Of a DNA stretch of 64,000 nt, positions 1 to 64,000 are shown piece by piece. The notes under the pieces were generated by a model, which saw only the letters and a list, made by a program, of their open reading frames with translations, searched no databases and was not told the origin of the DNA. Positions within the stretch are counted from its first letter, which is position 1; each line of letters opens with the position of its first letter. The DNA lies in contig MKWA01000025.1 in assembly GCA_001899285.1 (NCBI GenBank), forward strand, positions 92,038 to 156,037, in the 5' to 3' direction. The translations under genes and the position numbers were made by a program. This DNA is from Rhizobiales bacterium 64-17 (GTDB lineage: Bacteria > Pseudomonadota > Alphaproteobacteria > Rhizobiales > Xanthobacteraceae).

Positions 1-819
1 GATGCCGAGCGAGCGGATATTGTCGAACTGCGACCAGTCGAGATCGGCGGCACGCTGCACCAGCACCGCGCGCGGGCAGCCGGAGCGCTCCGCCACCTCG
101 CGCAACCGCTGCGAGTTCGACGAATTCGGCGCGCCGACAACGATCATCGCATCGACCAGCGGCGCGACCTTCTTCACCGCTTCCTGCCGGTTGGTGGTGG
201 CGTAGCAGATGTCTTCCTTATGCGGCCCAACCATCGCCGGGAAACGCCGGCGCAGCAGCGCGACGATCTCGGCGGTGTCGTCGAGCGACAGCGTGGTCTG
301 AGTTACGTAGGCAAGTTGCTGCGGGTCGCGCGGTGCAAACATCGCTGCGTCCTCCAGCGTCTCGACCAGCGACACGGCCCCGTCCGGCAGTTGCCCCATG
401 GTGCCGACCACTTCCGGATGGCCGCGATGGCCGATCAGAATGATCTGGCGGCCGCGCTTGTGGTGGATTTCGGCCTCGCGATGCACCTTGGTCACCAGCG
501 GGCAGGTCGCATCGAGCGCAAACAGGTTCCGCCGCGCCGCCTGGTCCGGCACCGTCTTGGCGACGCCGTGCGCGGAGAATATTACCGGCGCGGTGGTCTC
601 CGGAATCTCGTCGAGTTCCTCGACGAAAATCGCCCCCTTGGCACGCAGGCTATCGACCACATAGCGATTATGGACGATCTCGTGCCGGACATAGACCGGC
701 GGCCCGTAGAGCGACAAAGCGCGCTCGACCGAATCGATCGCCCGCACCACGCCGGCGCAGAACCCGCGCGGCGAGCACAGCAGGACGGTCAGAGCCGGTT
801 TTGCGTCGGTTTCAGGCAT
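1..819 (-). CDS. ispH: 4-hydroxy-3-methylbut-2-enyl diphosphate reductase, C-terminus cut by window edge
   Basis: Last enzyme of the methylerythritol phosphate route to isoprenoids: a cytosolic 4Fe-4S enzyme that reduces HMBPP to IPP and DMAPP. The 273 codons present read through to base 1 without a stop, so roughly 40 C-terminal residues lie outside the window. All three expected cluster cysteines are visible, in RGFCAGV near residue 20, [11 protein letters not shown] near 105 and [10 protein letters not shown] near 205, followed by the family motif [13 protein letters not shown]. The ATG at 819 opens [19 protein letters not shown], a normal N-terminus for the family. It is transcribed away from trcR, sharing a roughly 285-base divergent region. 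Identification is secure. Confidence 0.96.
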
Positions 820-1104
820 CGTTGTCCGTCAAAGGCCGCCAGAGCAGCAAAATCGTCGTCCGGGCGGATTTTTTACCCCCTAAATGGGTCAAATTGTGCC
901 CCGGCACACCTTCCCGACATGGGACGTCCGGTGTTCCGCTGTCAAGCCAAGCACCCCGATTCACGCCTGTTTCTGTTGCGCCCTCAGGCCCGCAACCCTA
1001 TATTCCGGCCACTTTCCGATCATCGCCGATGGTCTGGTGCTTCGCCCGGAAGGGCGGGCGGAGCGCGGGAAAGCTTTGCGTTAAACGCCGTTCGGAGGCC
1101 GACC

Positions 1105-1827
1105 ATGACCCCTGCTCCGCTGATGCCGAAAGCCACCGCCGTGTGGCTGGTCGAGAACACCGCGCTGTCGTTCGACCAGATCGCGCAGTTCTGCAATCTG
1201 CATCCGCTTGAAGTGCGCGCCATCGCCGACGGCGACGCCGCGCAGGGCATCAAGGGAACCGACCCGGTGCTGATGGGCCAGCTCACCCGCGAGCAGATCG
1301 CCGCCGCCGAAGCCGATCCGAGCATCAATCTGAAGCTCAAGGAGCCGACGGTGCCGCTGACCAGCGCCGCCAAAACCGGCCGCGGCCGCAAGGGCCCGCG
1401 CTACACGCCGGTGTCGCGCCGTCAGGATCGTCCGAATGCGATCCTGTGGCTGGTGCGCAACCATCCCGAACTCAAGGACGCGGCGATCATGCGCCTCGTC
1501 GGCACCACCAAGTCGACCATCACCGCGATCCGCAACCGGACCCACTGGAACGCGGCGACCCTCGCGCCGATGGATCCGGTGACGCTCGGTCTCACCACCC
1601 AGACCGAACTGGACATGGAAGTGAACCGCGCCAACAAGGAAAAGCCGCCGACCGCCGCTGCCGGCGCGACGCTGCTCTCCGCCGCCGAAACCACCGCGCG
1701 CAAGGAAGCCGAAGCCGCGGCTGCCAAGAGCGAGAGCGAGGGCAAGCCGGGCGGCGACATCGACGTCAGCGCCGTGTTCGCCAAGCTCAAGCAGCTCGGC
1801 GGCGACAAGAAGCCGGACGACGAATAA
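1105..1827 (+). CDS. trcR: Cell-cycle transcriptional regulator TrcR (DUF1013 family)
   Basis: 240-residue cytosolic protein of the DUF1013/TrcR family, which is restricted to Alphaproteobacteria and is annotated as a cell-cycle transcriptional regulator. The N-terminal half has the family block MPKATAVWLVENTALSFDQI and a helix-turn-helix-like segment; a second repeat of the same theme follows around residues 113-150 (NAILWLVRNHPELKDAAI, then a TKSTITAIRNRTHW stretch). The C-terminal 60 residues are Ala/Lys/Glu-rich and probably disordered. The ATG at 1105 has a GGAGG-like site (ttcggaggccgacc) just upstream; an in-frame open stretch reaching back to 220 is antisense to ispH and not coding. 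A strong hairpin terminator follows. Confidence 0.9.
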   Translation: MTPAPLMPKATAVWLVENTALSFDQIAQFCNLHPLEVRAIADGDAAQGIKGTDPVLMGQLTREQIAAAEADPSINLKLKEPTVPLTSAAKTGRGRKGPRYTPVSRRQDRPNAILWLVRNHPELKDAAIMRLVGTTKSTITAIRNRTHWNAATLAPMDPVTLGLTTQTELDMEVNRANKEKPPTAAAGATLLSAAETTARKEAEAAAAKSESEGKPGGDIDVSAVFAKLKQLGGDKKPDDE

Positions 1828-1850
1828 CGCGTCCGTTGTTTTTCGAACAC

Positions 1851-1877
1851 AAATGCCCCGCTCGCGCGGGGCATTTT
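1851..1877. terminator. Bidirectional rho-independent terminator between trcR and the GFA gene
   Basis: A perfect 11-bp stem (aaatgccccgc / gcggggcattt) closes a 4-base loop, with T-runs on both sides. It lies between the convergent trcR (ending 1827) and the GFA-family gene (ending 1897), so it can serve both. Confidence 0.88.
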
Positions 1878-1896
1878 GCTGTCAGGGTCTTGCCAG

Positions 1897-2256
1897 TCAG
1901 AAGCTGCGACCGTCGACCTTTTTCGGCGACAGCCCGTCGAGATCAATATCGTCGAGGCTGCGGGCATTCACTGCGATCATCTCCTTGCCGTCCGGCGTCT
2001 TGCCCTTGGCGAAGGAGAGAATGCCGCACGTCTTGCAGAACAGATGGCCGATGGCGTGCTTGTTGAAGCGGTATTCCGTCTGCGCGCCCTCGCCCTTGAG
2101 CAGGTTGAACTTGTCCGGCGTGGTGAAGGTGAGGATCGAACCGCGCTTCTGGCAGATCGAGCAGTTGCAGGTCATGGTGTTGCCGAGATCGACGTCGGCC
2201 TCATAACGCACCGCGCCGCAATGGCAGCCCCCACTGTGCTTCTCAAAACCCGCCAT
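1897..2256 (-). CDS. GFA family protein (CENP-V/Gfa zinc-binding fold)
   Basis: 119-residue protein of the glutathione-dependent formaldehyde-activating (GFA/CENP-V) family, a small zinc-binding fold. The zinc-site cysteines are visible in order: CHCGAVRYE near residue 11, CNCSICQKRG near 30 and FCKTCGILSF near 74. The founding member binds S-hydroxymethylglutathione, but most bacterial relatives have no shown activity, so no reaction is assigned. It stands alone, convergent with trcR, and divergent from the LtrA gene beginning at 2385. Confidence 0.88.
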   Translation of the reverse strand: MAGFEKHSGGCHCGAVRYEADVDLGNTMTCNCSICQKRGSILTFTTPDKFNLLKGEGAQTEYRFNKHAIGHLFCKTCGILSFAKGKTPDGKEMIAVNARSLDDIDLDGLSPKKVDGRSF

Positions 2257-2384
2257 CTTGTCCTCCCGTCACACGGGCCCTTGCCCGGTCGATAACGCCC
2301 GTCCGCCGATCCGGTTCACCCGCTTTCGGCTGGCGTGCACGCTGGCGCACATTAAAATGACCCCGAATCGGGGCTGAAATCATC

Positions 2385-3560
2385 ATGCTGACAGGCGCAC
2401 GACGCAATCTGTTGCGGCCGCGTGGCGAGCACGCGCACGCACGGGTCACCAATGTCGAACTGTTCTTCGACCTGGTGTTCGTGTTCGCCATCACCCAGCT
2501 CTCGCACACGCTGCTGGAGCACTTCACGCCGCTCGGCATGCTGGAGGTGCTGGTGTTGTTCTTCGCCGTCTGGTGGGCGTGGATCAATGCCTCGTGGGTG
2601 ACGAACTGGCTCGACCCGGAACAGGTCGTCGTCCGCGTGATGCTGTTCGTGCTGATGCTCGCCGGCCTCGTCATGTCCACCTCGATCCCCAAGGCGTTCG
2701 AGACGCGGGGATTGGCCTTCGCGCTCGGCTTCGCGGCAATGCAGCTCGTGCGTGACTTGTTCATGCTGTGGAGCCTGCGCCATCACAACCGCGGCAATTT
2801 CCACAACTTCCAGCGCATCTTCACTTGGCACGCTATTGCGCTGGTATTCTGGATCGCCGGTGGATTGAGCGAGCCGCACACGCGGCTGATCCTTTGGCTG
2901 ATTGCCCTGGCGATCGACAGTGTTGGTCCAATGGCCTTTTTCTACGTCCCCGGCCTCGGCCGCTCGACGCTCGCCGACTGGGACGTCGCCGGCGGGCATC
3001 TTGCTGAACGCTGCGGCCTGTTTGTCATCATCGCGCTCGGCGAAAGTGTGCTGATCACCGGCGCGACGTTCTCAACCCACGACTGGAACGCACTGACCAT
3101 CGCCGCCTTCGTGCAGGCGTTCATCGGCAGCGTCGCGATGTGGTGGATCTATTTCAATATCGGCGCCGAAAAGGCCGCGCACACCATCGAGCACGCTGAC
3201 GATCCCGGCCGGCTGGCTCGGCTTGCCTATACCTATCTGCACATTCCGATCATCGCCGGCATCGTCGTCTGCGCCGTCGCTGATGAACTGGTCCTGGCGC
3301 ATCCGACCGGACACAGCGACATGAAACTGCTGATCGCCGGTGTCGGCGGACCGGCGCTCTATCTGATCGGCAATGCAATGTTCAAGCACGCGATCTACAA
3401 TCGCTATCCGCTGTCGCACATGATCGGCTTGGCGCTGCTCGCTCTCCTCGCATTCGCCGGCACACAACTCGAACCGCTGACGCTGTGCACACTGGCGACG
3501 GTGGCGCTGATCGTCGTCGCCGCCTGGGAGACCTGGTCGCTGACGCCAAAAAGCTTCTGA
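2385..3560 (+). CDS. Low temperature requirement protein A (LtrA) family membrane protein
   Basis: 391-residue integral membrane protein with about eleven hydrophobic helices. The family signatures are ELFFDLVFVFAITQLSH near residue 25 and ALGESVLITGATF near residue 220. The family was named from a Listeria gene needed for growth in the cold; its molecular activity is not established. The ATG at 2385 is the first in frame and gives the usual short basic N-terminus. No operon partner: the upstream gene diverges and about 290 bases separate it from the next gene. Confidence 0.85.
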   Translation: MLTGARRNLLRPRGEHAHARVTNVELFFDLVFVFAITQLSHTLLEHFTPLGMLEVLVLFFAVWWAWINASWVTNWLDPEQVVVRVMLFVLMLAGLVMSTSIPKAFETRGLAFALGFAAMQLVRDLFMLWSLRHHNRGNFHNFQRIFTWHAIALVFWIAGGLSEPHTRLILWLIALAIDSVGPMAFFYVPGLGRSTLADWDVAGGHLAERCGLFVIIALGESVLITGATFSTHDWNALTIAAFVQAFIGSVAMWWIYFNIGAEKAAHTIEHADDPGRLARLAYTYLHIPIIAGIVVCAVADELVLAHPTGHSDMKLLIAGVGGPALYLIGNAMFKHAIYNRYPLSHMIGLALLALLAFAGTQLEPLTLCTLATVALIVVAAWETWSLTPKSF

Positions 3561-3806
3561 CGACAAGAGCGCCCGAAAAACAGGCAGGACAGCCAGACAC
3601 CACGCGTCCCAAGCACCACAAGGCTGATGTGAAAGAGCGTTGTCTTATCAGCGGCTTCGTGGAAACCGCACAACATATTGCGGTGCGATTTGCATCGGCT
3701 GCCCGCCGCGATCAAGTCCGCTTGAACACGTCATTTGACAACGACTCTGTCGCGCGCCCGTCATAGACTGATCCCATCATCAGCACGCGACTCCTTGGGC
3801 GCTGGT

Positions 3807-3830
3807 GGCGGGAAGCACAATGCTTCCGCC
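3807..3830 (+). other. Stem-loop just upstream of a small gene
   Basis: Left arm ggcgggaagca and right arm tgcttccgcc pair with one bulged G around a caa loop, 18 bases before the ATG at 3849 and directly before its gagggag ribosome-binding site. It could affect translation or mRNA stability. The rest of 3561-3806 shows nothing I can name. Confidence 0.35.
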
Positions 3831-3848
3831 CTGCGAGGGAGAAAGACC

Positions 3849-4043
3849 ATGGCGGGCTATCGCGCATATATCGTGGGCCATGACGGCCATTTCAAACGCT
3901 CGGAAGAATTCGAAGCGGCCGACGACGCGAGCGCCGTGCGCCGCGCCGAGGATTTCGCTGCCGCCGACCCGGTCGAACTCTGGGAAGGCGCGCGGCGGAT
4001 CGGCGTGATCGCAAGCCGAAGCGAACCGGTTGCAGCGAAGTAA
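3849..4043 (+). CDS. Small conserved hypothetical protein
   Basis: 64-residue soluble protein beginning MAGYRAYIVGHDGHFKRS and rich in Ala, Asp and Glu in the middle (EEFEAADDASAVRRAEDFAA). No catalytic motif is seen. Short proteins with this opening are common in Bradyrhizobium-like genomes, usually hypothetical. The ATG at 3849 is chosen because a gagggag purine run sits 7-13 bases upstream; a longer in-frame version from 3735 has no such site and reads through the stem-loop. Function unknown. Confidence 0.7.
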   Translation: MAGYRAYIVGHDGHFKRSEEFEAADDASAVRRAEDFAAADPVELWEGARRIGVIASRSEPVAAK

Positions 4044-4055
4044 AGCGCTTTATCG

Positions 4056-4388
4056 TTACGATTGATCGTCCGTTGCAGCGCCCGGTGCGTTTACCTTCAC
4101 CGACTCGATTCCCTTGTCACGCGCCGCAGTTGAAGAATACGTCTCGCTCGTGCCGATGATTTCGTGGTTAGCTGCCTTCAGGTTGAACATCGGCTCGCCA
4201 CTGGCCGCAACCTTGCGCTCGTAGCGTCCATCGTGCGGCGCATTCGTTTTGACCGAAGCGATGCCATTCTGAGCGGCAACTTTTGTTGTGTACATTTCGC
4301 TGCGCAGCAGCGGTTCGCCGTTTCCGGCTTGCAAACGGAAATGGAATGGACCGTTGGCGGATTTCTTCAAAACGAACTTCCCAGCCAT
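4056..4388 (-). CDS. YegP family (DUF1508) double-repeat protein
   Basis: 110-residue protein with two tandem copies of the roughly 50-residue DUF1508 fold. Repeat one starts KFVLKKSANGPFHFRLQAGN and repeat two starts ERKVAASGEPMFNLKAANHE; both carry the family theme of NGE or GEP, a serine-rich turn, then K..GI.SVK.NAP. The fold is seen in E. coli YegP, whose role is unknown. An AAGGAG site precedes the ATG at 4388. It begins 33 bases after the stop of the upstream acyl-CoA synthetase on the same strand, so cotranscription is likely. Confidence 0.88.
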   Translation of the reverse strand: MAGKFVLKKSANGPFHFRLQAGNGEPLLRSEMYTTKVAAQNGIASVKTNAPHDGRYERKVAASGEPMFNLKAANHEIIGTSETYSSTAARDKGIESVKVNAPGAATDDQS

Positions 4389-4421
4389 TGTCTTTCACTC
4401 CTTCTGCATTAAGCGGTGTCG

Positions 4422-6338
<1,917 letters not shown>

Positions 6339-6348
6339 GGTTCGTTTC

Positions 6349-6433
6349 CTCCTCAGCCCGCCTTCCCCCGAGGAGGCGCGCGGCCGCTTCGTCGTTGGAG
6401 GCACCTGCTTCGCAGGCCCTCAGGACGAGGCTT
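6349..6433. repeat. Degenerate Bradyrhizobium-type palindromic repeat
   Basis: Imperfect palindrome upstream of prpE. On the minus strand it reads CCTCGTCCTGAGG, then a small hairpin (gcctgcgaagcaggt), then a decayed right arm. Arms of the form CCTC-TCCTGAGG around a GC-rich stem are a familiar intergenic repeat in Bradyrhizobium-like genomes; a clearer pair lies at 10092-10241. Confidence 0.55.
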
Positions 6434-6524
6434 CTATTTGCGCTGGGCTGAATTGTGTCGCGCGATGTCGCTTTTTGCAAAGGCCACGGTTATAGGTCCG
6501 GCCCCTCCTTTCGGATGACCCCGC

Positions 6525-7286
6525 GTGGCCCCGTATCTCTCCGATCCGCTGTTCTACGCGGCCGCGATCCCGGCGGTGATTTTCCTCGGCCTCGCCAAGG
6601 GCGGCCTCTCCGGCGTCGGCACCGCGGCGACCCCGCTGATGGCACTGTATCTACCACCGCTCGAAGCGGCGGCGCTGCTGTTGCCGATCCTGCTGACCCA
6701 GGACGCAATCTCCGCCTATGTCTATCGCCGCGAGTGGAGCGCCGAGACGCTCAAGATCATGCTGCCCGGCGGCCTGATCGGCATCCTGCTCGGCTGGCTG
6801 TTCGCAACCTATGTGTCGGACGACGCAATCCGCATCCTGATCGGCGTCGTCGCACTGACATTCGTGCTGAACGTCTGGCTGCGCCGCGCGCCGGTCGAAC
6901 CCAAGCCCCAGCGTCGTGGGCCCGGCTTGTTCTGGGCCGCCATATCGGGCTTCGCCTCGTTCGCGAGCCAGGGCGGCGGTCCGCCGTTCCAGGTCTATGT
7001 GCTGCCGCTGCAACTGCCGAAAATGGTTTTCGTCGGCACAGTGACGATCTTCTTTGCCCTCATCAATGTGATGAAGGTGATCCCTTATCTGGCGCTGGCG
7101 CAATTCTCTGGCGCGAATTTCGTCACCTCGATGTTGCTGATCCCGGTCGCGGTGGTCGCCAATTTCGTCGGCATCTGGCTGATCCGTGTCATGCCGACCA
7201 AATTGTTCTACCGGATCACCTATATCCTGCTGTTTATCCTCGGCAGCATCATGCTGTGGCAGGGCTTGAGCCATCTGCTGCGCTGA
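6525..7286 (+). CDS. Sulfite exporter TauE/SafE family permease
   Basis: 253-residue inner-membrane protein with about seven or eight hydrophobic helices, of the TauE/SafE (DUF81) family whose characterised members export sulfite or organosulfur anions. The family's paired half-repeats show as FLGLAKGGLSGVGTAATPLM near residue 20 and FASFASQGGGPPFQVYVLPL near residue 145. The start is GTG at 6525 (MAPYLSDPLFY); the nearby ATG at 6515 is out of frame. It precedes the acyl-CoA synthetase gene by 63 bases on the same strand. Substrate cannot be told from sequence. Confidence 0.85.
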   Translation: MAPYLSDPLFYAAAIPAVIFLGLAKGGLSGVGTAATPLMALYLPPLEAAALLLPILLTQDAISAYVYRREWSAETLKIMLPGGLIGILLGWLFATYVSDDAIRILIGVVALTFVLNVWLRRAPVEPKPQRRGPGLFWAAISGFASFASQGGGPPFQVYVLPLQLPKMVFVGTVTIFFALINVMKVIPYLALAQFSGANFVTSMLLIPVAVVANFVGIWLIRVMPTKLFYRITYILLFILGSIMLWQGLSHLLR

Positions 7287-7349
7287 TCGGGGCGACCGAT
7301 GACAAGCTGAGAGACGGCGGCTAATTTGCTCTCCTCTTGGGAGACTACA

Positions 7350-8999
7350 ATGACGCGGGCCACCTCGCCTTACGACATCGATCTCGACCGCAACCCGGCA
7401 AATTTCCAGCCACTGACACCGCTCGGCTTTCTCGAGCGCGCGGCGTCCGTTTATCCAGACCACACCGCCATCGTCCACGGTGCGCTGCGGCGAAATTACC
7501 GCGACTTCTATGCCCGCTCGCGGCGGCTCGCCTCGGCGCTCGCGCAGCGCGGCATCGGCCGTGGCGACACCGTGTCGGTGATGCTCGCCAATACGCCGGC
7601 GATGCTTGAGGCACACTACGGCGTGCCGATGTGCGGCGCGGTGCTCAACTCGCTCAACACCCGGCTTGACGCGGCGATCCTCGCCTTCACCCTCGACCAT
7701 GCCGAAGCCAAGGTGCTGATCGTCGACCGGGAATATTCCAAGGTGATGAAGGAAGCGCTGGCGCTCGCCAAGGTGAAACCACTGGTGATCGACTACGACG
7801 ACCCGGAATATTCCGGTGCGGGAGAACGGCTCGGCAGCATCGAATACGAGGATTTTCTGGCGCAGGGCGATCCGGATTTTGCCTGGCTGATGCCGGACGA
7901 CGAATGGGATGCGATCACGCTCAATTATACGTCCGGCACCACCGGCGACCCGAAAGGCGTCGTCTATCATCATCGCGGCGCCCATCTGCTCGCCATAGGC
8001 AACGTCATCACCTGTGGCATGGGCCGGCATCCGGTCTATTTGTGGACCCTTCCGATGTTCCACTGCGACGGCTGGTGCTTCCCGTGGACGCTGTCGATCG
8101 TCGCCGGCACCCATGTCTGCCTGCGCTGGGTCCGCGCACCGGCGATGTACGATGCGATCGCGCGCGAGAAGGTGACGCATCTGTGCGGCGCGCCGATCGT
8201 CATGTCGACGCTGCTCAACGCGCCGGACAATGAAAAGAAGCCGCTGCCGCATGTGGTGAACTTCGCCACCGCCGCCGCGCCGCCGCCGGAAGCGGTACTG
8301 GCGGCGATGAAGAGCGCGGGCTTCAACGTCACGCATGTCTACGGCCTCACGGAGTGTTACGGCCCGGCCGTGGTCAACGACTGGCACGATGCCTGGGACA
8401 AGCTTCCGGCAGCCGAACAGGCAGCGCTGAAATCGCGCCAGGGCGTGCGCTATCCGGTGCTGGAGGCACTCGACGTGCTCGATCCCGACACGATGCAGCC
8501 GGTGCCGCGCGACGGCACGGCGATGGGCGAAGTGATGATGCGCGGCAACGTCGTCATGAAGGGCTATCTGAAGAATCCGAGCGCCAGCGAGAAAGCCTTC
8601 GCCGGCGGCTGGTTCCACACCGGCGATCTCGGCGTGATGCACCCGGACGGCTATATCCAGCTCAAGGACCGCTCCAAGGACATCATCATCTCCGGCGGCG
8701 AGAACATCTCGTCGATCGAGGTGGAGGATGCGCTGTACAAGCATCCCGCGGTCGCCGCTGCTGCTGTGGTGGCGAAGCCCGACGAGAAATGGGGCGAGAC
8801 GCCGTGTGCCTTCGTCGAGCTCAAGCCGGGCGCGCAGGCGACGACAGACGAACTCATGCAGTGGTGCCGGCAGAACCTTGCCTCGTACAAATGCCCGCGC
8901 ACCATCGTGTTCGACACGATCCCCAAAACGTCCACCGGCAAGATCCAGAAGTTCAAGCTGCGCGATATGGCGCGCGATCTCGCGAAAGTATCGGCATGA
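7350..8999 (+). CDS. Acyl-CoA synthetase (AMP-forming, medium/long-chain type)
   Basis: 549-residue AMP-forming ligase that activates a carboxylic acid to its CoA thioester. Motifs in order are LNYTSGTTGDPKGVVYHHRG near residue 190, YGLTECYGP near 332, GWFHTGDLGVMHPDGY near 430, DRSKDIIISGGENISSIEVE near 450, and the catalytic lysine region PKTSTGKIQKFKLR at the C-terminus. The overall pattern matches the FadD-like/DmdB-like group often annotated simply as acyl-CoA synthetase; chain length is not readable. The ATG at 7350 follows a gggag site; an upstream in-frame TTG at 7326 is less likely. The stop overlaps the start of slyX (ATGA). Confidence 0.9.
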   Translation: MTRATSPYDIDLDRNPANFQPLTPLGFLERAASVYPDHTAIVHGALRRNYRDFYARSRRLASALAQRGIGRGDTVSVMLANTPAMLEAHYGVPMCGAVLNSLNTRLDAAILAFTLDHAEAKVLIVDREYSKVMKEALALAKVKPLVIDYDDPEYSGAGERLGSIEYEDFLAQGDPDFAWLMPDDEWDAITLNYTSGTTGDPKGVVYHHRGAHLLAIGNVITCGMGRHPVYLWTLPMFHCDGWCFPWTLSIVAGTHVCLRWVRAPAMYDAIAREKVTHLCGAPIVMSTLLNAPDNEKKPLPHVVNFATAAAPPPEAVLAAMKSAGFNVTHVYGLTECYGPAVVNDWHDAWDKLPAAEQAALKSRQGVRYPVLEALDVLDPDTMQPVPRDGTAMGEVMMRGNVVMKGYLKNPSASEKAFAGGWFHTGDLGVMHPDGYIQLKDRSKDIIISGGENISSIEVEDALYKHPAVAAAAVVAKPDEKWGETPCAFVELKPGAQATTDELMQWCRQNLASYKCPRTIVFDTIPKTSTGKIQKFKLRDMARDLAKVSA

Positions 9000-9217
9000 G
9001 CAACGGGGACGCGCTGCGCGAGCGGATCGAAACGCTGGAGATGCAGGTGGCGCATCAGGAGCGTGCGCTGGAGGAATTGAACGGCGTGGTCGCTGCGCAA
9101 TGGGCGCAGATCGACGGCCTCACCCGCGAGGTGATGAAGCTTGCCGAAACGGTGCGGCAGACCGCCGCCCAGGTCGCCACCCCGCCTGGCAGCGAACCAC
9201 CGCCGCCGCATTATTGA
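8996..9217 (+). CDS. slyX: SlyX family coiled-coil protein
   Basis: 73-residue SlyX-like protein: a single amphipathic coiled coil (RIETLEMQVAHQERALEELN, then VVAAQWAQIDGLTREV) followed by a short proline-rich tail ending EPPPPHY, which is the family's usual ending. Its role is unknown in any species. The ATG lies inside the stop of the acyl-CoA synthetase (ATGA overlap), implying translational coupling. Confidence 0.9.
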   Translation: MSNGDALRERIETLEMQVAHQERALEELNGVVAAQWAQIDGLTREVMKLAETVRQTAAQVATPPGSEPPPPHY

Positions 9218-9282
9218 GCGCGACACCGCACGGAGTGTAATGGCATCGCCCCCCTATCCAGATACCTATCTGCGATATTACG

Positions 9283-9349
9283 AAAGATATATCTTGCGTT
9301 ATGTCTGAATTGAGCCATATAACGATGCATCTAAAGATATATCTTTAGA
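9283..9349 (+). promoter_or_regulatory. Promoter with paired palindromic operators for the PadR/YqjI-like gene
   Basis: Two copies of the 12-bp palindrome AAGATATATCTT occur 48 bases apart, at about 9284-9295 and 9334-9345. The second is the core of a perfect 20-bp palindrome (9330-9349). Between them lies a plausible sigma-70 promoter: TTGCGT at 9294-9299, an 18-base spacer, TATAAC at 9318-9323. One palindrome therefore touches the -35 box and the other sits at the expected start of transcription, the arrangement of an autorepressed promoter. The palindromes are seen directly; regulator binding is inferred. Confidence 0.7.
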
Positions 9350-9376
9350 CTGTTTTACCAAGGATAAGGAAATCCA

Positions 9377-10072
9377 ATGCGTTTCGAGTTCCCTGAGCGC
9401 GACGACGGCCGCCCCGGCCGGCATCGTGTCCACAAGATGATTCGGCATGAGATGGCCCGGCAGGAAATGGCACGACATGGCCGCCACGGCGGCTTCGGCC
9501 GGCACGGGCGACGCGGCCATGGCGGCGGTCCTGGCGGTCTCGGCGGCGACGGCTTCGATGAAATGATGCATGCGGGCCGGCTGATGGCGCAGGGCGACCT
9601 GCGGCTGATCGTGCTCGCTTTGATCGCCGAGCAGCCGCGCCACGGCTACGACCTGATCAAGGTGATCGAGGAGCGGACAGCCGACTGGTACAGCCCGAGC
9701 CCCGGCGTCGTTTATCCGACGCTGACCTATCTGGAAGAAGCCGGATACGTCACCTCGCAGCCCGACGGCGCCAAGAAGCTCTACACCGTCACCGCCGAAG
9801 GCAACGCCTATCTCGCGGAGAACCGCGCGCTCGCCGAGGCCGGCCTGCAACGGCTGACCTTGATCGGCGAGAAGGCGCGGCGCATTCGCGAGCGCATGCG
9901 CGGCGACGAGAGCGACGACGACCGCCCGCGCGTACCGCACATGGTCCGTGCCGCGCTGCATAATCTGCGCGACGCGGCCGCCGAACGGCTCGGCAACGAT
10001 CCCGACGCAGAGGCGAAGATCACGGAGATCCTGGTCCGCGCCGCGAGCGAGCTGCGCAAGCGGGAGAATTGA
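9377..10072 (+). CDS. PadR family regulator, YqjI/NfeR-like with His-rich N-terminus
   Basis: 231-residue PadR-family repressor. Residues about 1-65 are rich in His, Gly and Arg (HGRHGGFGRHGRRGHGGG), a plausible metal-binding region. The winged helix starts at GDLRLIVLALIAEQPRHGYD and continues through SPSPGVVYPTLTYLEEAGYV, very close in pattern to E. coli YqjI (NfeR), a nickel/iron-responsive PadR repressor with a metal-binding N-terminal extension. A basic/acidic helix then a dimerisation helix complete the protein. Two palindromes flank its own promoter, so autoregulation is likely. The flavin-type siderophore reductase gene (yqjH) that accompanies YqjI in E. coli is not in this window. 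Confidence 0.88.
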   Translation: MRFEFPERDDGRPGRHRVHKMIRHEMARQEMARHGRHGGFGRHGRRGHGGGPGGLGGDGFDEMMHAGRLMAQGDLRLIVLALIAEQPRHGYDLIKVIEERTADWYSPSPGVVYPTLTYLEEAGYVTSQPDGAKKLYTVTAEGNAYLAENRALAEAGLQRLTLIGEKARRIRERMRGDESDDDRPRVPHMVRAALHNLRDAAAERLGNDPDAEAKITEILVRAASELRKREN

Positions 10073-10091
10073 GGATTACACCACTCTTTGC

Positions 10092-10241
10092 TCCCTGAGC
10101 CTCATGGTGAGGAGCATCGCGCATCAGCGCGTTTACGCGCTATGGCGATGCGCCTCGAACCATGAGGCGGGAGTAGTGCTGTGGCCACCTCGTCCTTCGA
10201 CACGCGATGCTTCGCATCGCTCCTCAGGATAAGGGCGGGGT
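10092..10241. repeat. Two tandem Bradyrhizobium-type palindromic repeat units
   Basis: The first unit runs from CCTCATGGTGAGGAGC to CGCCTCGAACCATGAGG around an internal stem with CATCGCG/CGATGCG arms. The second runs from CCTCGTCCTTCGACACGC to GCTCCTCAGGATAAGG around gatgcttcgcatc. Both arms mirror each other. This fills most of the gap between the PadR gene and the next gene and may double as a transcription barrier. Confidence 0.7.
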
Positions 10242-10257
10242 GAGAGTTGGGGCTCCG

Positions 10258-10587
10258 CTACTTCTTCCCGCTGGCCGGCGGCGCTTTCTTCAGCGCCGCA
10301 AGCTCGGCGCGCAATCCGGCAATGTCCGCCTTCAGGGTGGCGATGTCGGCCTGATGCGCCGCGATCTCGCGGCCGGCTGCGGTGAGCTTCTCCTGCGCCT
10401 CGCGCGTTACCCGCGTGAGCGTCTGCTGCAGGAACTGCACGTTGCTCTGCAGGCAACTGGTGCGCCGATCCATCTGCTTCTCGGCAGTGCAGATTTCCAG
10501 CCCACGAATATCCTGCGCGAAAGCCGTCGCCGACAGCGTCGTCATTGCGAGCGACAGCAGCGCACGCTTCATCATCATGTTTGTCAT
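10258..10587 (-). CDS. Secreted coiled-coil protein of unknown function
   Basis: 109 residues: an N-terminal signal peptide (MKRALLSLAMTTLSATAFAQ), a short region with two cysteines (LEICTAEK and TSCLQSN) that could form a disulfide, then a heptad-like coiled coil (REIAAHQADIATLKADIAGL) and a basic Lys/Pro tail. The likely location is the periplasm. No family recognised. Its ATG overlaps the TGA of the upstream hybrid kinase by 4 bases (ATGA), so it is translated from the same message and could be a partner of that sensor; this is inference. Alternative starts at the following ATGs (MMMKR) are possible. Confidence 0.75.
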   Translation of the reverse strand: MTNMMMKRALLSLAMTTLSATAFAQDIRGLEICTAEKQMDRRTSCLQSNVQFLQQTLTRVTREAQEKLTAAGREIAAHQADIATLKADIAGLRAELAALKKAPPASGKK

Positions 10588-12779
10588 TTGACCGGTTGCG
10601 TGGTGTCCGTCCGCGCGGCCGAGCGGGCCGCCGCCTGCGCCGCCCCTTCGGCTGCCGCTTGCGCCGCGGCCCGGCGCTGACGCAGCGCCGACATCAGAAT
10701 CTGATGCAACTTGTCGAGTTGATACGGCTTCGGCAGGATCGTGAAGCCTTCCGGCGCCGCCGCCTGCGCCGCGGTGCTATAGCCGGTAGTCAAAATCACC
10801 GGCAGATCGGGCCGCACCGCGCGCATCTCGCGCGCCAGATCGACACCGTCGAGCCGGCCGGGCATGACGATATCGGAGAACACCAGGTCGATCTCCGCAT
10901 TGGCCTTGAGGATTTCCATCGCCGTGTCGGCATTCGGCACCGCGATCACGCGATAGCCGAGTTCCTCGAGATTGGTCTTGGTGACGTCGGCGATATCCTT
11001 GTTGTCCTCGACGAACAGGATCGTGCCGTCGCCACGCTCCGGCACAACGACTTCGGTTTCCTCCTGCGCGGCAACCGGCTCGGTAGTGCGCGGCAGATAA
11101 ATCGTGAAGGTCGTTCCCTGCCCCACCGTTGACGACACCATCGCGCCGCCGCCGGCCTGATGCGCGAAACCGTAGACCTGACTGAGACCGAGGCCGGTAC
11201 CCTTGCCGACTTCCTTGGTGGTAAAGAACGGCTCGAAAATCTTCGGGAGCACGTCGGGCGGGATGCCGACACCGGTGTCCTTCACCGAGACCGCGACAAA
11301 ATCACCCTGCAGATGCTCGGTGGTCGCCGAATCCACCAGCGTCACATTGCGCGCCGCCATGGTGAGCTTGCCGCCCTCCGGCATCGCGTCGCGCGCGTTG
11401 ACCGCAAGATTGAGCAAGGCGAGTTCAAGCTCGCCGGGGTCGGCCTTCACCGGCCAGAGGTTCGGCGCAACATCGATGCGGATTTCGATATCGCCACGCA
11501 GCGAGCTTTGCAGCATCTCCGGAAATTTCGGCAACAATTCGTCGAGGCGCAGCACCACTGGCGTCACGGTTTGCTGCCGCGAGAACGCCAGCAGTTGCCG
11601 CGTCAGCCGCTCGCCGCGACGCGACGCGGTCTCGATCGCGCCGACATAACGCTCCGGCTTCTGTCCGGTGACGAAGCGGCGCAGACGTTCGGCATTGCCG
11701 CTGATCACCATCAGCAGATTGTTGAAGTCATGCGCGATGCCGCCGGTGATCTGGCCGATCGCCTCGAGCCGTTGCGCGCGACGCAATTTTTCCTCCGCCG
11801 CCTGTCGCTGATCGACCTCGTCCTGCAACTGCACAAGCGCGCGCTGCTCGTTGCGCGCGTGGCGCAAGGCGAGCCATGACACATAGAGCAGGATCAGCGA
11901 CGCCACCGCGAGCATCGCGCCGAATAGCTGCAGATGCCGGTACCAGCGGTCGGTCAGCACCTGCTGATCGAGACCGAACGACACATAGACCGGATAAGGT
12001 GCGACCTTCTTGAAGGCATAGAAGCGGTCGCGATTGTCGTAGACCGAGCGCACATCGAACGTGCCGCTGTCGGCCTGTGCGATCGCGCGGCGAAACGGCG
12101 TGTCGGGCCCGAGCGTGACGGAAGTGTCGAGTTCGGGATCGCGGGCGAGATAAACGCCGTCCTCGCGCAGCAACGTCGCCACATGGCTTTCCGCCGGCGC
12201 TGCCTCGCGGAAGAACTCCTCGAAATAGCCGGGTTTGAGCGACACATGCAGCGTGCCGATGAAACGGCCATCAGGCGACGACCGCCGGCGGCTCACGGCA
12301 AAGGACGGGATCTGCGTCGCGCGGCCGACAAAAGGCTTGCCGATATAGTTGCCGGCATCCTTTTCCTTCTGGATATCGAAGAAGTCGCGCCCGGAGATCC
12401 CGGCGTCGCGAATCCAGTCCTGGCTGCCGGCCAGCACCTTGCCCGACGAATCGGCGATCCAGATCGAAGCGACCTGGTCGAACCGCTGGGTGAGCCGCGC
12501 CAGGAACGCGCTCACCTCGGGTTGCGCGACATCCTCATCGGAATGCCCGGCGATGCGGTCATCAACGCGGTCGAGCAGCAGGCCGACGCTGTCGAACACC
12601 TTGCGCGCATGCTCGTGCATCACCGTGGCGGTGCGCACCACCGACTCGCGGCCGTCGCGCATCACGTCGAGCCGGTTGTAATAGGCCGCGACCGCGAAAA
12701 TCGCTGCAGGAACGAGGATGGCCGTCACGATCAGCAGATAATACAGCCGAACGTTGGGCCGCCGGGGCAAACGAGTCAT
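10584..12779 (-). CDS. Hybrid sensor histidine kinase/response regulator with PDC-type periplasmic sensor
   Basis: 731-residue membrane sensor. Transmembrane helix 1 spans about 12-33 and helix 2 about 285-303; between them lies a roughly 250-residue periplasmic double-Cache (PDC) domain (for example [20 protein letters not shown]). A coiled linker leads to the dimerisation domain with [11 protein letters not shown], phosphoacceptor His350, then the ATPase boxes [20 protein letters not shown] and [11 protein letters not shown]-terminal receiver domain from about 585 has VFSDIVMPG with acceptor Asp636. The tail is Ala/Arg-rich. The HDFNN H-box is typical of the HWE-distinct hybrid kinases with receiver-only output; no cognate output regulator is adjacent. 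The ligand is unknown. Confidence 0.9.
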
Positions 12780-12884
12780 GCGGGCAACTTACCGTCCAGG
12801 ATACCGCCGGGAAAGCGCGCAAAGGCGTGCCAGTCTTCTATGCCGCCGCGATTTGGCCAAAATCCGGCAATGCACAGGTGAGTT

Positions 12885-12912
12885 CCCTCACCGCGGCCCG
12901 GCGCGGTGAGGG
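12885..12912. other. GC-rich hairpin upstream of the hybrid kinase gene
   Basis: An 11-bp perfect stem (ccctcaccgcg / cgcggtgaggg) with a 6-base loop, between the kinase start and the DUF465 gene. Neither side has a T-run, so it is not a clear terminator. Confidence 0.45.
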
Positions 12913-13010
12913 ATGATTCGGCGAATCAACTGCACGGCAATCCACCATCTCGCGGCAGCGAGCGGCGACCTTGCTGGCTTTACTGTGAAACGGGAAAGAA
13001 GACCGCCCGA

Positions 13011-13175
13011 TCAATGCTTCAGGCGTGTGATCTCGTCTTTGATGATGAGTTTCTTCCGCTTGATCTCGGCAATTTCGAGATCGTCGGCACCGGGATGATT
13101 GAGGGCCTCGTGAAGCTGGTCTTCCAAGGCCCGGTGCCGCTTTTCGAGTTCAACGAGATGCGATTGCATCGACAT
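13011..13175 (-). CDS. YdcH family (DUF465) small protein
   Basis: 54-residue helical-hairpin protein of the YdcH/DUF465 family: two antiparallel helices, HLVELEKRHRALEDQLHEAL and IAEIKRKKLIIKDEITRLKH. The family's second helix with the K..KL.IKDEI pattern is clear. Function is unknown. The start at 13175 (MSMQSHL) is chosen because cgaggagac lies just upstream; a longer form from 13205 lacks a site. A second family member is divergently encoded at 13371-13619. Confidence 0.85.
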   Translation of the reverse strand: MSMQSHLVELEKRHRALEDQLHEALNHPGADDLEIAEIKRKKLIIKDEITRLKH

Positions 13176-13370
13176 CAAGATGTCTCCTCGATCTGTGACT
13201 CTCACGCGAAAAGTCTACTCCAAACCGCGCGTCTGTCGACTCGCATTCCGTCGCATCGGAACCGGCGGCGGCAAAACCATGTTTACGGATTATAAACCTT
13301 AGCAACGCTTGAACGAGTTCGGGAAAAAAGCGATAATCGCCAACAAGTTGCGCGGCGACAGCGTGGGGAT

Positions 13371-13619
13371 ATGCCGCAAGCGCGGAGCGTTGCGGTGGCG
13401 GCGTCGAACGACAACGAAACCAACCAGCAGAATGAATTGCGGATTTTGTTGGATCGGCTCCAGCAGGAACACCGCGATCTCGATGCGGCGATTCACGCGC
13501 TGCAGGATGCGCCGGGCTGCGACGTGCTGCAGGTGCAGCGGCTGAAGAAGCGCAAGCTCGGGCTGAAAGACCGCATCGGCCAGATCGAAGACCAGCTGAC
13601 GCCGGATATTATTGCGTAA
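13371..13619 (+). CDS. YdcH family (DUF465) small protein, second copy
   Basis: 82-residue member of the same family as the gene at 13011-13175, with an N-terminal polar extension (VAVAASNDNETNQQNELRIL) before the helical hairpin (LDRLQQEHRDLDAAIHALQ, then QRLKKRKLGLKDRIGQIEDQ). The two genes face away from each other across 195 bases. Nearest ATG start used; other starts further in are possible. Function unknown. Confidence 0.78.
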   Translation: MPQARSVAVAASNDNETNQQNELRILLDRLQQEHRDLDAAIHALQDAPGCDVLQVQRLKKRKLGLKDRIGQIEDQLTPDIIA

Positions 13620-13634
13620 CACGGCGGCTGAGAT

Positions 13635-14228
13635 TTAGCGCTCGCCATCCTTGCGAAGACGCTTGCGCGCATACATCGCGCGATCGGCCGCATCGAGAAT
13701 TTGCGACGCGGTGAGATCAGCCTTGAGCGGCACCACGCCGGCCGACGCGCCGAGTCCCGCGGACCGTGCCGCCGGCAGATCGAGTTCGGCAATACGGCGC
13801 TCCAGGTCGTGGCCCTTCGCCTCGGCCTGATGCACGTCGGCATTCCACATCAGCACCGCGAATTCGTCGCCGGCGAGCCGCGCCACCACATCGGAGGCAC
13901 GCACATGACGGGTCAGCGTGGCGGCGACCGCGCGCAGCACCGCATCGCCGGCGGCGTGTCCGTGGCCGTCGTTCACCGCTTTGAATCGATCGAGGTCGAG
14001 ATAGAGCAACACCGCCGATGCCTCGTAACGCGCGATATAAGCGAGCGAGCGTTTCAACTCGCGCTCAAATCCCTGCCGGTTGCGCACGTCGGTGAGCGCG
14101 TCAATCTCGGCGCGAAACTCCAGATCGGCGATGCGCGCCGCCGCCATCGCCAGTTCGCGCGACAGCCGGGCATTTTCGGCCCGAAGCCCGTCCAGTGTGT
14201 CGGCACGCTGGTCTGCCTCGTCGGTCAT
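13635..14228 (-). CDS. Diguanylate cyclase (GGDEF domain)
   Basis: 197-residue protein: a short N-terminal coiled coil (RAENARLSRELAMAAARIAD) followed by one GGDEF domain that makes cyclic di-GMP from two GTP. The active-site loop reads RLAGDEFAVLMW, i.e. AGDEF, a tolerated variant. An inhibitory I-site RxxD is present as RASD five residues before it, so product inhibition is expected. No sensor domain or membrane segment is present in the chosen form. The ATG at 14228 begins MTDEADQRADTLDG; an open extension upstream crosses the purE promoter region and is unlikely. Divergent from purE. Confidence 0.88.
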   Translation of the reverse strand: MTDEADQRADTLDGLRAENARLSRELAMAAARIADLEFRAEIDALTDVRNRQGFERELKRSLAYIARYEASAVLLYLDLDRFKAVNDGHGHAAGDAVLRAVAATLTRHVRASDVVARLAGDEFAVLMWNADVHQAEAKGHDLERRIAELDLPAARSAGLGASAGVVPLKADLTASQILDAADRAMYARKRLRKDGER

Positions 14229-14390
14229 GCCTGCACTTCGGCCCCCGGCTCCGATTCGTGTCTCGCGCCAACTGTAATGCGCCGCGCGCGCCGCGACACG
14301 CTTGTTCGGCCACGGCTGAAACCCGTACAATCGGCCCTTCCTTTCGGGTCCATTCCGCTCTAGGCAGAAGCCCGAAGCCTTGAGGGAACA

Positions 14391-14897
14391 ATGGCCAGCA
14401 CGCCGATCGCGATCATCATGGGAAGCCAGTCGGACTGGGCGACCATGCAGCATGCCGCACAGACGCTCGACGATCTCGGCATCGCTTATGAGGCTCTGAT
14501 CGTCTCGGCGCACCGCACGCCGCAGCGGCTCTACGGCTTCGCCAAGGCGGCCCGCCGCAAGGGCTACAAGGTGATCATCGCCGGCGCCGGCGGCGCCGCG
14601 CATCTGCCCGGCATGACCGCCTCGATGACCTCGCTGCCGGTATTCGGCGTGCCGATGCAGACCGCCGCGCTCGGCGGACAGGATAGCGTGATGTCGATCC
14701 TGCAGATGCCGGCCGGCATCCCGGTCGGCACGCTAGCAATCGGCAAGCCGGGCGCGATCAACGCGGCGCTGCTGGCCGCCTCGGTGCTCTCGCTCACCGA
14801 CGCGCGCGTGGCCAAGCGCCTCGACGCGTTCCGCGCCCGCCAGACCGCTGCCGTCGGCAAGCGTCCCAAGAATGAGCGACCGAAAAACGAGAAATGA
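14391..14897 (+). CDS. purE: 5-(carboxyamino)imidazole ribonucleotide mutase
   Basis: 168-residue class I PurE, converting N5-CAIR to CAIR in purine synthesis. Motifs include [15 protein letters not shown] at the N-terminus, [14 protein letters not shown] near 45, and [13 protein letters not shown] near 63. A lysine-rich C-terminal tail ([12 protein letters not shown]) is encoded in the part that overlaps purK. The purK start lies 26 bases inside the purE coding region, indicating coupling of the two steps. Confidence 0.97.
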
Positions 14898-15984
14898 CCG
14901 GACGTTGCGCGTGCTGAAACCGGAATCGACCATCGGCATCCTCGGCGGCGGCCAGCTCGGCCGCATGCTCGCCATGGCCGCGGCGCGGCTCGGCTTCCGC
15001 TGCCATGTCTATTCGCCGGAAGCGGATTCCTGCGCCTTCGACGTCGCTGACGCGGCGACCGTGGCGGCATATGACGACGAGGCGGCACTGGCGCGCTTCG
15101 CCGAAGCCGTCGATGTCGTCACCTACGAATTCGAGAATGTGCCGGCACAGACCGCTGCCGTGCTCGCCGCACACCGGCAGGTGCGGCCCGACCCGCAGGT
15201 GCTGGCGAAAACCCAGGACCGGCTGATCGAGAAGCAGGCCATCGCCGCGCTCGGCATCGCCACCGCGCCGTTCCGTCCCGTGGATAGCGCCGCCGATGCG
15301 CAAGCCGCGGTGGCAGCACTCGGCCGTCCGGCGGTGCTCAAAACCCGCCGCCTCGGCTATGACGGCAAGGGCCAACGGATGATCATGCCTGACGACGATG
15401 CCGCCGCCGCCTTCGCGGCGCTTGGCGGCGTTCCCTGCATCCTCGAAGGTTTCGTGCGGTTCGAGCGAGAGGTGTCGGTGGTCGCCGCGCGTGGCACCGA
15501 CGGCACCGTGGCCTGCTTCGACCTCACGGAAAACGAGCACCGCGACCACATCCTGCGCCGCTCCATCGTCCCGGCCACCGCCTCGGCGGGGCTGGAGCAG
15601 GAGGCGCGGCGGATCGCCGAGCGGATCGCCACCGCCTTCGGCTATGTGGGCGTGCTGGCCGTGGAGATGTTCGCGGTCCGCAACGAGGCCGGCGAGACCC
15701 TGGTGGTCAACGAGATCGCCCCCCGGGTGCATAATTCCGGCCACTGGACCATCGACGGGGCCACCGTCTCGCAGTTCGAGCAGCATATCCGGGCGGTGGC
15801 CGGCTGGCCGCTCGGGCAGCCGGTTCGCCACGGGCGAGTCGAGATGCTCAACCTGATCGGCGCCGACCTGGACGACGCCGCCCGCTGGCTGACCATGCCG
15901 GGGGCCTGCGTCCACCTCTACCGCAAGGGCGAGGCCCGGCCGGGCCGGAAAATGGGTCATATCACCCGGATTTTGCCGGGCTGA
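14872..15984 (+). CDS. purK: 5-(carboxyamino)imidazole ribonucleotide synthase
   Basis: 370-residue ATP-grasp enzyme that carboxylates AIR with bicarbonate to N5-CAIR, the substrate of PurE. Motifs: the N-terminal [25 protein letters not shown] near 85, the ATP-grasp loops [12 protein letters not shown] near 160 and [20 protein letters not shown] near 265, and the family ending [12 protein letters not shown]. The ATG at 14872 overlaps purE by 26 bases; a later in-frame start is possible because the first 18 residues are variable in the family. Confidence 0.97.
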
Positions 15985-16060
15985 ACCCCTCGGAAGCCGG
16001 CTTCAGGCCGGCACGGACCGATGGACTCTTGATTCCCGATCTGCTACAGCCGCCGCACTC

Positions 16061-16087
16061 GGAAACTGCCGCTTTTGCGGCGGTTCC
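16061..16087 (+). other. Hairpin in the leader of rpsU
   Basis: Arms ggaaactgccgc and gcggcggttcc pair (one bulge, one G-U) around a tttt loop about 80 bases before the rpsU start. No clean T-run follows. It may be a leader structure or the end of the purEK message; a second small hairpin (gccggc/gccggc) is at 15996-16012. Confidence 0.35.
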
Positions 16088-16169
16088 TGTCTGTATTTTC
16101 CGGGTTGGGGTCCGATGGACCACCGTCCCGATCAATCCGAAGTCCAAACGACCGGAGCAAGGAGCACAG

Positions 16170-16487
16170 GTGCAAGTTCTCGTTCGTGACAACAACGTCG
16201 ATCAGGCTCTCAAGGCGCTCAAGAAAAAGATGCAGCGCGAGGGCATTTTCCGCGAGATGAAGCTGCGCGGACATTTCGAGAAGCCGTCCGAGAAGAAGGC
16301 CCGCGAGAAGGCGGAAGCGATCCGCCGCGCGCGCAAGCTCGCCCGCAAGAAGCTGCAGCGCGAAGGTCTGTTGCCAATGAAGCCGAAGCCGGCGTTCGGC
16401 GCGGCGGCTGGTGGTCGTGGCGGTCCGGGCCGTGGCGGTCCGGGTGCCGGCGCTCCCCGCAGCGGCGGTTTTGGTGGCGGCCGCTGA
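16170..16487 (+). CDS. rpsU: 30S ribosomal protein S21 with extended Gly/Arg-rich tail
   Basis: 105-residue S21. The core matches the family: [20 protein letters not shown] at the N-terminus, then [20 protein letters not shown] and a strongly basic helix [15 protein letters not shown] roughly 35-residue tail of Gly, Arg and Pro ([20 protein letters not shown]) follows, longer than the usual 70-75 residue protein; such tails occur in some Rhizobiales. The start is GTG at 16170 with aaggagcacag upstream; the open frame before it is leader. A strong terminator follows at once, so the gene is probably monocistronic. Confidence 0.95.
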
Positions 16488-16511
16488 TCGGCCTCGTCAC
16501 AGTCTGAATTG

Positions 16512-16546
16512 AAAAAACGCGAGCCGCCCGGCTCGCGTTTTTGTTT
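16512..16546 (+). terminator. Rho-independent terminator after rpsU
   Basis: A stem of about 13 bp (aaaaacgcgagcc / ggctcgcgttttt) closes a short loop and runs into tttttgtttt, 25 bases after the rpsU stop. Confidence 0.92.
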
Positions 16547-16561
16547 TATGGACCCGACAGT

Positions 16562-16662
16562 CTTCCCGTTCATACCCGCAAAAGCGGGAATCCAGTTCTT
16601 CCCTTGCGATACTCACGATGTTGCAAGTCTGGGTCCCCGCTTTCGCGGGGACGAACGGAGGT
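16562..16662. repeat. Pair of short palindromic repeats (CCCGC-AAAGCGGG type)
   Basis: Two inverted units: cccgcaaaagcgggaatccag at 16576-16596 region and ctgggtccccgctttcgcgggg about 30 bases later, in opposite orientation with mirrored ccag/ctgg ends. This is a widespread intergenic palindrome in proteobacteria and probably folds as one longer hairpin. Confidence 0.6.
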
Positions 16663-16684
16663 TGAAGTCGTCACGCACTCAAAT

Positions 16685-18118
16685 TCATCCACACCGCTTT
16701 CGGCTCGGTGAAGTTCTCGATCGCGGCGTCGCCGTGCTCGCGACCGAAGCCGGAGTCGCGCGCGCCCCCCATGGCAGCCGCACGTCCGTATAGCCATAGG
16801 TGTTGATCCATACCGTGCCGGCCTTCACCGCCTTCGCAAAGCGATGCACGCGGCCGATGTCGCGGCTCCAGACGCCGGCGGCGAGGCTGTAACGCGTGCC
16901 ATTCGCCTTGCGCAGCGCATCCGCCTCGTCGCTGAAGCGCACGACGCTGACCACCGGGCCGAAAATCTCCTCCTGCGAGATGCGCATGTCGTGGCCGACA
17001 TCGGCGAACACCGTCGGGCTGACGAAATAGCCGCGATTGCCGACCCGCGCGCCGCCAGTCACGAGCGTCGCGCCTTCCCTGACGCCGATATCGACGTAAT
17101 CGAGCACCCGCTGCATCTGCGCCTGCGAGACGATCGGTCCCATCGCGGTGGCGCGATCATTCGGTGCGCCGACGCGCACGCCCCTGGCGCGCGCCGCGAG
17201 CCGTTCCACCACCTCGTCGTACACGGCGTCCTGCACCAGGACGCGCGATCCGGCCGAGCAGACCTGCCCGGTGTTGAAGAAGATGCCCGAGGCCGCGGCC
17301 TTCACCGCCGCGTCGAGATCGGCATCGGCGAAGATCACATTGGCGGACTTGCCGCCAAGCTCCAGCGTCACGCGTTTCAGATTGCCGGCGGCGCCAGCGA
17401 GAATCTGGCGGCCGACCGCGGGCGAGCCGGTGAACGTCACCTTGTCGACGTCGGGATGATCGACTAGCGCCTGCCCGGCCGAGCGGCCGAAGCCCGGCAC
17501 GATGTTGAACACGCCGGGCGGCAGGCCCGCTTCCAGCGACAGTTCGCCGATGCGCAGCGCCGACAGCGGCGTGATCTCCGCCGGCTTGAGCACCACCGTG
17601 CAGCCGCAGGCGAGCGCCGGCGCGATCTTCCACATGCCGATCATCAGCGGGAAATTCCACGGGACGATGGCGGCGACGACGCCGACCGGCTCGCGCACCG
17701 TATAGGTGAGCGCATCCGGCCGCGCCGGGATCACCTGGCCGTTGATCTTGTCGGTGAAGCCCGCGTAGTAGCGAAGCGTGTCGAGCGCCGCCGGCAGATC
17801 CTGCCGCAACACCGCCGAGATCGGCTTGCCGGCGTCGCGGCTCTCCAGCGCGGCGATCTCCTCGCCGTGCTGCTCGATCAGATCGGCGAGCTTGTTGAGG
17901 ATGCGGCCGCGATCGGCAGCGCGCATGCGGCCCCACGGCCCCTCCAGCGCGCGGCGCGCGGCCGCCACCGCTAGATCGACGTCGTGCTGGTCCGCCTCCG
18001 CCACCACGGCGATGACATCCTCGGTCGCCGGGTCGAGGGTTTCGAAGGTGCGACCCGACAGCGCCGCCACCGGACGGCCGTCGATCAGCAGATTGCGGTG
18101 GTCGAGGCGAGCATTCAT
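16685..18118 (-). CDS. Aldehyde dehydrogenase family protein, C-terminus shifted by a one-base deletion
   Basis: NAD(P)-dependent aldehyde dehydrogenase of the betaine/aromatic-aldehyde type, oxidising an aldehyde to the acid. Seen in order: VPWNFPLMIGMWKIAPALA with catalytic Asn, VTLELGGKSANV with the general-base Glu, and NTGQVCSAGSRVLVQ with the catalytic Cys. After TYGYTDVRLPWG the frame leaves the family sequence. Adding one G to the six-G run (C-run at 16765-16770 on the plus strand) restores GGARDSGFGREHGD and a normal ending at a stop at 16671-16673, giving 482 residues. As written the product is 477 residues with 26 altered C-terminal residues. Divergent from its probable regulator. 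Confidence 0.85.
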   Translation of the reverse strand: MNARLDHRNLLIDGRPVAALSGRTFETLDPATEDVIAVVAEADQHDVDLAVAAARRALEGPWGRMRAADRGRILNKLADLIEQHGEEIAALESRDAGKPISAVLRQDLPAALDTLRYYAGFTDKINGQVIPARPDALTYTVREPVGVVAAIVPWNFPLMIGMWKIAPALACGCTVVLKPAEITPLSALRIGELSLEAGLPPGVFNIVPGFGRSAGQALVDHPDVDKVTFTGSPAVGRQILAGAAGNLKRVTLELGGKSANVIFADADLDAAVKAAASGIFFNTGQVCSAGSRVLVQDAVYDEVVERLAARARGVRVGAPNDRATAMGPIVSQAQMQRVLDYVDIGVREGATLVTGGARVGNRGYFVSPTVFADVGHDMRISQEEIFGPVVSVVRFSDEADALRKANGTRYSLAAGVWSRDIGRVHRFAKAVKAGTVWINTYGYTDVRLPWGARATPASVASTATPRSRTSPSRKRCG

Positions 18119-18126
18119 GGTCCTGT

Positions 18127-18245
18127 TATGCACTCTCGTGCATATCTCCAAATCAACATGACCCCAATAGATTCCGATTAAATCATGCGGTAAATACGAG
18201 GCGGGTTGCACAATCGAACTGCCGAAATATGCACAAGATTGCATA
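18127..18245. promoter_or_regulatory. Divergent regulatory region with two TATGCA-N6-TGCATA operators
   Basis: Two inverted repeats with identical arms and spacing lie at 18127-18144 and 18228-18245, 101 bases centre to centre. The first is 8 bases before the aldehyde dehydrogenase ATG (reading leftward); the second is 8 bases before the regulator ATG. The layout TATnnn-N6-nnnATA resembles the ModE operator (TATATA-N6-TATATA), and the adjacent regulator has a ModE-like DNA-binding domain. The repeats are seen directly; binding is inferred. Confidence 0.75.
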
Positions 18246-18253
18246 ATCTCATC

Positions 18254-19348
18254 ATGACGCTGCAGATCGACATCGAGACCGTTTTCCGCTTCCGCAAGGA
18301 CGCGACCGCGCAGTCCACCGCGGTGATGCTCGATTTCCTGCGCGACATCCGCGAGACCGGAAAACTGACCGAAGCGGCGCGGCGCAGCGGCCTCTCGTAC
18401 CGCCACGCCTGGAATCTGATCATCCGCTGGTCGGACTTCTTCGGCGTGCCGCTGGTGCAGCGGCGCAAGGGCAAAGGTACCGCGCTGACACCGTTCGGCG
18501 ACAAGCTGGTCTGGGCCGGACAGCGCATGCGCGCGCGCCTCGGCCCGCAGTTGGAGAACTTGTCGCAAGAGCTCGCGAGCGAGCTCAACCCGTTCCTCGC
18601 CGACAATCCAACGATCATCCGCGTGCATGCCAGCCACGGCTTCGCGGTGCCGAAGCTGCGCGAAATCCTCAGCCGTACGCCGGGGATGAATGTCGATCTG
18701 CGCTATGTCAGCAACCAGAACTCGCTGGTGTCGCTGGCGCATGACGGCTGCGACCTCGCCGGCCTGCATCTGCCGCGTGGACCGCTGCGCGCCGCCAGCG
18801 CCGAGGCGGGGCGGGCGTGGCTGAACAATCGCGAACACTGTGTGATCGGCTTCGTCGCGCGGCAGATGGGCCTGATGGTGAAGCCTGGCAACCCGCACGG
18901 CATCGCCGGCATCGAGGATCTGGCGAAGCCGGGCGTGATGTTCGTCAACCGCGACCCGGATTCCGGCACGCGCGAGCTGTTCGAGCGCATCCTGCGCCAG
19001 CATGGCGTCAGCGCATCCACCATCGCTGGCTACGAGCAGATCGAGTTCACCCACGCCGCCGTCGCCGCCTATGTGGCGAGCGGCATGGCCGACGTCGCCT
19101 TCGGCGTCGAGGCCGCGGCGCAGCAGTTCGGTCTCGATTTCATTCGCCTGCTGACCGAGGATTATTTCTTCGTCTGCCACCGCTCGCTGCTGGAGACCGC
19201 CTCGATGCGGGGCATTCTCGACATCATGCGCGGCGAGGAATTCGCGCAGGTGCTGGCGCATCTGCCGGGCTATATGGCGGTCGATACCGGGCAGGTGCGC
19301 AGCATCGACGAAGTGTTCTCCGCCAAAACAGCGCGCCGGAAATCGTAG
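18254..19348 (+). CDS. ModE-type HTH regulator with periplasmic-binding-protein-like effector domain
   Basis: 364-residue one-component transcription factor. Residues about 20-95 form a ModE/LysR-like winged helix (TEAARRSGLSYRHAWNLIIR, then VQRRKGKGTALTPFGDKLV). From about 110 onward comes a type-2 periplasmic-binding-fold domain (PBP-like): RVHASHGFAVPKLREIL, HDGCDLAGLHLPRGP, FVNRDPDSGTRELFERIL and FTHAAVAAYVASGMADVAFG. Proteins of this build sense small anions or metabolites; some occur beside molybdoenzymes or tungstate transporters, but no such gene is near here. The ATG at 18254 is used because the upstream open frame contains the operator. It probably controls the divergent aldehyde dehydrogenase and itself. 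Confidence 0.85.
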   Translation: MTLQIDIETVFRFRKDATAQSTAVMLDFLRDIRETGKLTEAARRSGLSYRHAWNLIIRWSDFFGVPLVQRRKGKGTALTPFGDKLVWAGQRMRARLGPQLENLSQELASELNPFLADNPTIIRVHASHGFAVPKLREILSRTPGMNVDLRYVSNQNSLVSLAHDGCDLAGLHLPRGPLRAASAEAGRAWLNNREHCVIGFVARQMGLMVKPGNPHGIAGIEDLAKPGVMFVNRDPDSGTRELFERILRQHGVSASTIAGYEQIEFTHAAVAAYVASGMADVAFGVEAAAQQFGLDFIRLLTEDYFFVCHRSLLETASMRGILDIMRGEEFAQVLAHLPGYMAVDTGQVRSIDEVFSAKTARRKS

Positions 19349-19352
19349 GCCG

Positions 19353-20327
19353 TTACGGCTCGGGTTTTCCGCCGACAAAACCGCCGACCCGGCCGGTGTG
19401 CCGCTCGCGCGCGATGCCGGCATCGCGACCGAAAGGGTGGCCACCGAAACCATGCCGCATCAAGCTTACAGCCCGCGACGCATCGCGGTCGGCATCGCGC
19501 GAGGCGATCAGTTGCACCACCGCCTGGGTGATCACCGGGATCGGCACCTCCATGTGCAAGGCATCGTCGACCAGCCAGTTCACCTCGCCGGTGTCCTCCA
19601 CATAAGGCGGCGTCGTGGCGAGCCCGCCCTGCGCGGCGTACATCCGCTGCATCAGCTCGATCAGCCAGGAGCGGATCACAGAACCGTGGTTCCAGCATTT
19701 CAAGATATCATCGACCGGCAGCGGATCGCGATAATGCGCCAGCAAATCCATGCCCTCGCCGATCGCCTGCAACATGCCGAACTCGATGCCGTTGTGCACG
19801 AGCTTGACGAAATGGCCGGCGCCCGGCGGGCCCGCATGGACATAACCACCATCGACCGCGAGTGTGCGCAGCAACGGCGCGATCGTCGCCACCGGCTCCG
19901 GATCGCCGCCGATCATGAAGCAGGCGCCGTCGCGCGCGCCACCCGGCCCGCCGGACGTGCCGGCATCGACGAAGTGTAGCCCCTCTGCCTTCAGCCGCGC
20001 ATGACGGCGGATGGAATCGCCCCAGTAGGAATTGCCGCCGTCGGCGACGATGTCACCCGGCGACAGCACCTCGACCAACTGATCGAGCAGGTGATCGACC
20101 GGCGGCCCTGCCGGCACATACAGCATGATAAAGCGCGGCGGGGTCAGCAGCGCCGCCAGCGCGCGCAGATCCTTGGCCGGCGCGACGCCCTTCTTCACCA
20201 GCGCATCGGAGATGGGATGAGCATCCACACCGGCGACGCCGAAGCCGTGCGCCAAGGCGTTCTCGGCAAGGCCAGCGCCCATCTTGCCGAGCCCGACGAT
20301 GCCAAAGCGCGAAACAGGATCGGACAT
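19353..20327 (-). CDS. gnd: 6-phosphogluconate dehydrogenase, decarboxylating (short form)
   Basis: 324-residue enzyme of the short (GntZ/YqeC-like) branch that oxidatively decarboxylates 6-phosphogluconate to ribulose 5-phosphate. Motifs: FGIVGLGKMGAGLAENALAH nucleotide-binding site at the N-terminus, VADGGNSYWGDSIRR near 95, DAGTSGGPGGARDGACFMIG near 120, and the catalytic HFVKLVHNGIEFGMLQAIGE near 175. The C-terminal region GFGGHPFGRD is also typical. The gene ends 4 bases from the convergent regulator. Cofactor preference (NAD versus NADP) is not certain. Confidence 0.93.
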   Translation of the reverse strand: MSDPVSRFGIVGLGKMGAGLAENALAHGFGVAGVDAHPISDALVKKGVAPAKDLRALAALLTPPRFIMLYVPAGPPVDHLLDQLVEVLSPGDIVADGGNSYWGDSIRRHARLKAEGLHFVDAGTSGGPGGARDGACFMIGGDPEPVATIAPLLRTLAVDGGYVHAGPPGAGHFVKLVHNGIEFGMLQAIGEGMDLLAHYRDPLPVDDILKCWNHGSVIRSWLIELMQRMYAAQGGLATTPPYVEDTGEVNWLVDDALHMEVPIPVITQAVVQLIASRDADRDASRAVSLMRHGFGGHPFGRDAGIARERHTGRVGGFVGGKPEP

Positions 20328-20421
20328 GCCGCGATCTCCGAACAGGACATCGCCCCACTCGATAACGCGCGGATCATGCCTTGGTTGCGCGCGGCTGCCT
20401 TACAGTCCCGTAACACGCGCC

Positions 20422-20472
20422 AAAAGAAAACGGCGCGCACAGCCCAATCACCGAGAATTGGGCCGGCGCGCC
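20422..20472 (-). terminator. Rho-independent terminator of the DUF3606 gene
   Basis: On the minus strand a two-part hairpin (ggcgcgcc with gcgcgcc outside, gcccaat with attgggc inside) is followed by gttttctttt, 20-70 bases after the stop at 20492. Confidence 0.8.
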
Positions 20473-20491
20473 GCCATCAGACATAAAACGA

Positions 20492-20983
20492 TCAGCGCCG
20501 GGCGGCGCGGGTCTTCCTGGCGCTCTTCTTCGCCATCTTGCGCACGGTGCGCGAGGCCGCGCGCCGCCGCGCCGTCCCCTTGCGTTTCGCGGCTGTCTTT
20601 TTGGCTTTCCTCTTGGTCTTGCGCTTGACCTTCCGTTTGGCCGCGCCGCCGATGCCGAGATAAGCGGCCACTGCCTTCGAGGAGTGACCCACCGCCTGCA
20701 CCGCGGCCGACAGCACGGTTGGCGTCACGTTGAACTTTTTCGTCCAGTAGCGGACCTCGTAAGCCTGGCTCAACGAGATCAGCGCGCGATCGCGAGCCTT
20801 GTGCGCCAGCTCCGCGAGGTAGGCCTCGACCGCCTTCGCCGAATGGCCGACGCGCTTCACCGCCGCGCGCAGCTTCGCCGGCGTGACCTTGAACTTCCGC
20901 GACCAGTAATGAACCTCGTAGGCTTCGCTCAACGAGATCAGGCGCTTGTCGGCACCGCCGCGCTTGCGCTTGTTGTCCGCCAT
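20492..20983 (-). CDS. Duplicated DUF3606 protein with histone H1-like basic tail
   Basis: 163 residues. Two tandem DUF3606 units of about 45 residues: LISLSEAYEVHYWSRKFKVT...VGHSAKAVEAYL, then LISLSQAYEVRYWTKKFNVT...VGHSSKAVAAYL. They are followed by about 50 residues made almost only of Lys, Arg, Ala and Thr (KRKVKRKTKRKAKKTAAKRK). The tail resembles histone H1-like bacterial proteins, so nucleic-acid binding is plausible; DUF3606 itself has no known function. The ATG at 20983 has gggggagagag upstream. Single gene with its own terminator. Confidence 0.82.
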   Translation of the reverse strand: MADNKRKRGGADKRLISLSEAYEVHYWSRKFKVTPAKLRAAVKRVGHSAKAVEAYLAELAHKARDRALISLSQAYEVRYWTKKFNVTPTVLSAAVQAVGHSSKAVAAYLGIGGAAKRKVKRKTKRKAKKTAAKRKGTARRRAASRTVRKMAKKSARKTRAARR

Positions 20984-21127
20984 GTGTCTCTCTCCCCCTC
21001 GTCTGTCGGTGGCGTCGTCGAACGACACGCCGGGAAAACGATCATACGACGCCCGCGTCACGCGGCGCCCGAATCGAGTGTCGCCGCACAATCGGCAAAT
21101 GTCCATGCGTGAGCGGCCGATGCCCGC

Positions 21128-21526
21128 CTAGTCCCGCGCATCCAGCTCGGTGAAGCAGAGCATGTTGTGAAACGGGTCGGCCACCGTGAGATCGCGCGAG
21201 CCCCAGGGCGTCGTCTCGAGGCCGGGCTTGGCGTAGCGATAGTTCTTGGCGGTCAATTCGCGATGCAGCGCCGCGACACCCTGCGTGATGATGCGCACAC
21301 GCGCGCCGGGTGTGGCATCGCCGTGATGCTCGCTCAGATTCAGCACCAGGCCACCGCGCGAGACCTGCAGGTACAACGGGAAATTGTCGCCGAAACGATG
21401 TTCGAAATCGACGGTGAAGCCAAGGAAATCGAGATAGAACTCGCGCGCCTTGTCCTCGGAAAAAATCCGCAGCACCGGTATAGCGGCCGTGAACCGGACC
21501 GCACCCTGCCGCGGATCGTCAGCCAT
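21128..21526 (-). CDS. Glyoxalase-superfamily (VOC) protein
   Basis: 132-residue single vicinal-oxygen-chelate unit resembling bleomycin-resistance/glyoxalase-like proteins: IPVLRIFSEDKAREFYLDFL at the N-terminus, FPLYLQVSRGGLVLNLSEH in the middle, and WGSRDLTVADPFHNMLCFTE at the end. Two of the usual metal ligands (a His in LSEHHG and a terminal Glu) are visible. The substrate cannot be assigned. It starts 13 bases after pntB on the same strand and may be the last gene of that operon. Confidence 0.82.
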   Translation of the reverse strand: MADDPRQGAVRFTAAIPVLRIFSEDKAREFYLDFLGFTVDFEHRFGDNFPLYLQVSRGGLVLNLSEHHGDATPGARVRIITQGVAALHRELTAKNYRYAKPGLETTPWGSRDLTVADPFHNMLCFTELDARD

Positions 21527-21539
21527 CTTACAAGTCCGG

Positions 21540-22934
21540 TTACATCGCTTTGACGATCTGCTCGGTCATCTTCTTGGCATCGCCGAGCAGCATCATGGTG
21601 TTGTCGCGATAGAACAGCGGATTGTCGATGCCGGCATAGCCGGACGCGAGCGACCGCTTGATGAACATCACCGTGCCGGCTTTCCAGACCTGGAGGACGG
21701 GCATGCCGTAGATCGGCGAGGACTTGTCCTCCTCCGCCGCCGGATTGGTGACGTCGTTGGCGCCGATAACGAAGGCCACGTCGGTCTGCGCGAACTCGGA
21801 GTTGATGTCCTCCAGTTCGAACACCTCGTCATAGGGTACGTTGGCTTCCGCCAGCAGCACGTTCATGTGGCCAGGCATACGGCCCGCCACCGGGTGGATG
21901 GCGTATTTGACCTCGACGCCTTCCTTCTTCAGCGAGTCCGCCAGTTCGCGGACAGCATGCTGCGCCTGCGCCACCGCCATGCCGTAACCCGGCACGATGA
22001 TGACCTTCTGCGCGTTCTTCATGATGTAGGCGGCGTCTTCCGCCGAGCCAAGCTTGGCCGGCTTCTGCTCCGCGGTGCCGCCGGCCGCCGCGGTCTCGCC
22101 GCCGAAGCCGCCGAGGATCACGGAGACGAACGAACGGTTCATCGCGTGACACATGATGTAGGACAGGATCGCGCCGGACGAACCGACCAGCGCGCCGGTG
22201 ATGATCAGCGCCGAATTGCCGAGGGTGAAGCCGATGCCGGCCGCGGCCCAGCCGGAATACGAATTCAGCATCGAGATCACGACCGGCATGTCGGCGCCGC
22301 CGATCGGAATGATCATCAGGATACCGAGCAGCAAAGCGAGGCCGGTGATCAGCCAGAAATCGAGCTGGCTCTGCGAGACGTAGAAGCCATAGATGAAGAA
22401 CACCAGCGCGAGTGCCAGCACGATGTTGATGATGTGCCGCGCCGGCAGGATGATCGGCGCGCCGCTCATGCGCGCGGACAGCTTCAGGAACGCGATTACC
22501 GAGCCCGTGAACGTCAGAGCGCCGATGGCGACGCCGAGCGCCATTTCGATGAGGCTCGCCTGATGGATGTGTCCCGGCGTGCCGATGCCGAACGCGCCCG
22601 GCGCATAGAACGCCGCCGCCGCCACCAGCACCGCCGCCATGCCGACCAGCGAATGGAACGCCGCGACCAGTTCCGGCATCGAGGTCATCGGCACCTTGCG
22701 CGCGATCACCGCGCCGATGCCGCCGCCAATGACGAGGCCGCCGACAACGAGACCCCAGCCGACCGCATCGGCCGGCGGATGCGAACCGAGCGTGGTCAGC
22801 ACGGCGATGGTCATGCCGGCCATGCCGAGATAATTGCCGCGCCGGCTGGTGACCGGGCTCGACAGACCGCGCAGCGCCAGGATGAACAAGACGCCGGCGA
22901 CGAGGTAGAGAAGTGCGACGAGATCAGCGCTCAT
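21540..22934 (-). CDS. pntB: NAD(P) transhydrogenase subunit beta
   Basis: 464-residue subunit of the proton-translocating transhydrogenase, which uses the proton-motive force to reduce NADP+ with NADH. About nine membrane helices (for example MTIAVLTTLGSHPPADAVGW onward and VISMLNSYSGWAAAGIGFTL) are followed by the NADP-binding domain III with VIIVPGYGMAVAQAQHAVRE and FVIGANDVTNPAAEEDKSSP. Third structural gene in an operon with both alpha-subunit genes upstream; it begins 21 bases after pntAB. Confidence 0.97.
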   Translation of the reverse strand: MSADLVALLYLVAGVLFILALRGLSSPVTSRRGNYLGMAGMTIAVLTTLGSHPPADAVGWGLVVGGLVIGGGIGAVIARKVPMTSMPELVAAFHSLVGMAAVLVAAAAFYAPGAFGIGTPGHIHQASLIEMALGVAIGALTFTGSVIAFLKLSARMSGAPIILPARHIINIVLALALVFFIYGFYVSQSQLDFWLITGLALLLGILMIIPIGGADMPVVISMLNSYSGWAAAGIGFTLGNSALIITGALVGSSGAILSYIMCHAMNRSFVSVILGGFGGETAAAGGTAEQKPAKLGSAEDAAYIMKNAQKVIIVPGYGMAVAQAQHAVRELADSLKKEGVEVKYAIHPVAGRMPGHMNVLLAEANVPYDEVFELEDINSEFAQTDVAFVIGANDVTNPAAEEDKSSPIYGMPVLQVWKAGTVMFIKRSLASGYAGIDNPLFYRDNTMMLLGDAKKMTEQIVKAM

Positions 22935-22955
22935 GATTATGCCCCCGCGTCCCCG

Positions 22956-23279
22956 TCACTTCTTTTTCTTCTGATACATCGCCAGCATGCGCTGGGTGAC
23001 CAGGAAGCCGCCGAAAATATTGATCGAGGCGAAGATCAGCGCGACAAACCCGAGGCCGCGCGCCCACATCGGCCCCTGATCGTTGGTGGCAAGCGGAACA
23101 CCAACCGCGAGCAGCGCACCGACGACGATCACCGAGGAGATCGCGTTGGTCACCGACATCAGCGGCGTGTGCAGCGCCGGCGTCACCGACCAGACCACAT
23201 AGTAGCCGACGAAGATCGCCAGCACGAAAATCGAAAAGCGGAAGACGAACGGGTCAACGACGTTGGCAAGCTGGTCCAT
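22956..23279 (-). CDS. pntAB: NAD(P) transhydrogenase subunit alpha, membrane part
   Basis: 107-residue protein with three or four membrane helices, corresponding to the C-terminal membrane domain of E. coli PntA, encoded separately here as in most Alphaproteobacteria. Typical sequence: [20 protein letters not shown] and [16 protein letters not shown]; it ends in Lys (QKKKK). It lies between the soluble alpha gene and pntB. Confidence 0.95.
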
Positions 23280-23315
23280 CGGGACGCTCCGTAAGGCGGG
23301 ACTGCTGCGGCGGCC

Positions 23316-24449
23316 TCAGGCCGCCGTCTTCGGCTTGAAATTCGGGTGGATCACCGCGCCATCGCGGGTGAGCGCCGTGCCCTTGACGATCTCGTCGTCC
23401 CAGTTGATCGCCAGCGTCTTCTCTTTCTTGTCGATCAGCGAGTCGAGGAAGGTCAGCAGGTTCTTGGCGTAGAGCGCGGAGGACGAGGCAGCGAGCCGGC
23501 CGGGCACGTTGGCGTGACCGACGATCTTGACGCCGTCGATCAGCACGACCTCGCCCAGCCGCGCGCCTTCGACGTTGCCGCCGCGCTCGACCGCGAGATC
23601 GACCAGCACCGAACCGGGGCGCATCGACTTCACCATCTCGGCACTGACCAGCTTCGGCGCTGGACGGCCCGGGATCAGCGCTGTGGTGATGACGATGTCC
23701 TGCTTCTTGATGTGCTCGGCGACCAGCGCGGCCTGCTTCGCCTGGTAGTCCTTCGACATTTCCTTGGCGTAGCCGCCGGCGGTCTCGGCCTGCTTGAACT
23801 CGTCGTCCTCGACGGCGATGAACTTGGCGCCGAGCGACTGCACCTGCTCCTTCACCGCCGGACGCACGTCGGTCGCGGTGACGACGCCGCCGAGGCGGCG
23901 CGCGGTGGCGATCGCCTGCAGGCCGGCGACGCCGACGCCCATGACGAAGATCTTGGCCGCCGGCACCGTGCCGGCCGCGGTCATCATCATCGGCAGCGCG
24001 CGGCCGTATTCCGCCGCGCCGTCGATCACCGCGCGGTAGCCGGCAAGGTTCGCCTGGCTCGACAGCACGTCCATCGACTGCGCGCGGGTGATGCGCGGCA
24101 TCAATTCCATGGCGAAGGCGATGACGCCGGCATCGGCCAGCGCCTTGAGCGCCGCATCGTTGCCATACGGGTCCATGATCGCGACGACCACGGCGCCCTT
24201 CTTGTAGGTCTTGATCTCGGCGTCTGAAGGGCGGCGCACCTTGAGCACGACATCGGCATCGGCCGCCGGATTGTCAGCAATGGTCGCCCCCGCCGCCTCG
24301 AAATCGGCATCGAGAATGCCGGAGGCGATACCGGCGCCGCGCGAGACGACGACGTCGGCACCCACCGCCTTGTACTTCTTCACCGTATCCGGCGTCGCAG
24401 CAACGCGCGGTTCACCGGCCTCAGTCTCACGCGCGACGGCAATACGCAT
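23316..24449 (-). CDS. pntAA: Re/Si-specific NAD(P)+ transhydrogenase subunit alpha, NAD-binding part
   Basis: 377-residue soluble subunit, related to alanine dehydrogenase, binding NAD(H). Motifs: MRIAVARETEAGEPRVAATP at the start, the RAQSMDVLSSQANLAGYRAV segment near 125, and VMGVGVAGLQAIATARRLG dinucleotide site near 170. The ATG at 24449 is chosen because it fits the family N-terminus and has taagg upstream; an open frame from 24473 adds eight residues. Cotranscribed with the oxidase subunit IV gene before it and pntAB-pntB after it. Confidence 0.96.
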   Translation of the reverse strand: MRIAVARETEAGEPRVAATPDTVKKYKAVGADVVVSRGAGIASGILDADFEAAGATIADNPAADADVVLKVRRPSDAEIKTYKKGAVVVAIMDPYGNDAALKALADAGVIAFAMELMPRITRAQSMDVLSSQANLAGYRAVIDGAAEYGRALPMMMTAAGTVPAAKIFVMGVGVAGLQAIATARRLGGVVTATDVRPAVKEQVQSLGAKFIAVEDDEFKQAETAGGYAKEMSKDYQAKQAALVAEHIKKQDIVITTALIPGRPAPKLVSAEMVKSMRPGSVLVDLAVERGGNVEGARLGEVVLIDGVKIVGHANVPGRLAASSSALYAKNLLTFLDSLIDKKEKTLAINWDDEIVKGTALTRDGAVIHPNFKPKTAA

Positions 24450-24476
24450 CGCCTTACCCCCCAGCCCAGTCACCGA

Positions 24477-24782
24477 TCAGTGCGGCGCAGCCATCGTCGA
24501 GGCGAACACGAAGATGAGGAAGCACAACACGAACGACACGATGCTCGGGGTCTTGCTGGTGGTCGCCAGCGCCGGGATCATGCCGATGATGGCGATCAGG
24601 AACGTGACCAGCGCCAGGAACCAGTGGCCCATGACGCCGCCGACGGCGAGGCCGAGGACGATGCAGATCGTGTGGATCGTCCCCACGGTGGCGAACCGGA
24701 TGAAGCCCTCATAGGAAGCCTCATGCGCCGGCATGTCGTTGCCGGTGGCGGTTGCGTATTCAACAGTGCCGTGGTCGGCCAT
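24477..24782 (-). CDS. aa3-type cytochrome c oxidase subunit IV family protein
   Basis: 101-residue membrane protein carrying the short domain of bacterial aa3 oxidase subunit IV near the N-terminus (YEGFIRFATVGTIHTICIVL), followed by two to three more hydrophobic helices. Its stop lies 27 bases before the pntAA start, making it the first gene of the transhydrogenase operon, an arrangement found in several Rhizobiales. The start at 24782 (MADHGTVEYA) has ggag 7 bases upstream; ATG at 24785 is one codon longer. Oxidase core genes are not nearby, so its partner here could be oxidase or transhydrogenase; unknown. Confidence 0.85.
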   Translation of the reverse strand: MADHGTVEYATATGNDMPAHEASYEGFIRFATVGTIHTICIVLGLAVGGVMGHWFLALVTFLIAIIGMIPALATTSKTPSIVSFVLCFLIFVFASTMAAPH

Positions 24783-24977
24783 CATCAAGCTCCGGATCGT
24801 CATCAGCGGGTGAAAATCGGGTCAGGGGTAGCGCAATTAGGCGCCAAGGGCAACGCCGCGAAACCCCCACCGCCGGTGATCGGCACCATGAAAATATGTT
24901 GTTGGCGGCCTGTGGCAGCTCATGCCAAGGATCGGTCAAGGATCGCCATCCACAGGCCCGGCCTCGTCTCCCGCATC

Positions 24978-25853
24978 ATGAAAGCCAGCGACATCGCGCT
25001 CGCGATCCTGACCTCGGTGATCTGGGGCGTCTCCTTCATTGCCACCCGCTATGGCGTCGACAGCTTCACGCCGGCGCAGCTCACCGCGCTGCGGTTCGCC
25101 ATCGCCGCGCTGCCGGTGCTGATCCTGCCGCGCCCGGCGGTGCCGTGGGGATTGATGCTGGCGGCCGGCGCGCTCTGGTTCCTGATCCAGTTCCTGCTGC
25201 TGTTCTGGGCCTTCCATGAGGGCATGCTGCCGGGCCTTGCCTCGGTGACGCAGCAGATGAGCGCGCCGTTCACGGTGGTGCTGGCGGCGCTGCTGCTGCA
25301 CGAGCAGCCGACCCGGCGCCAGGTGGCGGGTCTTGTCGTCGCCTTCGGCGGCCTGGTTCTGATCGGCCTATCGAGCGGCGCCGACCTGCCGCTGACCGCG
25401 CTGCTGATCACGCTGTGCGCGGCAATGAGCTGGGCGCTCGGCAACATCGTCGTCAAGCAGATGCCGAAAGCCGAAATGGTGTCGCTCACGAGCTGGATGG
25501 CGCTGGTGGCGCCGCTGCCGGCGCTCGCGCTGTCGCACGCGCTCGGCGACCCGCCGCTGTGGACGACGCTGGCGGAGGCATCCTGGCGCGGCATCCTGTC
25601 GGCGCTTTATCTCGGCACGCTGGCGACAGTCGGCGGCTACGCCATGTGGGGCCACCTGCTCGCGCGGTATCCGGCTGCCGTGGTGACGCCGTTCGCGCTG
25701 CTGGTGCCGTGCAGCGGCATCGTCGCCTCGGTGATCGTGTTCGACGAGACGTTCCCGCCGCTGCGCTACAGTGGCATCGCGCTGGTGATGATCGGCCTTG
25801 CCGTCATCGTCTGGCGCGCGCGGGCGCCGGCGGCAAAAGTCCCGCCTGCCTGA
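24978..25853 (+). CDS. DMT family (EamA) transporter
   Basis: 291-residue inner-membrane exporter with ten hydrophobic helices in two EamA repeats. The first shows ILTSVIWGVSFIATRYGVDS and AAGALWFLIQFLLLFWAFHE; the second shows SWALGNIVVKQMPKAEMVSL and ALLVPCSGIVASVIVFDETF. YdeD-type members export amino acids or metabolites; the substrate is not readable. The 3' end overlaps the convergent AarF-like gene by 50 bases. Confidence 0.9.
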   Translation: MKASDIALAILTSVIWGVSFIATRYGVDSFTPAQLTALRFAIAALPVLILPRPAVPWGLMLAAGALWFLIQFLLLFWAFHEGMLPGLASVTQQMSAPFTVVLAALLLHEQPTRRQVAGLVVAFGGLVLIGLSSGADLPLTALLITLCAAMSWALGNIVVKQMPKAEMVSLTSWMALVAPLPALALSHALGDPPLWTTLAEASWRGILSALYLGTLATVGGYAMWGHLLARYPAAVVTPFALLVPCSGIVASVIVFDETFPPLRYSGIALVMIGLAVIVWRARAPAAKVPPA

Positions 25854-27198
25854 GTGCGGCCTGCTGACGCGCGGCGACCTGCTTGACGTCGAAGCGTTCG
25901 ATCATCGCATTGAACATCTCGTAGAAATTCAATTCCGCAGCGAGGTGCAGGAACACCGCGCCGAGCCCGATCGCCGCGCGGTCCATGAACACGAATTCGC
26001 GCGGCACCGTCACCGGACCTTTCTGCTTGAGGGCCTGATGCACGCGGAACGCCTCGCGCCGTCCGTAATCCGACGGCTTGACGCCGTCGGCGATGGTGCG
26101 CGTGCGGTTGTCGAGCAGCGGGCCGTAGATGAACTTGGCCCAGATGTTGAGCACGTCGATCAGATCGCGCGAGAGGTTGCGGAAGCCCCAGGTCTCGTAG
26201 GCATGGACGATCAGATCGTCGTCGCCGCGCTCGAGCCCGTGATAGAGATCGACCACGCCGCCGACGAAGCTCGGCGGGAAGATGCGGATGCAGCCGTAAT
26301 CGAGCAAATTGATCCCGGCCGGCTTCGCGTTCGCATCAAACACCGAATAATTGCCGAGATGCGGATCGCCGTGGATCACGCCGCACTGGCTGAACGGCAG
26401 CCACCACGCCATGAACATCGCTTCCGCCAGACAATTGCGCACCGCGAGCGGATCGTCCTTGTGGGCGAGCAGCTTGCGGCCGTCGAGCCAGTCGAGAGTC
26501 AGCAATCGTCCGGTCGACAAGTCCGGCCACGCCTGCGGCACACGCACGCGCGGCTCGTCCTTCAACATGGCGCGATAGAGCGCGACATGCTTGGCCTCGC
26601 GGCGATAGTCGAGTTCCTCGCGCAGCCGCTCGCCGATCTCCTCGGCGATCTGGCTGGTGTCGATGGCGCCGTCGAAACGGCGGCGCAGGCTCAACAGCCA
26701 TGACAGTTGCTGCAAATCCGCTTCGACCGCCGACTGCATGTCCGGATATTGCAGCTTGCAGGCCAGCGCCTCACCGGTGAGCGCGACCGCGCGATGCACC
26801 TGCCCGAGCGAGGCTGCCGCCGCCGGCTCATGCTCGAAGCTCCTGAATTTCGCCTGCCAGTCGGCACCGAGTTCGGCCGCCATGCGCCGGCGCACGAAGT
26901 GCCAGCCCATCGGCGGCGCCTGGCTCTGCAATTTCATCAGTTCGTTGGCGTATTCCGCCGGCACCGCGTCGGGAATGGTCGCGAGCAGTTGCGCGACCTT
27001 CATGATCGGCCCCTTCAGTCCACCGAGCGCCGATGCGAGATCGAACGCATCGCGTCCATGATCGGGCTTGCGGCCGAGCGCCTTCTTCGCCGCAACCCGC
27101 GCGGCGACGCCACCGACATTGACGCCGACGCGCGCATAGCGTTTGGCGCGGGCGGTGAGACGGTTTTTTTCCGGATCGCGATCGGTGGGCATGGACAA
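25804..27198 (-). CDS. AarF/UbiB (ABC1) family atypical kinase
   Basis: 464-residue protein-kinase-like family member related to UbiB/COQ8, which supports ubiquinone synthesis. The usual N-terminal KxGQ signature is present as KVAQ (PIMKVAQLLATIPDAVPAEY). The Ala-rich nucleotide loop (AAAASLGQVHRAV), the ATP lysine (ALACKLQYP), the catalytic loop (GVIHGDPHLGNYSVF) and the metal motif (NLLDYGCIR, DYG rather than DFG) follow in order. No terminal membrane helices are evident, unlike E. coli UbiB. It starts 4 bases after the BKACE gene on the same strand, so the two are likely cotranscribed. Confidence 0.9.
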   Translation of the reverse strand: MSMPTDRDPEKNRLTARAKRYARVGVNVGGVAARVAAKKALGRKPDHGRDAFDLASALGGLKGPIMKVAQLLATIPDAVPAEYANELMKLQSQAPPMGWHFVRRRMAAELGADWQAKFRSFEHEPAAAASLGQVHRAVALTGEALACKLQYPDMQSAVEADLQQLSWLLSLRRRFDGAIDTSQIAEEIGERLREELDYRREAKHVALYRAMLKDEPRVRVPQAWPDLSTGRLLTLDWLDGRKLLAHKDDPLAVRNCLAEAMFMAWWLPFSQCGVIHGDPHLGNYSVFDANAKPAGINLLDYGCIRIFPPSFVGGVVDLYHGLERGDDDLIVHAYETWGFRNLSRDLIDVLNIWAKFIYGPLLDNRTRTIADGVKPSDYGRREAFRVHQALKQKGPVTVPREFVFMDRAAIGLGAVFLHLAAELNFYEMFNAMIERFDVKQVAARQQAALRQAGLLPPAPARARR

Positions 27199-27201
27199 TA
27201 T

Positions 27202-28110
27202 CTAGGCGGCGGATGACGCAGCCGCCAGATCGGCGGCGGCACACGCGGCGCGGACCTCGCTGGCGGTGGCAAGCCGGCCGCCCGCCGCGGCGATCAGCCG
27301 CGCTGTGTCCTCGACCAGCGCGACATTCGTCGTGCGCGCTCCGAGCGGCCAATCCTCCAGCCCGACACGCACATGACCGCCCCGCTCGACCGCGGCGAGA
27401 ACGAGCGCGCGCAGATCGACACCGAGACCGGCGATCATCCATGGCGCAGCCGGCGCCGTTTCCCGCAACAGCGCGAGATGCGCGTCAAGATGCGCGGCGC
27501 GCGGCGGAAAGCCGAACGCGAACTGATCCGAGAACATGAAGCGATAGACCGGCTGCTGCAGGCCGGGATGCGCCTTCGCCAGCGCCGCGCCCATGCGCGT
27601 GAAGCCCGGCTCGTAGATCGCGTAGCTCGGCCGCACATGATGTTCGGCGCAGATGCGCAGACCTTCGAAAATGTGCTCGTCGGGATTCTGATAGACGAAG
27701 CCCGGCGCGCGCTGCGCCAGCGCATCGAGCCGCGTGATGTTGACCGAGCCGGGATCGACCACCGCCCATTCAACGAGGTTGCGCTGCGCGAGTTCGCCGA
27801 GATGCGCGTAACGCTGCCGCGGCGTCAGCGTCAATGCGCCAGCGAAACCGGAGCCGGCGATGGGAATGGTCGGATAGACGATGGCATCGCAGGCTGCGCG
27901 GATGCCGTCGATGATACGTGCATAAAGTTGCCAGTCGTCATGCTGACGGCCGGTGGCCGCATCGTAAGCGTGCAGATGGATGATCGCCGCACCCGCCCGC
28001 GCGCAGGCGATGCCGTCGGCGACGATCTCCTCTACCGTGACTGGAATATCCGGCTGGCGGTCGCGACCCCATGGCCCGTTCAGCGCCGCTTCGAGCCAGA
28101 CCGCGCGCAT
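27202..28110 (-). CDS. BKACE family (3-keto-5-aminohexanoate cleavage-type) enzyme
   Basis: 302-residue TIM-barrel enzyme of the BKACE (DUF849) family, zinc-dependent enzymes that condense beta-keto acids with acetyl-CoA to give acetoacetate and a new acyl-CoA. The metal-binding HxH appears in AAIIHLHAYD near residue 45, with family segments EWAVVDPGSVNITRL near 115 and GGHVRVGLEDWPLGA near 245. The substrate is not determinable from sequence. Translated four bases after the M3 peptidase stop, in the order peptidase, BKACE, AarF on the minus strand. Confidence 0.85.
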   Translation of the reverse strand: MRAVWLEAALNGPWGRDRQPDIPVTVEEIVADGIACARAGAAIIHLHAYDAATGRQHDDWQLYARIIDGIRAACDAIVYPTIPIAGSGFAGALTLTPRQRYAHLGELAQRNLVEWAVVDPGSVNITRLDALAQRAPGFVYQNPDEHIFEGLRICAEHHVRPSYAIYEPGFTRMGAALAKAHPGLQQPVYRFMFSDQFAFGFPPRAAHLDAHLALLRETAPAAPWMIAGLGVDLRALVLAAVERGGHVRVGLEDWPLGARTTNVALVEDTARLIAAAGGRLATASEVRAACAAADLAAASSAA

Positions 28111-28113
28111 GAC

Positions 28114-29988
28114 TTAAAGCCCTTCCAGCTCCCCGATCATCCGCTCGATGACGCTGAGGCCCCCCTGCCAGAACGCAGGGTCGCGGGCGTCGAGACCGAA
28201 CGGCTTGAGCAGCTCGGCGTGGTGCTTGGTGCCGCCGGCGGCGAGCATGTCGAGATAGCGCTCGGCAAAGCCCTCGTCGGCGTGCTCGTAGACCGCATAG
28301 AGCGAATTCACCAGGCAGTCGCCGAACGCATAGGCGTAGACGTAGAACGGCGAATGGATGAAATGCGGGATATAGACCCAGAATGTCTCGTAGCCCGGCT
28401 TGAGTTCGATCGCCGGACCAAGGCTCTCGTGCTGCACCTCCATCCAGAAGTTGCAGATCTGCTCGGTGGTGAGCTCGCCCTTGCGCCGCTCGGTGTGAAC
28501 CTTGCGTTCAAACGTATAGAACGCGATCTGCCGCACCACGGTGTTGATCATGTCCTCGACCTTGGCCGCGAGCATCGCCTTGCGCTGCTTCTTGTCCGTG
28601 GTCTGGGCCAGCAGTTTCTTGAACGTCAGCATCTCACCGAACACACTGGCGGTTTCCGCGAGCGTCAGCGGCGTCGGCGCCATCAGCGGCCCGTTCGGCG
28701 CAGCCAGCACCTGATGCACGCCGTGTCCCAGTTCGTGCGCCAGCGTCATCACGTCGCGCGTCTTGCCCTGATAGTTGAGCATCACATAGGGATGTGCGGA
28801 CGGCACGGTCGGATGCGCGAACGCGCCCGACTGCTTGCCGTCGCGCACCGGCGCGTCGATCCAGCGCTTCTCGAAGAAATCGTCGGCGATCTCGGCCATG
28901 CGCGGCGAGAACGCGCCATAGGCTGAGAGCACGGTGGCGCGCGCCTGCGCCCACGGCACCGGCTTCATCGATGCCTGCGGCAATGGCGCGTTGCGATCCC
29001 AGTACGGCAGCCTTTTCTTGCCGTACCACTTAGCTTTCAAAGCATAATAACGATGTGACAGACGCGGATAGGCCGCGCGCACGCTTTCAACCAGCGCGTC
29101 GACCACCTCACGCTCGACCCGGTTCGACAGATGGCGTGAATCCGCGACGTCCTCAAAGCCGCGCCAGCGATCGGAGATTTCCTTGTCCTTGGCGAGCGTG
29201 TTGGTGATCTGCGTGAACGGCCGCAGATTGGCCTTGAACGTCGTCACCAGCGCCTGCGCCGCCACCTTGCGCTTCTTGCCGTCGTGATCGGCCAGCAGAT
29301 TGAGCGTCGGCTCGATCGACAGCTCCTTGCCGCCGACCTTGAACCGCAGCGACGCCATGGTCTCGTCGAACAGCCGGTTCCAGGCGGCGCGGCCGGTCAC
29401 GGACTTCTCGTGGAACAGAAGTTCGACGCGATCCTCGAGCTGATACGGCTTTTCCTTGCGCACATCTTCCAGCCACGGCCGGTAATGCGCCAGCGGTCCG
29501 TCGCGCATGGCCGTGTCGAGCACCGCATCGTCGATGCGGTTGAGTTCAAGATCGAAGAACAACAGATGCGACACATCGGCGGTGATGCGCTCGTTCATGT
29601 CGCCATAGAATTTGGCGGTGACCGGATCGGTGCTGTCGGTGGCGTAAAGCAGCCCGGCATAAGAGCCGATGCGGCCGAGCACGTCGTCGAGCGCCTCGTA
29701 ACGCTTGATCGCCGCGAGCAGACCGGGCGCGCCGGGCGCGGCCGCAAGCTCCGCCAGCTTGCCCTTGTAGTCCGTCTCGAATGCCACGCACTCGGTCGCG
29801 ACACGGTCGAGATCGCGCTTCAATTCCGGGCTGTCGATGCCGGGATAGAGGTCGGCCAGATTCCAGCCGGGCAGATCGCCCAATGCCGGGCTGCGTGTTT
29901 TGGTCTTCGCTTTGGCCTTCGCGGCTGACGCCTTCCGGGAAGCGGGTTTGGCGGTCTTGACGGCACGTTTGGCGGAAGCGCGAGCCAT
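28114..29988 (-). CDS. M3 family oligoendopeptidase (PepF type) with basic N-terminal tail
   Basis: 624-residue zinc metallopeptidase that cuts short peptides in the cytosol. The zinc motif HExxH is in TLAHELGHGVHQVLAA near residue 410, with the third ligand in TASVFGEMLTF about 25 residues later. The first 35 residues are almost all Lys, Ala, Arg, Ser and Thr (SAKRAVKTAKPASRKASAAK) and precede the normal family start at LGDLPGWNLADLYPG. The ATG at 29988 is the nearest upstream of this tail; a longer frame overlaps the divergent regulator gene and is rejected. Divergent from the NtrC-type gene. Confidence 0.92.
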   Translation of the reverse strand: MARASAKRAVKTAKPASRKASAAKAKAKTKTRSPALGDLPGWNLADLYPGIDSPELKRDLDRVATECVAFETDYKGKLAELAAAPGAPGLLAAIKRYEALDDVLGRIGSYAGLLYATDSTDPVTAKFYGDMNERITADVSHLLFFDLELNRIDDAVLDTAMRDGPLAHYRPWLEDVRKEKPYQLEDRVELLFHEKSVTGRAAWNRLFDETMASLRFKVGGKELSIEPTLNLLADHDGKKRKVAAQALVTTFKANLRPFTQITNTLAKDKEISDRWRGFEDVADSRHLSNRVEREVVDALVESVRAAYPRLSHRYYALKAKWYGKKRLPYWDRNAPLPQASMKPVPWAQARATVLSAYGAFSPRMAEIADDFFEKRWIDAPVRDGKQSGAFAHPTVPSAHPYVMLNYQGKTRDVMTLAHELGHGVHQVLAAPNGPLMAPTPLTLAETASVFGEMLTFKKLLAQTTDKKQRKAMLAAKVEDMINTVVRQIAFYTFERKVHTERRKGELTTEQICNFWMEVQHESLGPAIELKPGYETFWVYIPHFIHSPFYVYAYAFGDCLVNSLYAVYEHADEGFAERYLDMLAAGGTKHHAELLKPFGLDARDPAFWQGGLSVIERMIGELEGL

Positions 29989-30190
29989 GGAATGCAACCT
30001 GTGCGGGAAAAACGGGGAAAGACGATGCAAATTATATGGCCTGCCGCCTCCCGCCCCGCAACCGGCGCGGCCGGACAGGCTGCCGCTTAAGCCGTCATTA
30101 AGCGTGAGCGGCGAGACTGCACCAATTCGGCACAACGCATGCTGCCTCGTCCCCGGCCCGCCCGGAGCCCACTGCCAGGAGCCTATTGTC

Positions 30191-31699
<1,509 letters not shown>

Positions 31700-31828
31700 T
31701 CTTAACGCCGGCATGCGCAACGCCGTTAAGCTTGCGCGTTAGGGCTATCGGAAGATCGTTGACGACTTCGCTCGAATTTTCGCGGCATTAATTTCATAGT
31801 CGCCGCGAAAAGTAAGAGTGAGGCTTTC

Positions 31829-33907
31829 ATGCGCAATGTCCGTTTCGATCGCTTGATGACCGGCACCGCCGTGGTGTTGCTGCTGGCCGGATCAGCCGCT
31901 CTTGCCGGACCACGCGACGATCTCGCGAGCCAGCGCCACAGCAACGAACAAGGTCCGATCCGCCGCAATGTCGGCACCATGCTGCCGCCGCCGGCAGCAC
32001 CCGCCGTGCGCCGCGACAGCGGCGCGACGATCATGACCATTCCGCCACACGCCGCGCGCGCCAACGCGCAGGCGATCGGCGATGAAGCGCGCGCCGCCAT
32101 TCCCAACAGCCGGCCGCTGATCGCGCCGGCGCCGCAACCGGCGCTGATCCCGGCGTCTGCTCCATCAGCGGTCGCTCCGATGCCGCTACCGGCGGCCACA
32201 CCCGCGCCGCAGTCAGCGCCCGAACCCGTTCCGGCGCCGGCCGCGACAGCGCCACAACCCGAGCCACGCTCGCCGCTCGATCGTCTGTTCGGTTCGAGCC
32301 ATCCGCAGATTCCCGATGCGCAGGTTTCCGAAAAGCTGCGCGCCGCGAAATTCGCAAGCCGCGTGCCGAACGCGCATGACCGCAAGGCAATCGAGGCTGC
32401 CTATGCGTCGCAGAACTATGCGCCGATGTGGTTCAAGGACGGCGCGCCGACCGAGCGCGCCAAGACCGTGATCGAGCGGCTGAAGAACGCCGCCGCCGAC
32501 GGTTTCGAGGTCAGAGATTATCCGGTGCCGGATCTCGCCACCATCAACAGTGCCGACGCGCTGGCGAATGCCGACATCCAGCTCACCAATTCGGTCGTCA
32601 CCTATGCGCGGCATCTGGAGAGCGGCCGCATCGCGCCGACCCGCGTGACCGCGGAAGCAGATTACGGCTCCGGCGCGGCACCGGCCGATCCGGTGGAAAT
32701 CCTCAAGCGCATCAGCGGCGGCAATATCAATGCCGCGCTCGACCACTACAATCCGCAGCATCCGGGCTTCCGCGCGCTGCGCGCCAAGCTCGCCGAGGTG
32801 CGCGCGCACGCGGCGAACGACCGCACCGCCTATATTCCGGAAGGCGGCGTCGTGAAGCCGGGCATGAAAGACCCGCGCATCCCGACGATCCGCGCCAAGC
32901 TCGGCGTCCCCGGCAAGGCGGACGACACCACCTACGACAAGGCGCTGTTCCTGGCGGTGAAGCGATACCAGAAGGCCAACGATCTGGTCGACGGCGGCAT
33001 TATCGGCAACATCACTATCGCCAAAATGAACGGCCCGAAGGCGTCCGAACAACTGCTCGCGGTGCTCGGCTCACTGGAACGCTGGCGCTGGCTGCCGCGC
33101 GATCTCGGCCGCAACTATGTGATGATCAATATCCCCGACTACACGCTGCGTGTGGTCAGCAACAACAATCTGGCGTGGAAGACCAACATCGTCGTCGGCA
33201 AGCCGCAAACCCCGACACCGCTGCTCACGGCCACGATGGATCATGTGCTGGTCAACCCGTCGTGGTACGTGCCGCAGTCGATCATCCAGAACGAATTGCT
33301 GCCGGCCTACGAGAAAGACCCGAAAATCTTCGAGCGCATGGGCCTCGAAGTGCGCAAGGGACCGGACGGCCACATCAACGTCGTGCAGCCGCCCGGCGCC
33401 GCCAACGCGCTCGGCCACATCAAGTTCGCGTTCCCGAACAAGTATCAGGTCTATCTGCACGACACGCCGGAGCGGCGGCTGTTCGCGGCGTCCGAGCGCG
33501 CGTTCAGCCACGGCTGCATGCGCGTCGAGAATCCGACCAAGTTCGGCGAGGTGATCCTGTCGCTGGCGATGTCGGGGCCGGCGCCGAACCAGCGCCAACT
33601 CGACCAGATGTACGGGCAGGACGAAAAGATGTTCAAGCTCGCCAACCGGCCGATGGTGCATCTCACCTATCAGACCGCGTATGTCGACGACGCCGGCAAG
33701 CTGGTCGTGCGCAAGGACATCTACGGCTACGACAGCCGCATCCACACGATCCTCACCTCCGACGAGCGCAAGATCGCCGATCAGGCGCCGCCGCAGGACA
33801 AGACCCGCGACCTCGCCACCGCCAAGAGCAACCAGGAAGTGCTGCGCCGGGTCGAGCGCCGCGAGGCCAAGAATCCCTTCGACTTCTTCGAGCGGATTTT
33901 CCGCTAA
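31829..33907 (+). CDS. L,D-transpeptidase (YcbB-like, YkuD domain) with peptidoglycan-binding domain
   Basis: 692-residue secreted cell-wall enzyme that forms 3-3 cross-links in peptidoglycan. A signal peptide (LMTGTAVVLLLAGSAALAGP) is followed by about 130 Pro/Ala-rich residues, the scaffold domain, a peptidoglycan-binding repeat near 340-390 (KALFLAVKRYQKANDLVDGG), and the catalytic YkuD domain with the Cys motif SHGCMRVENPTKFGE near residue 560. The size and domain order match E. coli YcbB/LdtD. A DUF882 peptidase gene follows on the same strand, giving an envelope-remodelling pair. Confidence 0.93.
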   Translation: MRNVRFDRLMTGTAVVLLLAGSAALAGPRDDLASQRHSNEQGPIRRNVGTMLPPPAAPAVRRDSGATIMTIPPHAARANAQAIGDEARAAIPNSRPLIAPAPQPALIPASAPSAVAPMPLPAATPAPQSAPEPVPAPAATAPQPEPRSPLDRLFGSSHPQIPDAQVSEKLRAAKFASRVPNAHDRKAIEAAYASQNYAPMWFKDGAPTERAKTVIERLKNAAADGFEVRDYPVPDLATINSADALANADIQLTNSVVTYARHLESGRIAPTRVTAEADYGSGAAPADPVEILKRISGGNINAALDHYNPQHPGFRALRAKLAEVRAHAANDRTAYIPEGGVVKPGMKDPRIPTIRAKLGVPGKADDTTYDKALFLAVKRYQKANDLVDGGIIGNITIAKMNGPKASEQLLAVLGSLERWRWLPRDLGRNYVMINIPDYTLRVVSNNNLAWKTNIVVGKPQTPTPLLTATMDHVLVNPSWYVPQSIIQNELLPAYEKDPKIFERMGLEVRKGPDGHINVVQPPGAANALGHIKFAFPNKYQVYLHDTPERRLFAASERAFSHGCMRVENPTKFGEVILSLAMSGPAPNQRQLDQMYGQDEKMFKLANRPMVHLTYQTAYVDDAGKLVVRKDIYGYDSRIHTILTSDERKIADQAPPQDKTRDLATAKSNQEVLRRVERREAKNPFDFFERIFR

Positions 33908-33929
33908 CAACCGTCCCACGCCGGATCAG

Positions 33930-33980
33930 CCCGCCGCCGTCCGCGAGTTCCATCTCGCGGATCGCGGCGGGCACCTTTTT
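33930..33980 (+). terminator. Probable terminator after the L,D-transpeptidase gene
   Basis: Outer arms cccgccgc/gcggcggg and inner arms ccgcgag/ctcgcgg form a long hairpin with one internal loop; caccttttt follows, so the T-run is offset by four bases. Confidence 0.6.
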
Positions 33981-34148
33981 GCCATGATTGTCAGCGAGTT
34001 ATGCACTTCGCCGGCGGGTGGCGCTAAGACCTCATTAACGCAACCCGACGAGACTGCGCCGAAGTTGTTTCCGTGACACGCATGTGCGTTTTCGAGTGCG
34101 CGTCGTTCGCGGAATGGTGTGGGACGGCCATTTCTCGCGGGAGTGCAC

Positions 34149-35849
34149 GTGCCGGTTCGGAGCGCGCGCCAGTTTTTGATCTCTTGTTCGACAGCGGCGC
34201 TCGCGCGCGCGGCCACCCGTGCGAACGGTGCGGCTGTTGCACGCACCGGACTGCGCATCAGCGCCGCGGCGCTGCTGATCGCGCTCGGCAGCCAGAGCCT
34301 GCAGACGGCAATCGCCAACGGCGATACCCGCACCCTCACGTTCCATCATGTCCACACCGGTGAGGACATCACCATCACCTACAAGCGCGACGGCCGTTAC
34401 GACCAGTCGGCGCTGAAGAAGCTCAACTGGTTCATGCGCGACTGGCGCCGCAACGAATCCGTGGAGATGAACCCGCAACTGTTCGATATCCTGTGGGACG
34501 CCTATCGCGAGGTCGGCGGCAAACAGCCGATCCAGGTGATCTGCGGCTACCGCTCGCCCGATACCAACGCGATGCTCCGCCGTCGCAGTTCCGGCGTGGC
34601 CAAGGCGAGCCAGCACACGCAGGGCAACGCCATGGATTTCTTCATCCCCGGCGTCTCGCTGGAACTCTTGCGCAATGTCGGCCTGCGGCTGCAGCGCGGC
34701 GGCGTCGGCTTCTATCCGACCTCGGGCTCGCCGTTCGTGCATATGGACACCGGCAGCGTGCGCCACTGGCCGCGCCTCACCCACGATCAGCTCGTCAGGA
34801 TTTTCCCGGACGGCCGCACCGTGCATGTCGGCACCGACGGCCAGCCGCTGAAGAATTATGCGCTGGCGCTTGCCGACATCGAGCGACGCGGCGGCCATGC
34901 CTCGAATGTCTCGCTCGCGGCCGCCGGCATAGGCGGCGGCGAGCAGCAGGTCGCGAGCGCGATGGATAACGACGGCCGCACGGTGAGCCGCGGCGGCAAT
35001 TTCTTCGCGCGGCTGTTCGGCAGTTCCAGCGACGAGGATGAAGCCGCGGCCGATACCACGCCACGCGGCGCGCCGGCGGCGAATCCACGCTCCGCGCCCA
35101 GCGCGGCTCCGATGCCGGCGACGGTTGCCACCACCCGCATCGCCAGGGCGGAGACGCCCGACACCACCGCCTCGATCCCGCTGCCCCATGCGCGGCCGGA
35201 CATTCCGCAGGCGCCGCCGGCGGCTCAGCCGACTGTTCTCGCGTCACTGCCGCTGCCGAAGCCGGCCCCCGGCCGCAGCGCGACCGCTGCGAATCCGCTG
35301 GCGCAGATGCCGTTCCGCACCGCCTCGGCCGATCCCGACGTCACCGCCGGGCTGGTCGCCGATCAGGATGCCGATCAAGGCGCCACGTCGCTGCCGCCGA
35401 TGCTGTCCTACGCCGCGGTCGAACCCGCCGACAGTGCGCGCGACACGCCGCAGGTCGCCGCCGCATCGCAGGCCGCTGCGCCGATGGGCGAACGCCTGCA
35501 ACGCACCACCTACAAGAACGCACCGCCGAAATCGCCACCGCCCGCCACGGCTTCGGCGCAGTCACCGACGCAACTGTCGGCCTCGATCGCCGCGCGGCGC
35601 TATCATGAGCCGTGGCTGCGCGCCGTGCTGATCGCGCCCGATGTCAGCCACTATCTGACCGCGATGCCGATCGGCACGCCGGACGGGCGGCAGCTCGCGC
35701 CGGCCATGCAGAAGCCGAGCATGGCGCTGACCGCCACGTTCCGCACCGATCCGAATGATGGATTGCGCACCGACCGCTTCACCGGCGGCGCGGTAGTGTT
35801 CATGACCACCACCGCCTTCTTCGGCCGGACCGCGGCGCTGACGCGCTGA
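34149..35849 (+). CDS. DUF882 (peptidase M15-like) secreted protein with long low-complexity C-terminus
   Basis: About 566 residues. An N-terminal hydrophobic export segment (LRISAAALLIALGSQSLQTA) precedes the DUF882 domain, a zinc peptidase-like fold related to D-Ala-D-Ala carboxypeptidases: VICGYRSPDTNAML, the ligand motif QHTQGNAMDFF, and FVHMDTGSVRHWPR. From about residue 240 the protein is Ala/Pro-rich and probably disordered, ending in a conserved-looking block ALTATFRTDPNDGLRTDRF. The start is uncertain: GTG at 34149 has a gggag site; GTG at 34119 gives ten more residues. Probably acts on peptidoglycan peptides. Confidence 0.82.
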   Translation: MPVRSARQFLISCSTAALARAATRANGAAVARTGLRISAAALLIALGSQSLQTAIANGDTRTLTFHHVHTGEDITITYKRDGRYDQSALKKLNWFMRDWRRNESVEMNPQLFDILWDAYREVGGKQPIQVICGYRSPDTNAMLRRRSSGVAKASQHTQGNAMDFFIPGVSLELLRNVGLRLQRGGVGFYPTSGSPFVHMDTGSVRHWPRLTHDQLVRIFPDGRTVHVGTDGQPLKNYALALADIERRGGHASNVSLAAAGIGGGEQQVASAMDNDGRTVSRGGNFFARLFGSSSDEDEAAADTTPRGAPAANPRSAPSAAPMPATVATTRIARAETPDTTASIPLPHARPDIPQAPPAAQPTVLASLPLPKPAPGRSATAANPLAQMPFRTASADPDVTAGLVADQDADQGATSLPPMLSYAAVEPADSARDTPQVAAASQAAAPMGERLQRTTYKNAPPKSPPPATASAQSPTQLSASIAARRYHEPWLRAVLIAPDVSHYLTAMPIGTPDGRQLAPAMQKPSMALTATFRTDPNDGLRTDRFTGGAVVFMTTTAFFGRTAALTR

Positions 35850-35858
35850 GATAATCCC

Positions 35859-36149
35859 TTAAGCGACCATGCCGAGCGCGTGCAGGTAGGTTTCGAGAAC
35901 CGCCTGCTCTTCCTGCCGCTCGTTGGCGTCCTGCTTGCGCAGCGCAACGACCTTGCGCAGCGCCTTGACGTCGTAGCCGTTGCCCTTGGCCTCTGCGTAG
36001 ACGTCCTTGATGTCGTCCTGCGTCGCCTTCTTCTCTTCCTCGAGCCGCTCGATCCGCTCCACGAAAGCCTTGAGCTGTTCCTTGGCGAAGCGGGTGTGCG
36101 CGTGCTGGGTTCCCTCGTCGTCTTGTTTGGCCGCTGCGCTGGACGCCAT
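35859..36149 (-). CDS. gapR: Nucleoid-associated protein GapR (DUF2312)
   Basis: 96-residue DUF2312 protein. Caulobacter GapR, of similar length, binds overtwisted DNA ahead of replication and transcription and stimulates type II topoisomerases. The family core is complete: [40 protein letters not shown] and the final helix [17 protein letters not shown]. The first 18 residues are a polar tail. Convergent with the DUF882 gene by 9 bases. Confidence 0.95.
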
Positions 36150-36301
36150 GGTACGCTCTCCCTCGTCGGATATCGGGGCGGAAAGTCCGCCATCTTGAAG
36201 GAAGAGGTTTCGGAATCCGGGGGCGAAAGGTCAACGACGCGGCCGGGCAAACCCCCGTCATCCACAAGGCGCGAAATTTAATTGCAGAAATTTAAGTGGC
36301 G

Positions 36302-36613
36302 TCAGTGGCGGTGCGGCGCGCTTTTGTCGAACGCCGCCTGCTGTTCCGGCGTCGCGGCCTTCTGATGCTTCTGCTTCCACTGGTCGAACGGCTCGCCGTA
36401 AACGATCTCGCGGGCCTGATCCTTGGTCATCGGCAGCGATTGCGCGTCGGCCGCGTCCTTCATCCAGTTGGAAAGGCAATTACGGCAGAAACCCGCGAGA
36501 TTCATCATGTCGATGTTCTGCACGTCGGTCCGCTCACGCAAATGCGCGACCAGCCGGCGGTAAACCGCGGCTTCCAGTTCGGTGCGGGTCTTGTCGTCGA
36601 TCTGATCGGCCAT
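36302..36613 (-). CDS. DUF1244 domain-containing protein
   Basis: 103-residue soluble protein of the DUF1244 family. The conserved block is NMMNLAGFCRNCLSNWM-like here (MMNLAGFCRNCLSNWMKDAA), with a Cys pair (CRNC) that could bind metal, followed by QAREIVYGEPFDQWKQKHQ. Function unknown. It lies just upstream of gapR on the same strand (152-base gap) and divergent from the glycerate kinase gene. Confidence 0.9.
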   Translation of the reverse strand: MADQIDDKTRTELEAAVYRRLVAHLRERTDVQNIDMMNLAGFCRNCLSNWMKDAADAQSLPMTKDQAREIVYGEPFDQWKQKHQKAATPEQQAAFDKSAPHRH

Positions 36614-36745
36614 GACGAGAACTCCTTGCCTGTTCCCCGCTAGATAGGCGTTCCGGATGCCGGGGTCCATAACGCGGACGGCCCTTGCGGCAATCAACCC
36701 CGCAAACCGGTTGGCCGGAACCGCCGGACGGCTAAAGTGCCCACC

Positions 36746-38029
36746 ATGAATCAGACCCGCCGCCTGCTCACCGACCTGTTCGATATCGCCACGGCGCGGG
36801 CGCATCCGGCCCAGTGCCTGCCCGCGCATCTGCCGCCGCCGCCGGCCGGCCGGCTGATCGTGCTGGCCGGGGGCAAGGCCGCCGGCGCCATGGCGGAGAC
36901 CGCCGAGGCGTTCTACCGGCCACAGATGCCGGCGGAGCGGATCATCGGCCTCGCGGTCGCCCGGCATGGCTACGGACGGCCGACCCGGCTGACCCGCATG
37001 ATCGAGGCCGGCCATCCGGTTCCCGATGCGGCGAGCCTCGCCGCCGCCGGCGATATTCTCGCGCTGGCCGAGAGCGCCGGTCCGGACGATCTGGTGCTCG
37101 CGCTGATGTCCGGCGGCGCCTCGGCCAACTGGGTCGCCCCGGCGAACGGTCTGAGCTTTGCCGACAAGCAGGCGGTCAACCGCGCGCTGCTGCGCTCCGG
37201 TGCCGGGATTGGCGAGATGAACACGGTGCGCAAGCATCTCTCGCGCATCAAGGGCGGCCGCCTCGCCCGTGCCGCCGCGCCGGCCCGCATCGTCACACTG
37301 GCGATCTCCGATGTGCCGGGCGACGATCCGGCGGTGATCGGCTCCGGTCCGACAGTGCCGGACCCGACCACGCTCGCCGACGCGCGCGCCATCGTCGAAC
37401 GCTACCGCCTCGACCTGCCGGAGAATGTGCGGCGCGCGCTGAACGATCCGGCCAACGAAAGCCCGAAGCCGGGCGATCCGGTCTTCGCCAATACGACCTT
37501 CGCGCTGGTAGCGACCCCGGCTGCTTCCTTCAGCGCGGCTCAGGACGCGGTGCGTGATGCGGGTTACGCATGCGTGTTCCTCGGCGATCAGGTCGAAGGC
37601 GAGGCGCGCGACGTCGCCGCCCGGCACGCCGCGATGGCGCGCGACCTGCAGCGCCAGGGCAAGCGCGCCATCATCCTCTCAGGTGGCGAACTCACCGTGA
37701 CCTTGCGCGGCAAAGGCGGCCGCGGCGGCCCGAACCAGGAATACGCGCTGGCGCTGGCACAGGCGCTCGACGGCAGCTGCGGCATCGCTGCGCTCGCGGG
37801 CGACACCGACGGCACCGATGGCGGCGGCGGCAGCGCCGACGACCCGGCCGGCGCCTATGCCGACGGCACCACCGCCGCCCGCGCCCGCGCCGCCGGCCTC
37901 GATCCCGCCGTGTTCCTCGCGGACAACAATTCCACCGAATTCTTCAGCAGACTGGGCGACTTGCTGGAGACCGGCCCGACCTTCACCAACGTCAATGACT
38001 TCCGTGCCCTCATCGTTGACACGCCCTAG
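36746..38029 (+). CDS. Glycerate kinase (MOFRL/GckA family)
   Basis: 427-residue glycerate 2-kinase of the MOFRL family, phosphorylating D-glycerate to 2-phosphoglycerate. Motifs: VLAGGKAAGAMAETAEAFY near 40, LALMSGGASANWVAP near 117, VRKHLSRIKGGRLA near 155, ILSGGELTVTLRGKGGRGGP near 315 and the MOFRL end with AGDTDGTDGGGGSADDP. The product feeds the pyruvate kinase encoded two genes downstream after enolase action. ATG at 36746; a GTG nine bases earlier is possible. Confidence 0.92.
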   Translation: MNQTRRLLTDLFDIATARAHPAQCLPAHLPPPPAGRLIVLAGGKAAGAMAETAEAFYRPQMPAERIIGLAVARHGYGRPTRLTRMIEAGHPVPDAASLAAAGDILALAESAGPDDLVLALMSGGASANWVAPANGLSFADKQAVNRALLRSGAGIGEMNTVRKHLSRIKGGRLARAAAPARIVTLAISDVPGDDPAVIGSGPTVPDPTTLADARAIVERYRLDLPENVRRALNDPANESPKPGDPVFANTTFALVATPAASFSAAQDAVRDAGYACVFLGDQVEGEARDVAARHAAMARDLQRQGKRAIILSGGELTVTLRGKGGRGGPNQEYALALAQALDGSCGIAALAGDTDGTDGGGGSADDPAGAYADGTTAARARAAGLDPAVFLADNNSTEFFSRLGDLLETGPTFTNVNDFRALIVDTP

Positions 38030-38053
38030 CGGTTCGCGCGACACCCAGCAGCG

Positions 38054-38626
38054 ATGTTGCTGATGTCCGCCGTATCGCTTCCCCAGCCGGCCGAGCGGCG
38101 CGTAGCGCGCAAGTGGCAAATGCCGCTTCGGGCGCTCGCGGCGCTGCTCTTGGCGATCGCGCCGCTGACCGCGATGCCGCGCGCGGCCCACGCCGATTTC
38201 AACGTCTGCAACTATAGCGGCGGCCGGGTTGGCGTCGCGCTCGGTTACAAGGATGGCGACGGCTGGGTCACCGAGGGCTGGTGGAATCTCTCCGACCGTA
38301 CCTGCGAGGCGCTGCTGCGCGGCGGACTCGTGGCGCGTTACTATTATGTCTACGCGATCGACTACGATCGCGGCGGCGAATGGACCGGGCAGGCGTTCAT
38401 GTGCTCGCGCGACAAAGAGTTCACGATCCGCGGCATCGACAACTGTCTGGCGCGCGGCTACGACCGCACCGGCTTCTACGAGGTCGACACCGGCGACCAG
38501 CGATCCTGGACCATGCAACTGACCAATTCAGCCAAGACCTCCGATGCGCCGATCGCCGCGCCGCCCGGATTACCGGCCGGCGGCACCAAAGGGGACCGGG
38601 CACCCGGCGGGCCGGCGAAACGATGA
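38054..38626 (+). CDS. DUF1036 secreted protein
   Basis: 190-residue protein with an N-terminal export segment (LRALAALLLAIAPLTAMPRA) and one DUF1036 domain: DFNVCNYSGGRVGVALGYKD, WVTEGWWNLSDRTCEALL, then RYYYVYAIDYDRGGEW and FTIRGIDNCLARGYDRTGF. Four cysteines could form disulfides in the periplasm. Function unknown. Its stop overlaps the pyruvate kinase start (ATGA), and it starts 24 bases after the glycerate kinase, so the three are one transcription unit. Confidence 0.88.
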   Translation: MLLMSAVSLPQPAERRVARKWQMPLRALAALLLAIAPLTAMPRAAHADFNVCNYSGGRVGVALGYKDGDGWVTEGWWNLSDRTCEALLRGGLVARYYYVYAIDYDRGGEWTGQAFMCSRDKEFTIRGIDNCLARGYDRTGFYEVDTGDQRSWTMQLTNSAKTSDAPIAAPPGLPAGGTKGDRAPGGPAKR

Positions 38627-40056
38627 GACGTCTGCGCCGCGCGAAAATCGTTGCGACCCTCGGACCGGCCTCCTCGACCGTCGAGATAATCACGCGCCTG
38701 TTTGAAGCGGGCGCCGACGTGTTCCGCATCAATATGAGCCACACCAGCCACGACAAGATGCGTGAGCTGGTGGCGGCGATCCGCCAGGTGGAAACCGATC
38801 ACGAGCGGCCAATCGGCATTCTCGTCGATCTGCAAGGACCGAAGCTGCGGCTCGGTACCTTCGCCAACGGACCGGTGATGGTGGCGAACGGCGACCGCTT
38901 CGTGCTCGATGCCGACCCGACGCCGGGCGGCGCGACGCGGGTCCATCTGCCGCATCCGGAAATTCTCGCCGCCGCGCAGCCGGGCCACACGCTGCTGCTC
39001 GACGACGGCAAGGTGAAACTCGTGGTCGAGGCCACGCAGCCGAACGCGATCGTCACCCGCGTCGTGGTCGGCGGCAAGCTGTCCGACCGCAAGGGGGTGA
39101 GCCTCCCCGACACCACGGTTCCGTTCTCCGCGCTCGCCGAGAAGGATCGCTCCGACCTCGAGGCAGCTCTCGATGTCGGCATCGACTGGGTCGCGTTGTC
39201 GTTCATCCAGCGGCCGGAAGACATCGCCGAAGCAAAGAAGATCACGCGCGGCCGCGCGCTGATCATGGCAAAGATCGAGAAGCCGCAGGCGGTGCACCGG
39301 CTCGCTGAAATCCTCGAGATCGCCGACGCGCTGATGGTGGCGCGCGGCGATCTCGGCGTCGAGATGCCGCTCGAGAAAGTGCCAGGCGTGCAGAAGCAGA
39401 TGACACGCGCGGCACGGCTCGCCGGCAAGCCGGTCGTGGTCGCGACGCAGATGCTGGAATCGATGATCACCTCGCCGGTGCCGACCCGCGCCGAAGTATC
39501 GGACGTCGCCACCGCGATCTTCGAGGGCGCCGACGCGGTGATGCTGTCGGCGGAATCCGCCGCGGGCCAATATCCGGTCGAAGCAGTCGCGCGCATGAAC
39601 CGCATCGCCGAGGAAGTGGAGAACGACCCGACCTATCGCACCATCATCACCGGCCAGCGCACACCGCCGGAACCGACTGGCGCCGACGCCATCGCCGACG
39701 CGGCACGCCAGATCGCCGAGACGCTCGAACTGTCGGCGATCATCTGCTGGACCGGCTCGGGCTCGACCGGCCTGCGCGTATCGCGCGAGCGGCCAAAATC
39801 GCCGATCATCGCGTTGTCGCCGAACATCGATACCGGACGGCGGCTATCGCTTGCCTGGGGCGTGCACTGCGTGATCACCGAGGACGCGCATAATATGAGC
39901 GACGTGGTGAGCCGCGCCTGCCGCCTCGCGTTCCGCGACGGTTTCGCAAAGCCGGGACAGCGCGTCATCGTCGTCGCCGGCCTGCCGCTCGGCACGCCGG
40001 GCGCGACCAACATGCTGCGCATCGCCTTCGTCGGCAACGACGTGGAAGACGTGTGA
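38623..40056 (+). CDS. pyk: Pyruvate kinase
   Basis: 477-residue enzyme that makes pyruvate and ATP from phosphoenolpyruvate and ADP. Motifs: RRAKIVATLGPASSTVEIIT at the start, FRINMSHTSHDKMRELV, the catalytic lysine region IMAKIEKPQAVHRL near 215, MVARGDLGVEMPLEKVPGVQ near 240, and VVATQMLESMITSPVPTRAE. The C-terminal allosteric domain is complete. ATG overlaps the preceding DUF1036 stop by 4 bases. Confidence 0.97.
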   Translation: MRRLRRAKIVATLGPASSTVEIITRLFEAGADVFRINMSHTSHDKMRELVAAIRQVETDHERPIGILVDLQGPKLRLGTFANGPVMVANGDRFVLDADPTPGGATRVHLPHPEILAAAQPGHTLLLDDGKVKLVVEATQPNAIVTRVVVGGKLSDRKGVSLPDTTVPFSALAEKDRSDLEAALDVGIDWVALSFIQRPEDIAEAKKITRGRALIMAKIEKPQAVHRLAEILEIADALMVARGDLGVEMPLEKVPGVQKQMTRAARLAGKPVVVATQMLESMITSPVPTRAEVSDVATAIFEGADAVMLSAESAAGQYPVEAVARMNRIAEEVENDPTYRTIITGQRTPPEPTGADAIADAARQIAETLELSAIICWTGSGSTGLRVSRERPKSPIIALSPNIDTGRRLSLAWGVHCVITEDAHNMSDVVSRACRLAFRDGFAKPGQRVIVVAGLPLGTPGATNMLRIAFVGNDVEDV

Positions 40057-40063
40057 GCGCGCT

Positions 40064-41125
40064 CTACTGACCGCTGACCGGCGCGGCTTGCGGCGTGACT
40101 TGTGGCGTTATTTGCGGCGGCGCCAGCAGCTTGTCCGGATCGGCGGCGGGCGGTTTGCGCGCCGCGCTGACCGCCGTGATCGCCGCCACCACACGATCCG
40201 GCCAGACATGCTGCGGCATGTGGCCGACCTTCTCAAACACCGTCAATGTCGCTTCCGGCAGTTGCGCCGTCAGCGCGCGCGCATGAATGTTGGTTGAAAC
40301 GACAATATCGCTGTCACCGGCAAGGATCGCCGTCGGCACCGCGATTTCGCTGTATCGCGATTGCTGTGCCGTCACGAAGGCCTGCAACGCGGCGACGTCG
40401 CGCGCATTGTCGAGAAAAACTTGCGGCCGCAGGCCGAGATCAATCGCCGCACGGTCACGGTAGCCAGCCGGCACCGGTTGCGGGGTGAACGCCGCGGCGA
40501 TGCCGGGGCCAATGAACAACTGGGCAAGCGGATAAGCCAGCGTATAGGCGAACAACGGACCCACCACCGGCATCGCGACGATGTTGTAGTAAAGTGCGAT
40601 GCCGCCGATCCACGGATGCGTCACCGGCGAGAGCAGAACGAGGCCGGCAAGACCGTCGCGATAGGTCAGCGCGTAATTGAGTGCGAGCGCGCCGCCGAGC
40701 GAATGCGCCACCATCACCACCCGGCCGGCATTGAGCCGTGTCAGCGCGTCGTGAATGAGCGTGACCTGGCGCGCGAGCCGCTTGCCATCGTCGACCGCCG
40801 GCCCATCGCTCCAGCCGAGACCCGGCCGGTCGATCATGATGACCCGGCGGTCCCGCAACCGGTCGCCGAGCGCGACGCGCCAGTCCTCGAGATTGTCGCT
40901 GGCGCCATGGATCAGGACGACCGCCGGCTCGCCGGGCTTCGCCGTGCCTTCGTCGAGAACATGCAGCCGCACGCCATTGATCATGACGAGGCGGCCGGCC
41001 GGCGGATGCGCACGCTCAATCGCCCGCGCGCCGAAATAGCTATAGAGCGCGCCCGCGCCGAGGATCAGCGCGAGGATCACGAGCGTCAGCAGCGGGATTT
41101 GCAGAAGGCGGGGCACGCTTAACAT
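40064..41125 (-). CDS. Alpha/beta-fold hydrolase, membrane-anchored
   Basis: 353 residues: one N-terminal membrane helix (LLQIPLLTLVILALILGAGA), then an alpha/beta hydrolase with oxyanion region VVLIHGASDNLEDW, nucleophile elbow VMVAHSLGGALALNYA (Ser), an acid in LAGDSDIVV and the His in KVGHMPQHVWPD. The C-terminal 30 residues are Pro/Gln-rich repeats (PPQITPQVTPQAAP). The catalytic domain probably faces the periplasm. Substrate unknown. It ends 8 bases from the convergent pyk gene. Confidence 0.88.
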   Translation of the reverse strand: MLSVPRLLQIPLLTLVILALILGAGALYSYFGARAIERAHPPAGRLVMINGVRLHVLDEGTAKPGEPAVVLIHGASDNLEDWRVALGDRLRDRRVIMIDRPGLGWSDGPAVDDGKRLARQVTLIHDALTRLNAGRVVMVAHSLGGALALNYALTYRDGLAGLVLLSPVTHPWIGGIALYYNIVAMPVVGPLFAYTLAYPLAQLFIGPGIAAAFTPQPVPAGYRDRAAIDLGLRPQVFLDNARDVAALQAFVTAQQSRYSEIAVPTAILAGDSDIVVSTNIHARALTAQLPEATLTVFEKVGHMPQHVWPDRVVAAITAVSAARKPPAADPDKLLAPPQITPQVTPQAAPVSGQ

Positions 41126-41189
41126 ACGATCTCAGGCGAAAAAGGTTGCAAGCGAAGACAGACGCGGTCCGACAAACGCGCCGCCGGCG

Positions 41190-41843
41190 TCAGATATCGC
41201 GTCCTTCGACCTTTTCCTGCAGTTTCTTGACCTGATCGGGAATGTTCTCGAGCCGCGGATAGACCTCGACCGCGCGGCGATAGGCTTCGAGCGCGTGCCG
41301 CTCGTCGCCGATCTCCTGCAGAATCAGGCCGAGCCCGGACAGCGCGCCGAAATGGCGCGGTTCAAGCTTGAGCACCTGGATCAGATCTTGCAATGAAGCG
41401 CCGTAATTCTTTTGCATGAAATGGACCGTCGCGCGCCGGTTCCAGGCTTCCACGTAATCGGGCCGGATGGTCACGATGGCGTCGAGCAGCTTGATCGCCA
41501 GCGCTGTGTCCTTGGCCTCGACCGCACGGCGGACCCGGCCCATCAGCAGATTGGCCGTGTCGCTCGGCGAAATCATCCACAGCATCCAGATGCGCTGCTC
41601 GATCGCCTTGGCGCTGGTGTCGTCCGGGGCGACCTTCAGCGCCTCGAACAGAAAATCCAGATTGTGAGTGGGATCCTCGGCCTTCCCCTTCCTGGTCTTG
41701 GGGCTGGGGACGGTCTGGGGCGGATGAATCCACTCGCCCTTGGCGTCAGGGGCCGGCGCGCGCTGCGCAAACGCCCATGACGGAGCCAAGGCTGGCAACA
41801 GGGCCAGCGCCAAAAGCCATGCAAAAGGCAGCCGGAATCGCAT
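41190..41843 (-). CDS. Secreted TPR-repeat protein
   Basis: 217 residues from the start used. A classic signal peptide (FAWLLALALLPALAPSWAFA) is followed by a proline-rich linker and three or four tetratricopeptide repeats (for example ALAIKLLDAIVTIRPDYVEA, YGASLQDLIQVLKLEPRHFG, ERHALEAYRRAVEVYPRLEN). Probably a periplasmic scaffold; partner unknown. The start at 41843 gives the best signal peptide; the frame is open to an ATG at 41894. A perfect 24-bp palindrome ends at the base before the chosen ATG. Confidence 0.75.
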   Translation of the reverse strand: MRFRLPFAWLLALALLPALAPSWAFAQRAPAPDAKGEWIHPPQTVPSPKTRKGKAEDPTHNLDFLFEALKVAPDDTSAKAIEQRIWMLWMISPSDTANLLMGRVRRAVEAKDTALAIKLLDAIVTIRPDYVEAWNRRATVHFMQKNYGASLQDLIQVLKLEPRHFGALSGLGLILQEIGDERHALEAYRRAVEVYPRLENIPDQVKKLQEKVEGRDI

Positions 41844-41867
41844 CGGGGACAGACTAGTCTGTCCCCG
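41844..41867. promoter_or_regulatory. Perfect 24-bp palindrome at the start of the TPR gene
   Basis: The sequence CGGGGACAGACT followed by its exact reverse complement, centred on CTAG, abuts the ATG at 41843. Such a perfect dyad with an ACAGACTAGTCTGT core looks like a TetR-type operator, but it would also form a strong RNA hairpin. No TetR gene lies in the window. Confidence 0.55.
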
Positions 41868-41928
41868 GAGCAACGCAAACCAATCGGTCATCAAAGGCGC
41901 GTGACGCGGTCAAAGCCGCCGCCGCGCT

Positions 41929-42054
41929 TCAGCCCTGGCGGGCCTTGAAGCGCTTCTGGGTCTTATTGATGATATAGACCCGGCCCTTGCGGCGCACGAT
42001 GCGGTTGTCGCGATGGCGCGCACGCAATGATTTCAACGAGTTACGGACTTTCAT
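41929..42054 (-). CDS. rpmJ: 50S ribosomal protein L36, zinc-free (YkgO-like) type
   Basis: 41-residue protein [20 protein letters not shown]...[14 protein letters not shown]. It has the L36 pattern but with Arg in place of the zinc-ligand cysteines (no C-C-C-H site), the YkgO/C-minus form. This zinc-independent form is the normal single copy in many Alphaproteobacteria. The ATG at 42054 is preceded by agtgtg-type leader rather than a strong site. Too short for most ORF callers but unambiguous. Confidence 0.95.
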
Positions 42055-42152
42055 CACACTTCTCGGGTTCGGCTGTTGCCGCGGGTTCTAAGGATTGAGG
42101 CCCGCCCTGTCAACGCGCCCGGCCGGGGTTCCCCAGAGGGCTGCCTGGCCTC

Positions 42153-42965
42153 TCAGGGAGGCCCGCTTCTGGCCCGGTCCCGCCAGCGCATGATGAACCG
42201 GGGCAGGAACACCGCCGTAGCCGCCACCGCGAGGAAAATGAGGCCGTACTGGAGCGGGTGCTCGCCGCCCTGCCCGAACGCCAGATGCCGGGCGGCATGG
42301 CCGAGCCAAGTGTAAACCACCGTGGACGGCGCCATGCAGATCATGGTGACCACGGCATATTGCCAGAACGGGATCCGGGTCAGCCCGAGCAGATAGTTAA
42401 AGACCGTGTAGGGGAAAATCGGCACCAGCCGAATGAAGGCAACGAACCGCCAGCCTTCGGCCTCGACGCTCTGCTTAATCTCGCCGAGCCGGCCGGCGGC
42501 GCGGCGCTCGACCCAGTCCCCCGCGAAATAGCGCGCCAGCGCGAACGCCAGCATCGCGCCAACGCTGCCGCCGATGAAATTGACGATACTGCCGAGTACC
42601 GGGCCGAATACCGCGCCGCCCAGTGCGTCGAAAAAGCTGCCCGGCACCATGGCAACCGTGGCGATGGCGTAGATGGCGGCGAATCCGACCGGCGCCCAGA
42701 CGCCGAGATCGCGGGTCAAGCCCTCGAGCGCATCGAGCGTCAGCGCATCGCGATAAAGCCACGCGAGCGCCGCGATGCCGATCACCAGCAGCGCCAGCAG
42801 CAGGCCGAGCGTGCGCCGCGAGGTCAGACGTGATGGTGAGATCAGCAGGGACAAGAGGGGCCGTCGATTGCGCCGGAGGATATCGGCCTCGTCCTTAGCG
42901 CGCGGCGGGACGGAATCCCAGCCCGCCAAACCGCAACGCATCTGTGCGCGCGGCATACCCGTCAT
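42153..42965 (-). CDS. TVP38/TMEM64 (VTT domain) membrane protein
   Basis: Up to 270 residues with about six membrane helices. The VTT domain shows AIYAIATVAMVPGSFFDALG, the conserved loop GAVFGPVLGSIVNFIGGSVG, and RLVPIFPYTVFNYLLGLTRI. Family members are scramblase-like or undecaprenyl/lipid-handling proteins in some bacteria; function here unknown. The first 45 residues are variable and the true start may be an internal codon nearer SRRTLGLLLALLVIG. Confidence 0.88.
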   Translation of the reverse strand: MTGMPRAQMRCGLAGWDSVPPRAKDEADILRRNRRPLLSLLISPSRLTSRRTLGLLLALLVIGIAALAWLYRDALTLDALEGLTRDLGVWAPVGFAAIYAIATVAMVPGSFFDALGGAVFGPVLGSIVNFIGGSVGAMLAFALARYFAGDWVERRAAGRLGEIKQSVEAEGWRFVAFIRLVPIFPYTVFNYLLGLTRIPFWQYAVVTMICMAPSTVVYTWLGHAARHLAFGQGGEHPLQYGLIFLAVAATAVFLPRFIMRWRDRARSGPP

Positions 42966-43055
42966 TCCCTCCGGATATCGACATTGCGGCGATCCTGCGG
43001 CAGGTTGCGGCGATCATGGCGCGCGCGCCAGCTCCCTTTCATCTCACGACATCGA

Positions 43056-44246
43056 ATGATGACCGACCGCAGCGATCAACCGTCCCTTGCGCGCATGCTG
43101 ATCGTGGTGGCGCTGCTGTGGCTCATCGGCAATGCGCTGCGGCTGACCATTCTCGCGGTGCCGCCGGCGCTGCCCAGCATTCATGACGATCTGCATCTGA
43201 GCGCGACGCAGGTCGGCCTCCTGACCGGATTACCACCGATGCTGCTCGGTCTCGCCGCGGTCCCCGGCTCGCTACTGATCGCGCGGCTCGGCGTGCTGCC
43301 GGCGCTGATCGTCGGCCTTGTGCTCGCCGCCATCGGCGGAGCGCTGCGCGGCGTCTATCCGCATATCGCACTGCTGTACGGCATGACCATCGTCACCGGC
43401 GCCGGCGTCGCGATCATGCAGGTGACGATGCCGACCGTGGTGCGGCTGTGGATGCCGAAGCGGATCGGCTTCGCCACCGCCATCTACACCAACGGTCTCG
43501 TCATCGGCGAGATCATCCCGGTCAGCCTGACCATTCCGGTGATCCTGCCTTGGGTCGGAAGCTGGCAATGGTCATTCGCCGTCTGGAGCGCACCGGTTAT
43601 CGTGATCGCCGTGCTGGTGTGGGCGTTCGCACCGCGCGTGCAGCAACCCGCGAGCACGCTCGCGGCCGCGCGCCGCTGGTGGCCGGACTGGAACGACAGC
43701 CTGATCTGGAAACTCGGCCTGATGCTAGGTGCGGTCAACGCATCCTATTTCGGCTGCAACGCGTTCCTGCCAGACTACCTGACCCATACCGGACAGGTGG
43801 AATGGATCAGCCCGGCGCTGACCGCGCTCAATGTCGGCCAGCTCCCCGCGTCGCTGCTGCTGCTCGGCGCGGCAAGCCGGCTGGAGCGCGCGACCTGGCC
43901 TTATCTGTTTGCCGGCCTCGGCATTATCGCCGCGCTGTTTTTCGTCGTGTTCGGGCGTGGTCTCGTCGTCGTGGCCGCGGCCTCGGTGATCGGCTTCTTC
44001 TGCGCCCTGATCCTGATCCTGGCACTGGCGCTTCCGCCGCTGCTGGCGGCGCCGGAGGACGTGCACCGCGTCAGCGCGGCGATGTTCACCATCAGCTATA
44101 GCTGCGCCATCATCATCCCGGTGATCTGCGGCGCGGTGTGGGATTTCACCGGCATTCCGCGATCGACATTCGTTCCCATGGGAATTATGTGCGTGGTCCT
44201 GATTGTGCTGGCGCCGTCGGTAACGCATGTTGGGCGGCGAACCTAG
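43056..44246 (+). CDS. MFS transporter (CynX/NimT-like)
   Basis: 396-residue major-facilitator protein with twelve membrane helices. N-terminal PSLARMLIVVALLWLIGNAL, loop GLLTGLPPMLLGLAAVPGSL and the central ATAIYTNGLVIGEIIPVSLT resemble the cyanate/nitrate-type CynX/NimT group. The substrate is not determinable. ATG at 43056 (or 43059); the open frame before it is not coding. Single gene, followed by a repeat-like motif. Confidence 0.86.
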   Translation: MMTDRSDQPSLARMLIVVALLWLIGNALRLTILAVPPALPSIHDDLHLSATQVGLLTGLPPMLLGLAAVPGSLLIARLGVLPALIVGLVLAAIGGALRGVYPHIALLYGMTIVTGAGVAIMQVTMPTVVRLWMPKRIGFATAIYTNGLVIGEIIPVSLTIPVILPWVGSWQWSFAVWSAPVIVIAVLVWAFAPRVQQPASTLAAARRWWPDWNDSLIWKLGLMLGAVNASYFGCNAFLPDYLTHTGQVEWISPALTALNVGQLPASLLLLGAASRLERATWPYLFAGLGIIAALFFVVFGRGLVVVAAASVIGFFCALILILALALPPLLAAPEDVHRVSAAMFTISYSCAIIIPVICGAVWDFTGIPRSTFVPMGIMCVVLIVLAPSVTHVGRRT

Positions 44247-44272
44247 AGCGTGATCCCGAAACGCGGATCATC
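44247..44272. repeat. Fragment of a Rhizobiales palindromic repeat
   Basis: The sequence agcgtgatcccgaaacgcgg followed by atcat, directly after the MFS stop, matches one arm of the GAGCATGATCCCGAAA palindrome common between Rhizobiales genes. Only one arm is clear. Confidence 0.4.
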
Positions 44273-44292
44273 CTCAAACACATGAGGCTCCC

Positions 44293-44697
44293 ATGCGGAC
44301 GATCCCGGTCGGCGCCAAGGGCACCTACAGCCTGAAGGTCACGCCGGCGCACCTTGCCAACCAGTTCAAGGATTCGATGCTGCCGCCGGTGTTCGCCACG
44401 CCGATGATGATCACGGCGATGGAAAACGCCGCGCTCAACGCCATCAAGGCGTATCTCGAACCGGGCGAAAGCGCGGTCGGCACCGCTGTCGATATCCGCC
44501 ATCTCGCGGCAACGCCGGTCGGGCATCAGGTGACGGCGGAAGCGGAAGTCACCAAGGTCGATGGCCGCCGCGTGTTCTTCACGGTGACGGCGCGCGATGA
44601 AACCGAAGAGATCGGCAACGGCACGCACGAACGCATGGTGGTCGATGTGGCGCGCATCCGCAGTAAGCTGGACGCCAAGGCGCCGCGGCAAGGATGA
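44293..44697 (+). CDS. Hot-dog fold thioesterase, FlK-like
   Basis: 134-residue single hot-dog domain hydrolysing an acyl-CoA. It resembles the fluoroacetyl-CoA thioesterase FlK group: the likely catalytic Thr-Glu pair is in VFATPMMITAMENAALNAIK and the His in LAATPVGHQVTAEAEVTKVD. The natural substrate in non-fluorinating bacteria is unknown. ATG at 44293 follows the repeat fragment. The next gene is convergent. Confidence 0.85.
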   Translation: MRTIPVGAKGTYSLKVTPAHLANQFKDSMLPPVFATPMMITAMENAALNAIKAYLEPGESAVGTAVDIRHLAATPVGHQVTAEAEVTKVDGRRVFFTVTARDETEEIGNGTHERMVVDVARIRSKLDAKAPRQG

Positions 44698-44698
44698 C

Positions 44699-44813
44699 GC
44701 TCTTTCCACGTCATGCGCGGGCTTGACCCGCGCATCCACGGCTTAATTTCTTTCCGGGGCAAACAAGACGTGGATGGCCGGGACAAGCCCGGCCATGACA
44801 CATGGAAAGAGTG
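44699..44813. repeat. Large inverted repeat between the thioesterase and hemE genes
   Basis: Outer arms ctttccacgtcatg and catgacacatggaaag mirror each other. Within them are two hairpins, gcgcgggcttgacccgcgc and ggccgggacaagcccggcc, each flanked by tccac/gtgga. This is the common GTCATGCGCGGGCTTGACCC-type intergenic palindrome and probably acts as a barrier between two convergent genes. Confidence 0.75.
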
Positions 44814-44821
44814 AACCCGCT

Positions 44822-45847
44822 TCAACTGCCCCGCACGCGCGCGAGCATCTGCTCCACATGCGCCACCGGCGTCTGCGGCAGGATGCCGTGGCCGAGATTG
44901 AAGATAAACGGCTTGTCCGCGAATGCGGCGAGCACCTCGTCCACCGCGCGGTCGAGAGCCGCACCGCCCGCGAGCAGCACCTCGGGATCGAGATTGCCCT
45001 GCACCGGCACGCGTGACTGGATCTCGCGGCGCGCGAAATCGCGATCAATCTCGGTTTCGAGACTGGCGGCATTCACTGTCGTCTCGTCGACGTAGCGCGG
45101 AATGCCTTGCCCGGCGCCACGCGGGAAACCGATGATCTTCGCGTGCGGATGCCGCGCTCGCACCTTGGCGACCAGCGCCTTGGTCGGCTGCACGCTCCAG
45201 CGCTCGAAATCCTCCGGCGCGAGGCTGCCGGCCCAGGAATCGAAAATCTGCACGCAGTCGGCGCCAGCGTCGATCTGGGCGCACAGATAATCGGCGGACG
45301 CCGACACCAGCTTGTCGATCAGGCCGGCGAATGCCTGTGGATGCGCGGTAAACGCTACCTTGGCCGGCCCCTGATCCGGCGTGCCACGACCGGCGATCAT
45401 GTAAGTGGCCACCGTCCACGGCGCGCCGCAGAAGCCGATCAGCGTCGTCTGCGCCGGCAATGCGGCCTTCACCCGCCGCACGGTCTCGCAGACCGGCGCG
45501 AGGCGCGAGGCATCATGCGCGGCATTGACGCTGTCGATCTCTGTGGCACTGGTCAGCGGATCGAGCCGCGGTCCCTCACCCTCGACGAAGCGCACGTCAC
45601 GGCCGAGCGCATAGGGGATCACCAGAATGTCGGAGAACAGAATCGCCGCATCGAAGCCGAAACGGCGGATCGGCTGCAACGTCACCTCGGCCGCGAGTTC
45701 CGGATTGAAGCAAAGATTGAGGAAACTGCCGGCCTTGGCGCGCACCGCGCGATATTCAGCGAGATAACGGCCGGCCTGGCGCATCATCCAAACGGGCGGC
45801 GGCGACCGGCGTTCGCCGGAGAGAACATCAAGAAGCGGTTTGCTCAC
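44822..45847 (-). CDS. hemE: Uroporphyrinogen decarboxylase
   Basis: 341-residue enzyme of haem synthesis that removes four carboxyl groups from uroporphyrinogen III. Motifs: [20 protein letters not shown] at the N-terminus, [13 protein letters not shown] near 70, [14 protein letters not shown] near 135, and [17 protein letters not shown] near 195. Full length. It is at the end of the leftward catabolic cluster, but its role is housekeeping; a 104-base gap separates it from the Bug gene. Confidence 0.97.
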
Positions 45848-45951
45848 GAAACAAAAATCCGTTCGGACGACACTGCGCCCGAACGGATCATCGTCTCGGA
45901 ACCGCCGGGCCGGGATGGCCTAGCAGAGACCACGGCGGTGGTCACGCGGCG

Positions 45952-46914
45952 TCAGAACGAGATCTTCGCCGCCTTGATGATCGGCGCCCATTTCTCGACT
46001 TCTGACGCCATGAACGCCTTGGCATCGGCCGGCGTGCCGCCGGACGCCTCGACGCCGAGATTGTCGAAGAAGGTCCGCGCCTTCTCTGACTTGATGTACT
46101 CGTTGGTCGCGGCATTGAGCTTGGCGATCACGTCCGCCGGCGTGCCGGTCGGCGCGAGGATCACATACCAGACCGCGGCCTCGAAGCCCCGCAGGCCGGA
46201 TTCCGATGCGGTCGGCACGTCCGGCAGCTTCGACCAGCGCTTGCCGCCGGCGATCGCCAGAGCCTTGATCTTGCCGTCCTTCACCGTCGGCACATAGGCC
46301 GCCATGGAATCCATGCCGACATCGATGTGACCGCCGATCAGATCGGTGATGATCGGCGGGCTGCCACGATATTGCGTGTCGACCAGCTTGATGCCGGCGC
46401 GCGCCTGTAACAGCTCGCCGGTGATGTGGCCGAGCGTGCCGTTGCCGGGGAACCCGGCGGTAAGTTTGTCCGGATTGGCCTTGGCGTAGTCGATCATCTC
46501 CTTGAGAGTGGAGAACGGCGCGTCTTTCTTCGCGACGACGATCACCGGCGCCTTGCCGATCAGCACGACCGGCGCAAAATCGCGATCCGGATCATACGAC
46601 ATATCCTTGTACATCAGCTTGTTGGTCGCGGCCGGACCCGTGGTCGCGAACAGGAAGGTGTAGCCATCGGGCGCGGCCTTCGCCGCCGCCGCACCGCCGA
46701 TATTGCCGCCGGCGCCACCGCGATTGTCGATGATGAACGGCTGGCCGAGTTTCGTTGCCAGATGCTCGATCAGGCCGCGGGCGATTACGTCCGAAGTCGT
46801 GCCGGCGGTGAACGGCACCACCAGCGTCACCGGCCGCGACGGCCAGGTCTGGGCGCTCGCCGCGGTGGCGGAGAGCAGCATGGCGGCAGCAGCCGCCAGA
46901 AAGCGCATGCGCAT
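45952..46914 (-). CDS. Tripartite tricarboxylate transporter substrate-binding protein (Bug family)
   Basis: 320-residue periplasmic solute receptor. Signal peptide FLAAAAAMLLSATAASAQ, then the family opening WPSRPVTLVVPFTAGTTSDV and VIDNRGGAGGN-like motif (FIIDNRGGAGGNIGGAAAAK), with GFPGNGTLGHITGELLQARA in the middle. Bug proteins bind carboxylates. No TctA/TctB membrane genes are adjacent, so it is an orphan receptor. It follows the cupin gene on the same strand. Confidence 0.93.
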   Translation of the reverse strand: MRMRFLAAAAAMLLSATAASAQTWPSRPVTLVVPFTAGTTSDVIARGLIEHLATKLGQPFIIDNRGGAGGNIGGAAAAKAAPDGYTFLFATTGPAATNKLMYKDMSYDPDRDFAPVVLIGKAPVIVVAKKDAPFSTLKEMIDYAKANPDKLTAGFPGNGTLGHITGELLQARAGIKLVDTQYRGSPPIITDLIGGHIDVGMDSMAAYVPTVKDGKIKALAIAGGKRWSKLPDVPTASESGLRGFEAAVWYVILAPTGTPADVIAKLNAATNEYIKSEKARTFFDNLGVEASGGTPADAKAFMASEVEKWAPIIKAAKISF

Positions 46915-46955
46915 GATGAATCCTCCCGGCTTTCGTTGTAGTCGTCTTCTCGGAA

Positions 46956-47291
46956 TCAGGGCGCGTATTCGGGGCGCTTCGGCGTGAACACGTCGATATT
47001 GATCACGGTCTCGTCGCCGATCACCTCGCCCCAGTGGGTGACGCCGCCGGGAATGACCACCAGGCCGCCCGGCCCGACCTCATGCGCCTCGTCTCCGATG
47101 TGAAACAGCATGCGCCCCTCGACGATATAGGCGATCTGCTCGTGCGGATGGCTGTGCGGCTTCGGCTCGTGCTTGGGATGCAGACGGTGCATGGCGATGG
47201 TCGCGCCACTGCCCGAGAACGCCTTCTGCTCGACGCCGCGGCGGATTTCCTTCCACGGAATCTGGCTCCAGTCGATCTTGTGAATATCCAT
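46956..47291 (-). CDS. Cupin domain protein
   Basis: 111-residue single cupin. The metal-binding first motif is HPKHEPKPHSHPHEQIAYIV, giving the H-x-H-x4-E pattern, and the second motif GGLVVIPGGVTHWGEV contains the last His. Small cupins in catabolic clusters are isomerases, dioxygenase-like enzymes or ligand sensors; the activity here is not readable. The ATG at 47291 has gaaggagag upstream and lies 25 bases after livH, so it belongs to the transporter operon. Confidence 0.88.
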   Translation of the reverse strand: MDIHKIDWSQIPWKEIRRGVEQKAFSGSGATIAMHRLHPKHEPKPHSHPHEQIAYIVEGRMLFHIGDEAHEVGPGGLVVIPGGVTHWGEVIGDETVINIDVFTPKRPEYAP

Positions 47292-47316
47292 GGCACTCTC
47301 CTTCTTCTTCAACTCG

Positions 47317-48189
47317 TTATTTAGCGGGACCGAGCAGCCCGGTCGGGCGCACGAACAGGAATAGCAGCAGGATCGACAGGGCGGCGACATTCTTGAACGC
47401 CGAGCCGAGGAATACGATGGCCAGCGCCTGCGCCACGCCGAGCAGGATGCCGCCAGTGAACGCACCGAGCGGCCGGCCGAAGCCGCCGACGATGGCGGCG
47501 ATGAAACCGGAAATCGCGAACGGCACGCCGACATTGAACGCGGTGTATTGCGTTGGCGTGATCAGGATACCGGCGAACGCGCCGAGCGCCGCACTGAGCG
47601 CAAACGCCAGCGCCAGCATCCGCGACACCGGGATGCCCTGCAGCGCCGCCGCGTCGCGATTGATCGAACAGGCGCGCATCGCCTTGCCGGTCTTGGTCGA
47701 GGAGAAGAACAGCGCCAGCAGCACGATCACCAGCAGCGAACAGGCAACGATCCAGAGGAACTGGAAATTGACGGCAAGGCCGAGGATGCGCAGCGGCGGC
47801 CGGTCGGTGAACACCGGCAGCGTGCGCGGCTGATCGCCTGCCGCGAGCAGCGCGAGCCGCTCGATGACGATCTGCGCCGCGAGCGTCGCCAGGATCATCA
47901 CGAACATGGTCGAGCCGCGATTCCACAACGGCCGCACCACCAGACGCTCCAGCACCACGCCGGCGAATGCCACCAGCACGATCGCCAGCGCCGCGGCAAG
48001 CGGCAGCGGCAGGCCGTAGCGCGCGAACGCGGTGTAGGTGACCATGCCACCCATCATCACGAACGCGCCCTGCGCGAAATTAACGATGCCGCTGGCGTTG
48101 TAGATGACGCAGAAGCCGATGCCGATCAACCCGTAGATACAGCCGACGCCGATGCCGCTGAGGATCGATTGCGCGACGAGGTCAAGCAT
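47317..48189 (-). CDS. Branched-chain amino acid-type ABC transporter permease (LivH-like)
   Basis: 290-residue inner-membrane permease with about eight helices. The opening GIGVGCIYGLIGIGFCVIYN and the EAA-like loop CSINRDAAALQGIPVSRMLA are typical of LivH. Start ATG at 48189 overlaps the livG stop by 8 bases. Last membrane component in the order K-F-M-G-H; substrate in such catabolic clusters is usually an aromatic acid or amide rather than an amino acid. Confidence 0.93.
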   Translation of the reverse strand: MLDLVAQSILSGIGVGCIYGLIGIGFCVIYNASGIVNFAQGAFVMMGGMVTYTAFARYGLPLPLAAALAIVLVAFAGVVLERLVVRPLWNRGSTMFVMILATLAAQIVIERLALLAAGDQPRTLPVFTDRPPLRILGLAVNFQFLWIVACSLLVIVLLALFFSSTKTGKAMRACSINRDAAALQGIPVSRMLALAFALSAALGAFAGILITPTQYTAFNVGVPFAISGFIAAIVGGFGRPLGAFTGGILLGVAQALAIVFLGSAFKNVAALSILLLFLFVRPTGLLGPAK

Positions 48190-48958
48190 GGGCGGCCTCG
48201 CTCTGCGTGCCAAGATAGGCGGCGATCACGTCCTTGTTGGCGCGCACCTCGTCCGGCGTGCCGCGTGCGATCAGCCGGCCGAAGTCGAGCACGGCGATCT
48301 GGTCGGTCACGCTCATGACGAGACTCATATCGTGCTCGATCAGCAGGATCGCCGTGCCGGCGGCAGCGATGCCGCGCAGCAGCGCCGCCAGCGCCTCGGT
48401 CTCCTGCTTGTTGAGACCTGCGGCCGGCTCGTCGAGCAACAGCAGCTTCGGCTTTGCCGCGAGCGCACGGGTGATTTCGAGGAGCCGTTTCTTGCCGTAA
48501 GGCAACACCGCCGCCATGGTGCCGGCCTGATCGGCAAGCCCGGTCTGGCGCAGCAGATCGCGGGCGCGCTCTTCGACCATCTGCTCTTCGTGACGGCTGG
48601 CGAGACCCGGCAGCAGCGCGGACAGCAATCCTCCCTGCGTCTGCATATGGAAACCGACCTTGACATTCTCCAGCACGGTCAGGTCGTCGAACAGTTGCAC
48701 GAGCTGGAACGTGCGCACGAGGCCGAGCCGCGCGATCGCCTCCGGCGGGCGGCCGGTGATGTCCTGACCGTCAAAGATGACTTTGCCGGCGCTCGGCGCA
48801 AGGAAGCCGGAAATCACATTGAACAGCGTGGTCTTGCCGGCGCCGTTCGGGCCGATCACGGCGGAAATGCCCTGCCCCGGAATCTCCAGCGACACGTCGT
48901 CGGTGGCGACGAGGCCGCCGAACCGCCGCGAGACATGATCGAGACGCAACAGGCTCAT
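48182..48958 (-). CDS. Branched-chain amino acid-type ABC transporter ATP-binding protein (LivG-like)
   Basis: 258-residue ATPase. Walker A GPNGAGKTTLFN near 38, the Q-loop region, ABC signature here in variant form (LPYGKKRLLEITRAL), Walker B LLLLDEPAAGLN and switch LLIEHDM. The LPYG sequence in place of LSGGQ is characteristic of LivG. Overlaps livM by 4 bases (ATGA) and livH by 8. Confidence 0.94.
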   Translation of the reverse strand: MSLLRLDHVSRRFGGLVATDDVSLEIPGQGISAVIGPNGAGKTTLFNVISGFLAPSAGKVIFDGQDITGRPPEAIARLGLVRTFQLVQLFDDLTVLENVKVGFHMQTQGGLLSALLPGLASRHEEQMVEERARDLLRQTGLADQAGTMAAVLPYGKKRLLEITRALAAKPKLLLLDEPAAGLNKQETEALAALLRGIAAAGTAILLIEHDMSLVMSVTDQIAVLDFGRLIARGTPDEVRANKDVIAAYLGTQSEAAHA

Positions 48959-49974
48959 GCCGCGCCTCCCTGCCGTGCGGATGTTTGCTGCACGTCCGTT
49001 TTCTGCGCAGCCTTGCGACGCCGCCACAGGTCCGGCAGCGAGACCAGCCCGCGCGGCGTGTAGATCAGGATCAGCACCAGCGCGGCGCCGTAAGCGAGGT
49101 CCTGATATTCCTTGAAGCCACGGAACGTCTCCGGCAGCAGCGCGACAATGACCGCGCCGAACACCGGCCCGACAATGGTGCCGATGCCGCCGACATACAG
49201 CATGGTGAAGGCGAGCACGACCATGTGCAGCCCGAACACCTCCGGACTGACGAAGCCGACCGCATGCACGAACAGCGAGCCGGCCACCGCGGCATAGCCG
49301 GCCGAGATCAGAAATGCGAGCAGCTTGGTGCGCGCGACATCGATGCCGAGGGCGCGCGCCGCGTCCTCGCTGCCGGCGACGGCGACAAACGAGCGGCCGA
49401 GCCGCGAGCGGCGAATGCCGCGCACCATGAGCAGCGACAGCAATGCGACCACGATCAGGAAAATCAGGATGCCGCGGTCGGAGGTGATGGTCCAGCGACC
49501 GACGCCGAGCGGCGCGATGCCGGAGATGCCCATATAGCCCTGCGTCACGGAATCCCATTGCACCGCGACTTCATAGGCGATCAGCCCGATCGCCAGCGTC
49601 GCCATCGCGAGATAGTGGCCGCGCAACCGCAGCACCGGATAGCCGACGATCAGCGCGCAAGCGAGCGCGCCGCCGATGCCGAGCACCGCCGCCGGCACCG
49701 GATCCCAGCCATAGGTCGCGGTCAGCACCGCCGAGGTGTAGCCGCTGATCGCGGCGAATGCGTTGTGGCCGAACGAGACCTGTCCGGTGAAGCCCATGAA
49801 CAGATTGAGGCCGGCGACGAACACAACATAGATACAGGCGAACTGCAGCACGGCCATCAGATAGCCGCCGTTGACGAATACGTAGGCGGCGAGCGCCGCG
49901 ACCGCGAGCCACAGCACCAGCAGCAGCGGATTGCTCCGCGCTTCAGCCCAGATAGAAGTGAGCGAGTTCATCAT
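48955..49974 (-). CDS. Branched-chain amino acid-type ABC transporter permease (LivM-like)
   Basis: 339-residue permease with about nine or ten helices. Family signatures FTGQVSFGHNAFAAISGYTS near 65 and AGSEDAARALGIDVARTKLL near 200. A polar C-terminal tail follows the last helix. Overlaps livF by 32 bases at its start and livG by 4 at its end. Confidence 0.94.
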   Translation of the reverse strand: MMNSLTSIWAEARSNPLLLVLWLAVAALAAYVFVNGGYLMAVLQFACIYVVFVAGLNLFMGFTGQVSFGHNAFAAISGYTSAVLTATYGWDPVPAAVLGIGGALACALIVGYPVLRLRGHYLAMATLAIGLIAYEVAVQWDSVTQGYMGISGIAPLGVGRWTITSDRGILIFLIVVALLSLLMVRGIRRSRLGRSFVAVAGSEDAARALGIDVARTKLLAFLISAGYAAVAGSLFVHAVGFVSPEVFGLHMVVLAFTMLYVGGIGTIVGPVFGAVIVALLPETFRGFKEYQDLAYGAALVLILIYTPRGLVSLPDLWRRRKAAQKTDVQQTSARQGGAA

Positions 49975-50668
49975 GCGACTTCACCTGGCGCGGATCGATC
50001 TCCGCGGCGATCGATCCGACCGACATTATGTAAGCGCGGCGCGCCAGCGTCAGCACCAGCGGCGCTTTCTGCTCGACCAGAATGATCGGCAGGCCGGCGC
50101 GGTTAAGCTCACCGAGCGTCTGTAAAATCTCCTCGATCACGCGCGGCGCGAGACCGAGCGATGGCTCGTCGAGCAGCAGCAGTTTCGGGTCCGACATCAG
50201 CGCGCGGCCGACCGCGAGCATCTGCTGCTCGCCGCCGGAGAGCGAGCCCGCCGTCTGCGCCAGCCGCTCCTTGAGACGGGGAAACAGCGTCATCACCCGG
50301 TCGTGTCGGCGCGCGAATTCCTGTTTGTCGTTGAGCAGATACGCGCCCAGTTCAAGATTCTCGGCGACCGTCATAGGTGCGAAGATGCCGCGCCCTTCCG
50401 GCACCAGCACGAGACCCATCGCCGCCGCCTTGGCCGGGTTGCGGCGTGGCACGGCATGGCCGTGAAACGCCACCGATCCTTGCGTCGGCACCAGCCCCAT
50501 CAGCGCGCGCATCAGGGTCGACTTGCCCGCGCCGTTGGGGCCGAGCACGGCGACCAGTTCGCCCGCCTCGACGTGCAAATCCACCGGATGAAGGGCCTCG
50601 ACGTGCCCGTAGCGCGCCGAGAGCCCTTCGACCGAGAGGATCCGCGATGGTTCGACGGCGGCGGTCAC
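49943..50668 (-). CDS. Branched-chain amino acid-type ABC transporter ATP-binding protein (LivF-like)
   Basis: 241-residue ATPase. Walker A GPNGAGKSTLMRALMG near 43, signature GSLSGGEQQMLAVGRALM near 143, Walker B LLLLDEPSLGLAP, switch VEQKAP. The start is GTG at 50668, inside the stop of the binding-protein gene (GTGA overlap). The last 32 bases overlap livM. Confidence 0.94.
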   Translation of the reverse strand: MTAAVEPSRILSVEGLSARYGHVEALHPVDLHVEAGELVAVLGPNGAGKSTLMRALMGLVPTQGSVAFHGHAVPRRNPAKAAAMGLVLVPEGRGIFAPMTVAENLELGAYLLNDKQEFARRHDRVMTLFPRLKERLAQTAGSLSGGEQQMLAVGRALMSDPKLLLLDEPSLGLAPRVIEEILQTLGELNRAGLPIILVEQKAPLVLTLARRAYIMSVGSIAAEIDPRQVKSHDELAHFYLG

Positions 50669-51804
50669 TTCACCACTTGAACCTTGCCGTTGATGATCGT
50701 CGCGAGCAGCAGCGGATTTTCCGTGATGCCCTGATGGTTGTTCGGCGCGAAGTGGTAGATGCCGGTGGTGCCCTGGAACCCGTCCATGGTTTCCAGCGCG
50801 TCGCGCAGCTTGGTGCCGTCAGTCGACTTGGCCTTCGCCACCGCTGCCGCGACCAGCGTCATCGCATCCCAGCCACGGCCGGCCCAGTTCGGATCGCGAT
50901 CCTTGTACTTGGCGCGCCACGGCTCGAGGAACGTGCCGATCTCCTTCTTCAAGGCGCTGTCCGGCAGCGCGTCATAGACCTGCGCCGGAGATGCGACGAA
51001 GAAGAACTTGTCGCCGAGCACTTCAGCCACCGGCCGGAACACGGCGATGTCCTCGAGGCTCGTCAGCATGATCATGTCGAGGCCGAGCTGCTTGATGTTC
51101 TTGGCCGCCGTCAGCGTCGTCCCGCCGAGGCCGATCTTGAGGATCGCGCGCGCGCCAGCCGCATACATCTTCTGGATCTGCACCGAGAGGTCGGCATCGT
51201 CGGTCTTGTACTGCTCGACGCCGACGATCTCGAGGCCATAGTCCTTGGCTTCCTTCTCCGCCGCGGCCTTCTGCGCGTTGGCGTAAGGCGACGGGTCATG
51301 CAGCACGCCGATCTTCTTGATCTGCGTTTTCTTCTGGATGTATTCGAGCCGGGTCTCGACCTCGAAGCGCGGCGGCGGAATGGTGGTGAACGCCCATTTC
51401 ACGTGATCGGGCTGCTGCGGCAGGATCGAGCACAGCACCATCGGCGTTTCCGCCCGCACGATCAGCGGCGCGGCGGCGAAATTGCCGGCCGACACGCAGC
51501 CGCTGACGAATACGTTGACTTTGTCGGACGAGATCATCTTGCGATAGACCGTCACCGCTTCCTGCGGCTCGGACTTGTTGTCCTCGACAATCAGCTCAAT
51601 CTTCTTGCCGGCGATGCCGCCCTTGGCGTTGAGCACGCCGATCGCCACCTCGACGCCGTCACGCCAGGCGCGATCGACGGTCGCGGCATAGCCGGTCAAG
51701 CCGGCGGCCATGCCGACCTTGTAGGTCTCCTGCGCCGCGGCCGGCGCGACGAGCGCGGCCGACAGCGCCAGCGCCGCGGTTGTGGTGAGCAGTTTAAACG
51801 ACAT
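50665..51804 (-). CDS. ABC transporter substrate-binding protein (LivK-like)
   Basis: 379-residue periplasmic receptor of the type I binding-protein fold. Signal peptide LLTTTAALALSAALVAPAAA, then YKVGMAAGLTGYAATVDRAW, AGKKIELIVEDNKSEP and GRGWDAMTLVAAAVAKA. First gene of the transporter set; a ggagg-type site (ggggagg) precedes the ATG. 78 bases separate it from iclR upstream. The ligand is unknown. Confidence 0.93.
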   Translation of the reverse strand: MSFKLLTTTAALALSAALVAPAAAQETYKVGMAAGLTGYAATVDRAWRDGVEVAIGVLNAKGGIAGKKIELIVEDNKSEPQEAVTVYRKMISSDKVNVFVSGCVSAGNFAAAPLIVRAETPMVLCSILPQQPDHVKWAFTTIPPPRFEVETRLEYIQKKTQIKKIGVLHDPSPYANAQKAAAEKEAKDYGLEIVGVEQYKTDDADLSVQIQKMYAAGARAILKIGLGGTTLTAAKNIKQLGLDMIMLTSLEDIAVFRPVAEVLGDKFFFVASPAQVYDALPDSALKKEIGTFLEPWRAKYKDRDPNWAGRGWDAMTLVAAAVAKAKSTDGTKLRDALETMDGFQGTTGIYHFAPNNHQGITENPLLLATIINGKVQVVK

Positions 51805-51882
51805 GGTACCTCCCCTTTGATTGGTTGTTCTCAGTGTGAGCGACCGGACGGCATCTGCAAAGCCCCCGGCCGACCGTCGAAA

Positions 51883-52797
51883 TCAGTCGAAAATGAACTC
51901 CCGCATGTTCGGAATGCCGAGCCCCTCGTAGCCGGTGGAGTTCAACTTCAGTGACATCGCCTTGGTACAGGCGCGCAAAAGCTGCAACTGCTCCGGCTCG
52001 ACCGGATCGTGCACATACTGGGTGGTGCCGACCACCGCGATGGCGCCGACCAGTTCGTTGTCGAAATTGAGGATCGGCGCGGCGACGGCGGAGATGCCGA
52101 GCAGCGTCTCGTCCATCGACACATCGTAAAGCTGCTCGCGGATGCGCGCGAGGCGCTGCCGCAGCGCCGGTACGTCGGTAATGGTGTGCGGCGTGAACGA
52201 CTGCAGCTTGCGCGCAAGGATGCGCTGCTGTGTCGCGGACGGCGTGAAGGCGAGTGTCACCCGCCCCTGCGCCGAGGCATGCGCCGGCAAGCGATAGCCG
52301 AGCCGCACGGAGATCGTCACCAGATTGGGACTGTCGACCACCGCATTGACAATGGCGTCGCCGCTCGCCGGCATGCTGAGGACGATCGTCTGATGGGTGA
52401 GATCGCGCAGCCGCACCATGTACGGTTCGGCGAGCCGGCGCAGATCGAACTGGTCGATCGCCGCCTGGCCGATATGCACCAGCTTCGGCCCGAGCCGATA
52501 GCATTCAGTCTGCGCGTCCTGATCGACGAAACCGAGATGCTTCAGGGTCGAAAGATGACGGTGCATCTTCGCCTTCGCTTCGCCGAGCTGGTTGGCGAGC
52601 GCGGTGAGCCGCATCGGCTGACCGGCGGCGGCCAGCGCCTCGATGATCTGCCCGGTCATCACCACCGACTGGATCATGCCCGAACCACCGGCACGATCTT
52701 CGTCGCCCGCGTCGATATCGTTCGCGTCCGCCGGTTTGGACGACGGCTTGTGCGCGTCCTTCTGCGTTTCCTTGCGCGGCTTGTCCGTCTGTTTCAT
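51883..52797 (-). CDS. IclR family transcriptional regulator
   Basis: 304-residue regulator. A polar N-terminal tail of about 35 residues is followed by a winged helix (LTALANQLGEAKAKMHRHLS, LKHLGFVDQDAQTECYRLG) and the IclR ligand-binding domain (HQTIVLSMPASGDAIVNAVV, LGYRLPAHASAQGRVTLAF, ISAVAAPILNFDNELVGAIA). IclR proteins commonly control aromatic-catabolism operons. The ATG at 52797 shares a base with the flavin reductase stop (TGATG), so it is cotranslated with the enzymes it presumably regulates. Confidence 0.92.
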   Translation of the reverse strand: MKQTDKPRKETQKDAHKPSSKPADANDIDAGDEDRAGGSGMIQSVVMTGQIIEALAAAGQPMRLTALANQLGEAKAKMHRHLSTLKHLGFVDQDAQTECYRLGPKLVHIGQAAIDQFDLRRLAEPYMVRLRDLTHQTIVLSMPASGDAIVNAVVDSPNLVTISVRLGYRLPAHASAQGRVTLAFTPSATQQRILARKLQSFTPHTITDVPALRQRLARIREQLYDVSMDETLLGISAVAAPILNFDNELVGAIAVVGTTQYVHDPVEPEQLQLLRACTKAMSLKLNSTGYEGLGIPNMREFIFD

Positions 52798-53393
52798 CAG
52801 CCGGACGTCCATGGATCGAAACCGTTGAGCGGCGGCAGCACCTTCGGCTCATTGCCGGCGTAATCCGGAAACTCGGCATTGGGGGCCAGCGCCCTGTAGC
52901 TGCCGCGGAAGAACATCAGCGGCTCGCCGGTCGCCAGTCGCTCGAAGCGCCGCACCAGCCCGATCAGAATGACATGATCGCCGGCCTCGTGATGCGCGTG
53001 ACGATCGCATTCAAAGCTCGCCAGCGCGCCATTGATGATCGGGCAGCCGTTCCCGGCGATGCTGTAATCGGTGCTGTCCCATTTCTCGCCGGACGACACC
53101 GCGAACCGGTTCGACACCGCACCCTGATCGCTCGCCAGCACGCTGACGGCAAAGCGCGGCGCGTGGAGAAAGCCCGCAAGACTGTGCGCCCGCTTCGCGA
53201 CGCTGAACAAGACGAGCGGCGGATCGAGCGATACCGAGCCGAACGAATTAGCGGTAATGCCGATACGCTCGCCATTGTCGCGCACAGTGGAGATCACCGT
53301 GACGCCGGTAGCGAAGGCCGCCAGCGCATCGCGGAAACTCCGGCGGTCGAACACCACCGGCTCCTGCATGATGTCCTGTCCGGTCGCGCTCAT
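52797..53393 (-). CDS. Flavin reductase family protein (HpaC-like)
   Basis: 198-residue FMN-binding split-barrel flavin reductase, giving FADH2 or FMNH2 to a partner monooxygenase. Motifs: FRDALAAFATGVTVISTV, RIGITANSFGSVSLDPPLVL, and the late HHEAGDHVILIGLVRRFERL with FFRGSYRAL. The evident partner is the HpaB-family gene two positions upstream. ATG overlaps the stop of the dehydrogenase gene (ATGA) and its own stop overlaps iclR. Confidence 0.93.
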   Translation of the reverse strand: MSATGQDIMQEPVVFDRRSFRDALAAFATGVTVISTVRDNGERIGITANSFGSVSLDPPLVLFSVAKRAHSLAGFLHAPRFAVSVLASDQGAVSNRFAVSSGEKWDSTDYSIAGNGCPIINGALASFECDRHAHHEAGDHVILIGLVRRFERLATGEPLMFFRGSYRALAPNAEFPDYAGNEPKVLPPLNGFDPWTSG

Positions 53394-54448
53394 GCGCGCG
53401 CCTCCGGCACCACGAACTGCTCCCAGTAGCCGGGGCGACTCTGCTGCTCGGCGTAGCTGCCCTGCTGGTCGGCGGCACGGCCGATCAGATCGACGGCGGA
53501 CATCTGCTTGCGATCGAGATAGGCGGCGAAATCGTCGCGCATCCGCGTGATGACGCCGAAGCCGCCGGTGAATACCGCCGACGTGACCTGCACCGCGCTC
53601 GCGCCGGACAACAGGAAGCGGGCAATGTCGAGCCCGGTGCGTGCGCCATTGGTGCCGAGCAGCGGAAACGATTGTCCGACCGCGCGGCGCGACTGCGCCA
53701 GCCAGCGGCAGGTGAGCGGCAAGGCCCAAGGCCCGCCGAACGCGGCGTTGGTGCTCAGCGTCGGTGCGAAGCTTTCGATATCCGGCAGGAAAGCGATGAA
53801 GCGGCCCATCACCGTCACCGCATCGGCACCCGCCTCTTTGGCCGCCAGCGTGAGCGCGGCGACATCCTCGCTCTGACCGGTGAGCTTGATCCACAGCGGA
53901 ATCTTCACCGCCGCGCGCACGCGCGAGACGATGGTGCGCACGCGGGCGCTGTCGCGCTCCAAAACGATGGCACCGGGCGCGGCCTCATTGCCGTGCGGCG
54001 CGCCAATATTGAGTTCGAGGATGCGCAGGCCCGCCTCCTCGATCCGCTTCGCCATGGCGACGCAGCGATCGAGATCGGCGAGGATCAGGCTGGCGATCAC
54101 ATAGGCGTCCTGCGCCTTCGCCTCGCGGTCGAGCAGGGCGATCATCGCCAGCCACTCATCGAACGACTGCTGCGCGAGGCCGGAGCGGCAGAACAGGCTC
54201 GCATCGGCGGGCGGGTTGAAATCCCACGGCAGACGGCGCCATTCACTGTCGAGCAGCGCGTAATCGGTGCGGTCGAGCTGGCGGCGCGCCGCCTCACTCT
54301 CGTTGACCGATTTCGACACGACGGCGGCGGCGCCGGCGGCAAGCGCCTGACGGATGCCTTGGGCATACATCAGATGCTCGCCCGACCCGCAGATCAGCGG
54401 CGACTTGAGGTCGACGGCGCCGAGCGAAACAGCGGCGCTTACGGCCAT
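53390..54448 (-). CDS. Dihydroorotate dehydrogenase-like flavoenzyme
   Basis: 352-residue TIM-barrel flavoprotein with the dihydroorotate/dihydropyrimidine dehydrogenase fold. Seen: AVDLKSPLICGSGEHLMYAQ near the start, the flavin-binding RILELNIGAPHGNEAA near 140, IPLWIKLTGQSEDVAALTLA near 180, and FLLSGASAVQVTSAVFTGG near 285. Several motifs differ from true PyrD, and a pyrimidine-synthesis role is unlikely in this operon. It may reduce or dehydrogenate a ring-derived intermediate; inference only. Lies between hpaB and the flavin reductase gene. Confidence 0.82.
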   Translation of the reverse strand: MAVSAAVSLGAVDLKSPLICGSGEHLMYAQGIRQALAAGAAAVVSKSVNESEAARRQLDRTDYALLDSEWRRLPWDFNPPADASLFCRSGLAQQSFDEWLAMIALLDREAKAQDAYVIASLILADLDRCVAMAKRIEEAGLRILELNIGAPHGNEAAPGAIVLERDSARVRTIVSRVRAAVKIPLWIKLTGQSEDVAALTLAAKEAGADAVTVMGRFIAFLPDIESFAPTLSTNAAFGGPWALPLTCRWLAQSRRAVGQSFPLLGTNGARTGLDIARFLLSGASAVQVTSAVFTGGFGVITRMRDDFAAYLDRKQMSAVDLIGRAADQQGSYAEQQSRPGYWEQFVVPEARA

Positions 54449-54481
54449 ACAGACACCTCGCTCGACACAACCATGCGGCGG

Positions 54482-55993
54482 CTATTCCGCTGCCGACAGC
54501 ACCGGCCGAAACGGCAACGGCTTTTCCGGATCGTCGCGACGTTCTTCAAGGCCATCGAGCAGTTCCGCGATCCGGTCCACATAAGGGTTCTTGTCATAGA
54601 TTTCATAAAGCGTACCCGCGAGGCGCACAGGATCGCCGGAATAGTAGCGTTCGTAAAGCTGCTGCCGTCCGGAGAACGACGACACGGCGGCGTCGAAGGC
54701 AAGACGGAACAGCTTGATGCGGTAGCGCGAGTCTGCATTCGCCGCCTGGAAGTAGGTTTCGACGTCCTTGCCGACCGGGCCGGTCAATTCCGCATAGGAC
54801 GGCACGGCAACGAGGCCGCCGGCGCCGAGGATCTGGATGATCTCGCACATGCGGATGAACATCTTCGGGAACATCATGCGCACGGTCCACAGCGGCAGCG
54901 CCGCCGGCGTCATGAATCCTTGGGCGTTCGGCGCGGCGTCCACCTCGCTGGCGCGCAGGCAGGACCGCACGAATTCGGTGTACTGGATCATCTCCGCCAG
55001 CATGCCCTGCACATGCAGATGCGCGTCGATCTTGGTCGAGCGCGCCATCGAAAACGCCAGCGCCATCATGAACTCGGCCTTCGCGAGGTTCTTGGTGCTG
55101 AACTGGTGCATGATCTGCGGCATCGCGCCGGTGCGGTTGTAGAGGCCGTTGCACATCTCCGCATCGCGATAGATGAACACCTTTTCCCACGGGATCAGCA
55201 CGTTGTCGAAGATCACCATGGCGTCGGTTTCATCGAGACGCGACGACAGCGGATAGTCCATCGGCGAGCCGGGATTGCCGTGGATGACCGACGGCCGGCA
55301 GATGAAGCGCAGGCCCTGCGCATTCACCGGCACCGCGAAGCCGAACGCATAGGGCTTCGCCTCCTCGCTGTTGGCGAGATAGGTCGACGGCATCACCAGC
55401 AGGTCTTGGGAATAGGCGCACAGCGTCGACACCATGCGCGCGCCATGCACGACGATGCCGGCGTCGGTCTCCTTCACCACCTTCGCCGCCAGATCCTTGT
55501 CCTGCTTCTCGACCGGCTTGGAGCGGTCGACCTGCGGATTGATCAGCGTGTGGGTCATCGCGATATCGTTCTCGCGACAATAGAGATAGTAGTTCCAGAT
55601 ATTGTCGGCGTATTTCTGCTCTTTCTGGCCGAACGCTTCCTTGGCGCAGGCGAAGCCGGTGAGCGTGATGTTCATGAAGTCCGGGCTGCGGCCGAACATG
55701 CCGCAGGTCGAATCCATCCAGGTCTTCACCATGTCGCGGCGGCGCTCGAGGTCGTTCATGCTCTTCGGCTGGATGAACGACAGGCCGACACGCTCGCCGC
55801 TGGTCGGCGACTGATAGGTCATGCGCTCGATCAAATCGTGATGGTGCTGCATGTCGTAGAGTTCGGCCATGGTGTAGGCCGCGCCGGCGAAGCGGCGGTC
55901 GGTAGTGACGTCGGTCACCAGTTCGCCGTCGATCCACATCTGGCGGCCGTCCCGCAGGGACTCGAGATATTGCTTGCCGGTCCGGATACCCAT
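54482..55993 (-). CDS. HpaB-family flavin-dependent aromatic monooxygenase
   Basis: 503-residue oxygenase component of a two-component flavin monooxygenase, family of 4-hydroxyphenylacetate 3-hydroxylase, which also includes chlorophenol and pyrrole-2-carboxylate monooxygenases. Motifs: RTGKQYLESLRDGRQMWIDG at the start, GFACAKEAFGQKEQKYADNI near 115, TDAGIVVHGARMVSTLCAY near 175, and FDNVLIPWEKVFIYRDAEMC near 270. It should hydroxylate a phenolic (or hydroxypyridine-like) ring next to the hydroxyl. The ATG at 55993 has caggagc upstream. Confidence 0.92.
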   Translation of the reverse strand: MGIRTGKQYLESLRDGRQMWIDGELVTDVTTDRRFAGAAYTMAELYDMQHHHDLIERMTYQSPTSGERVGLSFIQPKSMNDLERRRDMVKTWMDSTCGMFGRSPDFMNITLTGFACAKEAFGQKEQKYADNIWNYYLYCRENDIAMTHTLINPQVDRSKPVEKQDKDLAAKVVKETDAGIVVHGARMVSTLCAYSQDLLVMPSTYLANSEEAKPYAFGFAVPVNAQGLRFICRPSVIHGNPGSPMDYPLSSRLDETDAMVIFDNVLIPWEKVFIYRDAEMCNGLYNRTGAMPQIMHQFSTKNLAKAEFMMALAFSMARSTKIDAHLHVQGMLAEMIQYTEFVRSCLRASEVDAAPNAQGFMTPAALPLWTVRMMFPKMFIRMCEIIQILGAGGLVAVPSYAELTGPVGKDVETYFQAANADSRYRIKLFRLAFDAAVSSFSGRQQLYERYYSGDPVRLAGTLYEIYDKNPYVDRIAELLDGLEERRDDPEKPLPFRPVLSAAE

Positions 55994-56025
55994 CGCTCGC
56001 TCCTGGCTCGCGCGCAGATTAATGT

Positions 56026-56862
56026 TCAGCCGTCGACGCCCTCGAATACGACCAAGCCGTATCCAGTGAGCATCGGCGCGTAATAATGGCGGTGGACCCG
56101 CCGCACCTTCTCGCCGAGCGCCGAGCGCATGGCGAGCCACATGATCATCTCGACTGATTCCGCGCCGCCACGCTCCATGTAATCGTGATGGCGCAAGGCG
56201 ACCAGCGCCTGCGGATCGGATTCGAGCTTGTCGAGGAATTCGTTGTCCCACGCCGGATTCATGAAACCGAAGCGGTCGCCATGCAGTTGATGCGACATGC
56301 CGCCGGTCGCGACCACCAGCACGCGCAGGTCTTGCGGATAGGTCTCGACCGCGAGGCGGATCGCCTGACCGAGATGGAAAAACCGCTTCGGCGTCGGCAG
56401 CGGATGCTGGATCACGTTGGCGGCGAGCGGCACGAGCGGCGCCGGCCAGCGATTGTCGGTGAGCAGCGGCAGGATCGAGAGAATGCCGTGATCGACCGTC
56501 ATCTCCTGACAGATGGTCGGATCGAATTCGTCTTCGACGAGGCTTTGCGCCAGATGCCAGGAGAACTCGGCATTGCCCGGCAAGTCCGGGAAATCACGCT
56601 TGCCCCAGCCCTCGTCCGCCTGCGGATGCCGGTCCGCGACACCCAGCGCGAAGGTCGGATAGGCGTCGAAGAAGAAGCGGTTCATGTGGTCGTTGTAGAC
56701 CGCGACGATCAGGTCGGGCTTGAGCTTCTCCAGCCACTCCTTCGCCGGTTCGAAACCGTCATAGAGTGGCTTCCACATCGGGTCTTTCTGCAGACCGCGA
56801 TCGAATGAATGGGCGATGGAGGGGGCGTGCGAACAGCCGATACCACCGACGATACGTGCCAT
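56026..56862 (-). CDS. Class III extradiol dioxygenase, LigB-type catalytic subunit
   Basis: 278-residue catalytic subunit related to protocatechuate 4,5-dioxygenase beta chain. Iron ligands are expected in IGCSHAPSIAHSF (His near 12) and VYNDHMNRFFFDAYP (His near 59) with a later Glu; TVDHGILSILPLLTD carries another conserved His. It splits a ring carbon-carbon bond next to a diol using Fe(II) and O2. Pairs with the LigA-type gene 14 bases upstream. Substrate unassigned (protocatechuate, gallate or a dihydroxypyridine are candidates). Confidence 0.92.
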   Translation of the reverse strand: MARIVGGIGCSHAPSIAHSFDRGLQKDPMWKPLYDGFEPAKEWLEKLKPDLIVAVYNDHMNRFFFDAYPTFALGVADRHPQADEGWGKRDFPDLPGNAEFSWHLAQSLVEDEFDPTICQEMTVDHGILSILPLLTDNRWPAPLVPLAANVIQHPLPTPKRFFHLGQAIRLAVETYPQDLRVLVVATGGMSHQLHGDRFGFMNPAWDNEFLDKLESDPQALVALRHHDYMERGGAESVEMIMWLAMRSALGEKVRRVHRHYYAPMLTGYGLVVFEGVDG

Positions 56863-56876
56863 ATCCGTGATCCTCG

Positions 56877-57257
56877 TCAGTGATCTCTCGGCACGGCGAC
56901 GCCCTGCTGGCCCGGCCGCGTCTTCATGAACTCCTCGAAGCTTTGGCCGCGCATCTGCGCGCCCATCTTCAGGAGGTTTTCGCCGACCGCGCCGCCGACC
57001 TTGATCAGCACGTAGATATTGCCGCCGGCGGCGACGAGTCCCTTCCAGTCGCGCTTGCGCACCAGATCAATCTCGGCGTCGGTCATGCCGAAGCGGCGCA
57101 TATAGCCGGCCTCGTCCGCCTTGAAGGCATCGCGGTTGGCCGGATCGGTCAGCGACATGGAAAACTTGTTGATGCGATAGCCCTGCCGCGAGCGCGCCCC
57201 GGTGAAGACCGAGGTGCCCGCAATGGGGGTATCGCGATACGTGGCGCCTGCCATCAT
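56877..57257 (-). CDS. LigA-type small subunit of extradiol dioxygenase
   Basis: 126-residue helical small subunit of the protocatechuate 4,5-dioxygenase type. The family core is RQGYRINKFSMSLTDPANRD, then GYMRRFGMTDAEIDLVRKRD and WKGLVAAGGNIYVLIKVGGA. The subunit closes over the active site of the LigB chain. First gene of the leftward operon; the divergent hyuA begins 243 bases away. Confidence 0.92.
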   Translation of the reverse strand: MMAGATYRDTPIAGTSVFTGARSRQGYRINKFSMSLTDPANRDAFKADEAGYMRRFGMTDAEIDLVRKRDWKGLVAAGGNIYVLIKVGGAVGENLLKMGAQMRGQSFEEFMKTRPGQQGVAVPRDH

Positions 57258-57402
57258 GGCCGTCCTTGTGCTTCCATCCCGCAGGTTTCCCTGCCGACCC
57301 TGTGAAAGGGTTCTGTCAGCATGTCATTTTTACGAGACACGCTTCTTTGTTACGGAACAGGCTAACAAACGAAATTTGGAAACGTCAATGACGGAATCGA
57401 AA

Positions 57403-57431
57403 TTGACAGGAAAAATCGCTGTTTTTATAGT
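57403..57431 (+). promoter_or_regulatory. Consensus sigma-70 promoter for hyuA
   Basis: TTGACA at 57403-57408, a 17-base spacer, TATAGT at 57426-57431, 70 bases before the hyuA ATG. An 11-bp near-perfect palindrome CGTCAATGACG sits at 57383-57393, ten bases before the -35 box, a possible site for the cluster's IclR protein. Confidence 0.7.
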
Positions 57432-57500
57432 CTCAGCCAGAAACCTTGTTCCACACTGAGAAACAACAACCGCCTTTCGCGGAACGCCTGAGGGAGCCGA

Positions 57501-59567
57501 ATGCCGAGTTACGCGCTGGCCGTCGATATCGGCGGCACATTCACCGACGTTGTTCTGCGCAGCGACAGCGGCCAGACCTGGGTCGATAAAACGCTGACGA
57601 CCCCCGAACAGCTCGACGTCGGCTTCTTCCGTGCCGTCGATTCCGCGCTGGCCAAGGCCGGTATCAAACCGGCCGCCGTCACCGACGTGGTGGTGCACGC
57701 CACCACCGTCGTCACCAACGCGGTGATCGAACGCAAGGGTCCACGCACCGCGCTGCTGGTCACCGAAGGTTTTCGTGACATCCTGACGATCCGCGACGAA
57801 CATCGCTACGAGATGTTCGATCCGCAGATCGAATTCCCCGAGCCGCTGGTTGGCTCCGACATGACCTTCGGCGTGAAGGAGCGCGTGCTCGCCACCGGCG
57901 CCGTGCTCACGCCGCTCGACACCAAAGCGGCCGAAGCGGTTGCCGATGAACTGAAAGCCAAGGGCGTCGTCTCAGTCGCGATCTCGTTCCTTAATGCCTA
58001 TCTCAATCCCGCCAACGAGCGGGCGATGCGCGACATCCTCAAGAAGCGCATGCCGAACCTCTATGTCTCGATCTCGTCGGACGTGGCACCGCAGATCCGC
58101 GAATATCCGCGCACCTCGACGGTGGTGATGAACGCCTATACGGCGCCGATCACCGGCCCCTATCTCGATGCACTCGTCGCCGGCCTGAAAAAGCGCGGCT
58201 TCGGCAACGAGCCGCTGATCATGTTGAGCAACGGCGGCGTGATCGGCGTCGAGATCGCGAAGATCTTCCCGGTGCGCATGGTCGAGTCCGGTCCGGCCGC
58301 CGGCGCACTCGCCGCAGCCTACTTCGCCGAAGTGCTCGGCCTCGACCGGCTCCTCTCGTTCGACATGGGCGGCACCACCGCGAAAGCCTGCATCATCGAG
58401 GATCGTCACCCGCTGGTGAGCGGTAATTTCGAGGTGGACCGCATCTACCGCTTCAAGTCGGGCAGCGGCCTGCCGATCCTCATTCCCTCGGTGGACATGA
58501 TCGAGATCGGCGCCGGCGGCGGCAGCATCGCCTCGGTCAGCAATCTCGGATTGCTCAAGGTCGGCCCGCAGAGCGCCGGCTCGACGCCCGGCCCGGTCGC
58601 TTACGGCCGCGGCGGCACCAATCCGACCGTCACCGACGCCGATCTCGTGCTCGGCTATCTCGACGCCGACAACTTCCTCGGCGGCGATATGAAGCTCGAC
58701 CTCAAGGGCGCCGAGAAACAAATGGCCGAACTCGGCAAGAAGCTCGGCACCTCGACGCGCGACGTCGCTGCCGGCATCTACCGCGTGGTCGGCGAATCCA
58801 TGACCGCCGCGGCGCGCGCGCATGCAGTGGATCGTGGCATCGATTATCGCGGTGTGCCGCTGTTCGCGTTCGGCGGCGCCGGCCCGGTGCACGCCTGCTA
58901 CGTCGCCGATCTGCTCGAAAGCCCGATGGTGATCTACCCGCCGCTGGCGAGCGTGCTGTCCGCCTTCGGCACGCTGGTGACGCCGCCGCGGCTCGACCTG
59001 AGCCAGGGCGCACTGGCGCGGCTGTCCTCGGTCGATTGGCACGGCGTCGACGGCATCATTGACAAGCTGGTAGAGGACGCCCGCAAGGGCCTCGCCAGCG
59101 CCGGCTGCAAGCCGGACGAGATCACCTTCAAGTTCGGCGCCGACATGCGCTATTTCGGCCAGCAGAACGAGGTCACCGCCTGGTTCGACGCCGATCCGCG
59201 CAAGAAACACGACGCCGCCGCGGTGCGTGAGGTGTTCGAGACGGAATACGAAAAGCTCTACAGCCTGCGGCTGCCGGAAGTAGACATCGAGATCGTCTCC
59301 TGGCGGCTGGTCGCGACCGGCCCGCTGGCGTCGCGCGACAGCAAGATTGACCTGAAAGGCCAACCGGCGAAACCGAGCCGCACTCGCAGCGCCCGCTTCA
59401 ACGGCGACGACGTGCAGGCACCGGTCTATGCGCGGCGCGAGCTTGCGCAGGGCCAGAGCATCGACGGTCCCGCGATCATCGAGGAACGCGAGACCACCAT
59501 CATCATTCTTCCCGGCTGGCGCGCCACGGTCGACAAGACCGGGTGCATCATGGCGACAAAGGACTGA
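57501..59567 (+). CDS. Hydantoinase/oxoprolinase subunit A
   Basis: 688-residue ASKHA-fold ATPase subunit of the hydantoinase A/5-oxoprolinase family. Motifs: AVDIGGTFTDVVLRSDSGQT at the start, VVHATTVVTNAVIERKG near 70, LSFDMGGTTAKACIIED near 285 and IEIGAGGGSIASVSNLG near 335. Family members, with a B subunit, hydrolyse cyclic amides (hydantoins, 5-oxoproline) or carboxylate ketones such as acetone or acetophenone, always using ATP. Which applies here is unknown. Followed after 5 bases by the B subunit. Confidence 0.93.
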   Translation: MPSYALAVDIGGTFTDVVLRSDSGQTWVDKTLTTPEQLDVGFFRAVDSALAKAGIKPAAVTDVVVHATTVVTNAVIERKGPRTALLVTEGFRDILTIRDEHRYEMFDPQIEFPEPLVGSDMTFGVKERVLATGAVLTPLDTKAAEAVADELKAKGVVSVAISFLNAYLNPANERAMRDILKKRMPNLYVSISSDVAPQIREYPRTSTVVMNAYTAPITGPYLDALVAGLKKRGFGNEPLIMLSNGGVIGVEIAKIFPVRMVESGPAAGALAAAYFAEVLGLDRLLSFDMGGTTAKACIIEDRHPLVSGNFEVDRIYRFKSGSGLPILIPSVDMIEIGAGGGSIASVSNLGLLKVGPQSAGSTPGPVAYGRGGTNPTVTDADLVLGYLDADNFLGGDMKLDLKGAEKQMAELGKKLGTSTRDVAAGIYRVVGESMTAAARAHAVDRGIDYRGVPLFAFGGAGPVHACYVADLLESPMVIYPPLASVLSAFGTLVTPPRLDLSQGALARLSSVDWHGVDGIIDKLVEDARKGLASAGCKPDEITFKFGADMRYFGQQNEVTAWFDADPRKKHDAAAVREVFETEYEKLYSLRLPEVDIEIVSWRLVATGPLASRDSKIDLKGQPAKPSRTRSARFNGDDVQAPVYARRELAQGQSIDGPAIIEERETTIIILPGWRATVDKTGCIMATKD

Positions 59568-59572
59568 ACCCC

Positions 59573-61120
59573 ATGGACGGCATCGAACTCGAGATCGTCT
59601 GGAGCAACATCATCAGCATCGTCAGCGAACAGGCGAAGGCGTTGCAACGCATCGCCTTCTCGCCGATCGTGCGCGAAGCGGGCGACCTCGCCAACGCGCT
59701 ATTCGACAAGCGCGGCCGCATGGTGGCGCAGGCGGTGACCGGCACGCCGGGCCACATCAATTCGCTCGCCGCCGCCGGCAAACATTTCGTCGAGGCGTTC
59801 CCGACGCAGACGCTGCGCGAAGGCGACGTCCTCATCACCAACGACCCATGGCTATCGGCCGGGCACTTCTTCGACATCACGGTGATGCTGCCCGCGTTCC
59901 ACAAGGGCAAGCTGATCGGCTTCTTCGGCTCGACCATCCACCACACCGATATCGGCGGTTACGGCGTGGGCGCGGGCGCGCGCGACGTGCACGAGGAAGG
60001 TCTGTGGATTCCGATGCTCAAGCTCTACGATGCGGGTGAGCCGAACAAGACGCTGTTCGAGATGATCCGCCGCAACGTCCGCACGCCGGATCATGTGTTC
60101 GGCGACCTCGCGGCGCAGGTGTCGAGCGCCAGGCTCGCCGGCAAGCGCCTCTCCGCGCTGCTCGACCGGCAGGGTTACGAAGACATCGACGAACTGTCGG
60201 AAGAGATCATCTCGCGCTCGGAGAAGGCGACGCGGGAATCGATCCGCAAGCTCAAGGCCGGCACCTATCACGGCGAAAGCTCGTTCGACGTGCCGGGCGG
60301 CGACGTGATCACGCTCAAGACCGCCGTGACGATCGATCCGAAGCTCGGCGAGATCATCATCGACTTCGCCGGCAGTTCCGGGCCGAGCCCCTACGGCATC
60401 AACGTGGTGATGAATTACACCCACGCTTACTCCACGTTCGCGATCCGCTCCTGCCTCGATCCCGAACTGCCGAACAATTTCGGCAGCCTCGCGCCAATCA
60501 AGGTGGTCGCGCCGGAAGGCTGCATCGTCAACTGCAAGTATCCGGTGCCGGTGAATGCCCGCCACGTCGTCGGCATGTATGTGCCGATGCCGATCCTCAA
60601 GGCGCTCTATCATGTGATGCCGGAGCGCGTTCTGGCCGAGGGCTCGGGCGCGGTCTGGACCATCCAGATCCAGGGTCGCGACGACCGCGGCGACCCCTTC
60701 ACCTCGTCGATGTTCAACTATTCCGGCGGCATGGGCGCACGGCAGACCAAACCCGGCCCGTCGGCCACCTGCTATCCGACCGGCGTCGCCGCGGTGCCGA
60801 TCGAGGTGCTGGAAGCCTCGATGCCGATCCTGTTCACCCGCAAGGAATTGCGCGAAGGCTCCGGCGGCACCGGCGCCTCGCCAGGCGGAGACGGGCAGAT
60901 CATCCAGTGGACGATGCGGACCAACACGGACTGGCTGCTCAACACCGTGGCGAGCCGCACCGACCTCGCCCCCGAGGGCCTGGCCGGCGGCAGACCGGGC
61001 GCGGCCGGACGCTTTCTTGTCAACGGCAAGCCGGTGAGCGAAGCTCGCAAAATGGTGATGAAGCCCGATGACCAGGTCACCCTGGAAACGCCGGGCGGCG
61101 GGGGATACGGCGCAGCCTGA
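59573..61120 (+). CDS. Hydantoinase/oxoprolinase subunit B
   Basis: 515-residue partner of the upstream A subunit. Opening IELEIVWSNIISIVSEQAKA, then the family blocks LITNDPWLSAGHFFDITVML near 95, FDVPGGDVITLKTAVTIDP, and the Gly-rich C-terminal block REGSGGTGASPGGDGQI and TLETPGGGGYGAA. Start at 59573 (MDGIEL) chosen over a longer frame that overlaps hyuA. Forms a heteromeric ATP-dependent enzyme with the A subunit. Confidence 0.93.
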   Translation: MDGIELEIVWSNIISIVSEQAKALQRIAFSPIVREAGDLANALFDKRGRMVAQAVTGTPGHINSLAAAGKHFVEAFPTQTLREGDVLITNDPWLSAGHFFDITVMLPAFHKGKLIGFFGSTIHHTDIGGYGVGAGARDVHEEGLWIPMLKLYDAGEPNKTLFEMIRRNVRTPDHVFGDLAAQVSSARLAGKRLSALLDRQGYEDIDELSEEIISRSEKATRESIRKLKAGTYHGESSFDVPGGDVITLKTAVTIDPKLGEIIIDFAGSSGPSPYGINVVMNYTHAYSTFAIRSCLDPELPNNFGSLAPIKVVAPEGCIVNCKYPVPVNARHVVGMYVPMPILKALYHVMPERVLAEGSGAVWTIQIQGRDDRGDPFTSSMFNYSGGMGARQTKPGPSATCYPTGVAAVPIEVLEASMPILFTRKELREGSGGTGASPGGDGQIIQWTMRTNTDWLLNTVASRTDLAPEGLAGGRPGAAGRFLVNGKPVSEARKMVMKPDDQVTLETPGGGGYGAA

Positions 61121-61224
61121 CACATCTACCGCACCGCTCTCTCGTGACGGCATCTGATGCGTTCAAGACGGAATCAGCTCAAGACTGAATCAACAATGAC
61201 AAAACAGACCGGGAGGAAACGACA

Positions 61225-62436
61225 ATGCGGAGTGGAAGTATCGCGGCAGGCTTGACCGGCCTGCTGCTCGGGGTGTCGCTTGCCAGCCTCGCGCAAGCGC
61301 AGGTCTCCGACGACAAAGTGAAGATCGGCGTGTTGACCGACATGTCCGGCCCGGCCTCGACGCCGACCGGACAAGGCTCGGTGACCGCCGCACAGATGGC
61401 CGTCGACGACTTCGGCGGCAAGGTCAACGGCAAGCCGATCGAACTGATCTTCGCCGACCATCAGCTCAAGCCCGACGTCGGCGCCGGCATCGCGCGGCGC
61501 TGGTACGACGTCGATCAGGTGGACCTGATCGTCGACGTGCCGGTCTCGTCGGTTGGCCTCGCCGTGCAGAACGTCGCCAAGGAAAAGCAAAAGCTCTTCA
61601 TCACCCACTCCACCGGCTCGACCGACTTCCACGGGAAGTTCTGCACGCCCTATGCGATCCAGTGGGTGTTCGACACCCGTGCGCTCGCGGTCGGCACCGC
61701 CAAGGAAATCACCAAGCGCGGCGGCAAAAGCTGGTTCTTCATCACCGACAACTACGCGTTCGGCCATTCGCTGGAAAAGGACGCGAGCGAGGTGATCAAC
61801 GCCAACGGCGGCAAGGTGGTCGGCTCGGTGAAGCCGCCATTCGCGGCGCCGGAACTGTCCTCGTTCATGCTGCAGGCGCAGGCATCGAAGGCGCAGGTGA
61901 TCGGCATCGCCGGCGGTCCGCCCAACAACACCAACGAGATCAAGCTCGCCTCCGAGTTCAACATCATCAAGGGCGGCCAGCAGCTCGCCGGCCTGCTGGT
62001 GCTGATCACCGATATTCACGCGCTTGGTCTGAAGACCGCACAGGGCCTCGTCCTCACCACATCGTTCTACTGGGATATGGATGACAAGACCCGTGCCTGG
62101 TCGAAGCGCTACTTCGAGAAGATGAACCGGATGCCGACCATGTGGCAGGCCGGCGTCTACTCATCGGTAACGCACTACCTGCAAGCGGTGAAGGACTCCG
62201 GCACCGACGCTCCGCTGAAGGTGGCCGCAAAAATGCGCGAGAAGCCGATCGAGGATTTCTTCTCCCGCAACGGCAAGCTGCGCGAAGACGGTCTGATGGT
62301 GCACGATCTCGTGCTGGTGCAGGTGAAGACGCCGGAGGAATCCAAGGCGCCGTGGGACTACTACAAGATCCTCGCCACCATCAAAGGCGAGGACGCGTTC
62401 GGCCCGCCGGACCCGGCCTGCACGATCGGCAAGTAA
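61225..62436 (+). CDS. Second LivK-like ABC transporter substrate-binding protein
   Basis: 403-residue periplasmic receptor. Signal peptide AAGLTGLLLGVSLASLAQAQ, then VKIGVLTDMSGPASTPTGQG, FADHQLKPDVGAGIARRWYD and SWFFITDNYAFGHSLEKDAS. Different from the LivK at 50665. No permease follows, so it probably uses the Liv permease of the same cluster. 104 bases after hyuB, with a gggaggaaa site; the operon ends at the terminator below. Confidence 0.92.
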   Translation: MRSGSIAAGLTGLLLGVSLASLAQAQVSDDKVKIGVLTDMSGPASTPTGQGSVTAAQMAVDDFGGKVNGKPIELIFADHQLKPDVGAGIARRWYDVDQVDLIVDVPVSSVGLAVQNVAKEKQKLFITHSTGSTDFHGKFCTPYAIQWVFDTRALAVGTAKEITKRGGKSWFFITDNYAFGHSLEKDASEVINANGGKVVGSVKPPFAAPELSSFMLQAQASKAQVIGIAGGPPNNTNEIKLASEFNIIKGGQQLAGLLVLITDIHALGLKTAQGLVLTTSFYWDMDDKTRAWSKRYFEKMNRMPTMWQAGVYSSVTHYLQAVKDSGTDAPLKVAAKMREKPIEDFFSRNGKLREDGLMVHDLVLVQVKTPEESKAPWDYYKILATIKGEDAFGPPDPACTIGK

Positions 62437-62477
62437 TCCGGTCACACTCCCAAAGCGGGTTATGGCCCATAACGACG

Positions 62478-62504
62478 AAAAGCCGCCCTTCGGGGCGGCT
62501 TTTT
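62478..62504 (+). terminator. Rho-independent terminator closing the hyuAB-receptor operon
   Basis: A perfect 11-bp stem (aaaagccgccc / gggcggctttt) with a stable TTCG tetraloop, followed by T-run, 42 bases after the receptor stop. Confidence 0.92.
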
Positions 62505-62578
62505 ACTGTCGGAACACACCGCAACCGTTTGTTAAGTCCATTGCCGCATCTTGGCCATCAAAGCAGCGATGGGAAGTC

Positions 62579-63664
62579 GTGCGCTATCGCCTTGCAATCG
62601 CGGTTATATTGCCGCTCGCATCTGTGATCTGGTTGAATCGTGGCGTGGATGCCGCTCCTGAGGGGCGGGCCGCCGCGAAGGCTGCGAATTCGTCCGCCGG
62701 AGCTTCCAATAATCCAACCAGCCTGGCCAAGCTCAAGGCGCTTTATCGGCGCCCAGCCAAGGCGGAATTCCCGTCAGACAACCCGTTCAGCGAGGCCAAG
62801 GCTGCGCTCGGCCGCAAGCTGTTTTTCGATACCGCGCTGTCCGGTCCGCGCACCCATTCCTGCGGCACCTGCCATCAGCCGTCGCTGGCCTGGGCCGATG
62901 GCCGTGCCCGCGCGCTCGGGGTGAACGGGCAAACACTGCCTCTGCGCACGCCGACCCTGGTCGATGTCTGGTCGGTGCCGGTGCTCGGCTGGGACGGCAA
63001 ATTTCCGGATCTGGAATCCGTGGCGTTCACCCCGATCCTGAGCCCCGGCAATATGGGAATGCCGTCGGCCGAGGAAGCTGTGCGCCGGGTCAATGAAAAC
63101 CCGGACTATAGTCCGCTATTCGCCGACGCCTTCGACACGCCGGAGATCACCCAACGCAAGATCGAGCTGGCACTCGCAACGTTCGAGCGGACCATCACGT
63201 CCCGCGACGCCCCTTTCGATCGCTGGATCAAGGGCGACGAACGTGCCATCAGCCGCTCCGCCAAGCGCGGTTTTGTGCTGTTTAACGGCAAAGCCAACTG
63301 CGCCGCCTGCCACAGCGGCCCATCCTTCACCGACGGCTCGTTCCACGACATCGGCAGCGCGACCGATGGCGACATCGGCCGCGGCCGCATGTTCCCGAAC
63401 TCGGAAAAGCTGCGCTACGCGTTCAAGGTACCGACCTTGCGCGAGGTCGACCGGCGCGCGCCCTACATGCACGACGGCGCGGTGGCCTCATTGCAGGACG
63501 TGATCGCGCTGTATGACAAGGGCGGGATCGACCGGCCGAGCCGTTCGGACGAGATCCGTCCGCTGCATCTCACGCGGCGCGAGAAAAACGATCTGCTGGC
63601 GTTTCTGCGCACCCTGACTGCCAAACCGGACATCAAAGCCCCAGCCTCGGCCGGCGCGAACTAG
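62579..63664 (+). CDS. Di-heme cytochrome c peroxidase/MauG-like protein
   Basis: 361 residues from the chosen start. An export signal (LAIAVILPLASVIWLNRGVD), then two c-type heme sites, CGTCH near residue 100 and CAACH near 240, in the bacterial cytochrome c peroxidase fold (RKLFFDTALSGPRTHSCGT, LRTPTLVDVWSVPVLGWDG, FKVPTLREVDRRAPYMHDGA). It would reduce H2O2 or oxidise a protein or small molecule in the periplasm. GTG at 62579 has a gggaag site and lies after the terminator; the longer frame from 62462 reads through the terminator and is rejected. Confidence 0.88.
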   Translation: MRYRLAIAVILPLASVIWLNRGVDAAPEGRAAAKAANSSAGASNNPTSLAKLKALYRRPAKAEFPSDNPFSEAKAALGRKLFFDTALSGPRTHSCGTCHQPSLAWADGRARALGVNGQTLPLRTPTLVDVWSVPVLGWDGKFPDLESVAFTPILSPGNMGMPSAEEAVRRVNENPDYSPLFADAFDTPEITQRKIELALATFERTITSRDAPFDRWIKGDERAISRSAKRGFVLFNGKANCAACHSGPSFTDGSFHDIGSATDGDIGRGRMFPNSEKLRYAFKVPTLREVDRRAPYMHDGAVASLQDVIALYDKGGIDRPSRSDEIRPLHLTRREKNDLLAFLRTLTAKPDIKAPASAGAN

Positions 63665-63690
63665 CGCCACCGGAAGTCAGCGGCCCAATT

Positions 63691-63852
63691 TCAGCAGAAA
63701 CAGGGAAGCGCCGCGCCGAGCATGCCGAGGCCGGCGACGAGGCACAGCGCACTGGCATTCTCCAGAGCTTCGCGGCTCACCGTGACGCGCAATGAGGCAC
63801 CGGCCAGAGCCGGGCTGATCAAAGTTCCAATTATCCCAAGAACGCCGGTCAT
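63691..63852 (-). CDS. Small hydrophobic protein, 53 residues
   Basis: 53-residue protein on the minus strand beginning MTGVLGIIGTLISPALAGAS and ending LGAALPCFC, with two hydrophobic stretches around a polar centre (RVTVSREALENAS). A strong ggagggga site lies seven bases before the ATG at 63852. No family known to me. The remaining bases to 64000 show no clear feature. Confidence 0.55.
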   Translation of the reverse strand: MTGVLGIIGTLISPALAGASLRVTVSREALENASALCLVAGLGMLGAALPCFC

Positions 63853-64000
63853 CAGGCTCCCCTCCACATGTGCTGACTGTACAACGTGTGTCCTGAGGAG
63901 CCGTTTCGCGTTTGCCTAAAATTGCAAGCAATCCACGGGAACTTTACCCGGCCTTATGCGCGATCACCACGCGCTATCGTCTCACAATTAACTACAAACC

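Follow-up and report, generated by a model that had tools for sequence, protein, structure and literature searches.

Gene content of the divergent locus

Do a ring-cleaving dioxygenase, a flavin-dependent hydroxylase and an ATP-dependent hydantoinase-type enzyme that are encoded side by side serve a single catabolic pathway? The question is raised by a divergent gene cluster of Rhizobiales bacterium 64-17, located in a stretch of 64,000 nucleotides that we call the window (G000:C25:92038-156037). Its gene set, taken from ORF calls and Pfam scans, bears out the families, gene order and start/stop overlaps listed in an original prediction. On the reverse strand, leading away from the divergent gap, lie ligA, for a LigA-type small subunit (56877..57257; PF07746), ligB, for the LigB-type catalytic subunit of a class III extradiol dioxygenase (56026..56862; PF02900, NF009902 and tree), hpaB, for the oxygenase component of an HpaB-type flavin monooxygenase (54482..55993; PF11794/PF03241, TIGR02309), a gene for a DHODH/DPD-like protein with Ala150 at the catalytic Cys position (53390..54448; DHO_dh), and a flavin reductase gene whose product is the presumed HpaB partner (52797..53393; PF01613). 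These are followed by a gene for an IclR-family regulator (51883..52812; PF01614/PF09339), whose best NCBIfam match is PcaR/PcaU/PobR at 146.8 bits, under the cut-off of 284.75. The reverse-strand run ends with livJ1, for a Liv-type substrate-binding protein (50665..51804; Peripla_BP_6, PF13458), the ATPase genes livF (49943..50668) and livG (48182..48958; both ABC_tran, PF00005), the permease genes livM (48955..49974) and livH (47317..48189; both BPD_transp_2, PF02653), a small cupin of 111 aa (46956..47291; PF07883, Cupin_2) and a Bug/TctC-type periplasmic receptor (45952..46914; PF03401, 231.3 bits).

The forward strand carries hyuA, for the ATP-binding subunit of hydantoinase/oxoprolinase type (57501..59567; Hydantoinase_A, PF01968/PF05378/PF19278), hyuB, for the metal-site subunit (59573..61120; Hydantoinase_B, PF02538, 483.4 bits), and livJ2, for a second Liv-type receptor (61225..62436; Peripla_BP_6, PF13458). 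Between the divergent hyuA and ligA genes are 243 bp. According to the ORF coordinates, genes overlap at flavin reductase/DHODH-like (4 bp, reductase start on DHODH-like stop), iclR/flavin reductase (16 bp), livG/livM (4 bp), livF/livJ1 (4 bp), livM/livF (32 bp) and livH/livG (8 bp).

Recurrence of the core in other genomes

The gene cluster is real and its core is recurrent. When the gene set was searched for across genomes, as the original prediction had proposed, the core was found again, arranged as one divergent unit each time, in Pseudolabrys ACE_PRO36 (L081 = G605:C24), Rhizobiales 62-47 (L087 = G333:C23), a Hyphomicrobiales MAG (L085 = G364:C63) and Centralia_MAG_132 (L082); gene calls in the relatives were made by scripts (longest ORF or codon score) and are uncurated. 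G605 is counted as the same genus as the window genome, and the divergent enzyme core is shared by another genus of the family and by an unplaced alphaproteobacterial MAG. Because the core is found again in other lineages, the cluster is more than a chance arrangement. LigB of at least 90% identity occurs in four of the 391 family genomes, namely the window's own, G605 (98%), G364 (91%) and G333 (90%), with the next best match at 55%, and all four have an adjoining hyuA.

These loci differ in how much of the surroundings they share with the window. In L081, everything from Bug through livJ2 is 97-100% identical, and in L085 hpaB is cut by the contig end. The core in L087 shows identities of 90% for LigB, 87% for HpaB, 82% each for HyuB, LigA and livJ2, 80% for HyuA, 75% for IclR, 73% for the DHODH-like protein, 67% for the cupin and 61% for the flavin reductase, while the Liv genes on either side are only 28-41% alike, a 25% livJ1-like receptor adjoins the cupin and no Bug match was found beside the core. 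L082 has hyuB (78%) and hyuA (67%) divergent from ligA (59%), ligB (70%), hpaB (77%), cupin (58%), DHODH-like (69%), flavin reductase (46%) and iclR (60%). A class II aldolase gene (PF00596) lies past hyuB in L082, whose 19.9 kb contain no match to Bug, livJ1 or livJ2 (for livJ2, none at E 1e-5). The livJ2 gene accompanies the ring-cleavage version of the locus in G605, G333 and G364.

ligAB-hpaB is also found without hyuAB, in L079, L084 and L086. L079, a 9.3 kb contig of G876, has ligA (58%), ligB (71%), hpaB (72%) and DHODH-like (59%) genes and no hyuAB; a DUF6282 gene and a flavin reductase gene diverge from them. L084 and L086 (G876:C129) have just ligA (47%), ligB (49-50%) and hpaB (64-68%). 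Among the nine read loci with hpaB of at least 68%, ligA-ligB immediately precedes hpaB in eight and hyuAB adjoins hpaB in five; the exception to the former is L083, where hpaB is 73% identical and no LigAB match was found on a contig that begins 1 kb upstream. In L086/L097 the hpaB gene is interrupted. HpaB matches at E 1e-100 occur in 8 of 385 class genomes, and a contig scan gave at least seven loci, which is a lower bound because only two peptides were used as query.

A hyuAB-Liv module lacking the ring-cleavage block

HyuA is more widespread than close LigB. Matches at E 1e-215 or better occur in 19 of the 391 family genomes, and four of these have close ligB. The remaining 15 have 16 hyuA loci, where up to about 1.5 kb on each side contains no match above 50 bits to ligA, ligB or hpaB. 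An IclR homologue (31-82%) is found beside hyuA in 13 of these 16 loci. Wide contexts were available for seven of the 15 genomes (G486, G629, G581 with 4.65 kb, G326, G331, G372 and G353), the contig of G565 has 3.1 kb, and the remaining seven were read in flanks of up to about 1.5 kb. In G486 and G629 (L126, L127), hyuAB is divergent from iclR-livJ1-livFMGH-cupin, and the 4.65 kb of G581 (L128) show the start of the same arrangement. In G331, G372 and G353 (L130, L131, L132), the hyuAB, livJ1FMGH and cupin genes are present but differently ordered, and IclR is only 33-39% alike. The livHGMF order is that of the window in L126, L127, L130, L131 and L132. The cupin is present in these five loci as well as in L081, L082 and L087, with no match in L129. 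The hyuAB copy at G326:C58 has no Liv genes, and no livJ2 match above 90 bits was found in L126-L132. A DHODH-like protein is encoded in G629 (L127, 53%) and G331 (L130, 50%), each time with a Bug relative beside it (66% and 62%, respectively), and G331 also has a DUF6282 protein, a domain for which our search found no literature.

The gap between hyuA and iclR is about 270-325 bases in G486, G629 and G581, and it is there that the window has ligA-ligB-hpaB-DHODH-like-flavin reductase. The window thus resembles a hyuAB-Liv module that has a ring-cleavage block in its hyuA-iclR gap, and we infer that the block was gained in the window's lineage rather than lost elsewhere.

The original prediction of one dedicated pathway is upheld in part. 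The core does recur as a divergent unit in four loci, but hyuA is found in 19 and close ligB in 4 of 391 genomes. Co-conservation is therefore one-sided: all four close-ligB genomes have hyuA, whereas 15 of 19 hyuA genomes are without close ligB. Since hyuA is the commoner, two-way co-conservation as proof of a dedicated pathway was rejected. The same 15 genomes fit another reading, that two neighbouring systems meet here, a gallate/protocatechuate-like branch (HpaB making a diol or triol, LigAB, and unlinked GalB/LigK-type enzymes) and an unrelated hyuAB-Liv uptake-hydrolysis module. This is possible, if on the unlikely side, as the block interrupts the module at the hyuA-iclR gap and adjoins hyuAB in four other loci.

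LigAB and the lower pathway

LigB belongs to the class III extradiol family, with 216 bits against PF02900 (cut-off 26.3) and 410.6 bits against NF009902 (cut-off 299). The equivalents of DesB His124 and His192, which the available part of PMC3962378 gives as active-site histidines while also naming Glu377, Tyr391 and Tyr412, are aligned in the window LigB. In this respect, and in having the small subunit as a separate gene as in LigAB, it resembles LigAB/DesB of Sphingobium SYK-6. Unlike these, the window LigB falls in a clade of its own. In a tree of matches with at least 230 residues, from which duplicate and stop-containing rows had been removed, this clade lies outside both the SYK-6 LigB and the DesB clade, and a 34-row clade with 1b4u (100/98), in which the 1b4u row is long, excludes it. 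The phylogeny against protocatechuate and gallate dioxygenases thus comes out as the original prediction anticipated, and it speaks against two separate systems.

LigA differs as well, scoring 82.7 bits against TIGR02792, under the cut-off of 108.6. DesB Glu377 and Tyr391 align with Ile85 and Gly99 of LigA, and Tyr412, which lies beyond the printed alignment, would correspond to Val120 by counting on; all three are therefore unmatched, which again argues against the gallate-like branch of the two-system reading. The pair is no DesB/GalA-type gallate dioxygenase by score either (PRK13367, 352.2 bits, cut-off 412), and ligA and ligB are separate genes.

The original prediction had also argued from the absence of ligC, ligI, ligJ and ligK that plain protocatechuate use is improbable. 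We rejected this weak argument, as a LigK/GalC-type aldolase is encoded on contig C15 (352.1 bits, cut-off 304.5). A gene of the PIG-L family, which includes GalB, adjoins it, and a PrpF-family protein is encoded on C7. With these genes elsewhere in the genome, an unlinked lower pathway is possible, as two neighbouring systems would require.

HpaB and its flavin reductase

The window HpaB scores 511.7 bits against TIGR02309, above the cut-off of 480.2, and is 43% identical to Thermus HpaB. Like the Thermus-type 4-hydroxyphenylacetate 3-monooxygenase (PDB 2yyg/2yyj), it retains the equivalents of Arg100, His142, Ser197 and Thr198, and a flavin reductase gene lies in the same run. The two differ in that the window protein accompanies LigAB and has Phe106 in place of Tyr104. 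Arg100, Tyr104 and His142, described as the catalytic triad of FAD-dependent HpaB in the accessible text of PMC10537072, correspond to Arg102, Phe106 and His148, so that Arg and His are kept and Tyr is replaced. Phe occupies this position in the window and in relatives of at least 68%, except L082 (Tyr); it is not special to the window clade, because rows of 55% and L095 (38%) have it too. The 43% identity sides with the original prediction. HpaB nevertheless passes the curated cut-off for 4-hydroxyphenylacetate monooxygenases, which, despite the change at residue 106, counts against a novel hydroxylase by the criterion of that prediction and fits two separate systems.

Molybdenum hydroxylases often act on N-heterocycles, and genes for them lie near the HpaB relatives in L083 (73%) and L098 (55-56%). 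This would suit a 3,4-dihydroxypyridine-type route, in which HpaB would hydroxylate a hydroxypyridine, LigAB cleave the pyridinediol and HyuAB remove amide products; PydA, the dioxygenase of the mimosine pathway, is placed in the LigB family in the part of PMC7356986 available to us. However, neither L083 nor L098 has a LigAB match, and the Arthrobacter 4-hydroxypyridine route, in the same part of that paper, uses a Pfam01494 FAD enzyme as hydroxylase, an amidohydrolase-family ring opening and then a 30 kDa hydrolase. We regard such a route as highly improbable here. The nitrogen-containing substrate of the original prediction is pointed to by HyuAB only.

HyuAB and the DHODH/DPD-like protein

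HyuA contains the ATP motifs of the hydantoinase/oxoprolinase family (as given in excerpts of PMC8453981), DIGGTFTD at 9, DMGGT at 288 and PGP at 363. Candidate metal-site stretches of HyuB at 36, 97 and 122 were chosen by eye; in the resulting Asp-His-Asp-His candidate, the His-Asp-His spacing fits CapB, but the leading Asp is displaced by two residues. HyuAB shares with caprolactamase CapAB, N-methylhydantoinase and 5-oxoprolinase the two-subunit, ATP-dependent lactam-opening family and the ATP motifs. Unlike CapAB, it adjoins a ring-cleavage block, and its scores of 480.9 and 178.7 bits against the CapA and CapB equivalog models are far below the cut-offs of 1000.

HyuA is also related to the gamma subunit of acetophenone carboxylase (307.6 bits to 5l9w; 318.9 bits to the ApcC model, cut-off 1500), so HyuAB might carboxylate an aromatic ketone at the expense of ATP, a step that would feed the route and has its parallel in acetophenone degradation. 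This has little to recommend it, as HyuA scores higher against 5-oxoprolinase (356.5 bits), N-methylhydantoinase (337.5 bits) and the caprolactamase model (480.9 bits), and the window has two subunits, whereas the acetophenone carboxylase core described in the consulted part of PMC5214803 has four kinds plus Apc-epsilon.

The predicted model of the DHODH-like protein, although weak, has the barrel fold of the DPD C-terminal domain and dihydroorotate dehydrogenase B, and where DPD has Asn668 and the Lys of KLT, the window protein has Asn147 and Lys188. In contrast to DPD, Ala150 replaces the catalytic Cys (DPD Cys671) in all five aligned orthologues, and DPD Asn736/Thr737 align with Gly215/Arg216. 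Because the protein is without the proton-donor Cys, a reduction of DPD type can be proposed only tentatively. Among the identified cluster genes, none is PreT- or PyrK-like. A search at E 1e-30 matched 3 of 385 class genomes, the window's own included and one of them 28% identical; the relatives in G629 and G331 are absent from this result and came from reading gene contexts.

Regulatory elements

Upstream of hyuA lies a promoter-like site, TTGACA-17-TATAGT (57403..57431, forward strand), of which TTGACA is invariant in all seven aligned upstream regions; these are seven of ten, L082, G331 and G372 being left out. About 16 bases after the second hexamer, the window has a dyad, GTTCC-N7-GAAAC (57448..57464, forward strand), a candidate hyuA operator that a regulator may bind. 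Its AAAC end is present throughout the alignment, as GAAAC in six regions and AAAAC in G486; L082 has a weaker form of the dyad, and the upstream regions of G331 and G372 have no match. A 15-base element in the iclR-livJ1 gap (51824..51838, forward strand) is near-identical to one in the hyuA promoter, a 16-base copy on the reverse strand (57452-57467) that overlaps the dyad. Found by eye, the element pattern matches only these two sites in the window, a rarity that is no independent test because the pattern was built from the same two sites.

A possible hybrid pathway

We tentatively read the locus as a hybrid catabolic cluster, in which HpaB and LigAB would serve to open a phenolic ring, and the DHODH-like protein together with HyuAB would transform a ring amide or imide; our confidence in this falls a little short of even. 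The hyuAB, IclR, Liv and cupin module, with Bug and the DHODH-like protein in two relatives, is likely to take up a compound and to use ATP in opening a cyclic amide or imide. Supplied with reduced flavin by the reductase, HpaB would add an OH next to the phenolic OH, and LigAB would cleave the resulting ortho-diol. The Cys-less DPD-like protein may oxidise or reduce an unsaturated ring or the cleavage product, and HyuAB would spend ATP to open a lactam or imide hydrolytically, either the imported compound or a product cyclised onto nitrogen. IclR would coordinate both arms. These roles are proposed from family chemistry. Gene content, recurrence of the unit, the simpler module of the relatives, the active-site sequence features and the element common to both arms are observed, and the action of all enzymes on one compound, the step order, the compound and the direction of insertion are inferred.

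In favour of the hybrid cluster are the divergent hyuAB and ligAB-hpaB of L081, L082, L085 and L087, the ligA-ligB pair before hpaB in eight of nine loci, the block-free module of the relatives, the IclR homologue beside hyuA in 13 of the 16 loci of genomes without close ligB, the DHODH-like proteins of L127 and L130, the ATP motifs of HyuA, the element shared by the regions before livJ1 and hyuA, and the promoter-like site and dyad aligned in seven loci. Against it, hyuAB is untied from ligAB-hpaB (19 versus 4 of 391 genomes; L079, L084 and L086 without hyuAB), and the setting varies, with the dissimilar Liv genes and missing Bug of G333, the missing livJ1, livJ2 and Bug of L082 and the distant IclR of L130-L132; the lost proton-donor Cys and weak model of the DHODH-like protein, the choice of the shared element by eye and the dyad that is absent or weaker in three of ten upstream regions also count against it. 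A narrower version, a so far undescribed, oxygen-dependent route for a nitrogen-bearing phenolic whose cleavage product is recyclised onto nitrogen, reduced by the Cys-less DPD-like protein and hydrolysed at ATP cost, we consider decidedly unlikely.

The locus looks like known families in a new combination for ring-compound import, aromatic cleavage and ATP-driven ring-amide opening; the literature that we searched, with parts of PMC7356986, PMC3962378, PMC10537072, PMC8342789, PMC8453981 and PMC5214803 for comparison, yielded no such combination. If the hybrid cluster is true, it joins aromatic ring cleavage with ATP-dependent lactam hydrolysis and suggests a role for a DHODH/DPD-like protein that lost the catalytic Cys of its family. 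Relatives that have the hyuAB-Liv module minus the ring-cleavage block provide a natural comparison for assigning roles to the individual genes.

Gene neighbourhoods of the cluster and its relatives

The source genome contains a paralogous Liv cassette (contig C24, 105500-124500) that matches the Liv cassette of the window at 47-58%. This cassette is accompanied by DUF6282, a gene of the HpcH/HpaI family and a 36% IclR homologue, and together with these neighbours it is a putative sister module within the same genome as the window. The LigK-type aldolase of this genome lies on contig C15 (locus 243000-262000), near PIG-L, glyoxalase/dioxygenase-superfamily, TctC and DUF1932 genes.

Two HpaB relatives were found close to molybdenum hydroxylase subunits, one at 73% (locus L083, 3792-8980), where a GMC oxidoreductase is also present, and one at 55% (locus L098, 3384-6350). 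Searches for LigAB in these two loci gave no match in either.

Immediately 3' of livJ2, the second Liv-type receptor gene, the window encodes a di-haem cytochrome c peroxidase/MauG family protein (62462-63664, + strand, PF03150). Among the family genomes with a close ligB beside hyuA, G605 has a counterpart at 86%, and the searched stretches of G333 and G364 contained nothing above 60 bits. The stretch adjoining the window's end (contig C25, 156038-166000) encodes an AMP-binding ligase and a regulator that combines HTH and shikimate-kinase domains and that we take to be BzdR-like, together with the first part of an FAD_binding_3 protein; these genes are possibly another aromatic cluster.
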